Origin: Azoarcus sp. L1K30
GTDB taxonomy: Bacteria > Pseudomonadota > Gammaproteobacteria > Burkholderiales > Rhodocyclaceae
Assembly: GCF_018122735.1 (NCBI RefSeq)
Contig: NZ_JAGRRD010000001.1
Coordinates: 949,977 to 996,788 of the forward strand
DNA length: 46,812 nucleotides
Reading direction: 5' to 3'
The notes under the pieces were generated by a model, which was given only the letters and a program-made list of their open reading frames with translations, had not been told where the DNA came from and did no database searches. The position numbers were made by a program, and so were the translations under genes. Within the stretch, counting starts at the first letter, position 1; each line of letters opens with the position of its first letter. This document shows positions 1 through 46,812 of the stretch, one piece after another.

Positions 1-8
1 CACCCCAA

Positions 9-140
9 CCCTCCCCTTGAAGGGGAGGGAGCCAGACAGCGCCTCCTCAACCCGGCAGCCAGCGCGGAGACGCGCTGTCGTTCAGGCGGCAGCGAGCGAT
101 GCCCGTTGAAACCCCGCCCTCACCCCCTTGAAGGGGAGGG
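9..140. repeat. Two C/G-rich palindromic intergenic repeats
   Basis: Two near-identical inverted repeats lie before the first gene. Copy 1 (9-29) has 10-bp arms CCCTCCCCTT / AAGGGGAGGG around a single G. Copy 2 (about 117-140) has the same right arm but an interrupted left arm. Both continue into GAGC. Together they look like a small intergenic REP-like element, or the end of a transcription unit lying to the left of the window. No T-run follows, so an intrinsic terminator is not supported. The rest of 1-237 shows no convincing gene. Confidence 0.5.
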
Positions 141-237
141 AGCAAAAAGCTACCCACCCGAACCTGATTAGCTGCTTCCTTCCCATCCCCTGAACATACA
201 AGGAGGAATGGAAGCTCCTGACGAAGCTTCGCAAGTC

Positions 238-301
238 CGCGCGTTCCGGACAAGGATCTTGCGCAAAGCGGATAAACATTCATCACCCTGAAATGAACAC
301 T
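238..301 (+). promoter_or_regulatory. Putative XylS-type operator/promoter of the SDR-monooxygenase operon (weaker member)
   Basis: The half-site TGCGCAAAGCGGATA (260-274) fits TGCR-N6-GGATA and is strikingly like the distal XylS box of the Pm promoter. A degenerate copy, CGCGCGTTCCGGACA (238-252), precedes it by 22 bp rather than 20-21. If the 260-274 box overlaps the -35 position as in Pm, transcription would start near 309, 42 nt before the ATG at 351. The hexamer at the expected -10 place (296-301, AACACT) is poor. The assignment rests mainly on the good proximal half-site and on the four clearer copies elsewhere in the window. Confidence 0.5.
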
Positions 302-350
302 GTGTCCCACGGACGCCCCAAGCGGCGTCATCGACAGGAGGACACAGCAG

Positions 351-1139
351 ATGAAAGGGATCAAGGGCAAGGTCGCCATTGTCACGGGTGGCGCCACGAT
401 GATTGGCGAGGCGGTCGCCGCTGAGCTGATCGCATGCGGGGCACGCGTCGTTCTTGCCGACATCGATGCGCTCAAGGGCGCCGCCGCGGCAGAGCGGCTT
501 GGGCGGGACGCTCGTTTCCACCAGACCGACGTCAGCCACGATGCTGACATCGCGCGCTGCATCGATGCCACCGAAACCGCCTTTGGCGGCATCGACTACC
601 TCGTCAATTGCGCGTGCACCTACGTCGATAACGGCGCCGCATCGACCCGCGCCGAATGGAACCAGGCCCTGGACGTCAATCTCGTGGGCGCCGCGATGAT
701 GCTTCAGGCCTGCCGTCCGCAGATGGTCAAGCGCGGTGGCGGCGCAGTGGTCAACTTCGCCTCCATCTCCGCCTCGGCAGCCCAGTCCGGACGCTGGCTC
801 TACCCTGTCAGCAAGGCCGCCATCGTGCAGTTCACCCGATCTGCCGCACTGGATCTCGCCTCCGAAGGCATCCGCGTCAACGCCGTTTCGCCCGGCTGGA
901 CATGGTCTTCGATCATCGAAACCCTGTCCGGCGGAGACAAGGCGAAGGCCGACTCGGTCGCGGCCGACTACCACATCACCGGCCGCCTCGGCCTGCCTGA
1001 GGAAGTCGCACAGGTCGTCAGCTTCCTGCTCTCGGACCACGCCAGTTTCGTCACCGGTGCAGATTACGCCTGCGACGGCGGCTACAGCGCACTGGGCCCC
1101 GAAGGCAAGGCCGCTGCGATCACGCGCCTGATGGATTGA
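351..1139 (+). CDS. Short-chain dehydrogenase/reductase (SDR)
   Basis: A classical SDR of 262 aa. The nucleotide-binding loop reads TGGATMIG (residues 12-19), where the usual middle glycine is Met. Asn110 and the catalytic Ser138-Tyr151-Lys155 set (YPVSK) are present, and the C-terminal GADYACDGG is typical of the family. It starts the operon SDR, StyA-like monooxygenase, FadL channel, flavin reductase, FAD oxidoreductase. In described indole-degrading iif clusters a StyA-like oxygenase, a flavin reductase and an SDR that oxidises the hydroxylated indole occur together, so a role in oxidising the monooxygenase product is a reasonable inference. The specific substrate is not visible in the sequence. 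An upstream XylS-like half-site suggests inducible expression. Confidence 0.9.
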   Translation: MKGIKGKVAIVTGGATMIGEAVAAELIACGARVVLADIDALKGAAAAERLGRDARFHQTDVSHDADIARCIDATETAFGGIDYLVNCACTYVDNGAASTRAEWNQALDVNLVGAAMMLQACRPQMVKRGGGAVVNFASISASAAQSGRWLYPVSKAAIVQFTRSAALDLASEGIRVNAVSPGWTWSSIIETLSGGDKAKADSVAADYHITGRLGLPEEVAQVVSFLLSDHASFVTGADYACDGGYSALGPEGKAAAITRLMD

Positions 1140-1184
1140 TTCGCCTCACCCCACAACATCAAGGACACACCAAAGGAGCACTTC

Positions 1185-2471
1185 ATGCATCTCGCCAATG
1201 AGAACTCGACCCCGCGCAGCATTGCCATCGTCGGCGCCGGCCAGGCCGGACTGTTGCTTGGCTGCGCCCTTCTGGACAAGGGCTATGCGGTCACCATGGT
1301 TACCAATCGCACGGCGGAAGACGTGTGGAACGGCAAGGTCATGTCATCGCAGTTCATTTTCGACCCCGCGTTGCAGATCGAGCGCGATTTCGGCCTCGAC
1401 CAGTGGGAGGCCGACTGCCCGCGCACCGAAGGCATCAGCTTCTCCATCCCGACACCGGACGGCAGCGGTAACAAGGCCATTCACTGGCACGCTCGCCTCG
1501 ACGCCTACGGACAGTCGGTGGACCAGCGTGTGAAGATGCCCGGCTGGATGAAGGAGTTCGTCCGCCGTGGCGGCGATCTGCGTTTCGAAGATGTCGGCGT
1601 ACCCGGGCTCGAAAACCTTGCGGCTGCGCACGAACTGGTTCTGCTCGCCGGCGGCAAGGGCGAGATCGTCAATCTGCTCGGTCGCGACGACAGCCGCTCG
1701 CCGGTGCGCCAGCCGATGCGCCAGCTCGCGCTGAGCTACGTCACCGGCATGAAGCGCCACGACTACTACGAGTGCGTGAACTTCAACCTCATTCCCGGCG
1801 TCGGCGAGTACTTCGTCTTTCCCGCGCTGACCACCGCCGGTGCGCAGGGCACGCAGGCCTGCGACATCATGGTTTTCGAGGGCGTACCGGGTGGCCCGAT
1901 GGACTGCTGGGCAGACGTCAAGAGCCCCGAGCAGCACCTCGAGACCAGCCTCAACGTTCTCAAGACCTTCGTCCCGTGGGAATACGAGCGCAGCCGCGAC
2001 TGCCAGCTCACCGACCCCAATGGCATCCTGGCCGGTCGCATCACGCCGACCGTGCGCAATGCCGTGCTCACGCTGCCGTCCGGCCGCAAGGTGTTCGGCA
2101 TGGGTGACGCCGTGCTGGTCAACGACCCCATCACCGGCCAGGGCTCGAACAATGCCACCAAGGGCGCGAAGCACTATCACGATGCGATCCTTGCCCGTGG
2201 CGCGGCGCCCTTTGACGAGGCGTGGATGCGGCAGACCTTCGATGCGCTGTACACAGGCTACGCGGAAAAGGTCGTGAGCTGGACCAACAGCCTGCTGTTC
2301 CCGCCACCGGAATACATCGTCAAGCTGCTCGGCAGCGCCCAGCAGGTGCCCGCGATCGCATCGCGCATCGCCAATGGTTTCAACGACCCGCGTGATTTCG
2401 CCAATTACTGGTTCGACCCGGCCGCGGCCGACCGTCTGATCGAGTCCGAAATGCAGAAACTTGCCGCCTGA
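1185..2471 (+). CDS. Styrene/indole monooxygenase family FAD oxygenase (StyA-like)
   Basis: A 428-aa protein of the two-component FAD monooxygenase family that includes styrene monooxygenase StyA and indole oxygenase IifC. The N-terminal Rossmann motif GAGQAG is followed by a PHBH-type fold. The C-terminal FAD motif GMGDAVLVNDPITGQGSN and the FNDPRDFANYWFDP tail match the StyA layout and length (about 415 aa). The enzyme would use reduced FAD supplied by a separate reductase, which is encoded 1.2 kb downstream. An AAGGAG ribosome site precedes the ATG. Family knowledge gives epoxidation or hydroxylation of styrene or indole rings. The SDR upstream and an isatin-hydrolase-like cyclase under a related operator at 28.9 kb make indole or a related N-heterocycle the favoured substrate, by inference. 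Confidence 0.85.
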   Translation: MHLANENSTPRSIAIVGAGQAGLLLGCALLDKGYAVTMVTNRTAEDVWNGKVMSSQFIFDPALQIERDFGLDQWEADCPRTEGISFSIPTPDGSGNKAIHWHARLDAYGQSVDQRVKMPGWMKEFVRRGGDLRFEDVGVPGLENLAAAHELVLLAGGKGEIVNLLGRDDSRSPVRQPMRQLALSYVTGMKRHDYYECVNFNLIPGVGEYFVFPALTTAGAQGTQACDIMVFEGVPGGPMDCWADVKSPEQHLETSLNVLKTFVPWEYERSRDCQLTDPNGILAGRITPTVRNAVLTLPSGRKVFGMGDAVLVNDPITGQGSNNATKGAKHYHDAILARGAAPFDEAWMRQTFDALYTGYAEKVVSWTNSLLFPPPEYIVKLLGSAQQVPAIASRIANGFNDPRDFANYWFDPAAADRLIESEMQKLAA

Positions 2472-2481
2472 GGAAACCATA

Positions 2482-3681
2482 ATGAAAACATCCAGAAAAG
2501 CCACCCCCAGCACCCTGAGCCGTATCGCACTGGCCGTCTCGCTCACCCTTCCCGTCACCGCCTTCGCCACACAAGGCACCTTTCCCCACGGCTACGGCGT
2601 CAAGGCCGAAGGCATGGCCGGGGTGTCGATCGCCCTGCCGCAGGATGCCGTCGCCGGCGCAAACAACCCGGCCGGCATGGTTCATGTCGGCAGCCGCTTC
2701 GATCTCGGCGGCGCTTTTCTCAAGGTCGACAACGGTGCCGTGCTCGGCGGTACCGACTTCAATGGCGCCGAAGACAAGACCCTCTACATCATTCCCCAGC
2801 TCGGCTACAACCATATGCTCGACAACCAGCAGTCGATCGGTCTGTCGGTGGTCGGCAATGGCGTGGGGACCGACCAGGGCGGCCCGGTCGGCCCGCTCAC
2901 CGAACCCAAGTCCGAACTGCAGCAGATGGTGAGCACGGTGAGCTATGCGCGCAGGATCGACGATGCCAACAGTCTGGGGGTCGGTCTCGTCCTCGGCTAC
3001 CAGCGCCTGCGCATCGAAGGCCCGGCGGGACTGGGCTTGCCGCAGGGACGGGATTCGTCCTTCGGCTTCGGCCTCAGCCTCGGCTGGCAGGGTCAGGTCA
3101 CGCCCGAGCTCGCGCTCGGCGCGACCTGGTCGAGCAAGGTACGCATGGGCAAGATGGACGAGTTCAAGGGCCTGCTCGCCGAGCAGGGCGATCTGGACAT
3201 CCCCGAGCATTACGGCATCGGCGCCGCGTGGACGCGCGGCGCCACCACGGTGGCCGCGGACGTGATGCGCATCAAGTGGGCCGACGTGGCCTCGCTCGGC
3301 AATGCCGGCGTGGCCATTGCGCCGGGCGCACCCGGCGCGAACGATGGCCCCGGTTTCGGCTGGCACAACCAGACCGTCTGGCGCGTCGGCGTCGCCCACG
3401 CAGTCAGCGACAGCCTGACCTTGCGTGCCGGCTACAGCCATGGCACCCAGATCCTCGACTCGCAGAGCACCTTCCTCGGCATTCTCGCGCCGGCGGCAAA
3501 CCGCAAGCACTGGACGCTGGGCGCCACCGTCGCCGTTGCGCCGAAGATGGAACTGTCGCTCGCCTATGCCCGGTCCCCCAAGGAAACCGTGCGCGGCGAC
3601 GGCCCCGGCCCCAACAACGGCACCGACCTCTACATGGGTCAGCACTGGCTTTCGGCCAGCCTCGCCATCCACTTCGACTGA
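2482..3681 (+). CDS. FadL/TodX-type outer-membrane hydrocarbon transporter
   Basis: A 399-aa protein of the OmpP1/FadL/TodX family. An N-terminal signal peptide (about residues 1-29, cleaved after AFA) is followed by THGT-type conserved segments: FPHGYGVKAEGMAG, the NNPAGM element of the hatch region, and a C-terminus ending in amphipathic strands with Phe near the end (AIHFD). The ATG at 2482 is chosen because AGGAAA stands just upstream. Members of this family carry hydrophobic substrates such as aromatic hydrocarbons across the outer membrane. Its place between the monooxygenase and its flavin reductase suggests it imports the pathway substrate. Confidence 0.88.
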   Translation: MKTSRKATPSTLSRIALAVSLTLPVTAFATQGTFPHGYGVKAEGMAGVSIALPQDAVAGANNPAGMVHVGSRFDLGGAFLKVDNGAVLGGTDFNGAEDKTLYIIPQLGYNHMLDNQQSIGLSVVGNGVGTDQGGPVGPLTEPKSELQQMVSTVSYARRIDDANSLGVGLVLGYQRLRIEGPAGLGLPQGRDSSFGFGLSLGWQGQVTPELALGATWSSKVRMGKMDEFKGLLAEQGDLDIPEHYGIGAAWTRGATTVAADVMRIKWADVASLGNAGVAIAPGAPGANDGPGFGWHNQTVWRVGVAHAVSDSLTLRAGYSHGTQILDSQSTFLGILAPAANRKHWTLGATVAVAPKMELSLAYARSPKETVRGDGPGPNNGTDLYMGQHWLSASLAIHFD

Positions 3682-3700
3682 ACACGACCGGAGAGCCGTC

Positions 3701-4225
3701 ATGATCGATCCACGCGCCTACCGCAACGCGCTGGGGCACTTCGCCACCGGCGTGACCGTGATCACCACACGGGATGCCGAGGACAAGCCCGTCGGCGTCA
3801 CCGTCAACAGCTTCAGCTCGCTCTCGCTCGATCCGCCATTGATCCTGTGGAGCCTGGCGAAGAAGTCCTACAGTCTGGACGCCTTCGAACGCCACCCGGC
3901 GTTTGCGGTACACGTGCTGGCAAGCGACCAGCAGAGCGTGTCCGACCGCTTCGCGCGCGCCGGTACCGACAAGTTCGCCGGCATCGATGCCGGCGAGGGC
4001 TTCGGCGGCGTGCCGCTGCTTCCGGGCTGCGCGGCGGTGTTCCAATGCACTACCGAACACCGCTATGACGGGGGCGACCATGTGATCATGGTCGGCCGCG
4101 TGCAGCGCTTCGATACCGCGGAGCGTCCGCCGCTGCTGTTCTACCGCGGCCGGTACGCGACACCTGAAACCGAGGCCGTCCCTTTCACCAGCCTGTTGCG
4201 CGCCTTTGCCGGCGCGGCGGCCTGA
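3701..4225 (+). CDS. Flavin reductase of two-component monooxygenase (StyB/HpaC family)
   Basis: A 174-aa flavin reductase-like domain protein. The family signature is clear: RNALGHFATGVTVITT at the N-terminus, then VNSFSSLSLDPPLILW and the GGDHVIMVGRV strand. It would reduce FAD with NAD(P)H and pass it to the StyA-like oxygenase upstream. The start at 3701 follows CGGAGAG and gives the usual N-terminus and family length. A second, distinct flavin reductase (16.8-17.4 kb) serves the RutA-like enzyme, so each flavin monooxygenase in this window has its own partner. Confidence 0.9.
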   Translation: MIDPRAYRNALGHFATGVTVITTRDAEDKPVGVTVNSFSSLSLDPPLILWSLAKKSYSLDAFERHPAFAVHVLASDQQSVSDRFARAGTDKFAGIDAGEGFGGVPLLPGCAAVFQCTTEHRYDGGDHVIMVGRVQRFDTAERPPLLFYRGRYATPETEAVPFTSLLRAFAGAAA

Positions 4226-4236
4226 AGGGGGCGACG

Positions 4237-5817
4237 ATGAGCAAGTTCGACGCGGTCATTGTCGGCAGCGGCATCAATTCGCTGGTGTGCGCAGGCATTC
4301 TTGCCAAGCGCGGCAAGAAGGTCGTGGTGCTCGAGCGCGAAGCCGTCCTCGGCGGCTGCATCCGCAGCGAGGCGCTGACGGCCCCCGGCTTCCTGCACGA
4401 CACCCTGTCGACCGCCCATCCGCTGTTCGTCACCTCGCCCGGCTACGCAGAGCTGAAGGACGAGTTGCATGCCCGCGGCCTCGCCTACGGCAACAATGCG
4501 ACGCCCACCGGCATTCTGATGCCGGACGGGCGCTCACTGGTGATGGGCACCTCGCGCGATGCCAACGTGCACGCAATGAACGCGCTCGCCGCGGGCGACG
4601 GCGATGCTTATGCCGAAGCCATGGGCTTTGTCGAGCGCAATGCCGAACTCATCTTCGCGCTGCTCGGCAACGAGTTGTGGAGTTCGCAGATCGGCAAGAT
4701 GATGCTGGGACGGGTGTGGAAACAGGGCGCGCACGACACCATGGCCTTTTTCGGACCCGCCATGCAAACCTGCCGGGCATGGCTGGAGACGCGCTTTCGA
4801 TCCGATCTGGTCAAGGGCTTGCTCGCGCCATGGGTCCTGCATACCGGCCTCGGCCCCGAGAGCGCGATGTCGGCACTGATGGCCCAGGTCGTCGCTTTCA
4901 CGCTGGAGGCGGTCGGCCTGCCCATCGTCAAGGGCGGCAATGCAAGGACGGTGGATGCCTTCCGTGCGTTCATCGAAGGCTGCGGGGGCGTGTTCCACAC
5001 GGCCGCAGACGTGGCGGAAATCCTGGTCGACGGCGGCAAGGCCCATGGCGTCCGGCTGGCCGACGGCCGCATCTTCGAAGGCAAGCAGGTCATCGCCAAC
5101 GTCACCCCCACCCAGCTCTACGGCCGCCTGCTCAAGAACGGCAGCGCACCCGAGCCGATTCGCCGTCAGGCAGCCGAGTACCGTTACGGCAAGGGCAACA
5201 TGCAGATCCACCTCGCGCTGTCGGCGCCACCGCAGTGGCCCGAGGCACATCTGCGGGATGTCATCTACCTGCATTTGACGGAGGGGATGGATGCCGTTTC
5301 GCGTGCAGTCAATGAAGCCGAGCGCGGACTCCTGCCCGCTGCGGGCACCATCTGTGTCGCGCAGCCGTGCGCCGTGGATGCGTCGCGCGCACCGGCCGGG
5401 CAGTGGGTGCTGTGGATACAGCTGCCCGAGTGCCCGCGCCATATCAAGGGTGACGCCGCCGGCGACATCCCGCCACCGGCAGACGGGCGCTGGAACACCG
5501 ACATCGCCGAGCGCTACGCGGACCGCATCATCGGTCGTATTGCCCGTCAGGTGCCAAACCTGGAAAGCAGCATCGTCGGTCGCAAGGTGATTTCTCCGGC
5601 CGATCTCGAGGCGATGAACATCAACCTCGTCGGCGGTGACCCCTACTCCGGCGAGTGCAGTATCGACCAGTACATGTTCTGGCGTCCGCTTCGCGGGGTC
5701 AAGGATCACGCCACCCCGGTCAAGAATCTTTACCAGATCGGTGCATCGACCCACCCCGGCCCGGGCCTGTCCGGTGCGTCGGGCTTTCACGTAGCCAACG
5801 CGCTCGCAAGGCGCTGA
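4237..5817 (+). CDS. Phytoene-desaturase-like FAD-dependent oxidoreductase
   Basis: A 526-aa protein with an N-terminal dinucleotide-binding motif GSGINSLVCAG (residues 9-19) and the LERE...GGCIRSE segment typical of the CrtI/PYROXD2 branch of the amine-oxidase superfamily. The C-terminal FAD-binding segment reads YQIGASTHPGPGLSGASG. It lies 11 bp after the flavin reductase and is the last gene of the operon. Proteins of this branch desaturate or oxidise varied substrates. It could oxidise an intermediate of the monooxygenase pathway, but the reaction cannot be read from the sequence. It is not a carotenoid gene by context, as no crtB-like or isoprenoid gene is nearby. Confidence 0.8.
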   Translation: MSKFDAVIVGSGINSLVCAGILAKRGKKVVVLEREAVLGGCIRSEALTAPGFLHDTLSTAHPLFVTSPGYAELKDELHARGLAYGNNATPTGILMPDGRSLVMGTSRDANVHAMNALAAGDGDAYAEAMGFVERNAELIFALLGNELWSSQIGKMMLGRVWKQGAHDTMAFFGPAMQTCRAWLETRFRSDLVKGLLAPWVLHTGLGPESAMSALMAQVVAFTLEAVGLPIVKGGNARTVDAFRAFIEGCGGVFHTAADVAEILVDGGKAHGVRLADGRIFEGKQVIANVTPTQLYGRLLKNGSAPEPIRRQAAEYRYGKGNMQIHLALSAPPQWPEAHLRDVIYLHLTEGMDAVSRAVNEAERGLLPAAGTICVAQPCAVDASRAPAGQWVLWIQLPECPRHIKGDAAGDIPPPADGRWNTDIAERYADRIIGRIARQVPNLESSIVGRKVISPADLEAMNINLVGGDPYSGECSIDQYMFWRPLRGVKDHATPVKNLYQIGASTHPGPGLSGASGFHVANALARR

Positions 5818-5828
5818 GCCCAAATGCA

Positions 5829-5866
5829 CTGCAGCAGCTTCACCGCAGATGGCGAAGCTGCTGCAG
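5829..5866. terminator. Hairpin between convergent genes
   Basis: A perfect 13-bp inverted repeat CTGCAGCAGCTTC (5829-5841) / GAAGCTGCTGCAG (5854-5866) with a 12-nt loop sits in the 71-bp gap between the plus-strand operon and the converging chemoreceptor gene. There is no T-run on either side, so it is a strong hairpin and only a probable terminator. Confidence 0.5.
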
Positions 5867-5888
5867 CGCCTCGTAAGTCGGAGGGCGT

Positions 5889-7523
5889 TCAGACGGTAAA
5901 CTGGCCCATTGCCATCTTCATTCGTTCCACCGACCGGTCCAGGCTACCGACGGCGGCACGCGTCTGTGCCACCACCGACATGTTCTGGTCGGTCATCGAG
6001 GCGACCCGTTCGACACTTTGAGCCATGACGGCCATCGCATTGTTCTGCTCGGCCGAGGAATGGGTAATGTCATTGACCATACCCAGCGTCTTGCCCATCT
6101 GCGTGTTGATCTCAAGCAATGCGCCCTGCGCATCCTGCACCAGCTGAACGCCGCTTTCGACCTGCGCCGCACCCTGTCGCATGCCGCTGACCGCCTTGCC
6201 GGTTTCGGCCTGGATCGCGCTCACCATGGTGCTGATTTCCTTGGTCGCGTTTCCGGTGCGTTCGGCCAGCTTGCGCACTTCGTCGGCAACCACGGCGAAA
6301 CCGCGGCCCTGCTCACCCGCTCTGGCCGCCTCGATTGCCGCATTGAGCGCCAGCAGATTGGTCTGATCGGCGATATCGCTGATCACACCGGTAATGCGGG
6401 AAATCTCGGCCGACTTGGCGCCCAGGAACTCGACCTGACCCGCGGCGTGCTTGACCGTGTCGGCCAGCGCCAGGATGGTTTCGCTCGCCTTTGCCGACAG
6501 GGTGCTGCCGCGTGCCGACACCTCGCTCGCCAGTTCCGCTGCGCTGCGAGTGGCCGCAGCATGGGCGGCCACTTCGCCAATGGAAACCGTGATCTGCTGA
6601 ATACCCGCCGCGGCGGACGATGTCGCATCGCTCTGCACATGCGCCGCATCGCTGACGTTGCCGACCCCGCATCCCACCTCGCTGGAGACATTCGCCACCT
6701 GTTTTGCGGAATCGCTCATCCCCTGCACCGTGGCCTGCACCGAAGACACGAAGCGGTCGAGGCTGCGCGCGATGTCACCGACCAGATCGTGACGCGCAAG
6801 CACGAAACGTTTTCGCAGGTCGCCGCTCACCAGCAGGTGATCGACGTAGGCATGGAGCGATGAAATATCCCCTCCAAGGCGCGGCAAGCCCAGGAAGAGG
6901 AAGGACGTCGCCCACAGCACCGCCAGCACCGCCACGCCGGTTGCCAGCTCCTGGTGGAAGGGAAAGCGCGCAAGTTGCCCACCGAGTACGACAAGCGACA
7001 GCAACACGGTCAGCACCGCAAGTCCGAGCAGTTGCGTTTTCGCCGAATTGAATGCGGCCCACACTGAAGTTCGCGCCGGCACCACCCGTCCGTGGCGAAT
7101 ACAGATCGATCTGTCGCCCGCCTTGATGCGCTTGTACGCAACCTCAGCAGCCGCCACCTCTTCGCGATCAGGACGGCCCCGCACCGACTGATAACCGACC
7201 ACCCGTCCGTTCTCTCGCACCGGTGAGGCGTTGGCCACCACCCAGTAGAAGCCACCATCGCTACGGCGGTTCTTGACGATACCGCGCCATGGCCGCCCGG
7301 CTTTCAGATCCCGCCACATGTCGGCGAAGGCCTCCGCCGGCATGTCCGGGTGACGCACGATATTGTGCGGCTGCCCAACCATCTCTTCAGGCCGGTAGGC
7401 ACTGATCTTCGCAAAGGCGTCGTTCGCTTCGATGATGATGCTGTCGAGATCGGTGCGGGAATAGATGAACTCCCCCTCGGGCAGCAGGGTCTCTACGTCG
7501 ATGACGGGTGCTGGATTACGCAT
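5889..7523 (-). CDS. PAS-containing methyl-accepting chemotaxis protein (Aer-like)
   Basis: A 544-aa chemoreceptor. An N-terminal PAS domain (about 15-125) contains the Aer-like segment NIVRHPDMP and [13 protein letters not shown]. Two hydrophobic segments follow (about 163-180 and 190-212), then a cytoplasmic signalling domain with the highly conserved hairpin tip ([20 protein letters not shown]). There is no periplasmic ligand domain, so, as in Aer, sensing is probably internal (redox state or energy via a PAS cofactor). It is convergent with the monooxygenase operon. Chemoreceptors beside degradation genes often direct cells towards the substrate through its metabolism (inference). Confidence 0.9.
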
Positions 7524-7609
7524 GGTTGCCCCTTGTGGTGTTTCGGTCTTGATGATGAAACAGAAGCAATTGATGTGCCGGGGCTATCCCAGCTGATACA
7601 ACGAAGGCA

Positions 7610-10219
7610 TTAGCCTTGAGGCAGCAGATCCGCGCCCCCGGTGAGCCAGGTGTTGGCGAACGCCACCGGTGGCATCGGACGCCCGTAAAGATAGCCTTGA
7701 GCCTTGTCACATCCCAGTGACAGCAAGCTCTTCGCCTGATCTTCAGTCTCCACCCCTTCGGCGAGCGTACCCAGGCCGAGGCTCTTGGCCATCGCAATGA
7801 TGGTGGCGACGATGCTGTGGTCGTTGCGATCCGACAGCATATGTCGAACGAACGACATGTCGACCTTGAGCGTACTGGCCGGAAAACGTTTCAGGTATGA
7901 CAGGGAGGAGTGTCCGGTACCGAAGTCGTCGATGGCGAAGTGGAACCCGGCGTCGACCAGCGTGCGCGTCACCTTCATCGCGCTCGCGGGGTCGAGCATC
8001 ACGCTCGACTCGGTGATTTCGAGTTCGATGCAACTGTTCGCCACCCCAGCCTCGCGCGCGATCGACTGCGCCCGCTGGGCGAAATCCTCGCGTTCGATCT
8101 GCTGCGCCGATACGTTGATCGCCATGCGGGCGGGCAGACGCAGCCCGGCCTGCTCCCAGAAGCGGATCTGCCTGCAGGCCTTCTTCAGCACCCATTCGCC
8201 CACGGCAACCATCATGCCGCGCTCTTCCGCAATCGGAATGAACTCCGCCGGGCTGACCCAGCCCCATTCGGGATCCTGCCAGCGCAGCAGCGCCTCGGCA
8301 CCGATCAGGCGCCCGCTGTGCAGCTCCACCTGGGGTTGATAATGCAGCTGCAGGACGCCATCCTGCAGCGCCTTCCCGAAGCGCCGTGCAACCTCCAGTC
8401 TGCGTGCCAGCACCGCGCCCATCTCGGCGTCGTAGAAGCAGTAGCCACCGCCGCTCTGCTTGGCCCGGTACATGGCAATGTCGGCATGCTTGAGCAGAAA
8501 CTGGGCGTCCGCGCCATCGTGCGGAAACAGCGCAACGCCAATGCTCGCCCCCAGCTCAAAGCGATTGCCCTTGATCTCGATCGGCTTGGCAAGCGAACGG
8601 TTAAGTCGCTCGGCAATGAGCGTCGCGCCCGAGCGCCCGGTTTCACTGGCGATGATGACGAACTCGTCGCCGCCGAGTCTCGCCAGGGTTTCGTCATGGC
8701 GCAGCGTGGTGCGAAACCGATGGGCCACTTCGGCCAGCACGAGGTCGCCGCAGCCATGACCTTGCGTATCGTTGACCTCCTTGAACCGGTCGAGATCAAT
8801 GAAAAGCAGGGCAACGTTGTGACCATGCCGTCGTGCCGATGCCAGCGCCCGCTCCAGCCGATCCCGAAACAGTGCACGATTTGGCAGGCGAGTCAGCGAA
8901 TCGTAGAACGCAAACTGCTCGATTCTGCCCTCTGCCGTCTTGCGCTCGGTGATGTCCTGCACCGTGCCGATGACCGAAACGAAATTGCCTTCCGCATCCA
9001 TCTCCAGTTCGGCACGCTCTTCGAGCCACCGGATCTCCTCACCGCAATAGATGCGGTGCTCAACCCGGTAAGGTTCGCCGCCGAGCGCCCTCTGCCACGC
9101 CTCGTGCACCGCCTCGCGGTCAGCCGGATGGATCTTGTCGACAAAGAAGGGGTAATCGATTGGCGTTCCCGGCGCCACGTCGAACAGTCTGTACGTTTCC
9201 GCAGACCATTCGATTCCGTCGGGTTGCGCACCTTTGCGGTCCATGCTCCAGCTGCCGATTTTCGCCACCGACTGCGCATGGCGGAGCAAGGCCTCGCTGC
9301 GCGCGAGTTTCAACTCCGCCTGCCGGCGCAGCAACTCCGCCTCACTGACCTCCTCGATGACGACGAGAAGCCGGTCGCGTTCGTCGCTCAGGCAGATCGG
9401 CCGGATCGTGACCCTCGCCTGCTTGCACACCGGGCTGTGCGTGGCGTGCAGGCAGAACGACCTGTCATGCAGCTCTGCGCCCCCGCGCACGACGTCGAGC
9501 GCGGACGCTTCAAGCCCTTCGCAGTCGATCACCTCGGCCAAATGCCGTCCAAGCACCTTCTGCAGACTCAGACCGAACATCTTCAACGCCGAACTGTTGG
9601 CGGAGAGAACCACGAGCTCGGACGAGAGGACGAGAATGCCGTCATGCATGCTCTCGAACACCATATCCGAATAGTTTTTCAGCCCGCGTATGGTCTGATC
9701 TCGCGCATCGATATAGGTGTCGATGGCCAGACCCATGTCGAACAGCACGATCTTGATCAGCGACTGAACCACTTCCACCGCGCGCTCGGGCGAATCCTTC
9801 AGTCGATGACTGATTTCCGGCAGCAGGCCGACCAGGTACTTGGCGTAGGCGCCCAGGTACCAGGTTGGCGAAAGCCCGACGCGATGATGCGCGGTACCAA
9901 CCCGCACGCGATGATGAATGTAGTCCCGTCCATAGTTGCCGGCGGTCAGGCCCTCGAAATACGCGGTCTGGGAACGCTGCAGTCGCCCGAGGGTCTCCGT
10001 GTCGGGCAGCAGCGCGCGCATTTCTTCAAACGACAGCAAGTGCCTGTAGAACTCGGAGGCGAAGTCCGGCGCATAGCCCGCCAGCATCTCGTGCAGTTGC
10101 CTGAGGCGGGCGATATCGTCCTCGCCAAACTCCAGAAAGGCCTTGCGCCGGTCGATCGCGGCATCGGACAAATCGAGCGTGCTGATCATCTGGCTGAGGC
10201 CCCGCATGTCGGCATTCAT
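7610..10219 (-). CDS. Globin-coupled PAS-GGDEF-EAL cyclic-di-GMP enzyme
   Basis: An 869-aa protein with no transmembrane segment. Order: protoglobin sensor (about 15-170) with a probable haem-ligand His111 in HHRVGL, PAS (about 185-300), PAS/PAC (about 315-430), GGDEF (about 435-595, intact LGGDEF) and EAL (about 610-855, with EALLRW, EITES, DDFGTG and EGVET). Both catalytic signatures look complete, so it may make and break c-di-GMP in response to oxygen or another gas. A longer reading frame begins at 10255, but the ATG at 10219 has GGAGG at the proper distance and is preferred. The gene is transcribed towards the chemoreceptor with an 86-bp gap. Confidence 0.9.
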   Translation of the reverse strand: MNADMRGLSQMISTLDLSDAAIDRRKAFLEFGEDDIARLRQLHEMLAGYAPDFASEFYRHLLSFEEMRALLPDTETLGRLQRSQTAYFEGLTAGNYGRDYIHHRVRVGTAHHRVGLSPTWYLGAYAKYLVGLLPEISHRLKDSPERAVEVVQSLIKIVLFDMGLAIDTYIDARDQTIRGLKNYSDMVFESMHDGILVLSSELVVLSANSSALKMFGLSLQKVLGRHLAEVIDCEGLEASALDVVRGGAELHDRSFCLHATHSPVCKQARVTIRPICLSDERDRLLVVIEEVSEAELLRRQAELKLARSEALLRHAQSVAKIGSWSMDRKGAQPDGIEWSAETYRLFDVAPGTPIDYPFFVDKIHPADREAVHEAWQRALGGEPYRVEHRIYCGEEIRWLEERAELEMDAEGNFVSVIGTVQDITERKTAEGRIEQFAFYDSLTRLPNRALFRDRLERALASARRHGHNVALLFIDLDRFKEVNDTQGHGCGDLVLAEVAHRFRTTLRHDETLARLGGDEFVIIASETGRSGATLIAERLNRSLAKPIEIKGNRFELGASIGVALFPHDGADAQFLLKHADIAMYRAKQSGGGYCFYDAEMGAVLARRLEVARRFGKALQDGVLQLHYQPQVELHSGRLIGAEALLRWQDPEWGWVSPAEFIPIAEERGMMVAVGEWVLKKACRQIRFWEQAGLRLPARMAINVSAQQIEREDFAQRAQSIAREAGVANSCIELEITESSVMLDPASAMKVTRTLVDAGFHFAIDDFGTGHSSLSYLKRFPASTLKVDMSFVRHMLSDRNDHSIVATIIAMAKSLGLGTLAEGVETEDQAKSLLSLGCDKAQGYLYGRPMPPVAFANTWLTGGADLLPQG

Positions 10220-10685
10220 GCTTCGAGCCTCCACTGCTGAATCCGGTGCAGACACGCAGCCCGCGCTGACGCAAATGCAATGCCGGCCCGCAGGGGAAAT
10301 CCTGTTCCATGACGTTGAGAACCGAGACTCTTAAGAGCAAGCGCCTGGCGATGTTCCGACATACTCCACCCACTGTCATGCGCCGAACCTCTGCCATGCA
10401 GGGTCGACAGTTAATTGTTTTCGGGGCGGAATTTGGGCCCAGACAGGCCGGCAACAAGCGCTGCCTGGCAACGACATCCCGGCGGGGGCTGGGCCGAGGT
10501 GATCAATTCAGCTGACAGACATCGCATGCCTTGCACACGATGCTCAGTGATTTCTTGTAACCAATTTGCCTGATGTGTTGACAAAAATCAATAATGAATC
10601 AGTAAATTCAACCTAAATATTTCACAATTAAATGCAAAACCACGGATCCGGCATGCCAGACGGATCGTGCAACGCGCGGATGCAC
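10220..10685. other. 466-bp intergenic region with an AT-rich island
   Basis: No convincing gene was seen. The part 10550-10635 is much richer in A/T than its surroundings. It contains TTGACA at 10578-10583 on the plus strand, without a good -10 and with no plus-strand gene downstream. It most likely holds the promoter and leader of the minus-strand globin-GGDEF-EAL gene, but I cannot place the elements. Confidence 0.4.
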
Positions 10686-11798
10686 TCACGAAACGGACAG
10701 TACCGGGGGCTGGAGGGTCATCTGTGCCTCGACACCGTCATGCAACGCTCGAAAGCCAAGCAGGATGCCTGGCGACGTCATCAGCGCTCTGACCAGGCCA
10801 AGCCCTACGCCGCACGCATTCCCGGTTTCAAAATCGAATCCGTCCGGCAGTTTTCCGGGATTGAAGATGGTCACGCAGCCGCTGTCACCCCGAATCGTCA
10901 AGTTCACCTGCGGCGGCCGAGTCGCGGCCATCGCACCTGCATGCGCGACCGCGTTGTTCAACAGTTCGTTGAGGATCAGGGCCACCGCGACCGTATCGCT
11001 CTCGGCAATCACCAGGCGCCCGCATGTCGGCGCCACGCCCGTCTGCTCGACCTTCACGCCGGACAGGCCCGACACGCTCTGGACCACCGCGGGCAACAGT
11101 TCGCACAACATCACACGTTCGGGATAGACCTGTCCGCACAGGCCATGGACCACCGCAACGGTGTGTACCTGCGCCATTGCGGATTGAAGCAGCCCCCCGA
11201 CCTCCGGACGCTTGCCGGCCTCGCGGCTCAACAGACCGGTAACGACCTGGAGATTGTTCTTGATCCGGTGATGCACCTCGCGGGTGAGGTTGTCGCGCAG
11301 ACGCAGGGCCTGCTCGATACGCGCCTGCTCCTCCCGCTTTTGGGCACTCACATCCTCAAGCGCCACCCGCAGCAATGGCCCGTCGCTTCCAGGGAGAAGC
11401 CGGAGGCAGCGCAGGAATGCGTCGAAGCGCGTCCCATCGTCGCGCTGCAAGGACAGTTCGCAGCGCTGCTTGCCGTCCTCTTGCAATGCGTACAGGAAAT
11501 TCTGTCGCCACGCGTTGAGGCCGTCCGCCGGGATGAAGTGCTCGAAGGAATGTCCGACCAGCACCTCACGCGCGGCCCCAAGCAGCGCACTCCCGGTCTG
11601 ATTGATCGCGGCAATGCGCGCCTGCCGGTTCAGGGTCAGGTAGCCAACCGGCGCGAACTCGTAGACGTCCAGGTAGATGTCGCGAAAGAAACCAATGGAA
11701 AGCGCGTCGGCGTCATCAAGATCACACCCCTGCGCCAGCGCGGCAATCCGCTCACGATCAGGCTGCCCCGCTATAGCTGGAGGTGGATTCAATTTCAT
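10686..11798 (-). CDS. PAS-HisKA_2 sensor histidine kinase (soluble)
   Basis: A 370-aa kinase. A PAS domain (about 35-145; GYLTLNRQARIAAINQTG) is followed by a HisKA_2-type dimerisation/phosphoacceptor segment with the H-box REVHHRIKNNLQ, and a HATPase_c domain with N-box ILNELLNNAV and G-box GVGLGLVRAL. There is no membrane segment. The start at 11798 has GGAG upstream and is preferred over 11819. A second kinase with a very similar core follows at 12005-12949, and an ANTAR response regulator lies further upstream on the same strand. Kinases of this type are common partners of ANTAR regulators, so the three probably form one signalling unit. Confidence 0.87.
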   Translation of the reverse strand: MKLNPPPAIAGQPDRERIAALAQGCDLDDADALSIGFFRDIYLDVYEFAPVGYLTLNRQARIAAINQTGSALLGAAREVLVGHSFEHFIPADGLNAWRQNFLYALQEDGKQRCELSLQRDDGTRFDAFLRCLRLLPGSDGPLLRVALEDVSAQKREEQARIEQALRLRDNLTREVHHRIKNNLQVVTGLLSREAGKRPEVGGLLQSAMAQVHTVAVVHGLCGQVYPERVMLCELLPAVVQSVSGLSGVKVEQTGVAPTCGRLVIAESDTVAVALILNELLNNAVAHAGAMAATRPPQVNLTIRGDSGCVTIFNPGKLPDGFDFETGNACGVGLGLVRALMTSPGILLGFRALHDGVEAQMTLQPPVLSVS

Positions 11799-12004
11799 TG
11801 ATCTGCTCCTGAACGACACCCGGCTGCGGAAAAATCACATGCTCGCCACGCGCGCGGCGCAATCGATCACGGCAAACGCAGGAGGTTTCGACCCGCGACA
11901 TTTCATGCCGGTCTCTGTCGCCACCATGTCATGTCGCCCAAGAATTCCATCGCGCCGCACCATCACCGTGTACCGTCATCATAGCGCGGCGCAAATCTGC
12001 CGCC

Positions 12005-12949
12005 CTATTGCGACAAACCCTCGACCGGACTGACGACGGGAAACCCGATCTCGACCTCGACCTTGACCCATTCCTCGACGCAAGTGAAACGCAGCGTCAT
12101 TCCCGCATCGGGCAACAGCGTCCGGACCAGCCCGAGCCCGGTACCGATGCCTCGCCCGGAATCGAAATCGAAGCCCTCCGGCAGATGACCACGATTCGCA
12201 ATGCAAAGCAGCCCGCTGCCATCGCGCCGGGCCAGGGTAACCTCCGGCGCCGACGCCGTGGCGTCCTGGTCCGAATGCTTCACCGCATTGGTGACCAGTT
12301 CATTGACGATCAGCGCAACGGCAACGGTGTCGCCTTCCCGGATCATCAGGGCACCTGTCGACGGCTCGATGCCGTTACGCGCAACCGGCACGCCGGTCAG
12401 ATCCGACACACTGCTTACGATCACGGGCAAGAGCTCGCATAACAGGACGCTGCTGCGCGTGACCTGTCCATACAATCCATGAACCACGGCAATCGCGCCG
12501 ACCTGGGCAATCGCCGCTTCGATCGCAGGAAGCGCCAGCGGATGCCTGCCGGCTTGCCGGCGCAGCAACCCGATCACCGTCTGCAGGTGGTTCTCGATCC
12601 GGTGGTGGACTTCTCTTGTCAACGCATTACCCAGGCCTGTCGCTTCACGCGCAGGTACGGCAACCTCCCATGGGCCACATACCCGCCCCGCTTCGGACCG
12701 CCCAATGCCCGAAGCGACTCGGTCAGCATGAACCGCCGGCCCCGAACATCCCCGCGTCAGCATCCACCAGCACGACGCCATCAAGGAGACGCAGCTCAGG
12801 AGCGACAGCCATTCCAGCAAGTCGCGCACGCTCAAGCCCTGGCTGAATCGAAGTTCCGCATTCGCGGCGAATGCCGCAGCCACAAGGGGGATCATCACGA
12901 TGCAATGACTGCCCGCCAATCCGAGTGCGATTCTCAATTTGAAAGACAT
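12005..12949 (-). CDS. Membrane HisKA_2 sensor histidine kinase, paralogue of the neighbour
   Basis: A 314-aa kinase. Two N-terminal hydrophobic helices (about 8-30 and 43-65) enclose only a short loop, so there is no large sensor domain. The H-box reads REVHHRIENHLQ, slightly altered from the KNN form of its neighbour, and the ATPase part has IVNELVTNAV and GTGLGLVRTL. Its core closely parallels the neighbouring kinase (for example LLCELLP...VSSVSDLTGV against MLCELLP...VQSVSGLSGV), which indicates a tandem duplication followed by replacement of the sensor part. The 271 bp upstream (12950-13221) carry no recognisable gene. Confidence 0.85.
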   Translation of the reverse strand: MSFKLRIALGLAGSHCIVMIPLVAAAFAANAELRFSQGLSVRDLLEWLSLLSCVSLMASCWWMLTRGCSGPAVHADRVASGIGRSEAGRVCGPWEVAVPAREATGLGNALTREVHHRIENHLQTVIGLLRRQAGRHPLALPAIEAAIAQVGAIAVVHGLYGQVTRSSVLLCELLPVIVSSVSDLTGVPVARNGIEPSTGALMIREGDTVAVALIVNELVTNAVKHSDQDATASAPEVTLARRDGSGLLCIANRGHLPEGFDFDSGRGIGTGLGLVRTLLPDAGMTLRFTCVEEWVKVEVEIGFPVVSPVEGLSQ

Positions 12950-13221
12950 GGAAATCCCGTTCGATCACCCGCAACTGGGTGCGCAGAAACCTGTTCAAAC
13001 CGTTTGCGGTTCTCCCGGGGCAGGGATTGGGCCCCGATTGAAAGGACGCCGCGAGGCACGGGCGACGTCCCGATGCGTTACCACTTGATTCCGATCCTTG
13101 GCGACTGTCGAGTCTCGAGGCGTGCAACCCGGCATGTTGACGCCGGCAACGAGATCTCGATATTCACCCGGTTCATCGATGGAAATTTCGCACAAGCGAG
13201 TCGTGACCACAAGCACTTGTG

Positions 13222-13812
13222 TCATTCGTCGCGGAGGATGTGGTTCTCACGCTCGACCGCCACAATCAACTCCTCGGCCAGTTCACTGAGCTTGCGCCGT
13301 TCCGACCGCGCCCGTCCGCGCAGAAAGTCAAACGCCTCCTGTCTGTCCAGCCCCTTTCGCACCATGACGATGCCAACCGCCGTACGCGTTTTCTGTTCGA
13401 CGGACAAGGCCCGTTCGAGATGGCTGCTTGTGCTGCGCAACCCGTCGATCTCGCGTGCACGGGCGATCGACGCTTCGATGAAGGGAATCAGTTGCGGAAT
13501 ATCCACCGGCTTGATCAGATAGCCCATCGCGCCGGCTGCAGCAGCCTCCCGCACGATCGACTCGTCCCCGTATGCGGACAGGAACACGAACGGTGGCCCC
13601 CCACGGGCAGAGAAATGCTTGGCAAGATCAAGCCCGTTCATCCCCGGCATGACCATATCGAGCACGGCCAGGTCGAAGGTCCGACTTTCGACCGCCTTCA
13701 TCGCATCGTCGCCGGAAGCGGCGATGGATACGCTGTACCCCATATCGCGCAAGCCCTCGGCGAGCAGATTCAGGATCACCCTGTCGTCATCGACGATCAG
13801 AACATTCATCAT
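13222..13812 (-). CDS. Response regulator with ANTAR RNA-binding output (NasT/AmiR type)
   Basis: A 196-aa protein with a receiver domain (about 1-120; acidic pocket VDDD, phospho-acceptor Asp in LAVLDMVMPG, Lys in YLIKPVD) and a C-terminal ANTAR domain (about 130-190; RTAVGIVMVRKGLDRQEAF). ANTAR proteins act by binding hairpins in leader RNA and preventing termination. The start at 13812 (Met-Met) has GGAGGAG upstream. It stands upstream of the two HisKA_2 kinases on the same strand. No clear paired-hairpin ANTAR target was recognised in the nearby leaders, so the target operon is unknown. Confidence 0.88.
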   Translation of the reverse strand: MMNVLIVDDDRVILNLLAEGLRDMGYSVSIAASGDDAMKAVESRTFDLAVLDMVMPGMNGLDLAKHFSARGGPPFVFLSAYGDESIVREAAAAGAMGYLIKPVDIPQLIPFIEASIARAREIDGLRSTSSHLERALSVEQKTRTAVGIVMVRKGLDRQEAFDFLRGRARSERRKLSELAEELIVAVERENHILRDE

Positions 13813-13982
13813 GTTGCGTGCGCTCCTCCAGGTGAAAGTACCAACTTGCGCGAGAAACCAAAGGTTGCGCACGATACCTCAGTCTGTCGGACGCGGGAGG
13901 AGATCACGCCTCAAAATGGGCAAAGAGTCACACATCAACGCACCTCGCTTCGCGGCCTGCCCCATGGCCCGGCCGCGAAGCG

Positions 13983-15560
13983 TCAGGTCGCGTACTGCGC
14001 CCAGTTGTTGGCCAGGTGAAGGGCTGCCCGATGCGCGAGGGCCGATGCAGTGAAGGTGGGATTGACCGCGCCGCCCGAGGGGAACAGCGACGGACCGGCA
14101 ATGAACAGATTGCGCAGTTCATGGCAGCGGCCATGAGCGTCGGTGACCGAATTCCCCGGATCACGGCCCATTCTTGTGCCACCCAGCAGATGCATGCCCA
14201 CCAGCGGCCCATGCCAGGCCGAGCGCGCGCCAGCACGACGCAGGATCTCCGTCCCCTCGCGCATCGCGTGCGCATGCAGGCGCACCGCATCGTCATCGAA
14301 GCGGTGAACGACCCGAATCCCGGGCATGGCAGTCGCACTGGCCCCGGCCACGAGCTCAACGCGATTCTCCGCAAGCGGCAAGCTCTCCCCCACCACCGTC
14401 ATCGAGCCGAAGTGCGCACTCGCCTCCCTGATGAAGGCATTGAACGCCTCCCCGTGGAGATCGGGACGGGAGCAAGCCATGCCAAGCAGATCATTGGGTT
14501 TCGTCGCATGACCGATCAGCCACTGGTAGCCGCCATGAAACGGTTTGTCATCCGATCTCGCCTTGGCGTAACGGTCCTGACACACCAGTTGTCCACCGCT
14601 GACGCCAAGCTGGCAGTCGGTCTCTTCCGCAAAAAGCCCGAAAACGCCCCCCGCCGCATGCGTGTGCAAGTACCGCCCGACCGTGCCCGAACCGTTGCCC
14701 AGTCCCTGCGGGTGCGCGGCAGTGGCCGACGCCAGCAACAGCCGCGGGGTCTCCAACGCAAACCCGGCGATCACGACGACCGCCGCCGGCTGGAACACCC
14801 TCTCCCCCTGGGCGTCGGCAACAATCACGCCAATCGCGCGGCCACCGCTGGCATCCGTGACGATCCGCTCCACCCGCTGCCGGTAGCGCACCTGCGCGCC
14901 TGCCTCGACGGCCCACTTCAGATACGTGGACTGCGGATTCGCCAGCGCGCCGGTTGGACATCCCGCATCGCACCAACCGTCATAGACACACGCCCCCCGG
15001 CCGCGATAGGGCGCAGTTGCAATCGCAAGCGGCAGGGGCGCGACATGCATTCCAAGCTGCTCGAAGCCGCGAGCCAGGATATCCCCCTGGCGGAATCGCG
15101 GAATCGGCGGCAATGGATAGTCTGCGCCCGGCGGGCGCCAGCGCTCGGCCCCGGCATCGCCGGCGATGCCAACCTCCGTCTGCACGGCGTCGTAGGACTC
15201 GCGCAGATCGTCGTAGGCAATCGGCCAGTCGGCGCCGACGCCAAAACGCGTGCGAACCTCGAAATCCTCCGGATGAAGGCGGAACCAGCACGCGTAGTGG
15301 TGTGCCGCCGCACCGCCACCGCCCTGCCCGGTATTGAAGTTGATCCCCAGCGGGTGCGCGCCGGCACTCTCCACCAGATCGGGCGTACCCTTCAGGCGAC
15401 GCGCCCATATCTGCGAGCTGACCATCGCCTGGGTGCCCCTTTCGGGACCGGCTTCGCAGATCACCACCGACCGTCCTGCAGCGGCGAGACGATGGGCCAT
15501 CAGGCTGCCCGTCTGACCGCCTCCCACGACCACAAGCTCGACTTCTGGCAGCACCTTCAT
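13983..15560 (-). CDS. GMC oxidoreductase, large subunit of a membrane/periplasmic dehydrogenase
   Basis: A 525-aa FAD-dependent GMC family protein of the gluconate/fructose/FAD-glucose dehydrogenase branch. The N-terminus has VVGGGQTG. The C-terminus has the active-site His in GMHLLGGTRMG and Asn in GGAVNPT. Cys191, Cys197 and Cys201 (C-x5-C-x3-CP) match three of the four cysteines that hold the 3Fe-4S cluster in FAD-glucose dehydrogenase. It has no own signal peptide and would be carried out by the Tat-bearing partner encoded just upstream, whose stop overlaps this start (ATGA). The usual cytochrome c subunit gene is absent from the window. It ends the rutA-like operon, so it probably oxidises an alcohol or aldehyde intermediate of that pathway. 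Confidence 0.85.
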   Translation of the reverse strand: MKVLPEVELVVVGGGQTGSLMAHRLAAAGRSVVICEAGPERGTQAMVSSQIWARRLKGTPDLVESAGAHPLGINFNTGQGGGGAAAHHYACWFRLHPEDFEVRTRFGVGADWPIAYDDLRESYDAVQTEVGIAGDAGAERWRPPGADYPLPPIPRFRQGDILARGFEQLGMHVAPLPLAIATAPYRGRGACVYDGWCDAGCPTGALANPQSTYLKWAVEAGAQVRYRQRVERIVTDASGGRAIGVIVADAQGERVFQPAAVVVIAGFALETPRLLLASATAAHPQGLGNGSGTVGRYLHTHAAGGVFGLFAEETDCQLGVSGGQLVCQDRYAKARSDDKPFHGGYQWLIGHATKPNDLLGMACSRPDLHGEAFNAFIREASAHFGSMTVVGESLPLAENRVELVAGASATAMPGIRVVHRFDDDAVRLHAHAMREGTEILRRAGARSAWHGPLVGMHLLGGTRMGRDPGNSVTDAHGRCHELRNLFIAGPSLFPSGGAVNPTFTASALAHRAALHLANNWAQYAT

Positions 15561-16144
15561 GTCAGCACCTCCGACTTCCCTGGCCAGACGGAGGGTGGCT
15601 CGATGTGCGCGCGATAGCTCAAGCCGAGCGCCTCGATCCCAGCCGTCGAACCAAACACCAGGTCAGCGCCATCGGCCTTGCTGACGAAGTAAAACAGGCC
15701 GGCCGGCGGTCCGCGCCAATCGCGCGGCTTGCCGCCGCCAACTTCATCGATCAAGCGCGTGCGCGCCTCCACGTCGAGTGCGCCGAAGTGACCGCCAAAG
15801 TGCTTTTGCGCCAGCCTATCGACCGCGCTCAGGCCATCCTGGTAGAAGGCGGCGTAAGACCCCGGCCAGTCCATGTAGCGAAGAAACAGCACGCTCGCCT
15901 CCCTTGGCAGCGAAAGCTGGCTCGCCAGATAACGCGCAGCACCGGCCGCCGCCGCACCGGGCACCAGCGCATCCAGCCATCGCGACCAGAGATCGAGCGC
16001 GTCAGCGTCGACACCTGCCTCAAGGGTTGCCGAAGCGGCAACCCCAGGCACCGGTACCACCATGGAAGCGGCGGCGAATGCCCCCGCTTTCAATAGCGCG
16101 CGGCGCGTACCGTCCTGCAATGAATCAAACCTGCTGATCGTCAT
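15557..16144 (-). CDS. Gluconate 2-dehydrogenase subunit 3-like Tat-exported partner
   Basis: A 195-aa protein of the gluconate dehydrogenase subunit-3 (gamma) family. The N-terminus shows a twin-arginine signal: TRRALLKAG followed by a hydrophobic stretch ending near VAASA. The later part contains the family's LYFLRY-like and tryptophan-rich segments (MDWPGSYAAFYQDGL, RDWRGPPAGLFYFVSK). In characterised relatives this subunit guides the GMC subunit through the Tat system. The start at 16144 is chosen because it places the twin-arginine motif at the N-terminus and follows GGAGAG. The stop overlaps the GMC start by 4 bp. Confidence 0.85.
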   Translation of the reverse strand: MTISRFDSLQDGTRRALLKAGAFAAASMVVPVPGVAASATLEAGVDADALDLWSRWLDALVPGAAAAGAARYLASQLSLPREASVLFLRYMDWPGSYAAFYQDGLSAVDRLAQKHFGGHFGALDVEARTRLIDEVGGGKPRDWRGPPAGLFYFVSKADGADLVFGSTAGIEALGLSYRAHIEPPSVWPGKSEVLT

Positions 16145-16240
16145 TTCATCTTCTCTCCAATCGAGCCGATGCGGCGGATGAAGGCAGCTGCAGTTGCCCG
16201 CATTCATCGCTGGCCTGGGGTGGTCTGCTCGGCATTCGCC

Positions 16241-16831
16241 TCAGGCGAAGCGGCACGCCGTCTCGAAAGGCAAGCGAGGATTGCGCGGAAACAGCGCGGC
16301 CGCATCGCCATAGCCGAGATTGCACAGGAAGTTGCTGCGCCAGGGCGTGCCTTCGAAGAAGCATGCGTCGACCCGCTCGCGATCGAAACCCGACATCGGT
16401 CCGCAGTCGAGTCCAAGCGCACGCGCGGCCATGATCAGGTAGGCGCCCTGCATGGAGCCATTGCGAAACGCGGTCTCCCCGGCAAAGGCGGGGCTATCGC
16501 GAAAGTAGCCGCGAACGTCCTTGTGTGGCGAGAGCGTCGGCAACTGCGCCCAGAAATCCCGATCGTGAGCGACGATGACGCACACGGGTGCGGCCATCGT
16601 CTTGGCGACATTGCTCGGCAGCAGGGCCTCGCACAAACGCACCTTCCCTTCGGCCGAGCGCACGAACACGAGCCGCATCGGGCTCGCATTGAAGCTGGTC
16701 GGCCCCATGCTGGCGAGTGCATAGAGGCGTCGCAGCGTGTCGTCGTCCACCGCCCGGTCGAGCCATGCATTGTGCGTTCGGGCCGCAGTGAAGAGGCGCG
16801 CCAGACTGGCCTCGTCGAGCGCCTCACTCAT
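16241..16831 (-). CDS. RutE-like nitroreductase family NAD(P)H oxidoreductase
   Basis: A 196-aa protein, the same length as Escherichia coli RutE (malonic semialdehyde reductase). It carries the nitroreductase-fold segments [18 protein letters not shown] and [17 protein letters not shown]. It would bind FMN and reduce a small aldehyde or enone with NAD(P)H. The ATG at 16831 lies inside the end of the rutF-like gene (8-bp overlap), which implies translational coupling. In the rut pathway RutE removes toxic 3-carbon semialdehyde. Here RutB, RutC, RutD and RutG counterparts are missing, so the substrate may differ. Confidence 0.8.
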
Positions 16832-17387
16832 CGCCCTGTGCCCCCGGCGCGAGGCCCGTGAAGCCGCCTGCTGCATAGAGCAGCGGGCCGTCGGTCGCAG
16901 CACCGCAGACGGCGACGACATCCACCGTCACGATGGAGTGCGTGCCCGCATCGACGACATCGCGCACACGACCATCGAACACCGTGAGCGCATCGCGCAG
17001 TACAGGCGCACCACACACCCCGGTGTCCCAGTGTCCGACGTCGAAACGGGTCTCACCCTTGATGCTGGAAGATGCAAAGCGCTGGCCCATTCCGGCCTGT
17101 CCCTGCGCCAGCACGTTGATGGCCATCGCCGCACCACGCGCAATCAGTGGAAAGGCTCCGGCCGAATGACTGATACACGCCATCACCCGCGGCGGATCGA
17201 CGCTGAGCGAGCAGAACGAGGAAATGGTCAGACCCGCCCGCTCCTTTGCCCTGGCAACGGTGGCGATCGCCACCGGCTGCGCCAGTCGCCGCATGCCGTC
17301 CTTGAAGGCCTCCGCCGATGCATGGCCAAAATCTACCGGAACGACGGTACTTCCTGCTCTTGCCGGCGCGTGGGCGAGCCCGCTCAT
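16824..17387 (-). CDS. RutF-like flavin reductase
   Basis: A 187-aa flavin reductase-like protein ([24 protein letters not shown]; the family's strand [13 protein letters not shown]). Its start overlaps the stop of the rutA-like gene (ATGA), and its end overlaps the start of the rutE-like gene. The arrangement A-F-E with overlaps implies that it supplies reduced FMN to the RutA-like monooxygenase. It is only distantly similar to the StyB-like reductase at 3.7 kb. Confidence 0.85.
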
Positions 17388-18514
17388 GACTGCACCTTGA
17401 ACGCCTTGCGCAAACCGCGCGCTTCGAGAATCGGCAGCACATTGTCGCGGAAGTAGGGAAACTCCTCTGCATAGTCGACGAAGGACAGCGTAGACCCGGC
17501 AAAGCCGGCTTCGTGGAGTTTCTGGATGCCATCGGCCACCGTCACCGGATCACCCACCAGCGGATAACCGCCATGTCCGCCCGAGAACCGGTCGCGGATC
17601 AGCTTGAGCTGATCCTTGGGAAAGGACTCGGCATGGGCGAACATCAGGTTGATGATGTTGTCCACCGCGGCCCAGTCCGCATGCGTCTGCGAGTAGTAGT
17701 GGTGATAGTCCTCGGCCTCCTTCGCCGTCGGTCGGCACACGACATAGGAGAAGGTCAGCACGTCCACCTTGCGTCCCTGCGCGGCGGCGAGCGCCTTGAT
17801 GCCGGCGATCTCGTCCTTCGATCGCCCGAGATCGATGGCCGAAGTAAACAGGAAGTCGGCATTGCGGGTAGCAAACTCGCGTCCCTGCGTCGAACCGGCC
17901 GCGTTGAAGATCGGCACCTTGCCGACGATCGGGTGCGGCTGGCCATACGCGCCCTTGAGCTTGAAGTACTTCCCGTCCCAGTCGAAACGCGCGTCCTCGT
18001 ACCAGAGCTTGCGGATGATGTCGTACCACTCCTGGCCCATTTCGTAGCGGGTTTCGTGGTCGTCGGGCAGCGTTTGGCCCATCGCGTCATACTCCGGCTT
18101 GTTCCAGCCGCAGACGATATTGAGACCCGCGCGCCCACGACCGATCTGATCGATGGTGGCGATCTGCTTGGCCACGACGACCGGATGGTTGCACGCCGTA
18201 TGGATGGTGGCAAATACGTTGATGTTCTTCGTATGGGCAAGCAGGCCGGCGGCCCAGGTCATGGTCTCGAGCACGTTGCCGTGAAAATCCGTTTCGCCGC
18301 CATAGCCGATCCAGCGTGCGATCGGCAGCATGAATTCGATGCCGGCGGCATCGGCAAGGCGTGCAAGACGGAGATTGTTTTCCCAGGTGTTCTGCCAGCG
18401 TTCGGCGACCTGGGTCACCGCCATGCCACCCGAACAGTTCGACGCGAAGAAGCCGAGCTTGAATGCGTTGTCGTTGAAAACGGGCGGTGCGACGCCATGG
18501 GTGTGCTGGGGCAT
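17384..18514 (-). CDS. RutA-like flavin-dependent amide-cleaving monooxygenase (LLM family)
   Basis: A 376-aa bacterial-luciferase-like protein of the RutA branch. Compare NIVCGWNKPEYDAMG here with the NLVTGWQKPEYEQMG of E. coli RutA, and GRARAGLN / GFGG-like segments earlier. RutA opens the uracil ring at the amide by a flavin-N5-peroxide mechanism; related enzymes cleave other amides or C-S bonds. It leads the operon rutA-like, rutF-like, rutE-like, gamma subunit, GMC dehydrogenase. The ATG at 18514 has AAGGA upstream and gives a normal N-terminus (a longer frame starts at 18607). A XylS-type promoter lies 70-130 bp upstream. An amide or lactam of the pathway is the likely substrate; uracil itself is less likely because RutB, C, D and G are missing. 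Confidence 0.82.
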   Translation of the reverse strand: MPQHTHGVAPPVFNDNAFKLGFFASNCSGGMAVTQVAERWQNTWENNLRLARLADAAGIEFMLPIARWIGYGGETDFHGNVLETMTWAAGLLAHTKNINVFATIHTACNHPVVVAKQIATIDQIGRGRAGLNIVCGWNKPEYDAMGQTLPDDHETRYEMGQEWYDIIRKLWYEDARFDWDGKYFKLKGAYGQPHPIVGKVPIFNAAGSTQGREFATRNADFLFTSAIDLGRSKDEIAGIKALAAAQGRKVDVLTFSYVVCRPTAKEAEDYHHYYSQTHADWAAVDNIINLMFAHAESFPKDQLKLIRDRFSGGHGGYPLVGDPVTVADGIQKLHEAGFAGSTLSFVDYAEEFPYFRDNVLPILEARGLRKAFKVQS

Positions 18515-18581
18515 GATCGTTATCCTTATTGAGTACAGACGCTTGTTGGGGCGTGCCTGAAACATCGTTCGGCACAACCCG

Positions 18582-18643
18582 AATCTAGTCCTCAACAAGG
18601 GGCGCAACTATCCCGAAACTCACCCGGCTATCCGCCGCCTGCA
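18582..18643 (-). promoter_or_regulatory. XylS-type operator and promoter of the rutA-like operon
   Basis: Read on the minus strand: distal box TGCAGGCGGCGGATA (18643-18629), an exact TGCA-N6-GGATA; proximal box GTGAGTTTCGGGATA (18623-18609), 20 bp later; then 21 nt and the hexamer TAGATT (18587-18582). The XylS-controlled Pm promoter has the same order, with repeats 21 bp apart and 21 nt to its -10 TAGGCT. The predicted start is near 18574, 60 nt before the rutA-like ATG. The boxes lie just beyond the 3' end of the araC-type gene. Confidence 0.75.
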
Positions 18644-18677
18644 CGAATCGGCCCGCGCGGCGGATGCCTTCGCGTCC

Positions 18678-19694
18678 TCAGCGATGCAGGGTCACCGAGG
18701 GACTCTCGCCAAAGCAACGCTTGTAGTCGACGGTGAAGTGACCAAGATGCGAGAACCCCCAACGCCCGGCAACCGTCGTTACCGTAGTCGTCTGCGGCGA
18801 GGCTCGCAGCAATGCTTCACGCACGCGCTGCATGCGTACGTCCTTGAGGTACTGCATCGGTGTGGTATTGCGATATCTGCGAAACCCTGCGAACAGCGAA
18901 CGCGTGCTGACACCGGCCTCTTCGGCGAGGTCGCCTATGGTCAGTGCCTCATGCGCGTTCTCCTCGACGAACCGCTCGACCCGGCGAATGAAATGTGGCG
19001 CGATCGACGGACCGTCGTCGGCCAGCCGCTCCGAGTAGTTGTGGGGTTGGCACAGCAACAGGGTGGTGATGACCATCTGTTCGATCTGGGCCGCAAACAG
19101 CGGCGAGTCGAGTACCGAATGTCCATCCGGTGAGTCTTGCCCAAGCTCCTCGTAGAGCCATTTCATCAACCGCACCCACGACAGGCAACGCGGCGCCGTC
19201 AGCGACATCGCTGGCAGGAACTCGACCGGATCCTTGAGCTCGCCGCCAAGGTGCTGCCGACAATGGCGCTCAAGGACGTCGCGGTCGATCTTCACGAACA
19301 GCTTTTCGGTATCGGCACCATGGCAGATGCGCACCGGCAAGGTCGGGCTGAGGACAGAGGCGAGGTCGGGATTCGAGTCAACCGTATGCCCGCCGTGTGT
19401 GATCACCTCCGAGCCGTGTATCGGCATCTGGATCAGGGCGAAGTTCTCCAGCCTGCCGGGATCGATGTCCACGCTCGCCCCATAGCGCATGCGTCCGATG
19501 CCGATGCCGCGAATGGGCCTGAAATACATCTCGGCCCCCACCCGCGAACCGCCGCTGACCAACTTGAGCCGATGTTCGCAGAACACCTTCGACACCCGGG
19601 CTCGCGCTTCGTCCGGATCCGAGGTGCAGAACAAGGGGAAGTTTGCCAGCATGGGCCGCGCATGGCCTGGCCCGAAGTGATCCCGTGTCTCCAT
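18678..19694 (-). CDS. AraC/XylS-family transcriptional activator (copy 1)
   Basis: A 338-aa regulator. The N-terminal two thirds form the ligand-binding domain found in XylS/FeaR-like AraC proteins (VFCEHRLKLV, GIGRMRYGASVDIDPG, TEKLFVKIDRDVLERHC). The C-terminus (about 235-335) has two helix-turn-helix motifs (IGDLAEEAGVSTRSLFAGFR; VTTVAGRWGFSHLGHFTVDY). It is clearly paralogous to the regulator at 29.8-30.8 kb. The ATG at 19694 has GGAG upstream; a Met 7 codons earlier has none. It sits upstream of and parallel to the rutA-like operon and divergent from the mobB operon, both of which carry the XylS-type boxes it is expected to bind. The AT-rich stretch 19728-19760 probably holds its own promoter. 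Confidence 0.9.
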   Translation of the reverse strand: METRDHFGPGHARPMLANFPLFCTSDPDEARARVSKVFCEHRLKLVSGGSRVGAEMYFRPIRGIGIGRMRYGASVDIDPGRLENFALIQMPIHGSEVITHGGHTVDSNPDLASVLSPTLPVRICHGADTEKLFVKIDRDVLERHCRQHLGGELKDPVEFLPAMSLTAPRCLSWVRLMKWLYEELGQDSPDGHSVLDSPLFAAQIEQMVITTLLLCQPHNYSERLADDGPSIAPHFIRRVERFVEENAHEALTIGDLAEEAGVSTRSLFAGFRRYRNTTPMQYLKDVRMQRVREALLRASPQTTTVTTVAGRWGFSHLGHFTVDYKRCFGESPSVTLHR

Positions 19695-19901
19695 GGAGCG
19701 TCTCTCCAGTATCATCTGCAGTGCGCAGAATTTATTTATGTTTAAATTAAAACAGACCTAAGTCGCTCCCGTCTATACATTTTTCAGTACGTCACCGTAC
19801 TGCAGCGAGCACGGCGGCTCCCATCACCGACACCGGCACCCAGCCGTTCGGCGGTCAACTCACGTCGGACTAACGCTCAGGCCAGTCTGCGCGCAAAGGT
19901 G

Positions 19902-19963
19902 TGCAGCCTCCGGATAGCCCTTGCGCCCGCGGGATAGGCTGCGCAAGCCCGATCTTCTAGCCT
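19902..19963 (+). promoter_or_regulatory. XylS-type operator and promoter of the mobB-molybdoenzyme operon
   Basis: Two exact matches to TGCR-N6-GGATA lie 20 bp apart: TGCAGCCTCCGGATA (19902-19916) and TGCGCCCGCGGGATA (19922-19936). After 21 nt comes TAGCCT (19958-19963), close to the Pm -10 TAGGCT. The predicted start is near 19971, 46 nt before the mobB ATG. The rest of the 19695-20016 intergenic region shows an AT-rich stretch near the regulator start and no gene. Confidence 0.78.
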
Positions 19964-20016
19964 CTCCCCATCGCAATTGAAATCGCAGCCGTCCCGGTAC
20001 GCAGGGAGAACTCAAG

Positions 20017-20592
20017 ATGAAGCTGTTCGGTTTTGCCGGATTCAGCGGTGCGGGAAAGACGACGCTGATCGAGGGTGTCATTCCCTTTCTGACGCGTCGC
20101 GGCCTGCGCGTCGCGTTGATCAAGCACGCCCATCACGACTTCGATATCGACCACCCCGGGAAGGACTCATGGCGGCACCGCAAGGCCGGATGCGCCGAAG
20201 TCATCGTGGCCTCGCACAATCGCATCGCGCTGATGCGCGAACGCGCGGCGGATTCATCCTCACCACCGGGGCTGGAGATGCTCACGCAGATGCTCGCCCC
20301 CTGCGACCTCGTGCTGGTCGAAGGCTACAAGCACTCGCCCATCCCGAAACTCGAGGTGCGCCGGCGTGACTGCGCAGCCCCGGTTCTGCACGGTGACGAT
20401 CCCTGGATCGTCGCGCTCGCGGGCGATTTTCGCGAGCGCTGCCACCTGCCCGTGTTCCGACTTGGGGCACATGGCAGCATCGCCGATTTTATCTGCCGCT
20501 ATCTCGCCCTCGACCATGGCGCCGAAGGCGCAGTGCCACCGCGCGCGGAATCTGCAGCGCCGGGACAGAGGTTGCAGATATCGGATAGTTGA
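20017..20592 (+). CDS. mobB: MobB, molybdenum-cofactor guanine dinucleotide adaptor/GTPase
   Basis: A 191-aa protein with an N-terminal P-loop GFSGAGKTTL (residues 8-17), then IKHAHHDFDIDHPGKDSWRH, a segment diagnostic of MobB, and LVLVEGYKHSPIPKLEV. MobB assists conversion of the molybdenum cofactor to its bis-guanine dinucleotide form, the form used by DMSO-reductase-family enzymes. Its position as first gene before such an enzyme fits a dedicated cofactor-supply role. The last about 20 residues are low-complexity and not conserved. Confidence 0.92.
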   Translation: MKLFGFAGFSGAGKTTLIEGVIPFLTRRGLRVALIKHAHHDFDIDHPGKDSWRHRKAGCAEVIVASHNRIALMRERAADSSSPPGLEMLTQMLAPCDLVLVEGYKHSPIPKLEVRRRDCAAPVLHGDDPWIVALAGDFRERCHLPVFRLGAHGSIADFICRYLALDHGAEGAVPPRAESAAPGQRLQISDS

Positions 20593-20702
20593 GCACCGTC
20601 ACCGCGCCCTAAGCTGCAAGCACCTTTCCGACCCGAACCACCCCGCCCGCCGATCGCCAGTGCCCGCAACGGCGGGACTTCCGTCAGGAGCACGAGAACA
20701 TC

Positions 20703-23423
20703 ATGAGTACAACGCACAAGGTTTCCACCTACTGCTATCAGTGCGTCAATGGCCCCGACATGCTGACGGTCGAGGTCACAGACGGGGTTGCCACCACGGT
20801 TGCACCCAACTTCGCTGCAAAGGGCTACCACCCGGCCGACGGCAAGGTCTGCGTCAAGCCCTACGGTCTGGTGCAGAAGATCTACAACCCCAACCGCCTG
20901 CTGAAACCGCTCAAGCGCACGAACCCGAAGAAAGGGCGCAACGAGGATCCGGGCTGGGTCGAGATCGAGTGGGAAGAAGCGCTCGACACCATCGCCACCC
21001 GGCTCAACGCGATCCGTGCCACCAGCCTGGTCGACGAACAGGGCTACCCGCGCGTGGCCTTCACTACCGGCGGCGCCGCCACCCCCTATTTCTACATGGG
21101 CACCTTCGCCTCCTTCCTCGCGGCCTGGGGCCCGGTGGACCAGAGCCTGGGTGCGGGTGGCACGGTGAAGTGCTATCACACCGAGCACGTCTACGGCGAA
21201 CTGTGGCATCGCGCCTTCACTGTCTGCCCCGACACGCCACGCTGCGAATACATCGTTTCCTTCGGCAACAATATCGACGCATCGGGCGGTGTTACCAGCG
21301 TGCGCCGCCATGCAGACGCCCGGGCACGCGGCATCAAGCGCGTACAGATCGAACCCCACCTGTCGATTACCGGCGCATCGGCCAGCGAATGGCTGCCCAT
21401 CCGCCCCAAGACAGATCCCGCTTTTCTCTACGCGATGTTGCATGTGCTGCTGCATGAGCGTGCCATCGCCGAGCTCGATGTCGCGTTCCTGAAGCAACGC
21501 ACCGGATCCCCCTATCTCGTCGGCCCCAACGGCTTCTTCATGCGCGATCCGGTGTCGCGCAAGCCCTTGATGTGGGATCTGACGAGCAGCCGGGCCGTGG
21601 TCTTCGACACACCGGGCATCGACCCCGCGTTGCAGGGCGAATTCATCATCGCCGGCATTGAAGTCGGCGCCGACGAACAGGTCTGGGAGCACGCATCGGT
21701 GCCCGCCAGCACCGCGCTCGAGGTCACCCGCCGCATGGTCGAGCCGCACACACCGGAGTGGGCGGCCGCCATCTGCGACATCCCGGCGTCGACCATCCGC
21801 CGCATCGCCGGCGAGTTTCTCGAACACGCGCGTATCGGCGAGACCATCGAATTCGAGGGCCGCACCCTGCCATTCCGCCCTGTTGCCGTCATGCTGGGCA
21901 AGGGTGTCAATAACGGCTGGGGCGCCTACGAATGCGTATGGGCACGCACGATGTTGATGATCCTGGTCGGCGGACTCGAAGTGCCCGGCGGTCTGCTCGG
22001 CAGCACGGTGCACATCTCGGGCATGGACTTCGACCGCATGGGTTCGGTCGCCCCCCATCCGGACGGCTTTCTGGACTACCCCTTCAACCCGACCGACAAG
22101 GAACACTGGGCATCGCAGCCACAGGTGCGCCACGGTCATACCACGCTGATCCCCATTATCGGCGGCGGCCTCACCAGCCAGCTGATGGGTTCCACCGTGC
22201 TCAGCTGGATGCGTCTGCAGGGCCGCGCGGCCGACAGTTGGGGCAAGCCGAAACCACCCGATCTGTGGTTCGTCTATCGCTGCAATCCGAACATCTCGTT
22301 CTCGGAAACGGACAAGATGGGCGAGACCATGGCGACCTTCCCATTTACCGTCGCCTTCTCCTACACCCAGGACGAAACCAACCACTTTGCGGACCTGGTG
22401 CTGCCCGAGGCCATCGACCTCGAAAGCACGCAGCTGATCCGCCTCGGCGGCACCCACTACTTCGAACAGTTCTGGGACAGCCAGGGCTGGGTGTTACGTC
22501 AGCCGGTCGTCAAGCCGCAGGGCGAGGCAAGGGACTTCACCTGGATCTCGACCGAACTGGCGAAACGCACCGGGCTGCTCGAGGCTTACAACACCATGAT
22601 CAACATGGGCGCGGCCGGGCTGCCGCTGAAGACCGAGCAGTACGACTTCTCGCTCGACGTCGGCAAGGCGCATTCCGTCGACGAAACCTGGGATGCCGTG
22701 TGCCGCGCAGCCAGCGCCGATGTCACCGACGGCGTTGCCAGCGACGGACTGGACTATTTCAAGGAGAAGGGCTTCCGCGTCAAGCCCTTTCCCAAGATCA
22801 ACTGGTATCTCTATCCGCGCATGGAGGATCTCGGCCTGCGCTTCGAGCTGCCCTACCAGGAACGCGTACTGCGCATCGGCAAGGAACTCGCTGCGCGCCT
22901 GCACGAACAGGGGGTGACGTGGTGGGACCGCCAGCTACATGAATACGAGCCCCTGCCGACGTGGAAGGACCTCAACAAGCTGTGGTCCGACGCCTATGAA
23001 CGCGCCTACGGCATCAAGGCGAAGGATTACCCCTTCTGGCTGCTCACCGCACGCAGCATGCAGTACGCCTGGGGCGGCAACGTCAGTCTGCAGATGATCC
23101 GGGAAGTCGCCGCCAACGTCGCCGGTCACGACGGGATCATGATCAATGCCAGGGTCGCGGAGGACATGGGCATTGAACAGGGCGACCGCATCGAGGTGAC
23201 TTCGCCGGTCGGCGTCACCACCGGCCGCGCCTTACTCAGACAGGGCGTGCGCCCCGACACCATCGTCATGGTCGGACAGTTCGGTCATTGGAAGACCCCC
23301 TATGCCAAGGACCTCGACATGCCCAGCCTCAACAACCTGGTGCCGATGAACATGGATCTCGTCGACGGCACCGGCTCGGCAGTGGATGCCGTGCTGGTCA
23401 AGATCAAGAAAATCAGGAGCTGA
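20703..23423 (+). CDS. Molybdopterin oxidoreductase catalytic subunit, PadB-like
   Basis: A 906-aa DMSO-reductase-family catalytic subunit without a Tat signal, so probably cytoplasmic-facing. The N-terminal cluster motif is incomplete: Cys11 and Cys14 (CYQC) and Cys50 are present, but Pro18 occupies the usual third cysteine place and Asp19 follows. Cys157 (GTVKCYH) aligns with the molybdenum-ligand position. Subunit sizes and order (large, four-cluster Fe-S, membrane anchor) match phenylacetyl-CoA:acceptor oxidoreductase PadBCD of Thauera/Aromatoleum, and this is my best family match from memory. The substrate here may be another activated methylene or N-heteroaromatic carbon. AGGAG precedes the ATG by 12 nt. 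It is cotranscribed with mobB (110-bp gap, no promoter seen). Confidence 0.82.
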   Translation: MSTTHKVSTYCYQCVNGPDMLTVEVTDGVATTVAPNFAAKGYHPADGKVCVKPYGLVQKIYNPNRLLKPLKRTNPKKGRNEDPGWVEIEWEEALDTIATRLNAIRATSLVDEQGYPRVAFTTGGAATPYFYMGTFASFLAAWGPVDQSLGAGGTVKCYHTEHVYGELWHRAFTVCPDTPRCEYIVSFGNNIDASGGVTSVRRHADARARGIKRVQIEPHLSITGASASEWLPIRPKTDPAFLYAMLHVLLHERAIAELDVAFLKQRTGSPYLVGPNGFFMRDPVSRKPLMWDLTSSRAVVFDTPGIDPALQGEFIIAGIEVGADEQVWEHASVPASTALEVTRRMVEPHTPEWAAAICDIPASTIRRIAGEFLEHARIGETIEFEGRTLPFRPVAVMLGKGVNNGWGAYECVWARTMLMILVGGLEVPGGLLGSTVHISGMDFDRMGSVAPHPDGFLDYPFNPTDKEHWASQPQVRHGHTTLIPIIGGGLTSQLMGSTVLSWMRLQGRAADSWGKPKPPDLWFVYRCNPNISFSETDKMGETMATFPFTVAFSYTQDETNHFADLVLPEAIDLESTQLIRLGGTHYFEQFWDSQGWVLRQPVVKPQGEARDFTWISTELAKRTGLLEAYNTMINMGAAGLPLKTEQYDFSLDVGKAHSVDETWDAVCRAASADVTDGVASDGLDYFKEKGFRVKPFPKINWYLYPRMEDLGLRFELPYQERVLRIGKELAARLHEQGVTWWDRQLHEYEPLPTWKDLNKLWSDAYERAYGIKAKDYPFWLLTARSMQYAWGGNVSLQMIREVAANVAGHDGIMINARVAEDMGIEQGDRIEVTSPVGVTTGRALLRQGVRPDTIVMVGQFGHWKTPYAKDLDMPSLNNLVPMNMDLVDGTGSAVDAVLVKIKKIRS

Positions 23424-23426
23424 ACA

Positions 23427-24074
23427 ATGACCCGCTATGTCATGGTCGCAGACCTCAACCGCTGTGTCGGCTGTCAGACCTGCACCGCCGCCTGCCGCCA
23501 CACCAACGCCACCCCACCGGGCGTGCAGTGGCGAAAGGTGCTCGATATCGAAATGGGCGAGTACCCCAATGTAGACCGCCTGTTCATGCCCGTCGGCTGC
23601 CAGCACTGTTCCGACCCACCATGCATGGAGGTCTGCCCCAGCACCGCCACCGGCCAGCGCAAGGACGGCATCGTCACCATCGACTACGACATCTGCATCG
23701 GCTGTTCCTACTGCGCGGTGGCCTGTCCCTACCAGGCGCGCTACAAGGTGGAGGAAGCCCGCTTCGCCTATGGCGACACCCCGACCGAGAACGAAGCCAT
23801 CCGCTTCGATGCCGGCCGCATCGGTGTCGCACAGAAATGTACCTTCTGCGCCGACCGCGTCGATGCCGGGTTGGCGATGGGACTTACGCCGGGTGTCGAC
23901 CCGGATGCCACCCCGGCCTGTGCCAACGCCTGCATCGCCAATGCACTGACCTTCGGCGACCTGGAGGACCCCAACAGCAAGGTCTCCGAACTGCTGACCG
24001 AGAACACCTGGTTTCGCATGCACGAAGAACTGGGCACCGATCCGGGCTTCTTCTATCTCTGGAACGAAAAATGA
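23427..24074 (+). CDS. Four-cluster ferredoxin subunit of the molybdoenzyme (DmsB/PadC-like)
   Basis: A 215-aa electron-transfer subunit. Cysteine groups are CVGCQTCTAACRH (about 11-23), CQHCSDPPCMEVCPS (about 64-78), CIGCSYCAVACPY (about 91-103) and CTFC...ACANAC (about 134-172), enough for four 4Fe-4S clusters as in DmsB, NrfC and PadC. It starts 3 bp after the catalytic gene and overlaps the anchor gene by 4 bp. It would carry electrons from the molybdenum site to the membrane subunit. Confidence 0.92.
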   Translation: MTRYVMVADLNRCVGCQTCTAACRHTNATPPGVQWRKVLDIEMGEYPNVDRLFMPVGCQHCSDPPCMEVCPSTATGQRKDGIVTIDYDICIGCSYCAVACPYQARYKVEEARFAYGDTPTENEAIRFDAGRIGVAQKCTFCADRVDAGLAMGLTPGVDPDATPACANACIANALTFGDLEDPNSKVSELLTENTWFRMHEELGTDPGFFYLWNEK

Positions 24075-24934
24075 TCAACGAGAAATTCGCCCGCTTCGGC
24101 ACGGTTCACCAGACCAGCTGGGACGGCCGCGCCGCAGGCAACTTCATCTGTGGCGGCGCCGGCGCCGCCCTGCTCGCCATCGCCGTGCTCACCTCCTGGC
24201 CGACGGCCCCGGACTGGCGCCTGCTCGTCCTCGCACTGGCCTTGATCGGTGCAGGTCTTGCCTTCGTGTGGACCGAGATCGGCCGCCCATGGCGCGCTTT
24301 CAACGTGCTTTTCCATCCCCAGACCTCATGGATGACCCGCGAAGCCTTCGTCGCCGGTCTGATCGCCGTTCTCGTGTTCGCGACCATCGCCACCGGCATG
24401 GCGGCGACGGCATACGCTGCCGCGCTGGCGGGCCTGCTCTTTCTCTACTGCCAGGGTCGCATCCTGCGCGCCGCCAAGGGCATCCCCGCCTGGCGCGAAC
24501 CGAGCATCGTGCGCCTGATCGTGAGCACCGGTCTGGTCGAAGGTCTCGCCCTTCTCATACTGGCGGATCTTGCCATCGGCGCCGCTCGGCCCAACATGCC
24601 GGCTGCTTTGCTCTTGCTGGCCGTGCTGCGCTTCGGTACATGGTGGCGCTACCGTTCGCGCATGCTCGGCTCGGACGCGCCACGGTCCACGCGGACGACA
24701 CTTGCGGTCGTGCATCGCGCGCTGCTGGCTGGAACCGCACTTCCCGTGCTGGCGTGCGGCGCAGCCATTGCGGTGCCGGGCGCGGCCGCAGCCGGCTCAG
24801 CGGTGGCTGCCCTTTCAGCACTGGGGGCAGGCTGGTACTTCAAGTACCTGCTCATCACCCGCGCTGCGCAGGTACAGGGCTATGCGCTGGGCAACAAGCT
24901 GCGTCGGGGGCATCCGCTGGCTGCGCAGCGCTGA
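24071..24934 (+). CDS. Membrane anchor subunit of the molybdoenzyme (DmsC/PadD-like)
   Basis: A 287-aa hydrophobic protein with about eight predicted helices, of the DmsC/NrfD-type anchor group (WTEIGRPWRAFNVLFHPQTSWMTREAF is the conserved early loop). It would pass electrons to the quinone pool. The ATG overlaps the Fe-S gene stop (ATGA). The gap to the next, convergent gene (24935-25113) shows only small imperfect hairpins. Confidence 0.88.
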   Translation: MINEKFARFGTVHQTSWDGRAAGNFICGGAGAALLAIAVLTSWPTAPDWRLLVLALALIGAGLAFVWTEIGRPWRAFNVLFHPQTSWMTREAFVAGLIAVLVFATIATGMAATAYAAALAGLLFLYCQGRILRAAKGIPAWREPSIVRLIVSTGLVEGLALLILADLAIGAARPNMPAALLLLAVLRFGTWWRYRSRMLGSDAPRSTRTTLAVVHRALLAGTALPVLACGAAIAVPGAAAAGSAVAALSALGAGWYFKYLLITRAAQVQGYALGNKLRRGHPLAAQR

Positions 24935-25113
24935 TGGCAGGCGTGTGATCGCGCGGTAGCGGTCCATTGCGCTCAGCAAGCGCTCCCCCGCGAAGCGATC
25001 AAGCTTGAAACGTTCGCGCAGCTTGCCGTCAATGGCAGGAGATCGACATTGATGGCCAAGCTGCAAGAACCGACCTCCGAAATTACCGCGCGTGGATTCA
25101 GGCAGCAGAGCCT

Positions 25114-28100
25114 TCAAGTGCGGCGCAAGTGGTCTCCGACACCGTGGGCGCTCGCATAGGCGGTGATGTAGCCGTAACAGGCACGCGCGTCGTCGGCCAA
25201 CTCTAGAAAACTGATTCGGCGGCGACTCCAGCGGTCGAAATCCGGCCGATTGAGCGCCCTGTCCGAATCACACAGCGCCATGCCCCAATCCGGGAAAAGA
25301 CGGCGATGAGCAGGCCCCTCGATGACGACACGGATGTCTCGATGCCTGACATCGGCCCGAATCCGCTCCATTACCCTTTCAATGTTTTCGGATTTTCCCT
25401 CGAGGATCTGCATGAAGCAGCCGTCCTGATGCACCAGGCAGCCCGACACGCCGATACTGCGATTGAGCTCACCGGCCTTGCTGCACAGCGCCTCGAGTGT
25501 CTGGGCTGACAGTGGTACCACCGCCTGACTGACATACACGAGAAAGTGCAACGACTCAGCCTCGTGCGAGAGATCATCGCCCGCGGAATCTTCCACTCTC
25601 TCGATGAAGTGCTCCAATTCGAGGGGCCGATGAAAGTAGTAACCCTGAATGAAGTCACAGCCATAAGCGCAGAGCTCGCGCCATTGCGCCGCGTCCTCGA
25701 CGCCTTCTGCAATCAGCTTCAGCCCAAGCGCGCGCCCCAGACCAATCACTGCACGGATGACAGTGCGACTCTCCGTACTGCGGTCGATGCCCTCCACGAA
25801 CGCACGATCGATCTTCAGCACATTCACCGGCAGCCGGGTCAATTGCGCCAGGGAAGAATAGCCGGTACCAAAATCATCCACCGCAACCCGCAGACCGAAC
25901 TCAGCCAGGCGACGCAGAATACTCAGGTTGGTCTCTACATCCGCCATCAGAGACGTTTCCGTGATTTCGAGCAATAATCTGGCCGGATCTGCACCCGTCT
26001 CCTGCAAGATCGCGGCGAAGTCGTTGGCAAGGGTCTCTTCACTCAACTGCCGCGTCGAGAGGTTCAGGGAAACATAGGGAGCACGTTGCCCCCAGCGCTG
26101 CCGCCAGTCGACCTCCGCCTGGCAGGCAGCCCGGAATACCCATGCCCCGATCGGCACGATCGCGCCGGTCGACTCGGCAATCGGAATGAATACGGCAGGA
26201 GAAACGTCCCCCGCCGGTGGCCTCCACCGAAGCAACAATTCGGCGCCGACGATACGACCACTCTCCGCGGCAACGATCGGCTGAAAACGCGGCGACAACT
26301 CATTGCGTTCGATCGCCGTGCGCAGGCCATTGGTGATCATGAGCCGCTGCCTGGCTTGCTCCTGCAGGGTTTCGCTGAAAAACTGCCAGCCGTCTCGTCC
26401 CTTTTCCTTTACCGCATACATCGCAGCATCGGCGTGGTGAATCAGGTCGTCCGCCGAATGCGTGCTTCCCGTACCAAGCGCGATACCGATGCTGGCCGAG
26501 ACATACATCGGCAATCCATCATACTCAAAGGACTGCCGCAACCGCTCGTTGATGCGATCGGCGAGACCGTTCAACATCGCCGGCACCTCGACCTGCTCGC
26601 ACAAGATCAGGAACTCGTCACCGGCCAGTCGCGACACCATGTCCCCTCGCCGCACCAGCTCGATCAGCCGGGCAGCCACCGTCTTCAGCAGGCTGTCGCC
26701 AGCGTCGTGCCCGTAGGTATCGTTGATCAGTTTGAATCCGTCCAGATCGACGAACAGGAGGCCAACCGGAAGGCCGGTGCGCTGGGACCGCTGCAGGATA
26801 TTGACCAGTCGGTCCCGGATCAGGGCGCGATTGGGCAGACCGGTCAACGGGTCGTGCGTTGCGCGTCGCGTCAGCTCCTCTTCCGCCTTCTTGCGCTCGG
26901 TTACGTCGCGCATGGTGACCACGAGCAACCACGCATCGCCATGCCGTACCTTGGCAATCGAGGCTTCGAGCGGAAAGAAACTGCCATCCTTGCGGTAACC
27001 CATCACCTCCGTGCGGCCTGCCATACGGCGCTCGGTCTCCTCGCTGTCAAGGAAGTGCCGCACAAGCTCCACATGCCGTTGCCGGAAATGCGGCGGTACA
27101 AGCTGATGCAGGGACAGCCCGAGTAGTTCGCCTTCGGCGTAGCCGAAGATCTCACAGATATTTCGGTTGGCCTCGCTGATGATGCCATCGGCGTTCGCCG
27201 CCAGAACTCCCATATCGGCAATGCTGAGAATCTGCTGCGCAGTGCCGAGCGTGCGCTGGGCACCTGCCACCGCCGAAGCGATATCCGCCGAGAGGTCGGG
27301 CCTCGGCCACGACTCACGCAACCGTGCCGCCATCGATCGCGCCCGATAGCGTTCCGGAATCACTGGCGGAATCTGACCGAAATGCTCGATGATCTCGAAA
27401 TCACCCTTACTCGTGCAGCGCGCCAGATACGTATTGACCACCGCATGGTGAGTCGTCGCATCCATGTCAACCCGCCCTTGCGGTCCGGTGATGCGCACCG
27501 CTTCCAGCGCATCGACCAGTGCTTCGGCTTCCACCGTTCCAGCCGTCTCGGCAGCCTTCGCAAATGCATGGACGCACAGGTAGGCGCCCTCGCCGAAATT
27601 CGTCAGGATCCCGTTCCCTTCCGGCCAGATGCCATCAATATCCGGCTCACGGGCGAGGCGCTGCAGGTAGCGATGGTTTTCAGCGCTATCAAGCGACATG
27701 AAATACGTATTGCTTGAATACAGCCCCTCTCGCACCTCGGGCGGCAGACAACTCGCCATCATTTCATCGAAGTGCCCCATCACCACCGCCATGCGCTTCG
27801 ACAATCCCATTTCAGCAAAACAGGTCAGCAGCCTGATCTGATCATTTCCGGCGAAATAGGGCACGAACACGTCAGCACCAGATCGCGCTACCTTTTCAAG
27901 CAAGGTCCGGATCTCCTCATCGCTGGCGCCGATCGACAGATACTCCTCGCCGAGACAATCGCCTTCAATACCCTCGAGCGTGCGCTTGGCCGCGTCGATC
28001 GAACCACGCGGCCACTCATAGTTATTTCCTGCAAAAAACATCTTGAGCCCGTAACGACGGGCCATGAACGGGATCATCTTTTCGATCTGCTGGTTCGGCA

Positions 28101-28548
28101 GCGCAGCGATATTGAAAAAATAGCGCCCCGAGATGCTGCCCTCGTAGAACGAAAAGTTCAGATAGGGCATGTGCAGCGGCTCGGCAACCTGCTCAGCCAC
28201 CGCGATCCGCGAATTGGACAGCAGGTTGCCGATGATGGCTGCGCAGCGATGCTCATTCACCAGCCTCAAGGCAGCGGGCACCGCCGTATCGGGCAGGCTG
28301 CCGTCGTCCTCGATGACCAGTTCGAGTGGTCGCCCAAGTACACCACCGCGCTCGTTGATCTCGTCGCAGGCAATCCGCGCCGCCCGGACGATCTCCGGCC
28401 CATACAAAGCCACCAGTCCGGTGAGGGGCGGCGTCAAGCCGATACGAACGGCAGCGGCCACCAACTTTCGTTCGTCAGAGACCGACGGATGGGGCTGCGG
28501 ACATCCGCTGTGGTCGGGAGGGGCGGCAGTCTTGTGCAAATCAGCCAA
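25114..28548 (-). CDS. Amide-binding-domain/PAS/GGDEF/EAL/BLUF multidomain c-di-GMP photoreceptor
   Basis: A protein of about 1144 aa. Order: AmiC/FmdD-type periplasmic-binding fold (about 30-405; GNNYEWPRGS as in the amide/urea binding group) but without a signal peptide, so cytoplasmic like AmiC; PAS/PAC (about 440-555); GGDEF (about 565-725; LAGDEF, with an RxxD inhibitory site); EAL (about 745-985; ELLLRW, EITET, DDFGTG, EGVED); BLUF (about 1000-1095) with the photo-active Tyr1005, Asn1029, Gln1047, Trp1088 and Met1090 in place. It would join sensing of an amide-like ligand and of blue light to c-di-GMP turnover. The frame opens after a stop with only TTG codons available early. TTG at 28548 has GGAG six bases upstream and is the likely start. 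The region 28549-28792 has no gene. Confidence 0.88.
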   Translation of the reverse strand: MADLHKTAAPPDHSGCPQPHPSVSDERKLVAAAVRIGLTPPLTGLVALYGPEIVRAARIACDEINERGGVLGRPLELVIEDDGSLPDTAVPAALRLVNEHRCAAIIGNLLSNSRIAVAEQVAEPLHMPYLNFSFYEGSISGRYFFNIAALPNQQIEKMIPFMARRYGLKMFFAGNNYEWPRGSIDAAKRTLEGIEGDCLGEEYLSIGASDEEIRTLLEKVARSGADVFVPYFAGNDQIRLLTCFAEMGLSKRMAVVMGHFDEMMASCLPPEVREGLYSSNTYFMSLDSAENHRYLQRLAREPDIDGIWPEGNGILTNFGEGAYLCVHAFAKAAETAGTVEAEALVDALEAVRITGPQGRVDMDATTHHAVVNTYLARCTSKGDFEIIEHFGQIPPVIPERYRARSMAARLRESWPRPDLSADIASAVAGAQRTLGTAQQILSIADMGVLAANADGIISEANRNICEIFGYAEGELLGLSLHQLVPPHFRQRHVELVRHFLDSEETERRMAGRTEVMGYRKDGSFFPLEASIAKVRHGDAWLLVVTMRDVTERKKAEEELTRRATHDPLTGLPNRALIRDRLVNILQRSQRTGLPVGLLFVDLDGFKLINDTYGHDAGDSLLKTVAARLIELVRRGDMVSRLAGDEFLILCEQVEVPAMLNGLADRINERLRQSFEYDGLPMYVSASIGIALGTGSTHSADDLIHHADAAMYAVKEKGRDGWQFFSETLQEQARQRLMITNGLRTAIERNELSPRFQPIVAAESGRIVGAELLLRWRPPAGDVSPAVFIPIAESTGAIVPIGAWVFRAACQAEVDWRQRWGQRAPYVSLNLSTRQLSEETLANDFAAILQETGADPARLLLEITETSLMADVETNLSILRRLAEFGLRVAVDDFGTGYSSLAQLTRLPVNVLKIDRAFVEGIDRSTESRTVIRAVIGLGRALGLKLIAEGVEDAAQWRELCAYGCDFIQGYYFHRPLELEHFIERVEDSAGDDLSHEAESLHFLVYVSQAVVPLSAQTLEALCSKAGELNRSIGVSGCLVHQDGCFMQILEGKSENIERVMERIRADVRHRDIRVVIEGPAHRRLFPDWGMALCDSDRALNRPDFDRWSRRRISFLELADDARACYGYITAYASAHGVGDHLRRT

Positions 28549-28792
28549 TACGAACTCCAAGCGTCAATGGCTGCGTCCAGGCAGCCAAGCAAGCCAATGA
28601 CTGCACTCTAGCGGAAAACCTACTATTCCGTTATGGGTAATTTCGCACTCCATGAAGAACGCGCGGCGGCGCAGCAATGCGTATATCAGCCCCGAACCCC
28701 AAGTCTGCGAGAGGTAGCGACCCCCTCCAACTGCCTAGCTCTTTGGTGACATACTAGATCAATCTGCCGGCTCCGCCCTGCCCCGCACCATT

Positions 28793-28854
28793 TGCGCTTT
28801 ACGGATAGCCACTCGCGCTTTTCGGATTTCCCCATCGGCCCGGATGCATAACAA
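28793..28854 (+). promoter_or_regulatory. XylS-type operator and promoter of the cyclase gene
   Basis: The boxes TGCGCTTTACGGATA (28793-28807) and CGCGCTTTTCGGATT (28814-28828) are nearly identical to each other and 21 bp apart, exactly the Pm period. A -10-like TAACAA (28849-28854) follows after 20 nt. The predicted start near 28863 gives a 20-nt leader with GGGAG before the ATG at 28883. Confidence 0.72.
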
Positions 28855-28882
28855 TGCGTCATCCACTTACCGGGAGATGTTC

Positions 28883-29671
28883 ATGACCGCCAGCAGCGCA
28901 CTGTCGCAATTCGCACTCGAGCTTGCGACCGGACAGATTCGCATTGTCGACCTGACGCAGACCTTGTCGCCCGAGTTCCCGTCGCTCCAACTGCCACCCC
29001 AGTTCGGCCAGTGCTGGCCATTCAGGATGGAAGAGATCTCGCGCTACGACGAGCGCGGCCCGGCGTGGTACTGGAACAATTTCTCGATGTCGGAGCACAC
29101 CGGCACGCACTTCGATGCGCCGGTGCACTGGGTGAGCGGCAAGGATTTTCCGAACAACGCAGTGGACACGATTCCGCCGGAGAATTTCGTGGCACATGCC
29201 TGCGTGATCGACTGCAGCCGCGAAGCGGCGGAGAACCCGGACTTCCTGCTGACGGTGGAGTTCGTCGAACGCTGGGAAGCCACCCACGGCAAGATTCCCG
29301 CCCGCTCCTGGGTGCTGCTGCGCACCGACTGGTCCAAGCGTGCGATGCCCGACGAATACGTCAATGCGCGTGAGGATGGCCCGCATACGCCGGGGCCCGC
29401 GCAGGGCCTGGTGCAGTGGCTGATCGACGAGCGCGACGTGTTCGGGTTCGGCGTGGAGTCGATCAATACCGACGCCGGGCAATCCTTTGCATGGGACATG
29501 CCCTTCCCGTGCCACTACCTGATGCATGGCAACAACCGTTACGGTCTGCAGTGCCTGACCAATCTCGACCAACTCCCGGCCCAAGGCGCAATCATCGTCG
29601 CTGCGCCGCTGAAAATCCGGAATGGCTCCGGCAGTCCGCTACGCGTCATCGCGCTCGTCCCGGGCCAGTAA
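28883..29671 (+). CDS. Cyclase-family metal hydrolase (isatin hydrolase / kynurenine formamidase type)
   Basis: A 262-aa protein of the cyclase superfamily. The metal site HTGTHFDAPVH (residues 72-82, pattern HxGTHxDxPxH) is intact, and the protein ends with IRNGSGSPLRVIAL, as in the family. Members hydrolyse cyclic or acyl amides: isatin to isatinate, formylkynurenine to kynurenine. Two ATGs lie close together; 28883 has GGGAG at the best distance. It is a single-gene unit with its own XylS-type promoter and a strong terminator. With a StyA/indole-oxygenase-like enzyme in the same window, isatin or a related oxindole is an attractive substrate, but sequence alone cannot separate it from other amides. 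Confidence 0.82.
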   Translation: MTASSALSQFALELATGQIRIVDLTQTLSPEFPSLQLPPQFGQCWPFRMEEISRYDERGPAWYWNNFSMSEHTGTHFDAPVHWVSGKDFPNNAVDTIPPENFVAHACVIDCSREAAENPDFLLTVEFVERWEATHGKIPARSWVLLRTDWSKRAMPDEYVNAREDGPHTPGPAQGLVQWLIDERDVFGFGVESINTDAGQSFAWDMPFPCHYLMHGNNRYGLQCLTNLDQLPAQGAIIVAAPLKIRNGSGSPLRVIALVPGQ

Positions 29672-29740
29672 ACGCCTCTCTGCCCGAACGGGGAACCTCT
29701 CCAGAACCCCGTCCCTAACCCGGACACCCCGTTCGCTTGA

Positions 29741-29772
29741 TACCCGAGTGCACCGCACTCGGGTATTTTTTT
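29741..29772 (+). terminator. Rho-independent terminator of the cyclase gene
   Basis: An 11-bp perfect stem TACCCGAGTGC / GCACTCGGGTA (29741-29751, 29755-29765) with a 3-nt loop is followed by seven T (29766-29772). It stands directly before the end of the convergent regulator gene. Confidence 0.93.
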
Positions 29773-29773
29773 G

Positions 29774-30787
29774 TCATCCGCGCGCCAGGGTGTCTGACGG
29801 CGACTCGCCGAAGCGGCGCTTGTAGTCGGCCGCGAAGTGGCCAAGATGGCTAAAGCCCCAGTTCAGTGCGACCGTCGTCACCCGCACCGAGAAGGGGTCG
29901 GATGCCCGCAGCTCGTCATGCACACGCTGCAGCCGCACATCCTTGAGATATTGCATCGGAGAAGTATCGCGAAATCGCCGGAAACCGGCGAACAGCGAGC
30001 GACAGCTCACCCCGGCATGCTCCGCCAGATCGACGACAGTGATGGCCTCGTGAGCATGCTCTTCGATAAAGCGCTCGACCCGCTTGACGAAGGACGGCGC
30101 AATGGCGGGTGCCTCTGCGCACAGCGCCTCGGTGTAGCTGTGTGGCTGGCAGGTCAGCAGCATCGTCAGCACCAACTGCTCGATCTGCGCCTCGATGAGT
30201 GGCGCGCCCATCGTCGTCTGACCCTCCGCTCCGGCCGCGTCGGCCTCGCAGACCAGCCAGTTGACCATCCGCATCCAGCGTTGCCCGGCCACCGTATCGA
30301 GCGGCATGTCCATGCGAAAGTCGATGGGCTTGCGCATCGAATGCCCCAGGTGCTGCTGGCAGTGGCGATCGAGCACCTCACGGTCGACCCGCACGAAGAG
30401 CTTCTCCGTGCCCGCGTGATGCGACATCGAGAACGGCCGCTGGTGGCCGATGACCGATGCCGTATCGCGGTTGGAGTGCACCACGATGTCGCCGCTGCGG
30501 ATCATCTCGTGACCGCTCAAGGGCATCTGCACCAGAAGGAAGGAGTCGAGCGAGCCCGGTTCGATGGAGACGTTGCCGCCATAGCTCATGCGCCCGACGC
30601 CAACCCCCCTGAACCGCCGCAGGCACATGTAGGCATCGATCCGGGCGCGCGCGTCGAGCACACGCAGACGGTGCTCGCAGAACACGTTGGTGCCTTCGCA
30701 GCGCGCCTCATCGACGTCCTGGGTGCTGAACACCGTATATCTCGACAAGGGCGCGGTCTTCGCCAACTGAGGTATGTGAACGTTCAT
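29774..30787 (-). CDS. AraC/XylS-family transcriptional activator (copy 2)
   Basis: A 337-aa regulator with the same two-part build as the one at 18.7-19.7 kb: a XylS/FeaR-like ligand domain (VFCEHRLRVL, GVGRMSYGGNVSIEPG, TEKLFVRVDREVLDRHC) and a C-terminal double helix-turn-helix (VVDLAEHAGVSCRSLFAGFR; WGFSHLGHFAADYKRRFGES). By eye the two share roughly half of their residues, with near identity in the recognition helices, so both probably bind the same TGCR-N6-GGATA boxes but may answer different ligands. AAGGAA precedes the ATG. It is divergent from the YCF48-RND cassette and convergent with the cyclase, both of which carry the boxes. Confidence 0.9.
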   Translation of the reverse strand: MNVHIPQLAKTAPLSRYTVFSTQDVDEARCEGTNVFCEHRLRVLDARARIDAYMCLRRFRGVGVGRMSYGGNVSIEPGSLDSFLLVQMPLSGHEMIRSGDIVVHSNRDTASVIGHQRPFSMSHHAGTEKLFVRVDREVLDRHCQQHLGHSMRKPIDFRMDMPLDTVAGQRWMRMVNWLVCEADAAGAEGQTTMGAPLIEAQIEQLVLTMLLTCQPHSYTEALCAEAPAIAPSFVKRVERFIEEHAHEAITVVDLAEHAGVSCRSLFAGFRRFRDTSPMQYLKDVRLQRVHDELRASDPFSVRVTTVALNWGFSHLGHFAADYKRRFGESPSDTLARG

Positions 30788-31079
30788 GGTGGTTCCTTAT
30801 GTGCCTGCGCTCGGCGCGTGCTTAAGCGGGCACGCCGATTCAAGTTGATGACGCCCGCCGACGATCAGCGGCCGCATTCCGGTCATTCATCCAGCCCGCA
30901 CCCGATCGGTGCGCCGCGGCCCATCTCAGTGCCACCTACCGGGCCGGAGGGGCAGATCTGGCCCACAGACAAGGGCGCTTGCCGATGCCCGTCTGATGAC
31001 CACTTGCTTTAAGCAACAACTATTCCAATACGAACTTCCTTACCGCTTTCGGTCAATCGCACCTCCTGCGCGATTGAGC
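30788..31079. other. Divergent intergenic region with a small palindrome
   Basis: No gene was seen. A short inverted repeat TTGCTT-T-AAGCAA lies at 31004-31016 in an A/T-rich patch and could be an operator or part of the regulator's promoter. Together with the operator/promoter at 31080-31141 and the leader to 31201 it makes a 414-bp divergent control region between the AraC-type gene and the YCF48-RND cassette. Confidence 0.35.
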
Positions 31080-31141
31080 TGCGCGAATGGGATAGGACCT
31101 GCGTTGATTGGATAGTCGCTCGGGGGGCGAATCTCTAGGTT
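31080..31141 (+). promoter_or_regulatory. XylS-type operator and promoter of the YCF48-RND cassette
   Basis: Two exact matches to TGCR-N6-GGATA lie 20 bp apart: TGCGCGAATGGGATA (31080-31094) and TGCGTTGATTGGATA (31100-31114). Exactly 21 nt later comes TAGGTT (31136-31141), one base from the Pm -10 TAGGCT. The predicted start is near 31149, 53 nt before the ATG at 31202. This is the clearest copy of the motif in the window. Confidence 0.8.
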
Positions 31142-31201
31142 TACGGAAACGACTCGCCGTGCACCTGGCGACCCGATAAAACCTGACAGAGCACTCGCCC
31201 C

Positions 31202-32287
31202 ATGGACAGAATTCCCGACCGAATCGTCGCCCCGACGGCCGGCCTTCAGCCGCCTGAAAGCGTATTGAAAGCGCCGGAGGCATCGCCCTCCCAGACATCC
31301 GCGCGCCTGATGCGGGCCCCTGTCGTCATTGCACCGTGGCTGATCATCGGTGGCCTGCTTTGGGCGGGCCTCTTCATCAAGCCGCAGCCGGTAGGCAAGA
31401 CCGTGCAACCGCCGGTCCTCGAACGCCGCGATCACTTCTACGGCCTCGCCGTGGCAGAAGACGGCCGGATCTGGATCGCCGGTTCGAGCGGCAAGATCCT
31501 GTCCGTCGGGGCCGATGGACAGGTCGAACGCTTGCCGACACCAACGCAGCGCACCCTGCAGGACATCGCCACCTGGGGCGACGGCAAGGGCGTCGCGGTG
31601 GGCAACGACGGGGTCGTCCTGCACAGCGGCGATGGCGGCAGGACCTGGGTCGCAAGTGCTGAAGTTCCCCGTTCCGAAGTAGCCAACAAGCTCAACCGCG
31701 TCCGCGTCGGCGCAGACGGCATCGCGATCGCCACCGGCGAGATGGGGGCACTGTTGCAGAGCAAGGACTACGGCAACACCTGGACCCGGATGCGCGACGA
31801 AGAGGATGTGGCCTGGAACGACGTGGCCATCGTCGACGCCCTGCACATCCGTGTCGTCGGCGAGTTCGGCCGCATTCTGCTGAGCGACGACGGCGGCGCG
31901 TCATGGACCGAAGTCGAGGCGCCGGTGCCGAGTTCGCTGATGTCGGTCGCCTTTCGCGACGCGGACCACGGCGTCGCGGTCGGCCTCGAGGGCGTGATCC
32001 TGACCACCGCAAACGGCGGACGGGATTGGACGCCGGTCGAGCTCGACATCACCGACCACCTGCTTGACATCACCTGGGATGCAAAGGCCGGGCGCTGGCT
32101 GGGCACCGGCAACCTCGGACGCTGGGTGCGCGCCAATGCCGATGCCAGCCAGTGGGACACCGGCCGCCTGGATGAACGCGATCTGTCCTGGCACACCCGC
32201 ATCGTTCCCGGCGACGGCGTCACCTGGCTTGCCGGTGCCAACGTCGGCCGCTGGAACGGCGACCGCTGGACGCCGATCGGCAACTGA
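31202..32287 (+). CDS. YCF48/BNR-repeat beta-propeller protein, membrane-anchored
   Basis: A 361-aa protein. A cytoplasmic N-terminus is followed by one hydrophobic helix (about 42-59, VVIAPWLIIGGLLWAGLF). The rest shows repeated blade motifs of the YCF48/photosystem-stability-factor type (for example GNDGVVLHSGDGGRTW, GEMGALLQSKDYGNTW, GEFGRILLSDDGGASW, GLEGVILTTANGGRDW), so it is a periplasmic beta-propeller on a membrane anchor. Proteins of this group are regularly encoded beside RND, DUF1302 and DUF1329 genes, as here, but their job is not established. The ATG at 31202 has no clear ribosome site; a Met at codon 37 (31310) is the alternative. Confidence 0.82.
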   Translation: MDRIPDRIVAPTAGLQPPESVLKAPEASPSQTSARLMRAPVVIAPWLIIGGLLWAGLFIKPQPVGKTVQPPVLERRDHFYGLAVAEDGRIWIAGSSGKILSVGADGQVERLPTPTQRTLQDIATWGDGKGVAVGNDGVVLHSGDGGRTWVASAEVPRSEVANKLNRVRVGADGIAIATGEMGALLQSKDYGNTWTRMRDEEDVAWNDVAIVDALHIRVVGEFGRILLSDDGGASWTEVEAPVPSSLMSVAFRDADHGVAVGLEGVILTTANGGRDWTPVELDITDHLLDITWDAKAGRWLGTGNLGRWVRANADASQWDTGRLDERDLSWHTRIVPGDGVTWLAGANVGRWNGDRWTPIGN

Positions 32288-32325
32288 ACGCGCGCTGCAC
32301 GCCCCCCCTTCGAGAGAGAAAAGAC

Positions 32326-34698
32326 ATGATCGAACGTATTGCGGAATTCTGCATTCGCCGGCGAAGCTGGGTCGTCGGCAGCCTCGGGCTGCTGACCCTG
32401 GTACTGAGCTGGTTTGCCCTTCACATCGAGGTGCGCACCGTCTTCGAGGACATGCTGCCCTCGCGCCATGAGTACGTAAAGACACACGAGAAGTTCAAGG
32501 ACACCTTCGGCGGCTCGAACATGGTCACCATCATGTTCGAGGTCAAGAACGGCGACATCTTCCAGCAGTCGGTGCTGGACAAGGTACGTACCGTCACCCT
32601 GGGCCTGCGCGAAGTCTCGGCGGTCAACCCCTACCAGATCACCTCGCTGGCTTCGAAGAAGCTCAAGGAAGTGCGGGCATCCACCGCCGGGATCGAAACC
32701 CGGCCGCTGATGTGGCCCGACCTGCCGGCCAACGCCGCGCAGATGGCGGAGCTGAAACAGTCCGTGTTGCGCAACCCCCTCGTATACGGCCCCTATGTAT
32801 CGAAGGACCTGCAGGCCACGCTCGTTACCGTCGATTTCATCGACCGCGATGTCGACTACGCCAAGGTCTTCAGCGAGATTCGCGCCCTGGTGGCCAAGGT
32901 CGAGGACGACAGCGTAAACATCCGCGTCGTCGGCGATCCCATCCTCTACGGCTGGGTGAACCACTACGTGCCAGAAACCATCGATCTCGTCGCTGCGGCG
33001 CTTGGCGTCACCCTGGCCATGCTCTTCGTGCTGCTGCGCACCTGGCGTGGCGTGCTGCTGCCCTTGCTCGCCGGCGCGGTCAGTGCAGTCTGGGCGCTCG
33101 GCATCTGTCGCCTGATCGGCATCCATTTCGAGCCGCTGGTCATCGTCGTCGCGATGCTGATCACCTCGCGTGCGGTGTCGCACTCGGTGCAGATCATCAA
33201 CCGCTTCGACGATGAACTCGACCTGATCGCGGTGGGCGCGGAGAGCTCGCGCCATGCCGCCAAGATTGCCCTGGCCGACCTTTTCCGCCCCGGCATGCTG
33301 GGTGTGATCGCCGATGCGGCGTGCATGGCCGTCGTCGCGCTGAGCCCGATCCCGATGCTGCAGAAGCTCACCGTGCTGTCGGTGGTGTGGGTGATGACGC
33401 TGACCGTGAGTGCGGTGATCCTCACCCCGGTGCTGCTGTCCTACATCCGCAAGCCCCACGGCACCGTGCATCCGATCGATCTCGCGCCGCTGCTGCGCAA
33501 GGTGCTCGATCTCGGCGTATGGATGGCCACTTCGCGCTTTCGCTACGCGGTGATCGTGTGCAGCGTGATCGTGATGACGATCTCCGGCATCTACGCCTTC
33601 AACCTGAAAATCGGCGACGCCAACCCCGGCTCGCCCATCCTGTGGCCGGAATCGACCTACAACCAGGACTCTGCCGCGATCAACGCGCGCTTCCAGGGCG
33701 TAGATCGCATGTTCATCGTCATCGGCGAGGATGGCAAGGAAGGCCTGGTCAAGAGCAACGAGGTGCTGCAGGCGATGAACCGCTTCCAGCGCTTCATCGA
33801 AACCCAACCCGAGGTAGGCGGTTCGGTGTCGATTGCCGACGTGCTGCCGGTGGTCAACAGCACGCTGCGCGAAGGCAATCCGCGCTATCTCGAACTGGGC
33901 GACACGCAGACGGTGAATGGCAGCCTGATGGCCATTCTCGACTCCGTATCCGAGCCAGGCGACATCGACCGATTCGCCGACAACCAGTACGCCAACGCCG
34001 CCGTCACCATGATGTTCCGCGACCGCCAGGGCGAGACCATCCGCACTGCGGTCGCCCGCATCAAGGAGTTCATCGACCACAACCCGCTCGCCGAGGGCCA
34101 CTGGCAACTCGCCGGCGGCCTGATCGGGGTGATGGCCGCAGTCAATGAGGTCATCCTCTCGAGCCAGATCGAGGCTGTGGCGCTGGCACTGCTGGTGCTG
34201 GTGATCATCTGTACGGTGGTCTATCGCTCGACGGTGGCCGGCATGCTGTTCATGGTACCGGTGATCATTTCCAACACGCTGACGTTCAGCTTCATGGCCT
34301 GGAAAGGCATCGGCATGAACATCAACACCGTGCCGGTCGCCGCACTGGGCATCGGCCTCGGCGTGGACTACGCCTTCTACATCGCCGACCGCATCAAGGA
34401 AGAGATGGCGGCAGGCAGCACGCCCGAACACGCCATCTACCAGGCATTGCACTCGGCAGGCATGGGCGTGATCGTCACCGCAAGCGTCCTGATCTTCAGC
34501 ACCTTGCTGTGGTGGGCCTCGTCGCTGCGCTTCCAGGCCGAGATGGGCCTGCTGATGGCGATCTGGCTCGGCGTCTCCGCCATGTCCGCGCTGTTCGTGA
34601 TGCCCTCGGTCATCTACGTCTTCCGCCCCGAATTCATCTTCGGCAAACGCGACCGCCCGGTGCTGGGCGGTCTGCAGCCGGCGTTGCAGTCAGCCTGA
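32326..34698 (+). CDS. RND/MMPL-family membrane transporter
   Basis: A 790-aa protein with the RND superfamily layout: one N-terminal helix (about 15-32), a large periplasmic loop, helices about 215-375, a second loop (about 420-600) and a final helix group (about 610-770). Conserved segments include ITSRAVSHSVQIINR and GLGVDYAFYIADRIKEE. It belongs to the MMPL/HpnN-like group that moves hydrophobic or lipid-like molecules, not the three-part AcrB group. No membrane-fusion gene is present. It stands between the YCF48 propeller and the DUF1302/DUF1329 genes, a recurrent set in aromatic- and terpene-degrading proteobacteria. Export or envelope handling of hydrophobic substrate or product is the likely role. 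Confidence 0.88.
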   Translation: MIERIAEFCIRRRSWVVGSLGLLTLVLSWFALHIEVRTVFEDMLPSRHEYVKTHEKFKDTFGGSNMVTIMFEVKNGDIFQQSVLDKVRTVTLGLREVSAVNPYQITSLASKKLKEVRASTAGIETRPLMWPDLPANAAQMAELKQSVLRNPLVYGPYVSKDLQATLVTVDFIDRDVDYAKVFSEIRALVAKVEDDSVNIRVVGDPILYGWVNHYVPETIDLVAAALGVTLAMLFVLLRTWRGVLLPLLAGAVSAVWALGICRLIGIHFEPLVIVVAMLITSRAVSHSVQIINRFDDELDLIAVGAESSRHAAKIALADLFRPGMLGVIADAACMAVVALSPIPMLQKLTVLSVVWVMTLTVSAVILTPVLLSYIRKPHGTVHPIDLAPLLRKVLDLGVWMATSRFRYAVIVCSVIVMTISGIYAFNLKIGDANPGSPILWPESTYNQDSAAINARFQGVDRMFIVIGEDGKEGLVKSNEVLQAMNRFQRFIETQPEVGGSVSIADVLPVVNSTLREGNPRYLELGDTQTVNGSLMAILDSVSEPGDIDRFADNQYANAAVTMMFRDRQGETIRTAVARIKEFIDHNPLAEGHWQLAGGLIGVMAAVNEVILSSQIEAVALALLVLVIICTVVYRSTVAGMLFMVPVIISNTLTFSFMAWKGIGMNINTVPVAALGIGLGVDYAFYIADRIKEEMAAGSTPEHAIYQALHSAGMGVIVTASVLIFSTLLWWASSLRFQAEMGLLMAIWLGVSAMSALFVMPSVIYVFRPEFIFGKRDRPVLGGLQPALQSA

Positions 34699-34765
34699 AG
34701 CACCGCCCATGACATCCCGTTTTACACCGAGCAGCACCTATCCGACCCATCTCAAGGGAGAAACC

Positions 34766-36382
34766 ATGAACAAGAACAGGCATCAGGACGTGCCCGCAGC
34801 CCGTCTGAAGACACTCACCGTGGCACTCGCGCTTGCAGCCGCGAGCGGTGCCCTTCAAGCGGCAGACGACAATCTCAAGATCGACGGTTACCTGCGTCAG
34901 GAGTTTTCATGGAACACCCTGAACTGGGTCGACACGCCCGACTACAACGATCGCGGCAAGCTGTCGATGGCCCGTACTACCGCGCGCCTGAACGTCGACT
35001 GGAAAGCCACGCCCGATGTATCGGTCGTCGCCAAGCTGCGTGGCGTCGGTGAATTCAAGACCAATGCGCTGAACCATCTCGAAAAGATGGGGGCCAACAA
35101 CTACCCGGACGGCGGCCGCGGCGACATCATGGCGCTGTACAACCGTAATGACATCGGCGATGTGGTTCGCGAACTGTATGTCGACTTCCCGCTGGGCGAG
35201 CGCACCCGCGTCCGACTGGGCAAGCAGCAGATCGCCTGGGGCGAAACCGACTTCTTCGCGGCCAACGATCTGGTCCACGGATTCGACCTCACCTGGCGCT
35301 CCTTCCTCGAACCCGCCAACGAGGAGCTGCGCAAGACCAACATCATGGCCAAGATCAACATCGACGTCCCCGAGCTTGACGGTGCGGTGGAGATGTTCAT
35401 CCGCCCGGGCTGGGATCGCAAGGCCGACATCGGCACCGAGATCGACATCTACGGCGGCCGCTGGTCCAGCCAGCCCTATGCTGGCGTCGACTTCCGCAAT
35501 ATCGACCCCTACGACAACAAGAACAGCGAAGGCGACTACCGCGATGTCACCGGCGGCCTGCGCTGGAGTGGCATGGCGGGCGACATCAACTATTCCGTCT
35601 CGTACCTGAAGACGTTCTGGCCGAGCCCGATCATGAACGCGGCGAGCACGCTCAAGCTGCTCGGCATGCCCGACGTTCCGTCCGGCGCGGTCACGGTGGG
35701 ACGTGCGGACACCAAGGGTGTGGCAGGCGACGTGATCTACCCGATCGTCGACGTCTTCGGTGCCACCGCCAGCGGTTACGCAGAATGGGCCGACGCGGTG
35801 TTCAGCACCGAGGTCGCCTACGTGAAGGACGCCCCCTACCAGATCCTGCTGCCGACCCCCACGCTGATCTCACAGGCCGTTGCGCCGGGCTTCGATGGCA
35901 TCAAGCGCAAGGACGTGCTGACCTGGATGCTGCGCATGGACAAGAACCTATCCTTCACCCAGAGCCTGCTGGGTAGCGAGAAGCCGATGTTCTTCTCGGT
36001 GCAACTGTTCGACAAGTGGATCCAGGACTACAACTCGAGCGACCGTCTGATCAACTCGGTCGGCTGGGGTGCGCGAACCAAGGAGCACTCCTTCCTGCTG
36101 ACCGGCATCTTCAGCCTCAGTTACGACAACGGCCGCGTCAAACCCGAACTCGTGCTCGGCAGCGACCTGACCTATGGCGGCGGCTTTGCGGTGCCCTCGG
36201 TCACCATGGAACTGGCCAAGAACTGGCGCTGGAAACTCGAGTACGACAAGTTCTGGAACGACGACTGGCGCGACGGCAAGAAGTGCAATTTCCCCAATGC
36301 CGCCAGTTGCGACGAGACCAGCCTGTTCGGCTACTTCCACAAGCGTGACCAGATCTACACCAGCCTGACCTACCTGTTCTGA
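34766..36382 (+). CDS. DUF1302 outer-membrane beta-barrel-like protein
   Basis: A 538-aa protein with a signal peptide (about 1-33, ending ALQA). The mature part begins DDNLKIDGYLRQEFSWNT and is full of alternating strands, ending in an aromatic residue (SLTYLF), as outer-membrane barrels do. It matches the DUF1302 family, whose members are encoded beside RND/DUF1329 proteins. The start at 34766 is chosen because AAGGGAG precedes it and the signal peptide follows; an upstream Met at 34709 would add a non-signal extension. No enzymatic motif is seen. Confidence 0.85.
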   Translation: MNKNRHQDVPAARLKTLTVALALAAASGALQAADDNLKIDGYLRQEFSWNTLNWVDTPDYNDRGKLSMARTTARLNVDWKATPDVSVVAKLRGVGEFKTNALNHLEKMGANNYPDGGRGDIMALYNRNDIGDVVRELYVDFPLGERTRVRLGKQQIAWGETDFFAANDLVHGFDLTWRSFLEPANEELRKTNIMAKINIDVPELDGAVEMFIRPGWDRKADIGTEIDIYGGRWSSQPYAGVDFRNIDPYDNKNSEGDYRDVTGGLRWSGMAGDINYSVSYLKTFWPSPIMNAASTLKLLGMPDVPSGAVTVGRADTKGVAGDVIYPIVDVFGATASGYAEWADAVFSTEVAYVKDAPYQILLPTPTLISQAVAPGFDGIKRKDVLTWMLRMDKNLSFTQSLLGSEKPMFFSVQLFDKWIQDYNSSDRLINSVGWGARTKEHSFLLTGIFSLSYDNGRVKPELVLGSDLTYGGGFAVPSVTMELAKNWRWKLEYDKFWNDDWRDGKKCNFPNAASCDETSLFGYFHKRDQIYTSLTYLF

Positions 36383-36402
36383 CCCCGGACGGAGAACCCC
36401 AC

Positions 36403-37668
36403 ATGAATACACTGCACAAGCCCCTTATCGCCTCGCTGGCCGCCGCGCTCGCCCTGCTCTCTCTGCCGGCACATGCCGCCGAGCTCCCGGCAGGCACGGT
36501 CATCTCGGCCGAAAACCTCGACAAGATCAAGAACGACACTTTCGAGGGCCACACCATCGCCAGCATGCTCAGCGAACGCATGGAATGGCGCATCCGCAAC
36601 AACGGCTGGAAGCTGCCGCTGGCGAAGTCGAAGGAGGTTCCGCTCGACCCGAAGTGGGTCAAGGCCTCGCAGGCAAATGCCGGCAAGACCAAGATCAATG
36701 CCGAGACCTGTCAGATCGACGGCTGGAGTGCCGGCCTGCCCTTCCCCAATATCGACGACAAGGACCCCCAGGCCGCAGAAAAGGTGATCTGGAACTGGCA
36801 CCTCGGTCAGCTCACCGGCGACGTGGCTTACGTACCGAATTTCACTCAGGTTCTGATCGACGGAGAGAAAGGTGTTCACGCCGAACCGGTAGCGGAATTC
36901 ACCCGCTACTCGATGAAAGGGCGTCTCGCCGGTGAGGCGGTCGAAGGCGATGGCAGCGAACGCGGCCGCCAGTTGCTCTACTTCAAGTCGCCCTCCGACA
37001 TGAAAGGCCTCGGCACCTTCACCATCATGTACGACTCGATCAAGGTCAATGACGTCTGGGCCTACATCCCCGCCGTCCGTCGCGTTCGCCGCCTGTCCGG
37101 CGGTGCGTGGATGGACCCGATCGGTTCGTCCGACCAGCTGCAGGACGACCTCGAGATCTTCAACGCACGGCCGTGCTGGTATCCGGGCTACAAGATGCTC
37201 GGCAAGCGCTGGGTGCTCGCCGTTGCCAACAGCAAGACCCCGCTGTGGAACAAGAACGGCAACAGCTTTGCCGAGAAATATCCGGTACTGGAAGACAAGG
37301 CCCCGTTCTGGAACATGAACAACAACCAGTTCGAACCGCGTGAAGTCTACGTCATCGAAGCCACGACGCCGTCCGAGCATCCCTACAGCAAGAAAGTGCT
37401 GTACGTGGACACCAAGTATCCGCGCATCTATTACGGCGAGGCCTACAACCGCAAGGGTGAGTTCTGGAAGTTCATGGAGTTCCACTCCTACCCGGCCAAG
37501 GCCGAGGACGGCTTCTCCGACGTCCGCACCGCCGGCGGCGCCATCATCGACTTCCAGCGCAACCACGCCACCGTGTTCCTGGTCGATTCGCCCACGTGGA
37601 AGACCAACGTGGCGGGCATGAGCTCGAAGGACTTCACGCTGCAGACACTGCAAGCCGCCGGACGCTGA
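36403..37668 (+). CDS. DUF1329 periplasmic protein (LolA/LolB-like fold family)
   Basis: A 421-aa protein with a signal peptide (1-about 24, ending AHA|A). Conserved features of DUF1329 are seen: the early GTVISAENLDKIKNDTFEG, then YIPAVRRVRRLSGGAWMDP, and FWNMNNNQFEPREVYVIEA. The fold is related to lipoprotein carriers such as LolB, so it may shuttle a hydrophobic compound between the RND protein and the DUF1302 barrel (inference). It lies 20 bp after the DUF1302 gene and is the last gene before a strong terminator. Confidence 0.86.
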   Translation: MNTLHKPLIASLAAALALLSLPAHAAELPAGTVISAENLDKIKNDTFEGHTIASMLSERMEWRIRNNGWKLPLAKSKEVPLDPKWVKASQANAGKTKINAETCQIDGWSAGLPFPNIDDKDPQAAEKVIWNWHLGQLTGDVAYVPNFTQVLIDGEKGVHAEPVAEFTRYSMKGRLAGEAVEGDGSERGRQLLYFKSPSDMKGLGTFTIMYDSIKVNDVWAYIPAVRRVRRLSGGAWMDPIGSSDQLQDDLEIFNARPCWYPGYKMLGKRWVLAVANSKTPLWNKNGNSFAEKYPVLEDKAPFWNMNNNQFEPREVYVIEATTPSEHPYSKKVLYVDTKYPRIYYGEAYNRKGEFWKFMEFHSYPAKAEDGFSDVRTAGGAIIDFQRNHATVFLVDSPTWKTNVAGMSSKDFTLQTLQAAGR

Positions 37669-37695
37669 TCGGGCACGGGGGCAGGGCCCCATGCG

Positions 37696-37733
37696 AAAGC
37701 GGAGACTGCTTCAGCAGTCTCCGCTTTTTCTTT
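37696..37733 (+). terminator. Rho-independent terminator of the YCF48-RND-DUF1302-DUF1329 operon
   Basis: A 15-bp perfect stem AAAGCGGAGACTGCT / AGCAGTCTCCGCTTT (37696-37710, 37713-37727) with a 2-nt loop is followed by a T-rich tail (TTTTTCTTTG). Confidence 0.93.
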
Positions 37734-37857
37734 GTTCTCGAGCGCCGGAATGCGCCCCATCAATGCCGGATTTCGCGTCCATCCGGTGATACCTTAGCGG
37801 ATACCAACGCATCGACATGCGCCATCGATCAACGCGACAACTCGTCCGGAGTCCCCC

Positions 37858-38283
37858 ATGCCCCTCTCGCCCTTTCACCTTGCCATCCCCGTCCATGACC
37901 TCCCCGCCGCCCGCCGCTTCTATGGCGAGGTATTCGGCCTGGAAGAAGGACGTTCCAGCGCTCAATGGGTGGATTTCAACTTCTTCGGCCACCAGTTGGT
38001 CATCCACGAACACCCGATCACACCCTCACAGGCGGATGCGCACACCAACCCCGTGGACGGGCATGACGTACCGGTGCCGCACTTCGGAGTCGTGCTCGAG
38101 TGGAGCCAGTGGGAAGCACTTGCCGAACGCCTGAAGTCGTTCGGCACTGCTTTCGTCATCGAGCCCTACATCCGCTTCAAAGGACAGGTGGGCGAGCAGG
38201 CCACGATGTTCCTGCTCGACCCCTGCGGCAACGCCCTGGAATTCAAGGCGTTCAAGGACATGGGGCAGCTGTTCGCGAAATGA
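37858..38283 (+). CDS. VOC-family (glyoxalase/extradiol dioxygenase fold) protein
   Basis: A 141-aa single-module pair of the vicinal-oxygen-chelate fold. Probable metal ligands are His7 (PFHLAIPV), a His in [10 protein letters not shown] and Glu in NALEFKAF. The C-terminal [10 protein letters not shown] is typical. It could be a dioxygenase, lyase or isomerase; the substrate cannot be told. It has its own start after GGAG and ends 10 bp from the convergent SDR gene. Confidence 0.82.
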
Positions 38284-38293
38284 CTTTCCGAAC

Positions 38294-39052
38294 TCAGGCT
38301 GCGCTCATGCCGCCATCGACCGAGATGCAGCTCCCCGTGACATAGGCAGACTGGCTCGACAGCAGCCACAACACGGCCGACGCCACTTCGGATGCCTGGC
38401 CGATCCGGCGCATCGGCACGGCATCGGCATACATCATGTCATCGCCGCCGGTCACCCGATCCAGGCTCGGGGTCTTGATCGGCCCAGGACAGACCGCGTT
38501 CACCCGGATGCCGGACGCCGCGTAGTCCAGCGCGACCGCACGCGTCGCACCGACAATGCCATGCTTCGCCGCAACGTAGTAGGCGAGACGGGGCATCGCC
38601 TTCAGTCCGAAAATCGAGCTGTTATTGACGATCGACCCGCCACCGGTGGCCAGCATTGCGCGAGCGGCGTACTTCATCATGTAAAGCACGCCCTTGAGAT
38701 TGACGTCGATGACGTCAGAGACATCCTCGTCGGGCGTCTCGTCCGCACTGTTGAATGCGCGTTGCAGCCCCGCATTGTTGAAGGCGCCGTCGACCCGGCC
38801 GAAGTGATCGACCGCGCATTGCACAAGCGCGGCACAGTCGGTCGCACGCGCCACGTCGGTACGAAGAAAAACAGCCTTGCCACCGGCCGATCGCACCGCG
38901 ACAGCCACTGCCTCTCCCTCGCGTTCACTGCGATTTCCCAGCACCACCGTTGCTCCGGCAGCCGCAAGTGCAAGGCAGACCTCGCGCCCCATGCCACTGC
39001 CGCCGCCGGTCACCACGATGACCTTGTCCTTGAGATCGGAATAGGAATGCAC
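38294..39052 (-). CDS. Short-chain dehydrogenase/reductase (second SDR)
   Basis: A classical SDR of about 252 aa: TGGGSGMG cofactor loop, NNAG, catalytic Ser (VNNSSIFG), YYVAAK, and the C-terminal GSCISVDGG. GTG at 39052 is preferred as start because GGAG precedes it by 8 bases; a GTG ten codons upstream lacks a ribosome site. It is only distantly similar to the first SDR, which has an unusual TGGATMIG loop. It lies between the VOC gene and the amidase operon and might be the distal part of that minus-strand operon (104-bp gap). Confidence 0.85.
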   Translation of the reverse strand: MHSYSDLKDKVIVVTGGGSGMGREVCLALAAAGATVVLGNRSEREGEAVAVAVRSAGGKAVFLRTDVARATDCAALVQCAVDHFGRVDGAFNNAGLQRAFNSADETPDEDVSDVIDVNLKGVLYMMKYAARAMLATGGGSIVNNSSIFGLKAMPRLAYYVAAKHGIVGATRAVALDYAASGIRVNAVCPGPIKTPSLDRVTGGDDMMYADAVPMRRIGQASEVASAVLWLLSSQSAYVTGSCISVDGGMSAA

Positions 39053-39156
39053 GTCGTTCGCTCCATGTGAGTCAGCCCGCACTCCCCTGCGATGCGGAGT
39101 ACGGGCTGCGTTCGATCCGGTGCCGGCGGAGATCCATCCGCGCCGGCATGCTGCCC

Positions 39157-40611
39157 TCAGAGGGCGGCCGGAATCCGTCCGAGCACTGCCTCGAGGGCCA
39201 TGCCGATTGCCAGCATGCGGCGGTCGCTTGTCACGGGTCCGTCGAGCTCGAGCCCGACCGGCAAGCCGCTCTTCGGACCAAGGCCGATCGGCAGCTGGAT
39301 CGACGGCAGACAGGCGCTGGCTGCGGGTTCGGTGTTCTGGATCAGAAGGTGAAAGTTCTCCGGAAGGCTCACCTCCGGCCTCGCCTCGGGTGCCACAATG
39401 GGCGTTGTCGGAAACACGAAGGCATCGAGGTCGTAACGTTGGAAGAGATCGCGGTAATGCGCCTTCAAGGTCGGACGTCCGCTACGGATCGCCTCCTGGA
39501 ACAGGGGTTCGACATCGACCAGGGTGCCATCCGGGCCAAAGGTTCGGCGTGGCAGCACCAGATCCTTGTAGATGCCCTTCACATCCGGACTGGCGATCTG
39601 CTCGTACAATGCCTCGATGCTGATGCCGGGTCCCTGTTCGCGCAGATAGGCACTCATATCGTCGCGGGCCTCGCCAAACACCACCGGGAAACCGATGGGC
39701 TCGTTCAACGCCTGCATGCGCGCATCGGGCACTTCGACAAAAATCACGCCCACCGACTCCAGCCGTGCCACGGCCGCTTTCGACACCTGTTCCGTGTCGG
39801 CATCGAGATTGGCCCAGAAACCCTCGACCACACCGAGCCGTAACGCATCGAGCCGCACTGGCGGCAAGGCGGCGTCGCCGGTGATGATGGCATCGAGCAA
39901 GGCCACGTCGGCCATGCACAATGCCATCGGCCCGACCGTGTCTCGGCTGTTGGCAATCGGGATGACTCCGCGCCCAGAGTATCTGCCCCATGACGGGCGT
40001 AGCGACGCGCAACCGTTGAGCGCACACGGAATCCGCATCGACCCCCCGGTATCGGTACCCAGCGCCGCGAGCGCCATCCGCGCGCCGAGCGCGGCGGCGC
40101 TGCCGGACGATGAGCCCCCGGCAATCCGGGTCTGATCGTAGGGGTTGCGCACCCCAACGGTATTGGCGCTATGGAAGGCATGATTGAAACCGGTGGCACC
40201 AAACGCCAGTTCATGCATATTGGTCTTGCCCAGCACAATGGCGCCGGCATCGCGCAATCGCTTGACCGTTGGCGCATCCTCGGCCGGCACGAAATTCGCC
40301 AGCGCCGGCGTACCGGCCGTGGCAGGCAATCCAGCGGCGTGGATGTTGTCCTTGATGACGAGCGGCACGCCACTCAACGGCCCGGCCGGCTCGCCTGCGG
40401 CGCGTGCAGCATCGGCCGCGCGCGCTGCGGTGAGTGCGCGCTCGCTGTCAAGGGTAATGAAGATGTTGAGGTCGCGCCTGGCCTGCGCCTGATCGATGCA
40501 CGCATGCATCAGTGCCTCACTGCTGAGCTCGCCTGCAGCGAGGCGGGCGGCGGCGCCGGCAATGGTCAGGCCGGACAGCCCGATATCGGATTTTTCTGTG
40601 GTTCTTGACAT
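39157..40611 (-). CDS. Amidase-signature family hydrolase A
   Basis: A 484-aa amidase-signature enzyme. The catalytic Lys (LVIKDN), cis-Ser (TDTGGSMRIP) and nucleophilic Ser (GGSSSGSAAALGA) are all present. This branch resembles AtzE/GatA-like hydrolases acting on small amides, ureido or biuret-type compounds. The ATG at 40611 follows GGAGCA. It is the last of the operon Rieske oxygenase, reductase, M20-like, racemase-like, amidase B, amidase A. Two different amidases in one operon suggest two successive C-N cleavages of an N-heterocycle-derived product, by inference. Confidence 0.9.
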   Translation of the reverse strand: MSRTTEKSDIGLSGLTIAGAAARLAAGELSSEALMHACIDQAQARRDLNIFITLDSERALTAARAADAARAAGEPAGPLSGVPLVIKDNIHAAGLPATAGTPALANFVPAEDAPTVKRLRDAGAIVLGKTNMHELAFGATGFNHAFHSANTVGVRNPYDQTRIAGGSSSGSAAALGARMALAALGTDTGGSMRIPCALNGCASLRPSWGRYSGRGVIPIANSRDTVGPMALCMADVALLDAIITGDAALPPVRLDALRLGVVEGFWANLDADTEQVSKAAVARLESVGVIFVEVPDARMQALNEPIGFPVVFGEARDDMSAYLREQGPGISIEALYEQIASPDVKGIYKDLVLPRRTFGPDGTLVDVEPLFQEAIRSGRPTLKAHYRDLFQRYDLDAFVFPTTPIVAPEARPEVSLPENFHLLIQNTEPAASACLPSIQLPIGLGPKSGLPVGLELDGPVTSDRRMLAIGMALEAVLGRIPAAL

Positions 40612-40655
40612 GCTTGCTCCTGTTCTTGGGGCGAATAGTGGGTCCATTCCGAAGC

Positions 40656-42062
40656 TCACACCGGGGGATGCATCCGGTGCCAGCGCGTCACGCGCTGGAA
40701 GGCCTCCCCGGCTGCGATCAGCGCGGACTCGCTGCCCCTGCGTCCAAGCAGCTGGCAACCGATCGGCATACCGCCGGCAGTCATGCCGCAGGGCAAGGCA
40801 AGCGCAGGATGGCCGCTGACATTGAAGGGCGAGGTGAACTGGATCAGGCGCTGGTTGAGCTCGGGGTCCTGCGCCAGGGCACCGAGCTGCTCGTAGGTGG
40901 GCGCGGCAAAGGGCTGTACCGGGGCCACCAGCATATCGATCGACTCGAGCAACATGCTCATTCGACCGCGAAAGGCGATGGCCTCGAGAATGGCGCGCTG
41001 GTACGTCATGCCATCGGCCGCCCGCCCCACATCGATCAGGCGGCTCAGCGCGGGGCCATACTCGGATGCGCGGGCTGGGTAGGTTTCGGCGTGTGCGACG
41101 GCGGTCTGCACACCGCACAAGACCTCCCACGTTCCCGCGACGTGCCATGATTCGGGTGTCACGACCTCGACGAGTTCGGCCCCCAGATCGCGCAGCGTGG
41201 TCAAGGTTTCGCCCATCGCCTTCAAGGTCTCGTCATCGGTCGCGCGTGCGTTCCAGGCCGGATCGACGCCCACTCGCACACCTTTCAGATCCTGCCGGGG
41301 CGTCAACGCGACGGAAGGCACGCCCGGCAGTGAACTTGGATCGAGCACGTCGGGGCCATCAATGGCCGCGAACATGATTGCCACGTCGCGCGCCGAGCGC
41401 GCCATCGGTCCCACATGGTCGAGCGTCGCCGCCAGCTCGAACACGCCGTGACGGCTCACCCGCCCCCAGGAAGGTTTCAGTCCGGTCAGCCCGTTCGCGG
41501 CACAGGGAAAGCGGATCGACCCACCGGTATCGGTTCCGAGCGAGGCGACGCACAGTCCGGCGCTGGTTGCGACGGCCGAACCGCTGGATGATGCACCAGT
41601 CCAGTGATTGGCCCCCCAGGGATTTACCGGCGGAACGGACGACGGATGCGGGGTCGCAAACGCCCCTTCGGTCAGCTGCAACTTGCCAATGATGATGGCG
41701 CCCGCATCGCGCAGGCGCTTGACCACCGTCGCGTCCTCATCAGGAACGAAATTGCCATGCACTGTCGTCCCAGCCGCAGTCACCACGCCGCGAGTCCAGA
41801 ACAGATCCTTTACCGCTACCGGGATGCCATGCAACGGTCCCCGATAGCGCCCGCGCGCGATCTCGGTCTCCGCCTCGCTGGCCGCCGCCAGGGATTCATA
41901 GGCCATGACCCGGGCGTAGGCGTGCAAACGCGAATCGAGCGCCTCGATGCGGTCGAGCTGGCTGCGCACCAGCTCGACCGGCGACAACGCACGCCGCTTC
42001 AGCAAGGGCGCCAGCTCGCTGATGTCGAGATAGTGCCAATCGTTCAGATTGAGCGAGCTCAC
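40656..42062 (-). CDS. Amidase-signature family hydrolase B
   Basis: A 468-aa amidase with intact catalytic Lys (VAVKDLF), cis-Ser (TDTGGSIRFP) and Ser nucleophile (TGASSSGSAVA). It differs clearly from amidase A outside these motifs, so the pair is not a recent duplication. It begins with GTG, and the stop of the racemase-like gene overlaps this start (GTGA), which indicates coupled translation. The gap to amidase A is 44 bp. Confidence 0.9.
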   Translation of the reverse strand: MSSLNLNDWHYLDISELAPLLKRRALSPVELVRSQLDRIEALDSRLHAYARVMAYESLAAASEAETEIARGRYRGPLHGIPVAVKDLFWTRGVVTAAGTTVHGNFVPDEDATVVKRLRDAGAIIIGKLQLTEGAFATPHPSSVPPVNPWGANHWTGASSSGSAVATSAGLCVASLGTDTGGSIRFPCAANGLTGLKPSWGRVSRHGVFELAATLDHVGPMARSARDVAIMFAAIDGPDVLDPSSLPGVPSVALTPRQDLKGVRVGVDPAWNARATDDETLKAMGETLTTLRDLGAELVEVVTPESWHVAGTWEVLCGVQTAVAHAETYPARASEYGPALSRLIDVGRAADGMTYQRAILEAIAFRGRMSMLLESIDMLVAPVQPFAAPTYEQLGALAQDPELNQRLIQFTSPFNVSGHPALALPCGMTAGGMPIGCQLLGRRGSESALIAAGEAFQRVTRWHRMHPPV

Positions 42063-42817
42063 GATGCCACCCTGCCGCCAGCAAACGAGAACGCCTCATC
42101 CTTGAACTGCTCGGGCGCGGGATACGCCACCCGGCTCTGCACCAGGCCGAGGTCCAGAAAAAGTTCGCACAATTTGTAGGCCACTACACCAGGGTTGAGC
42201 ACCGGCACCGGCAGTCTTCCCGCCAGCCACGCATGCGACTGGTGCATCGTCGTCGACCCGAGCACGATGACATCGGCGCCATCCTCTTCGATCGCCCGCA
42301 GCGCTTCGGCCTCGAGTTTCGCGAACACGACATCCTCCTTGCCGCTCAGCAGGGCCTCGGTATCGGGACGGACGTCGATGGCCCGAATCGAGGCCAGCCG
42401 CGAGGCCAGACCATATTCGCTGATTGTCTTGCGGTAGAGCGGGAACCAGCGCTTCCACATCGTCAGCACGCTGAACTTGTGCCCCAGCATGGCTGCTACG
42501 TGAAAAGCGCTCTGGCCCGGGCCCAGTACCGGGATCGACAGCCGGGCGCGCAGTGCGGCAAGACCGGAGTCGCTGACGGTGTTGATGCACACCGCATCGA
42601 AGCCCTCGGCTTCGGCACGCATGCCGGCCTCGATGACGGCCATCTCCATGATCGCCATGTCGTAGTAGCTATCGGCCAGCGTCATCACCCTGCCCGCCCC
42701 GACGAATTCGACCTCGATGTCGGGACGCCTGAACCCGGCCGGCAACTGCGACTCGACCATCGGTCGCGTGGCCTCGCTCATCGGCACCGGGAAAATCATC
42801 TTCACTTTCTTGCTCAT
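42059..42817 (-). CDS. Asp/Glu/hydantoin racemase-fold protein lacking both catalytic cysteines
   Basis: A 252-aa protein of the Asp/Glu/hydantoin racemase superfamily. The two places that normally hold the catalytic cysteines are altered: DAVCINTVSDSG has Thr80 where hydantoin racemases have Cys (as in ACFxDPG), and IVLGSTTMHQSH has Ser188 where GCAGM is usual. Cys77 lies three residues away from the first site. The rest of the fold, including LGHKFSVLTMW and the C-terminal PVLNPGVVAYKL, is well kept, so it is not decayed. It may be an isomerase, decarboxylase or lyase with other chemistry. The ATG at 42817 with GGAG is preferred over an extended start at 42868. Confidence 0.82.
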   Translation of the reverse strand: MSKKVKMIFPVPMSEATRPMVESQLPAGFRRPDIEVEFVGAGRVMTLADSYYDMAIMEMAVIEAGMRAEAEGFDAVCINTVSDSGLAALRARLSIPVLGPGQSAFHVAAMLGHKFSVLTMWKRWFPLYRKTISEYGLASRLASIRAIDVRPDTEALLSGKEDVVFAKLEAEALRAIEEDGADVIVLGSTTMHQSHAWLAGRLPVPVLNPGVVAYKLCELFLDLGLVQSRVAYPAPEQFKDEAFSFAGGRVAS

Positions 42818-42851
42818 TCTCGACTCCACATGACGGATGGGTGGTGCGGGG

Positions 42852-44177
42852 TCAGAGACCAAGCTCACTGCGCTTACGGGTCAAGGTGTCGATGACGATG
42901 TACATGATCTTGCGCGCGCATGGCATCAGGTCGGGAATATAGGTCGCGCCCATGCCGCCCAGCCCCTCGGCCAGCACCTCGGGCGAGCCCTGCGCCGGCC
43001 ACGGCCAGCCGATGCGGGCCGTCGGCACACCGTAGCGGCGCAACGCGGTGCCGTCAGTCTGGCCTCCCAGCAGATCGGGTTGGCCGTGAGGACGTTGCTC
43101 GATATGCTCCCAGCCGCGCTTGGCCGACTGGATGACCCAGTTGCGCTCGTCCGTGGTACCACCCGGCACCGAACCGTACATTTCCCAGTCCAGCACCAGA
43201 TCGGGCCGCTTTGCCTGCAGGTTGCGAACAAATGACGCGAATTGCGCCTTGACCTCCGCTGGCGAAGTGCGCGGGTTGATGCGCACGTCGAAGAAGATCT
43301 CGGTGATGGCCGACGGAAATGCCGCACGCTCGGGGTCACCCGAACGGATGCCCGAGATCCAGCCATGCGGCGCGACCACCCCCGAGGTATTGCGCTCGGC
43401 ATAGGCGATCAGCCATGCCTCAAGGGCCTCGATCACCGCGGCGGCGGGCACCACCGAACTGCGGAACCCGGGTGTGCCGCGCGGGACACCGGCATAGCCG
43501 AGGGTGCCGTGCACCCGCAGCTTGAACCAGCCCATGCCGGGCTCCTCGTGGTACACCCAGTTCCACGGCTTCATCACCACCGCGAAATCGGCCGCGGCGC
43601 CACGGTTGAGCATGTGCAGCACCCCGTTCGACATACCGGCGTGCTGGCGCGCGGCCACATCGACCGGCATGCCGCCGTCGGCCATGCCCACCAGCAGGTC
43701 GCCCAGCGTCGGCACGCCGGACTCGATCAGCGCGGTGGCGATCTCGGTCAGCGTCGCGACCATCGCCTTGGGATTGGATGCGCCAAGACCGAACACCCAG
43801 TCGCCCTCCATCTTCGCCCGCGGCTGCATGTCTGCTTCGGTGTGTCCACCGGTCCACGCCCGCTCTGCAGCGTCGCACTCGAGGTGGGTGTCGATCGGTG
43901 CATAGAGCATCAGCGCTGCACCGCCCCCTGCGCCGCGATATTCGGCAAGCACATTGCCACTATTCTCGGTCATCGGCTGATAGCGGGCCTGCAGCCCCGC
44001 CGCGGACAGGCGCGAAGCCATGAACTCGCTGGCGGCACGGGCCGCACCGGTGGGGCTATGAATGTCGGTGATGGCGAACAGCAACTGCTTGAGGCGCTCG
44101 GGGTCGAGCCTGGCGCAGGCTTGCTCGTACCATTGCTGCTGCTCGGCGGAAAAGGGAACGGGTGTGGTCTCTGTCAT
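42852..44177 (-). CDS. M20-fold peptidase/deacylase-like protein without its metal ligands
   Basis: A 441-aa protein with the M20 (carboxypeptidase G2/ArgE/DapE) architecture: a catalytic-type domain split by a dimerisation insert (about 215-335). By motif comparison all family metal ligands are replaced: the His of GHxD is Pro94 (LYAPIDTH), the bridging Asp is Asn135 (GLGASNPK), the Glu-Glu pair is Gly168-Gly169 (MADGGMP), the EP glutamate is Lys203 (VMKPWN), and no His follows the C-terminal GGQTDG. The sequence is otherwise intact and uninterrupted. It may be a metal-independent hydrolase or a binding protein. It lies within the Rieske-amidase operon, 24 bp after the reductase gene. Confidence 0.82.
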   Translation of the reverse strand: MTETTPVPFSAEQQQWYEQACARLDPERLKQLLFAITDIHSPTGAARAASEFMASRLSAAGLQARYQPMTENSGNVLAEYRGAGGGAALMLYAPIDTHLECDAAERAWTGGHTEADMQPRAKMEGDWVFGLGASNPKAMVATLTEIATALIESGVPTLGDLLVGMADGGMPVDVAARQHAGMSNGVLHMLNRGAAADFAVVMKPWNWVYHEEPGMGWFKLRVHGTLGYAGVPRGTPGFRSSVVPAAAVIEALEAWLIAYAERNTSGVVAPHGWISGIRSGDPERAAFPSAITEIFFDVRINPRTSPAEVKAQFASFVRNLQAKRPDLVLDWEMYGSVPGGTTDERNWVIQSAKRGWEHIEQRPHGQPDLLGGQTDGTALRRYGVPTARIGWPWPAQGSPEVLAEGLGGMGATYIPDLMPCARKIMYIVIDTLTRKRSELGL

Positions 44178-44201
44178 GGCGATGGGATTCCGTTGTCGTG
44201 G

Positions 44202-45224
44202 TCAATTGCTGGGGACGAACTGCTCGGCAAACACGTTCTCCGGCGCGACGCCAAGCTCGACCAGGCGTCGCGTGGCGGCATCGATCATCCCCTGCGGGCC
44301 GCACAGGTAAGCCACGGTATCGGGGTCGCTGACGTCTTCGGGTCGGAGGGCCGAGACCGGGCTGCCGTTGTGGTAACAGCTCCCCGGCTCGCGATCGACG
44401 CAAATGCGCACATCGAGACCAGGCAACCACTGGCGTCGAAGCTCGAGCTCGTCGAGATAGAACAATGCATCCGACGTGGCGCAGCCGAAGCTCAGCAGCA
44501 TGGGCGGCTTGCGGCCGCCGATCTGGCGCATGCGGTCGATCATCGACAGCACCGGCGCAAGGCCGGTCCCGCCGGCGACGAAGATGTGCGGCGCACGGCG
44601 TTTCTCGCGCAGGAAGAAGGCGCCGTAGGGTCCCTTGAGCTTGACCACGTCATCGACGCGGGCCTGCTTCTTCAACCAGGTGGACATCACGCCCTCGGGC
44701 AGCAAGCGGATCAACAACTCCAGCCGCGGCAGCTCGGCCTCGGTGGACACCGGCGAGTAGCTGCGCAACTGGCTCACGCCCGGCACCTCGACCTGAACGA
44801 ACTGACCCGGCTTGAAGCTCAGCCAATTGTCGTCGGCCAACTCCAGCGACAGCTTCACCACGTTCGATGCGATGGGCTCGACGGCATTGACGAAGGCATG
44901 CACCTCGACCGGCACCACGCCGCCTTCGGCGCTGCCGTAGGACAGATCGAACGTGCAATCGCTCTGCGCACGGCTCACGCACAGCAGCCGATGACCCGCT
45001 TCGTATTCGCTGGCAAGAAGCGTGGAGCTGCTGCCGGGCTGATTGACCACTTCGCCGTCGCACAGCGTCGCCAGGCAGCTGGAACAGCTGCCCGAACGAC
45101 ACTGGTGCATCAGCGGCACGCCGCCCGCAAGCGCCGCGTCGAGCAAGGTATCCCCTTCGCGCACGTCAACGACGCGGCTCGCGCCGTCGGCGAAACGGAA
45201 GGTCACCGTATGGGTTTGACTCAT
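44202..45224 (-). CDS. Rieske oxygenase reductase: [2Fe-2S]-FAD-NAD(P)H type (OxoR/BenC-like)
   Basis: A 340-aa three-domain reductase: plant-type [2Fe-2S] ferredoxin (about 1-90; CRSGSCSSCLATLC and a later LLC), FAD domain (RSYSPVS) and NAD(P)H domain (FVAGGTGLAPVLSMI). This order belongs to two-component Rieske systems such as benzoate and 2-oxoquinoline monooxygenase, which need no separate ferredoxin. It follows the Rieske gene with a 144-bp gap that contains a tandem duplication. The ATG at 45224 is preferred; a longer frame to 45317 would run into that duplication and has a non-conserved Ala-rich extension. Confidence 0.92.
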   Translation of the reverse strand: MSQTHTVTFRFADGASRVVDVREGDTLLDAALAGGVPLMHQCRSGSCSSCLATLCDGEVVNQPGSSSTLLASEYEAGHRLLCVSRAQSDCTFDLSYGSAEGGVVPVEVHAFVNAVEPIASNVVKLSLELADDNWLSFKPGQFVQVEVPGVSQLRSYSPVSTEAELPRLELLIRLLPEGVMSTWLKKQARVDDVVKLKGPYGAFFLREKRRAPHIFVAGGTGLAPVLSMIDRMRQIGGRKPPMLLSFGCATSDALFYLDELELRRQWLPGLDVRICVDREPGSCYHNGSPVSALRPEDVSDPDTVAYLCGPQGMIDAATRRLVELGVAPENVFAEQFVPSN

Positions 45225-45316
45225 GATTGTTCTCTGCTCTGTTGGGGGTATCGGCGGCGCCGATGACGGTTGCCGCCCGCGACCGGCGCACCCGGCGGCA
45301 ACCGCAACCGCTGCCA

Positions 45317-45414
45317 CGCTCAGTCGTCGATCTGTTCGACGAAGTAGCCAGGCGGCTTGCCCGCGCGCTCAGTCGTCGATCTGTTCGACGAAGTAGCCAG
45401 GCGGCTTGCCCGCG
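45317..45414. repeat. Perfect 49-bp tandem duplication at the 3' end of the Rieske gene
   Basis: Bases 45317-45365 and 45366-45414 are identical (49 bp, two exact adjacent copies). The right copy contains the last codons and stop (45369-45371) of the Rieske oxygenase gene. The left copy is a second, untranslated image of that end, lying in the gap before the reductase gene. Perfect identity suggests a recent slippage or recombination event. Confidence 0.97.
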
Positions 45415-46709
45415 GCCGTGTCCTTGAAGCGGATTGCGTGCGTCTTCACCGCCCCCGCCACGCCCTTGCCCGGCTTCGCAATCCCACGGTTCCAGCGCGA
45501 GGCCAGCTTGCGCCACGTGATCGGCGAGATGTCGGTCGCCACCAGCTGCTCGTCGTCCCAGCCCGTGCCGTCGGCGTAGAAGTTCTGCATCGCTTCGCGC
45601 GCATACAGGTCGCAGTCGTTGAATCCGTGCAGGCACAGCGGCTTGTACACACGCTCGAACTTGTACTGGAAGTCCGTGCGGGCCTTCTCGCTCGGGCACA
45701 CCTTCACCAGCACTTCCCAGTATTCGTGCAGGTCGTCGGTGATCGGCACGTACCATTCGTATTGCACGATGTGCTCACCCGGCCAGTTCTCCACCATCAG
45801 CACCCCGGGCAACACCACCGAGGTGCGGTAGAAGCGCCCATTGACCCCTTCCACCTTCAGCCCCAGCGACTCGTTCTCCAGTACCGGTGCCCACTTCTCG
45901 GTGAACAGCCACTGCATCATCCCCTTGGGGCCGTGCTCGTCTTCCACCACCGTGATGCACTCGTCGCTCGTGGGCAGAATGCCCAGCGGCAGCACCCAGT
46001 CCATCGCGTGCACAATGGTGTTGTCCTTGTGCACCAGAATGTGCGCGTTGTCGAAACCGTTCTCGCACGCAATGCGCCAGTTGCCATAGCCGGTGCGGTG
46101 CATGCCGTGCGCCACCGCGTCCGCGTCGAGCAGGCTCGGTGCGGCCGGCCACAGCGGGTGCGGGAAGCGTTCGCTGTTCTCCGGAAACCGGAACGGCAGG
46201 TCTTGCGACAGCGGCGGCACGTCCTCGTCGGCAAAGTCGTCTTCGCGCACGAACACGAACACCATCCCCGCCACCTCTTCGGTCGGGTAGCTCGTGATCC
46301 CGGTCGTGCCCACCAGCTTGTCGTCCGGGTTGGCCACGATCGTCGACAGCTTGCCGTCCTTCAGATCGAAGGTGAAGCCGTGGTACCAGCACGAGATCGT
46401 CTTCTTGTTGAAGCACATCGGCTTCTCCGACAATCTCACCCCACGGTGCAGGCACTGGTCCTTGAGCGCATACACCTTGCCGTCGACACGGCGCAGCACG
46501 ATCGGGATGCCGCAGATCTGGATCCCCTTGACTTCGTCCTCCGCCAGCTCCTTGCTGAACACCGCCGGATACCAGTGGTTGATGAAGCCCCACGCCGCGT
46601 CCTTGTACGGCTGGTACTGACTCTGCGTCTTCTGCCCATTGACCCGTGCATCACTGATCCCGTGCGCCGCCTTCACCACCCGACGACGTACCACCGTCTC
46701 GTCTGCCAT
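45369..46709 (-). CDS. Rieske non-haem iron oxygenase, 2-oxoquinoline 8-monooxygenase / carbazole dioxygenase type
   Basis: A 446-aa oxygenase alpha subunit. The Rieske site is Cys86-x-His88 and Cys107-xx-His110 (CLHRG, CWYHGF). The mononuclear iron site is Asn217, Asp220, His223, His227 (ENGFDNAHILVH) and Asp367 in GFNDCDLYAREAM. Length and motifs match OxoO of 2-oxoquinoline degradation and CarAa of carbazole degradation; CarAa has the same FNHWYP-type start and AREAM motif. No small (beta) subunit is present, as expected for this homotrimeric class. GGAG precedes the ATG, and it leads the operon. N-heteroaromatics are the known substrates of close relatives, so a quinoline-, indole- or carbazole-like ring is the natural hypothesis. 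The 103 bp upstream end at the window edge and hold no XylS-type box. Confidence 0.92.
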   Translation of the reverse strand: MADETVVRRRVVKAAHGISDARVNGQKTQSQYQPYKDAAWGFINHWYPAVFSKELAEDEVKGIQICGIPIVLRRVDGKVYALKDQCLHRGVRLSEKPMCFNKKTISCWYHGFTFDLKDGKLSTIVANPDDKLVGTTGITSYPTEEVAGMVFVFVREDDFADEDVPPLSQDLPFRFPENSERFPHPLWPAAPSLLDADAVAHGMHRTGYGNWRIACENGFDNAHILVHKDNTIVHAMDWVLPLGILPTSDECITVVEDEHGPKGMMQWLFTEKWAPVLENESLGLKVEGVNGRFYRTSVVLPGVLMVENWPGEHIVQYEWYVPITDDLHEYWEVLVKVCPSEKARTDFQYKFERVYKPLCLHGFNDCDLYAREAMQNFYADGTGWDDEQLVATDISPITWRKLASRWNRGIAKPGKGVAGAVKTHAIRFKDTAAGKPPGYFVEQIDD

Positions 46710-46812
46710 CGATTCGCTCCCTGTCCAAATGCGCTCAACCCGCGCTTACGTCCAATGCGTCACCCACCCCGGCAACGCTTCCATGAGCCACATCCTAGGC
46801 ACCCCTCAATCA

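Follow-up and report, generated by a model that had tools for sequence, protein, structure and literature searches.

XylS/Pm-like promoters before the dispersed operons of a putative N-heteroaromatic catabolic island in Azoarcus sp. L1K30

The stretch of Azoarcus sp. L1K30 analysed here (46,812 nt, called the window throughout) carries several separate catabolic operons, which raises the question of whether they share one kind of on-switch and, if so, whether one regulator or several would work it. A preliminary description had claimed four pairs of 15-bp direct repeats close to TGCR-N6-GGATA and a weaker fifth, each before a different operon, and had proposed a single regulon for a single pathway. 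Judging from sequence, we consider it highly probable that the island promoters belong to the class II activator promoters, of the same kind as XylS/Pm, and would switch on a dispersed catabolic island.

Operons of the island and their box pairs

The operons and regulators are as follows, with the basis of each assignment in brackets:

C1:948588-949655: AraC0, XylS-type regulator just outside the window
351..5817, + strand: SDR operon, with SDR, an indole/styrene-type flavoprotein monooxygenase, a FadL-type porin, a flavin reductase and AmOx, an amine-oxidase-like flavoprotein (Pfam, NCBIfam, PDB)
13983..18607, - strand: LLM operon, with the luciferase-like FMN monooxygenase LLM, a nitroreductase, a Gluconate_2-dh3 subunit and a GMC oxidoreductase (Pfam, NCBIfam, PDB)
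18678..19715, - strand: AraC1, XylS-type regulator, AraC_binding_2 and double HTH (Pfam; XylS alignment; helices)
20017..20592, + strand: mobB (Pfam)
20703..24948, + strand: DMSO-reductase-family molybdoenzyme (906 aa), Fe-S subunit and a 226-aa protein (Pfam, NCBIfam, PDB)
28844..29671, + strand: isatin-hydrolase-family cyclase, ORF as listed (Pfam; PDB)
29774..30787, - strand: AraC2, the other XylS-type regulator of the window, transcribed divergently from YCF48-RND (Pfam; XylS alignment; helices)
31202..37668, + strand: cassette of YCF48, RND (MMPL), DUF1302 and DUF1329 (Pfam)
45369..46709, - strand: oxoO-like Rieske oxygenase, 2-oxo-1,2-dihydroquinoline 8-monooxygenase family (PDB 1z01, E 8e-266, 885 bits)

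The cyclase matches the PDB isatin hydrolase 5nmp (E 1.9e-121) and probably starts at the ATG at 28877, as LLM probably does at the ATG at 18514; the 226-aa protein of the molybdoenzyme operon is without a Pfam match. Three further regulators lie beyond the window, as do a part of the oxoO promoter and the promoters before the mhpC-like and TPP-enzyme genes. The TPP enzyme, perhaps a 2-ketoacid ferredoxin oxidoreductase of the COG4231 kind, follows a pair 434 bp upstream of its gene that was recovered by whole-genome pattern scans. This gene content points to the breakdown of indole/isatin and 2-oxoquinoline-type compounds, and to more than one N-heteroaromatic substrate. The genome also holds two xanthine-oxidase-family genes (C1:85305 and C1:3223220); the best match of the former is xanthine dehydrogenase, with quinoline 2-oxidoreductase scoring far lower.

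Before these operons we find the following sites:

238-274, + strand: box pair of the SDR-indole monooxygenase operon, CGCGCGTTCCGGACA-N7-TGCGCAAAGCGGATA, period 22
296-301, + strand: SDR promoter hexamer AACACT, 21 nt past the proximal box
18643-18609, - strand: box pair of the LLM (RutA/SfnG-like) operon, TGCAGGCGGCGGATA-N5-GTGAGTTTCGGGATA, period 20, read directly
18587-18582, - strand: LLM promoter hexamer TAGATT, 21 nt past the proximal box
19902-19936, + strand: mobB box pair, TGCAGCCTCCGGATA-N5-TGCGCCCGCGGGATA, period 20, read directly
19958-19963, + strand: mobB promoter hexamer TAGCCT, 21 nt past the proximal box
20553-20587, + strand: molybdoenzyme box pair, absent from the preliminary description, period 20, overlapping the end of mobB
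20610-20615, + strand: molybdoenzyme promoter hexamer TAAGCT, 22 nt past the proximal box
28793-28828, + strand: box pair of the cyclase (isatin-hydrolase family), TGCGCTTTACGGATA-N6-CGCGCTTTTCGGATT, period 21
28850-28855, + strand: cyclase promoter hexamer AACAAT, 21 nt past the proximal box
31080-31114, + strand: box pair of the YCF48-RND operon, TGCGCGAATGGGATA-N5-TGCGTTGATTGGATA, period 20
31136-31141, + strand: YCF48-RND promoter hexamer TAGGTT, 21 nt past the proximal box
46792..46797, - strand: oxoO promoter hexamer TAGGAT; the expected boxes fall in a 100-N scaffold gap past the window end

Direct reading located all four pairs of the preliminary description where it had placed them, and its weaker fifth, before the SDR operon, proves to be conserved with a period of 22; the other five of the six window promoters have a period of 20 or 21. 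The repeats match TGCA/G-N6-GGNTA at 18 of 18 positions for mobB and YCF48 and at 15–17 of 18 for the other four. Imperfections include a degenerate box A in the proximal repeat of the LLM promoter (direct reading), GGACA in the distal boxes of the molybdoenzyme and SDR promoters, and a proximal box of only 5/9 in the oxoO/mhpC promoters. A hexamer with A at its second and T at its sixth position stands exactly 21 nt downstream in seven of the eight promoters of this genome (six of the eight are in the window) and at 22 nt in the eighth, a criterion that was set post hoc with the hexamers already known and its 21-nt offset taken from Pm. The molybdoenzyme -10 is at 22 nt in a same-genus relative (G001) as well as here. 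The hexamers TAGATT, TAGCCT and TAGGTT stand as first proposed, but for the cyclase AACAAT at 21 nt is preferred to the earlier TAACAA at 20, because GACAAT at 21 nt precedes the orthologue in G004. The 19902 pair, likewise, is present but serves mobB, and the conserved promoter of the molybdoenzyme is that at 20553-20587. We rejected 19902 as an ancestral molybdoenzyme promoter, because no mobB turned up in the stretches of the relatives that were examined, and these carry a 20553-type site.

Rarity and conservation of the box pairs

The pattern TGCRN6GGATA-N5/6-NGCRN6GGAT has four matches in the 4.98 Mb genome and none in a reversed control, compared with 0.019 expected from base composition, and all four lie within 44 kb (C1:969878-1013756). 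With up to three mismatches the period-20 pattern matches 11 times in the genome and 3 times in the reversed control; the island holds all three perfect matches and the sole one-mismatch match (20553-20587), and three-mismatch matches outside it are scattered through the genome at roughly the control rate. The genome scan suggested at the outset thus finds good matches clustered in the island, with about the control rate elsewhere. A matrix built from other genomes (17 of the 22 pairs listed for G001–G004 and G030, leaving out a duplicate, a 6+9 pair and three pairs in overlapping register within triple boxes, with a G036 pair unused) puts six island sites on top in 166.7 kb, with scores of 23.4–37.9 and the next at 12.0. 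A class-wide strict scan finds matches in only one of 369 genomes, our own, in a list without the genus relatives and G030, and therefore speaks for the rarity of the strict motif but not for that of such regulons.

For comparison we used the own genome (G000), four of the same genus (G001–G004) and one of another genus (G030). Conservation before orthologous operons, which the preliminary description had named as a test, is found in all four same-genus genomes and in G030. The SDR pair geometry is kept in G001, G002, G003 and G030 and the 20553-type molybdoenzyme site in G001, G002, G004 and G030 (each 5/5 examined, own included); the YCF48-RND pair is present in all five promoters examined, own included, each at 9+9. 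A full oxoO site is found in G001 (2 copies), G002 (2 copies) and G030 (1 of its 2 copies examined). AmOx, where it is detached (G002, G003, G004), has its own pair each time, and where it lies within the operon (G000, G001) has none; G2dh3-GMC carries its own pair in G030. Taken with the pair of mobB, these cases indicate that the boxes follow operon heads.

When 350 bp upstream of gene heads were scored, 36 of 42 rows, picked with the site positions already known, reached 14–18 of 18, and all 25 control rows scored 12 or less. Nine of the 36 score exactly 14 (six oxoO/mhpC, three IndA2), and the IndA2 rows, with box B GCATA/GCACG, were left out of the regulon. Rows below 14 are the isatin hydrolases of G000 and G004, where the listed start codon shortens the scored stretch and the sites were seen separately; the G001 isatin hydrolase, 98% identical, whose distal box has decayed; the TPP gene, whose site lies beyond the 350 bp; and the two in-operon AmOx rows (12 and 13), where none was expected. 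Two cyclase homologues of 72% identity (G000:C1:1025550, G002:C1:3552891), excluded from the 42 rows, have no upstream pair of at least 14, and the site is absent from the 1,008 bp available upstream of a Cupriavidus oxoO (77% identity). As conservation is mostly within one genus, the orthologous sites are not independent.

Could the motif, short, degenerate and picked post hoc, simply match these pairs by chance? In favour of this, matches occur genome-wide once three mismatches are allowed, and outside the genus the pattern is found in 5 of 56 genomes, three of the five matches being without a XylS-type or catabolic gene within 1.5 kb (46 query proteins). Against it stand the strict matches packed into 44 kb, the sites kept before orthologous operons, the recovery of the island by the other-genome matrix and the gap between gene-head and control scores; we rejected chance on these grounds and regard it as extremely improbable.

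Known promoters of this kind and the proposed mechanism

OxoS of Pseudomonas putida 86 is a XylS-type regulator of the oxoO-containing cluster (quinoline genes), and the oxoO of that system is itself close to the oxoO-like gene of the island. The Pm promoter of pWW0, as read from NC_003350, is TGCAAGAAGCGGATA-N6-TGCAAAAAATGGCTA-N21-TAGGCT, and the island geometry equals it, in keeping with the Pm-like architecture first proposed. In the published XylS/Pm arrangement TGCA-N6-GG(N)TA stands twice, as a 15-bp direct repeat, with the -10 TAGGCT 21 nt past the proximal box (PMC5481539). Pm, however, has a period of 21 and is one promoter, whereas this genome has eight, with periods of 20, 21 or 22 by operon. 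The island boxes also share their geometry with BenR sites at Pben of Pseudomonas, which the passages available of PMC1360089 propose without testing, and with the site of CphR from Rhodococcus sp. YH-5B, where promoter mutations support TGCA-N6-GGNTA at -35/-49 and -55/-69, period 20, in an actinobacterial, one-promoter, chlorophenol system (PMC6205950). For the Rhodocyclales Thauera sp. MZ1T and D. aromatica, comparative genomics predicts that several operons are under BenR control, and one of these includes a COG4231 2-ketoacid ferredoxin oxidoreductase (PMC6449761). BenR regulons hold benzoate and phenol genes, in contrast to the N-heteroaromatic genes here, and the YCF48-RND-DUF1302-DUF1329 cassette appears, in the parts of PMC6449761 available, in the aromatic regulons of AphS, AphR and AphT, not of BenR. 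In Acinetobacter the iif cluster (indole oxygenase, SDR and others) requires the AraC/XylS-type IifR for IifC expression, but is a single operon whose description, in the passages seen, gives no binding repeats, unlike the dispersed operons with repeats of the island (PMC4577076). The promoter kind is thus already known (XylS/Pm, BenR, CphR) and the present instance appears to be new.

What we infer of binding, activation, start sites, inducers and regulator–promoter pairing is as follows. A dimer of AraC1, AraC2, AraC0 or the contig C3 pair, the candidate activators, would respond to a nitrogen-heteroaromatic or its breakdown intermediate and would bind both TGCR-N6-GGATA direct repeats, the proximal of which would end at the would-be -35. 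RNA polymerase would start from a poor -10, mostly TAG-N2-T, 21 nt on, switching on the indole oxygenase, isatin hydrolase, molybdoenzyme, RutA-like monooxygenase, oxoO, ring-cleavage genes and envelope cassette. As a common Pm-like on-switch is kept in related bacteria, the putative N-ring breakdown groups are probably co-activated by XylS-like activators. The shared promoter would tie to indole/isatin/2-oxoquinoline-type catabolism several unassigned enzymes, namely the DMSO-reductase-family molybdoenzyme with its own mobB, the RutA/SfnG-like flavin monooxygenase and the GMC/Gluconate_2-dh3 proteins.

Five regulators and the number of regulons

The two AraC/XylS paralogues first described in the window are joined by AraC0 just outside it and two more on contig C3, giving five related XylS-type regulators. 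PF14525 and HTH_18, the effector domain and double HTH, are found in AraC0, AraC1 and AraC2. XylS orthology was rejected, the regulators being 25.6–28.6% identical to XylS in alignment, as was AndR (NCBIfam NF041686), for which AraC1 and AraC2 score 174.8 and 194.2 bits, below the curated cut-off of 350.

The box-to-box period is 20 for the molybdoenzyme (5/5), YCF48 (5/5) and LLM (4/4), 21 for AmOx (3/3) and for isatin hydrolase and its close paralogue (4/4 promoters with a recognisable pair), and 22 for SDR (5/5, including G030 with different boxes), being kept per operon although box and spacer letters have diverged. A counter-example is G2dh3-GMC, where the pair downstream of AraC1 in G004 has a period of 21 and that in G030 of 20.

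The shared, conserved Pm-like promoters support part of the one-regulon, one-pathway proposal. That AraC1 or AraC2 alone governs all promoters would fit the uniform box consensus, the nearly uniform -10 offset and the recognition-helix segments common to these two, but we think it unlikely: AraC0, beside the period-22 SDR promoter, has other segments, so that there are at least two recognition-helix types among the genome's regulators; G003 has AraC0 and that promoter, and the protein nearest to AraC1 in its genome is a paralogue at 54%, encoded on a different contig; the period is nearly operon-specific; and the enzymes indicate at least two substrates. Each regulator may instead activate only its adjoining operons, with slight cross-talk, the boxes being alike because regulators and promoters were duplicated from one ancestral pair. 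The presence of five related regulators and their positions, AraC0 by SDR-IndA, AraC1 by LLM and the molybdoenzyme, AraC2 by YCF48 and isatin hydrolase, argue for such parallel local regulons. However, among the four regulators read, AraC1, AraC2 and the first C3 regulator have near-identical helix segments, so cross-binding is to be expected, and no XylS-type regulator adjoins the TPP/mhpC or oxoO promoters in this assembly; we hold local control to be a real possibility, though at somewhat less than even chances.

Whichever regulators act, the Pm-type promoters of the island form a natural series with periods of 20, 21 and 22 that, with five related activators, offers material for spacing rules and cross-talk. 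It is conceivable, though doubtful, that paralogous XylS-type activators with nearly the same 15-bp box split the island by the period each accepts (20, 21 or 22). Under such a spacer code, the proximal box and -10 would stay nearly fixed while the period varies.

Box pairs in the genome and its relatives

The preliminary description had placed pairs of 15-bp direct repeats (TGCR-N6-GGATA), like those of the XylS-controlled promoter Pm of plasmid pWW0, at five sites, and direct reading of the sequence confirms the positions and periods (box-to-box distances) of all five. In a genome-wide scan (4,978,121 bases, 6 contigs), the strict pattern TGCRN6GGATA-N5/6-NGCRN6GGAT finds 4 matches, compared to 0 for the reversed control and 0.019 expected from base composition, and all four lie within C1:969878-1013756, three inside the window and one 17 kb past it. 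With as many as 3 mismatches allowed, period 20 gives 11 matches compared to 3 in the control, with the top four (0, 0, 0 and 1 mismatch) all within the island. Period 21 gives 10 compared to 3, led by the cyclase (isatin-hydrolase-family) site with 2 mismatches, and period 22 with a distal GGAYA box gives 20 compared to 12, led with 1 mismatch by the site of SDR, the head of the indole-monooxygenase operon. Only the good matches cluster, since the top-ranked ones at each period are island sites while those with 3 mismatches are scattered genome-wide.

We also trained a matrix on 17 box pairs taken from other genomes and applied it, at periods 20 and 21 only, to 166.7 kb of the Azoarcus genome. 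The six top scores are all island sites: YCF48, head of the YCF48-RND cassette (37.9), molybdoenzyme (32.5), TPP enzyme (32.1), isatin hydrolase (27.4), the luciferase-like FMN monooxygenase LLM (24.7) and mobB (23.4); the seventh is 12.0. Twelve first-order random sequences of equal length give an expectation of 0.08 matches of at least 18 per region, with a single position as high as 26.7. As orthologues of the Azoarcus sites are among the training pairs, this recovery measures conservation and is not a fresh discovery.

The pattern occurs in 10 of 61 genomes searched (control, 0 of 61): all five of the genus, this one included, and 5 of 56 outside it, with one match each. Matches in G030 (of another genus) and G036 adjoin XylS-type genes; for those in G040, G041 and G050, no XylS-type or catabolic gene among the 46 query proteins was found within 1.5 kb. 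Conservation upstream of orthologous operons, a check named in the preliminary description, is borne out in syntenic stretches of relatives, where pairs precede YCF48 (5/5 examined, own genome included, each scoring 18 of 18), the molybdoenzyme (5/5), LLM (4/4) and SDR (5/5, period 22). Control gene heads score at most 12 of 18 in 25 of 25 cases. A pair is recognisable in four of five cases for isatin hydrolase and a paralogue of 76% identity to it, the distal box having decayed upstream of the 98%-identical orthologue in the same-genus relative G001; no upstream pair of at least 14 was found for the 72%-identity cyclase homologues G000:C1:1025550 (own genome) and G002:C1:3552891. A third box with the same 20-bp period lies further upstream of YCF48 in three relatives (G001:C1:804613-804667, G002:C1:3600716-3600770, G004:C148:38284-38338), and may offer room for a second dimer or for alternative registers.

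Box pairs at operon heads

The amine-oxidase-like flavoprotein AmOx lacks a pair inside the SDR operon (scores of 12 in the Azoarcus genome and 13 in G001); detached, as the head of a separate unit in G002, G003 and G004, it has its own in 3/3 cases, scoring 17-18. In G030 the Gluconate_2-dh3/GMC genes carry a pair to themselves, and in G004 they lie downstream of a pair adjoining AraC1, on a contig where LLM was not found. The mobB gene, present among the stretches examined in the Azoarcus genome only, is served by a separate pair at 19902; the conserved molybdoenzyme pair (20553-20587), further downstream, overlaps the mobB end. Because the pairs follow operon heads, we take them as predicted functional promoters, and this pattern is the strongest evidence for that reading.

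Runs of 100 N, probably scaffold gaps, flank the window on both sides (C1:949877-949976 and C1:996789-996888), and the second interrupts the oxoO promoter. Its hexamer, TAGGAT, lies inside a 49-nt stretch identical to one at the promoter of mhpC, an island gene outside the window, and its boxes would fall inside the gap. In G001, G002 and G030, oxoO is preceded by a complete site whose proximal box is weak (5/5 copies examined). These relatives carry oxoO twice (G001:C1:770323 and 787280; G002:C1:3566421 and 3583380; G030:C1:2256251 and 2271964), and in G001 and G002 the same site precedes both copies.

Promoter geometry and regulators

Pm, as read from NC_003350, is TGCAAGAAGCGGATA-N6-TGCAAAAAATGGCTA-N21-TAGGCT. 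Taking the offset of 21 from Pm, we compared eight promoters of the Azoarcus genome (six in the window, mhpC and TPP): seven have a hexamer at 21 nt with A2 and T6 (binomial P 4e-10 from base composition, the A2/T6 criterion having been picked after the hexamers were seen). The molybdoenzyme hexamer, TAAGCT, lies at 22 nt; in G004 the same promoter has TAGGCT at 21, letter-identical to Pm. The architecture is common to XylS/Pm, Pben/BenR, CphR and the island promoters. Published accounts include a tested period of 20 for CphR (PMC6205950), a proposed one for Pben (PMC1360089) and a single XylS-type regulator, BenR, predicted for several operons (PMC6449761). With architecture, period 20 and multi-operon control already in print, we place the island promoters within a known kind, as what appears to be a large, conserved, predicted XylS-type set with N-heteroaromatic genes. 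The near operon-specific period of the island is left unexplained by these cases. A further lead to a comparable case is OxoS, from P. putida 86.

The window encodes two of the XylS-type regulators:

18678-19715, AraC1, AraC_binding_2 and HTH_18
29774-30787, AraC2, AraC_binding_2 and HTH_18

AraC0 lies immediately upstream of the window, and two further related regulators on contig C3 adjoin a second indole-oxygenase gene. Identity to XylS is 25.6-28.6% for AraC0, AraC1 and AraC2; between themselves AraC1 and AraC2 share 53.6%, and AraC0 shares 37-38% with either. A review (PMC5481539) assigns recognition to helices 3 and 6. In our own placement of them on the regulator alignment, AraC0 has different segments (RALEEGFRK; HLGRF) from AraC1, AraC2 and the first regulator on C3, whose segments are near-identical to one another (RSLFAGFR or RSLFTGFR; HLGHF). 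Any pairing of regulators with promoters is one that we infer. C3 is a separate 10.5-kb contig, with two tandem XylS-type regulators and the second indole-oxygenase/FadL set (L177 5338-9000); its site at 7332, of period 20 and with the hexamer CAAATT, has boxes of a variant type (box B GCACG/GCATA), and a similar variant lies upstream of the second indole-oxygenase gene in G001, G002 and G030.

Gene functions and likely substrate

OxoO matches 2-oxo-1,2-dihydroquinoline 8-monooxygenase 1z01 along its whole length (E 8e-266); for the cyclase the match is isatin hydrolase 5nmp (E 1.9e-121). Matches of the flavoprotein at 1185 are 7z4x (E 4.6e-159), a flavoprotein oxygenase that we take to be an indole monooxygenase, and 9j0h (E 1.7e-49), from the styrene/indole monooxygenase family. 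Beyond the window, a divergent promoter pair serves an alpha/beta hydrolase-LigB-FAA hydrolase set (our name, mhpCBD-like) one way and the TPP enzyme the other. The YCF48-RND-DUF1302-DUF1329 cassette is described as an accessory member of aromatic regulons in Betaproteobacteria (PMC6449761). Judged from such sequence matches, the island most likely serves to break down indole and 2-oxoquinoline-type N-heteroaromatics. The molybdoenzyme has no NCBIfam match above cut-off, and two large c-di-GMP proteins are interspersed among the catabolic operons:

20703-23423, molybdoenzyme of the DMSO-reductase family, 906 aa, paired with a 215-aa Fe-S protein
25114-28560, periplasmic-binding-PAS-GGDEF-EAL-BLUF protein (c-di-GMP)
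7610-10255, protoglobin-PAS-GGDEF-EAL protein (c-di-GMP)
5889-7523, chemotaxis protein with PAS

After oxoO and its reductase, 38294-45317 encodes, in one direction, an SDR, two amidases, an Asp/Glu racemase-like and an M20-peptidase-like protein, a candidate lactam/amide-opening module; this gene order recurs in G001, G002, G004 and G030.
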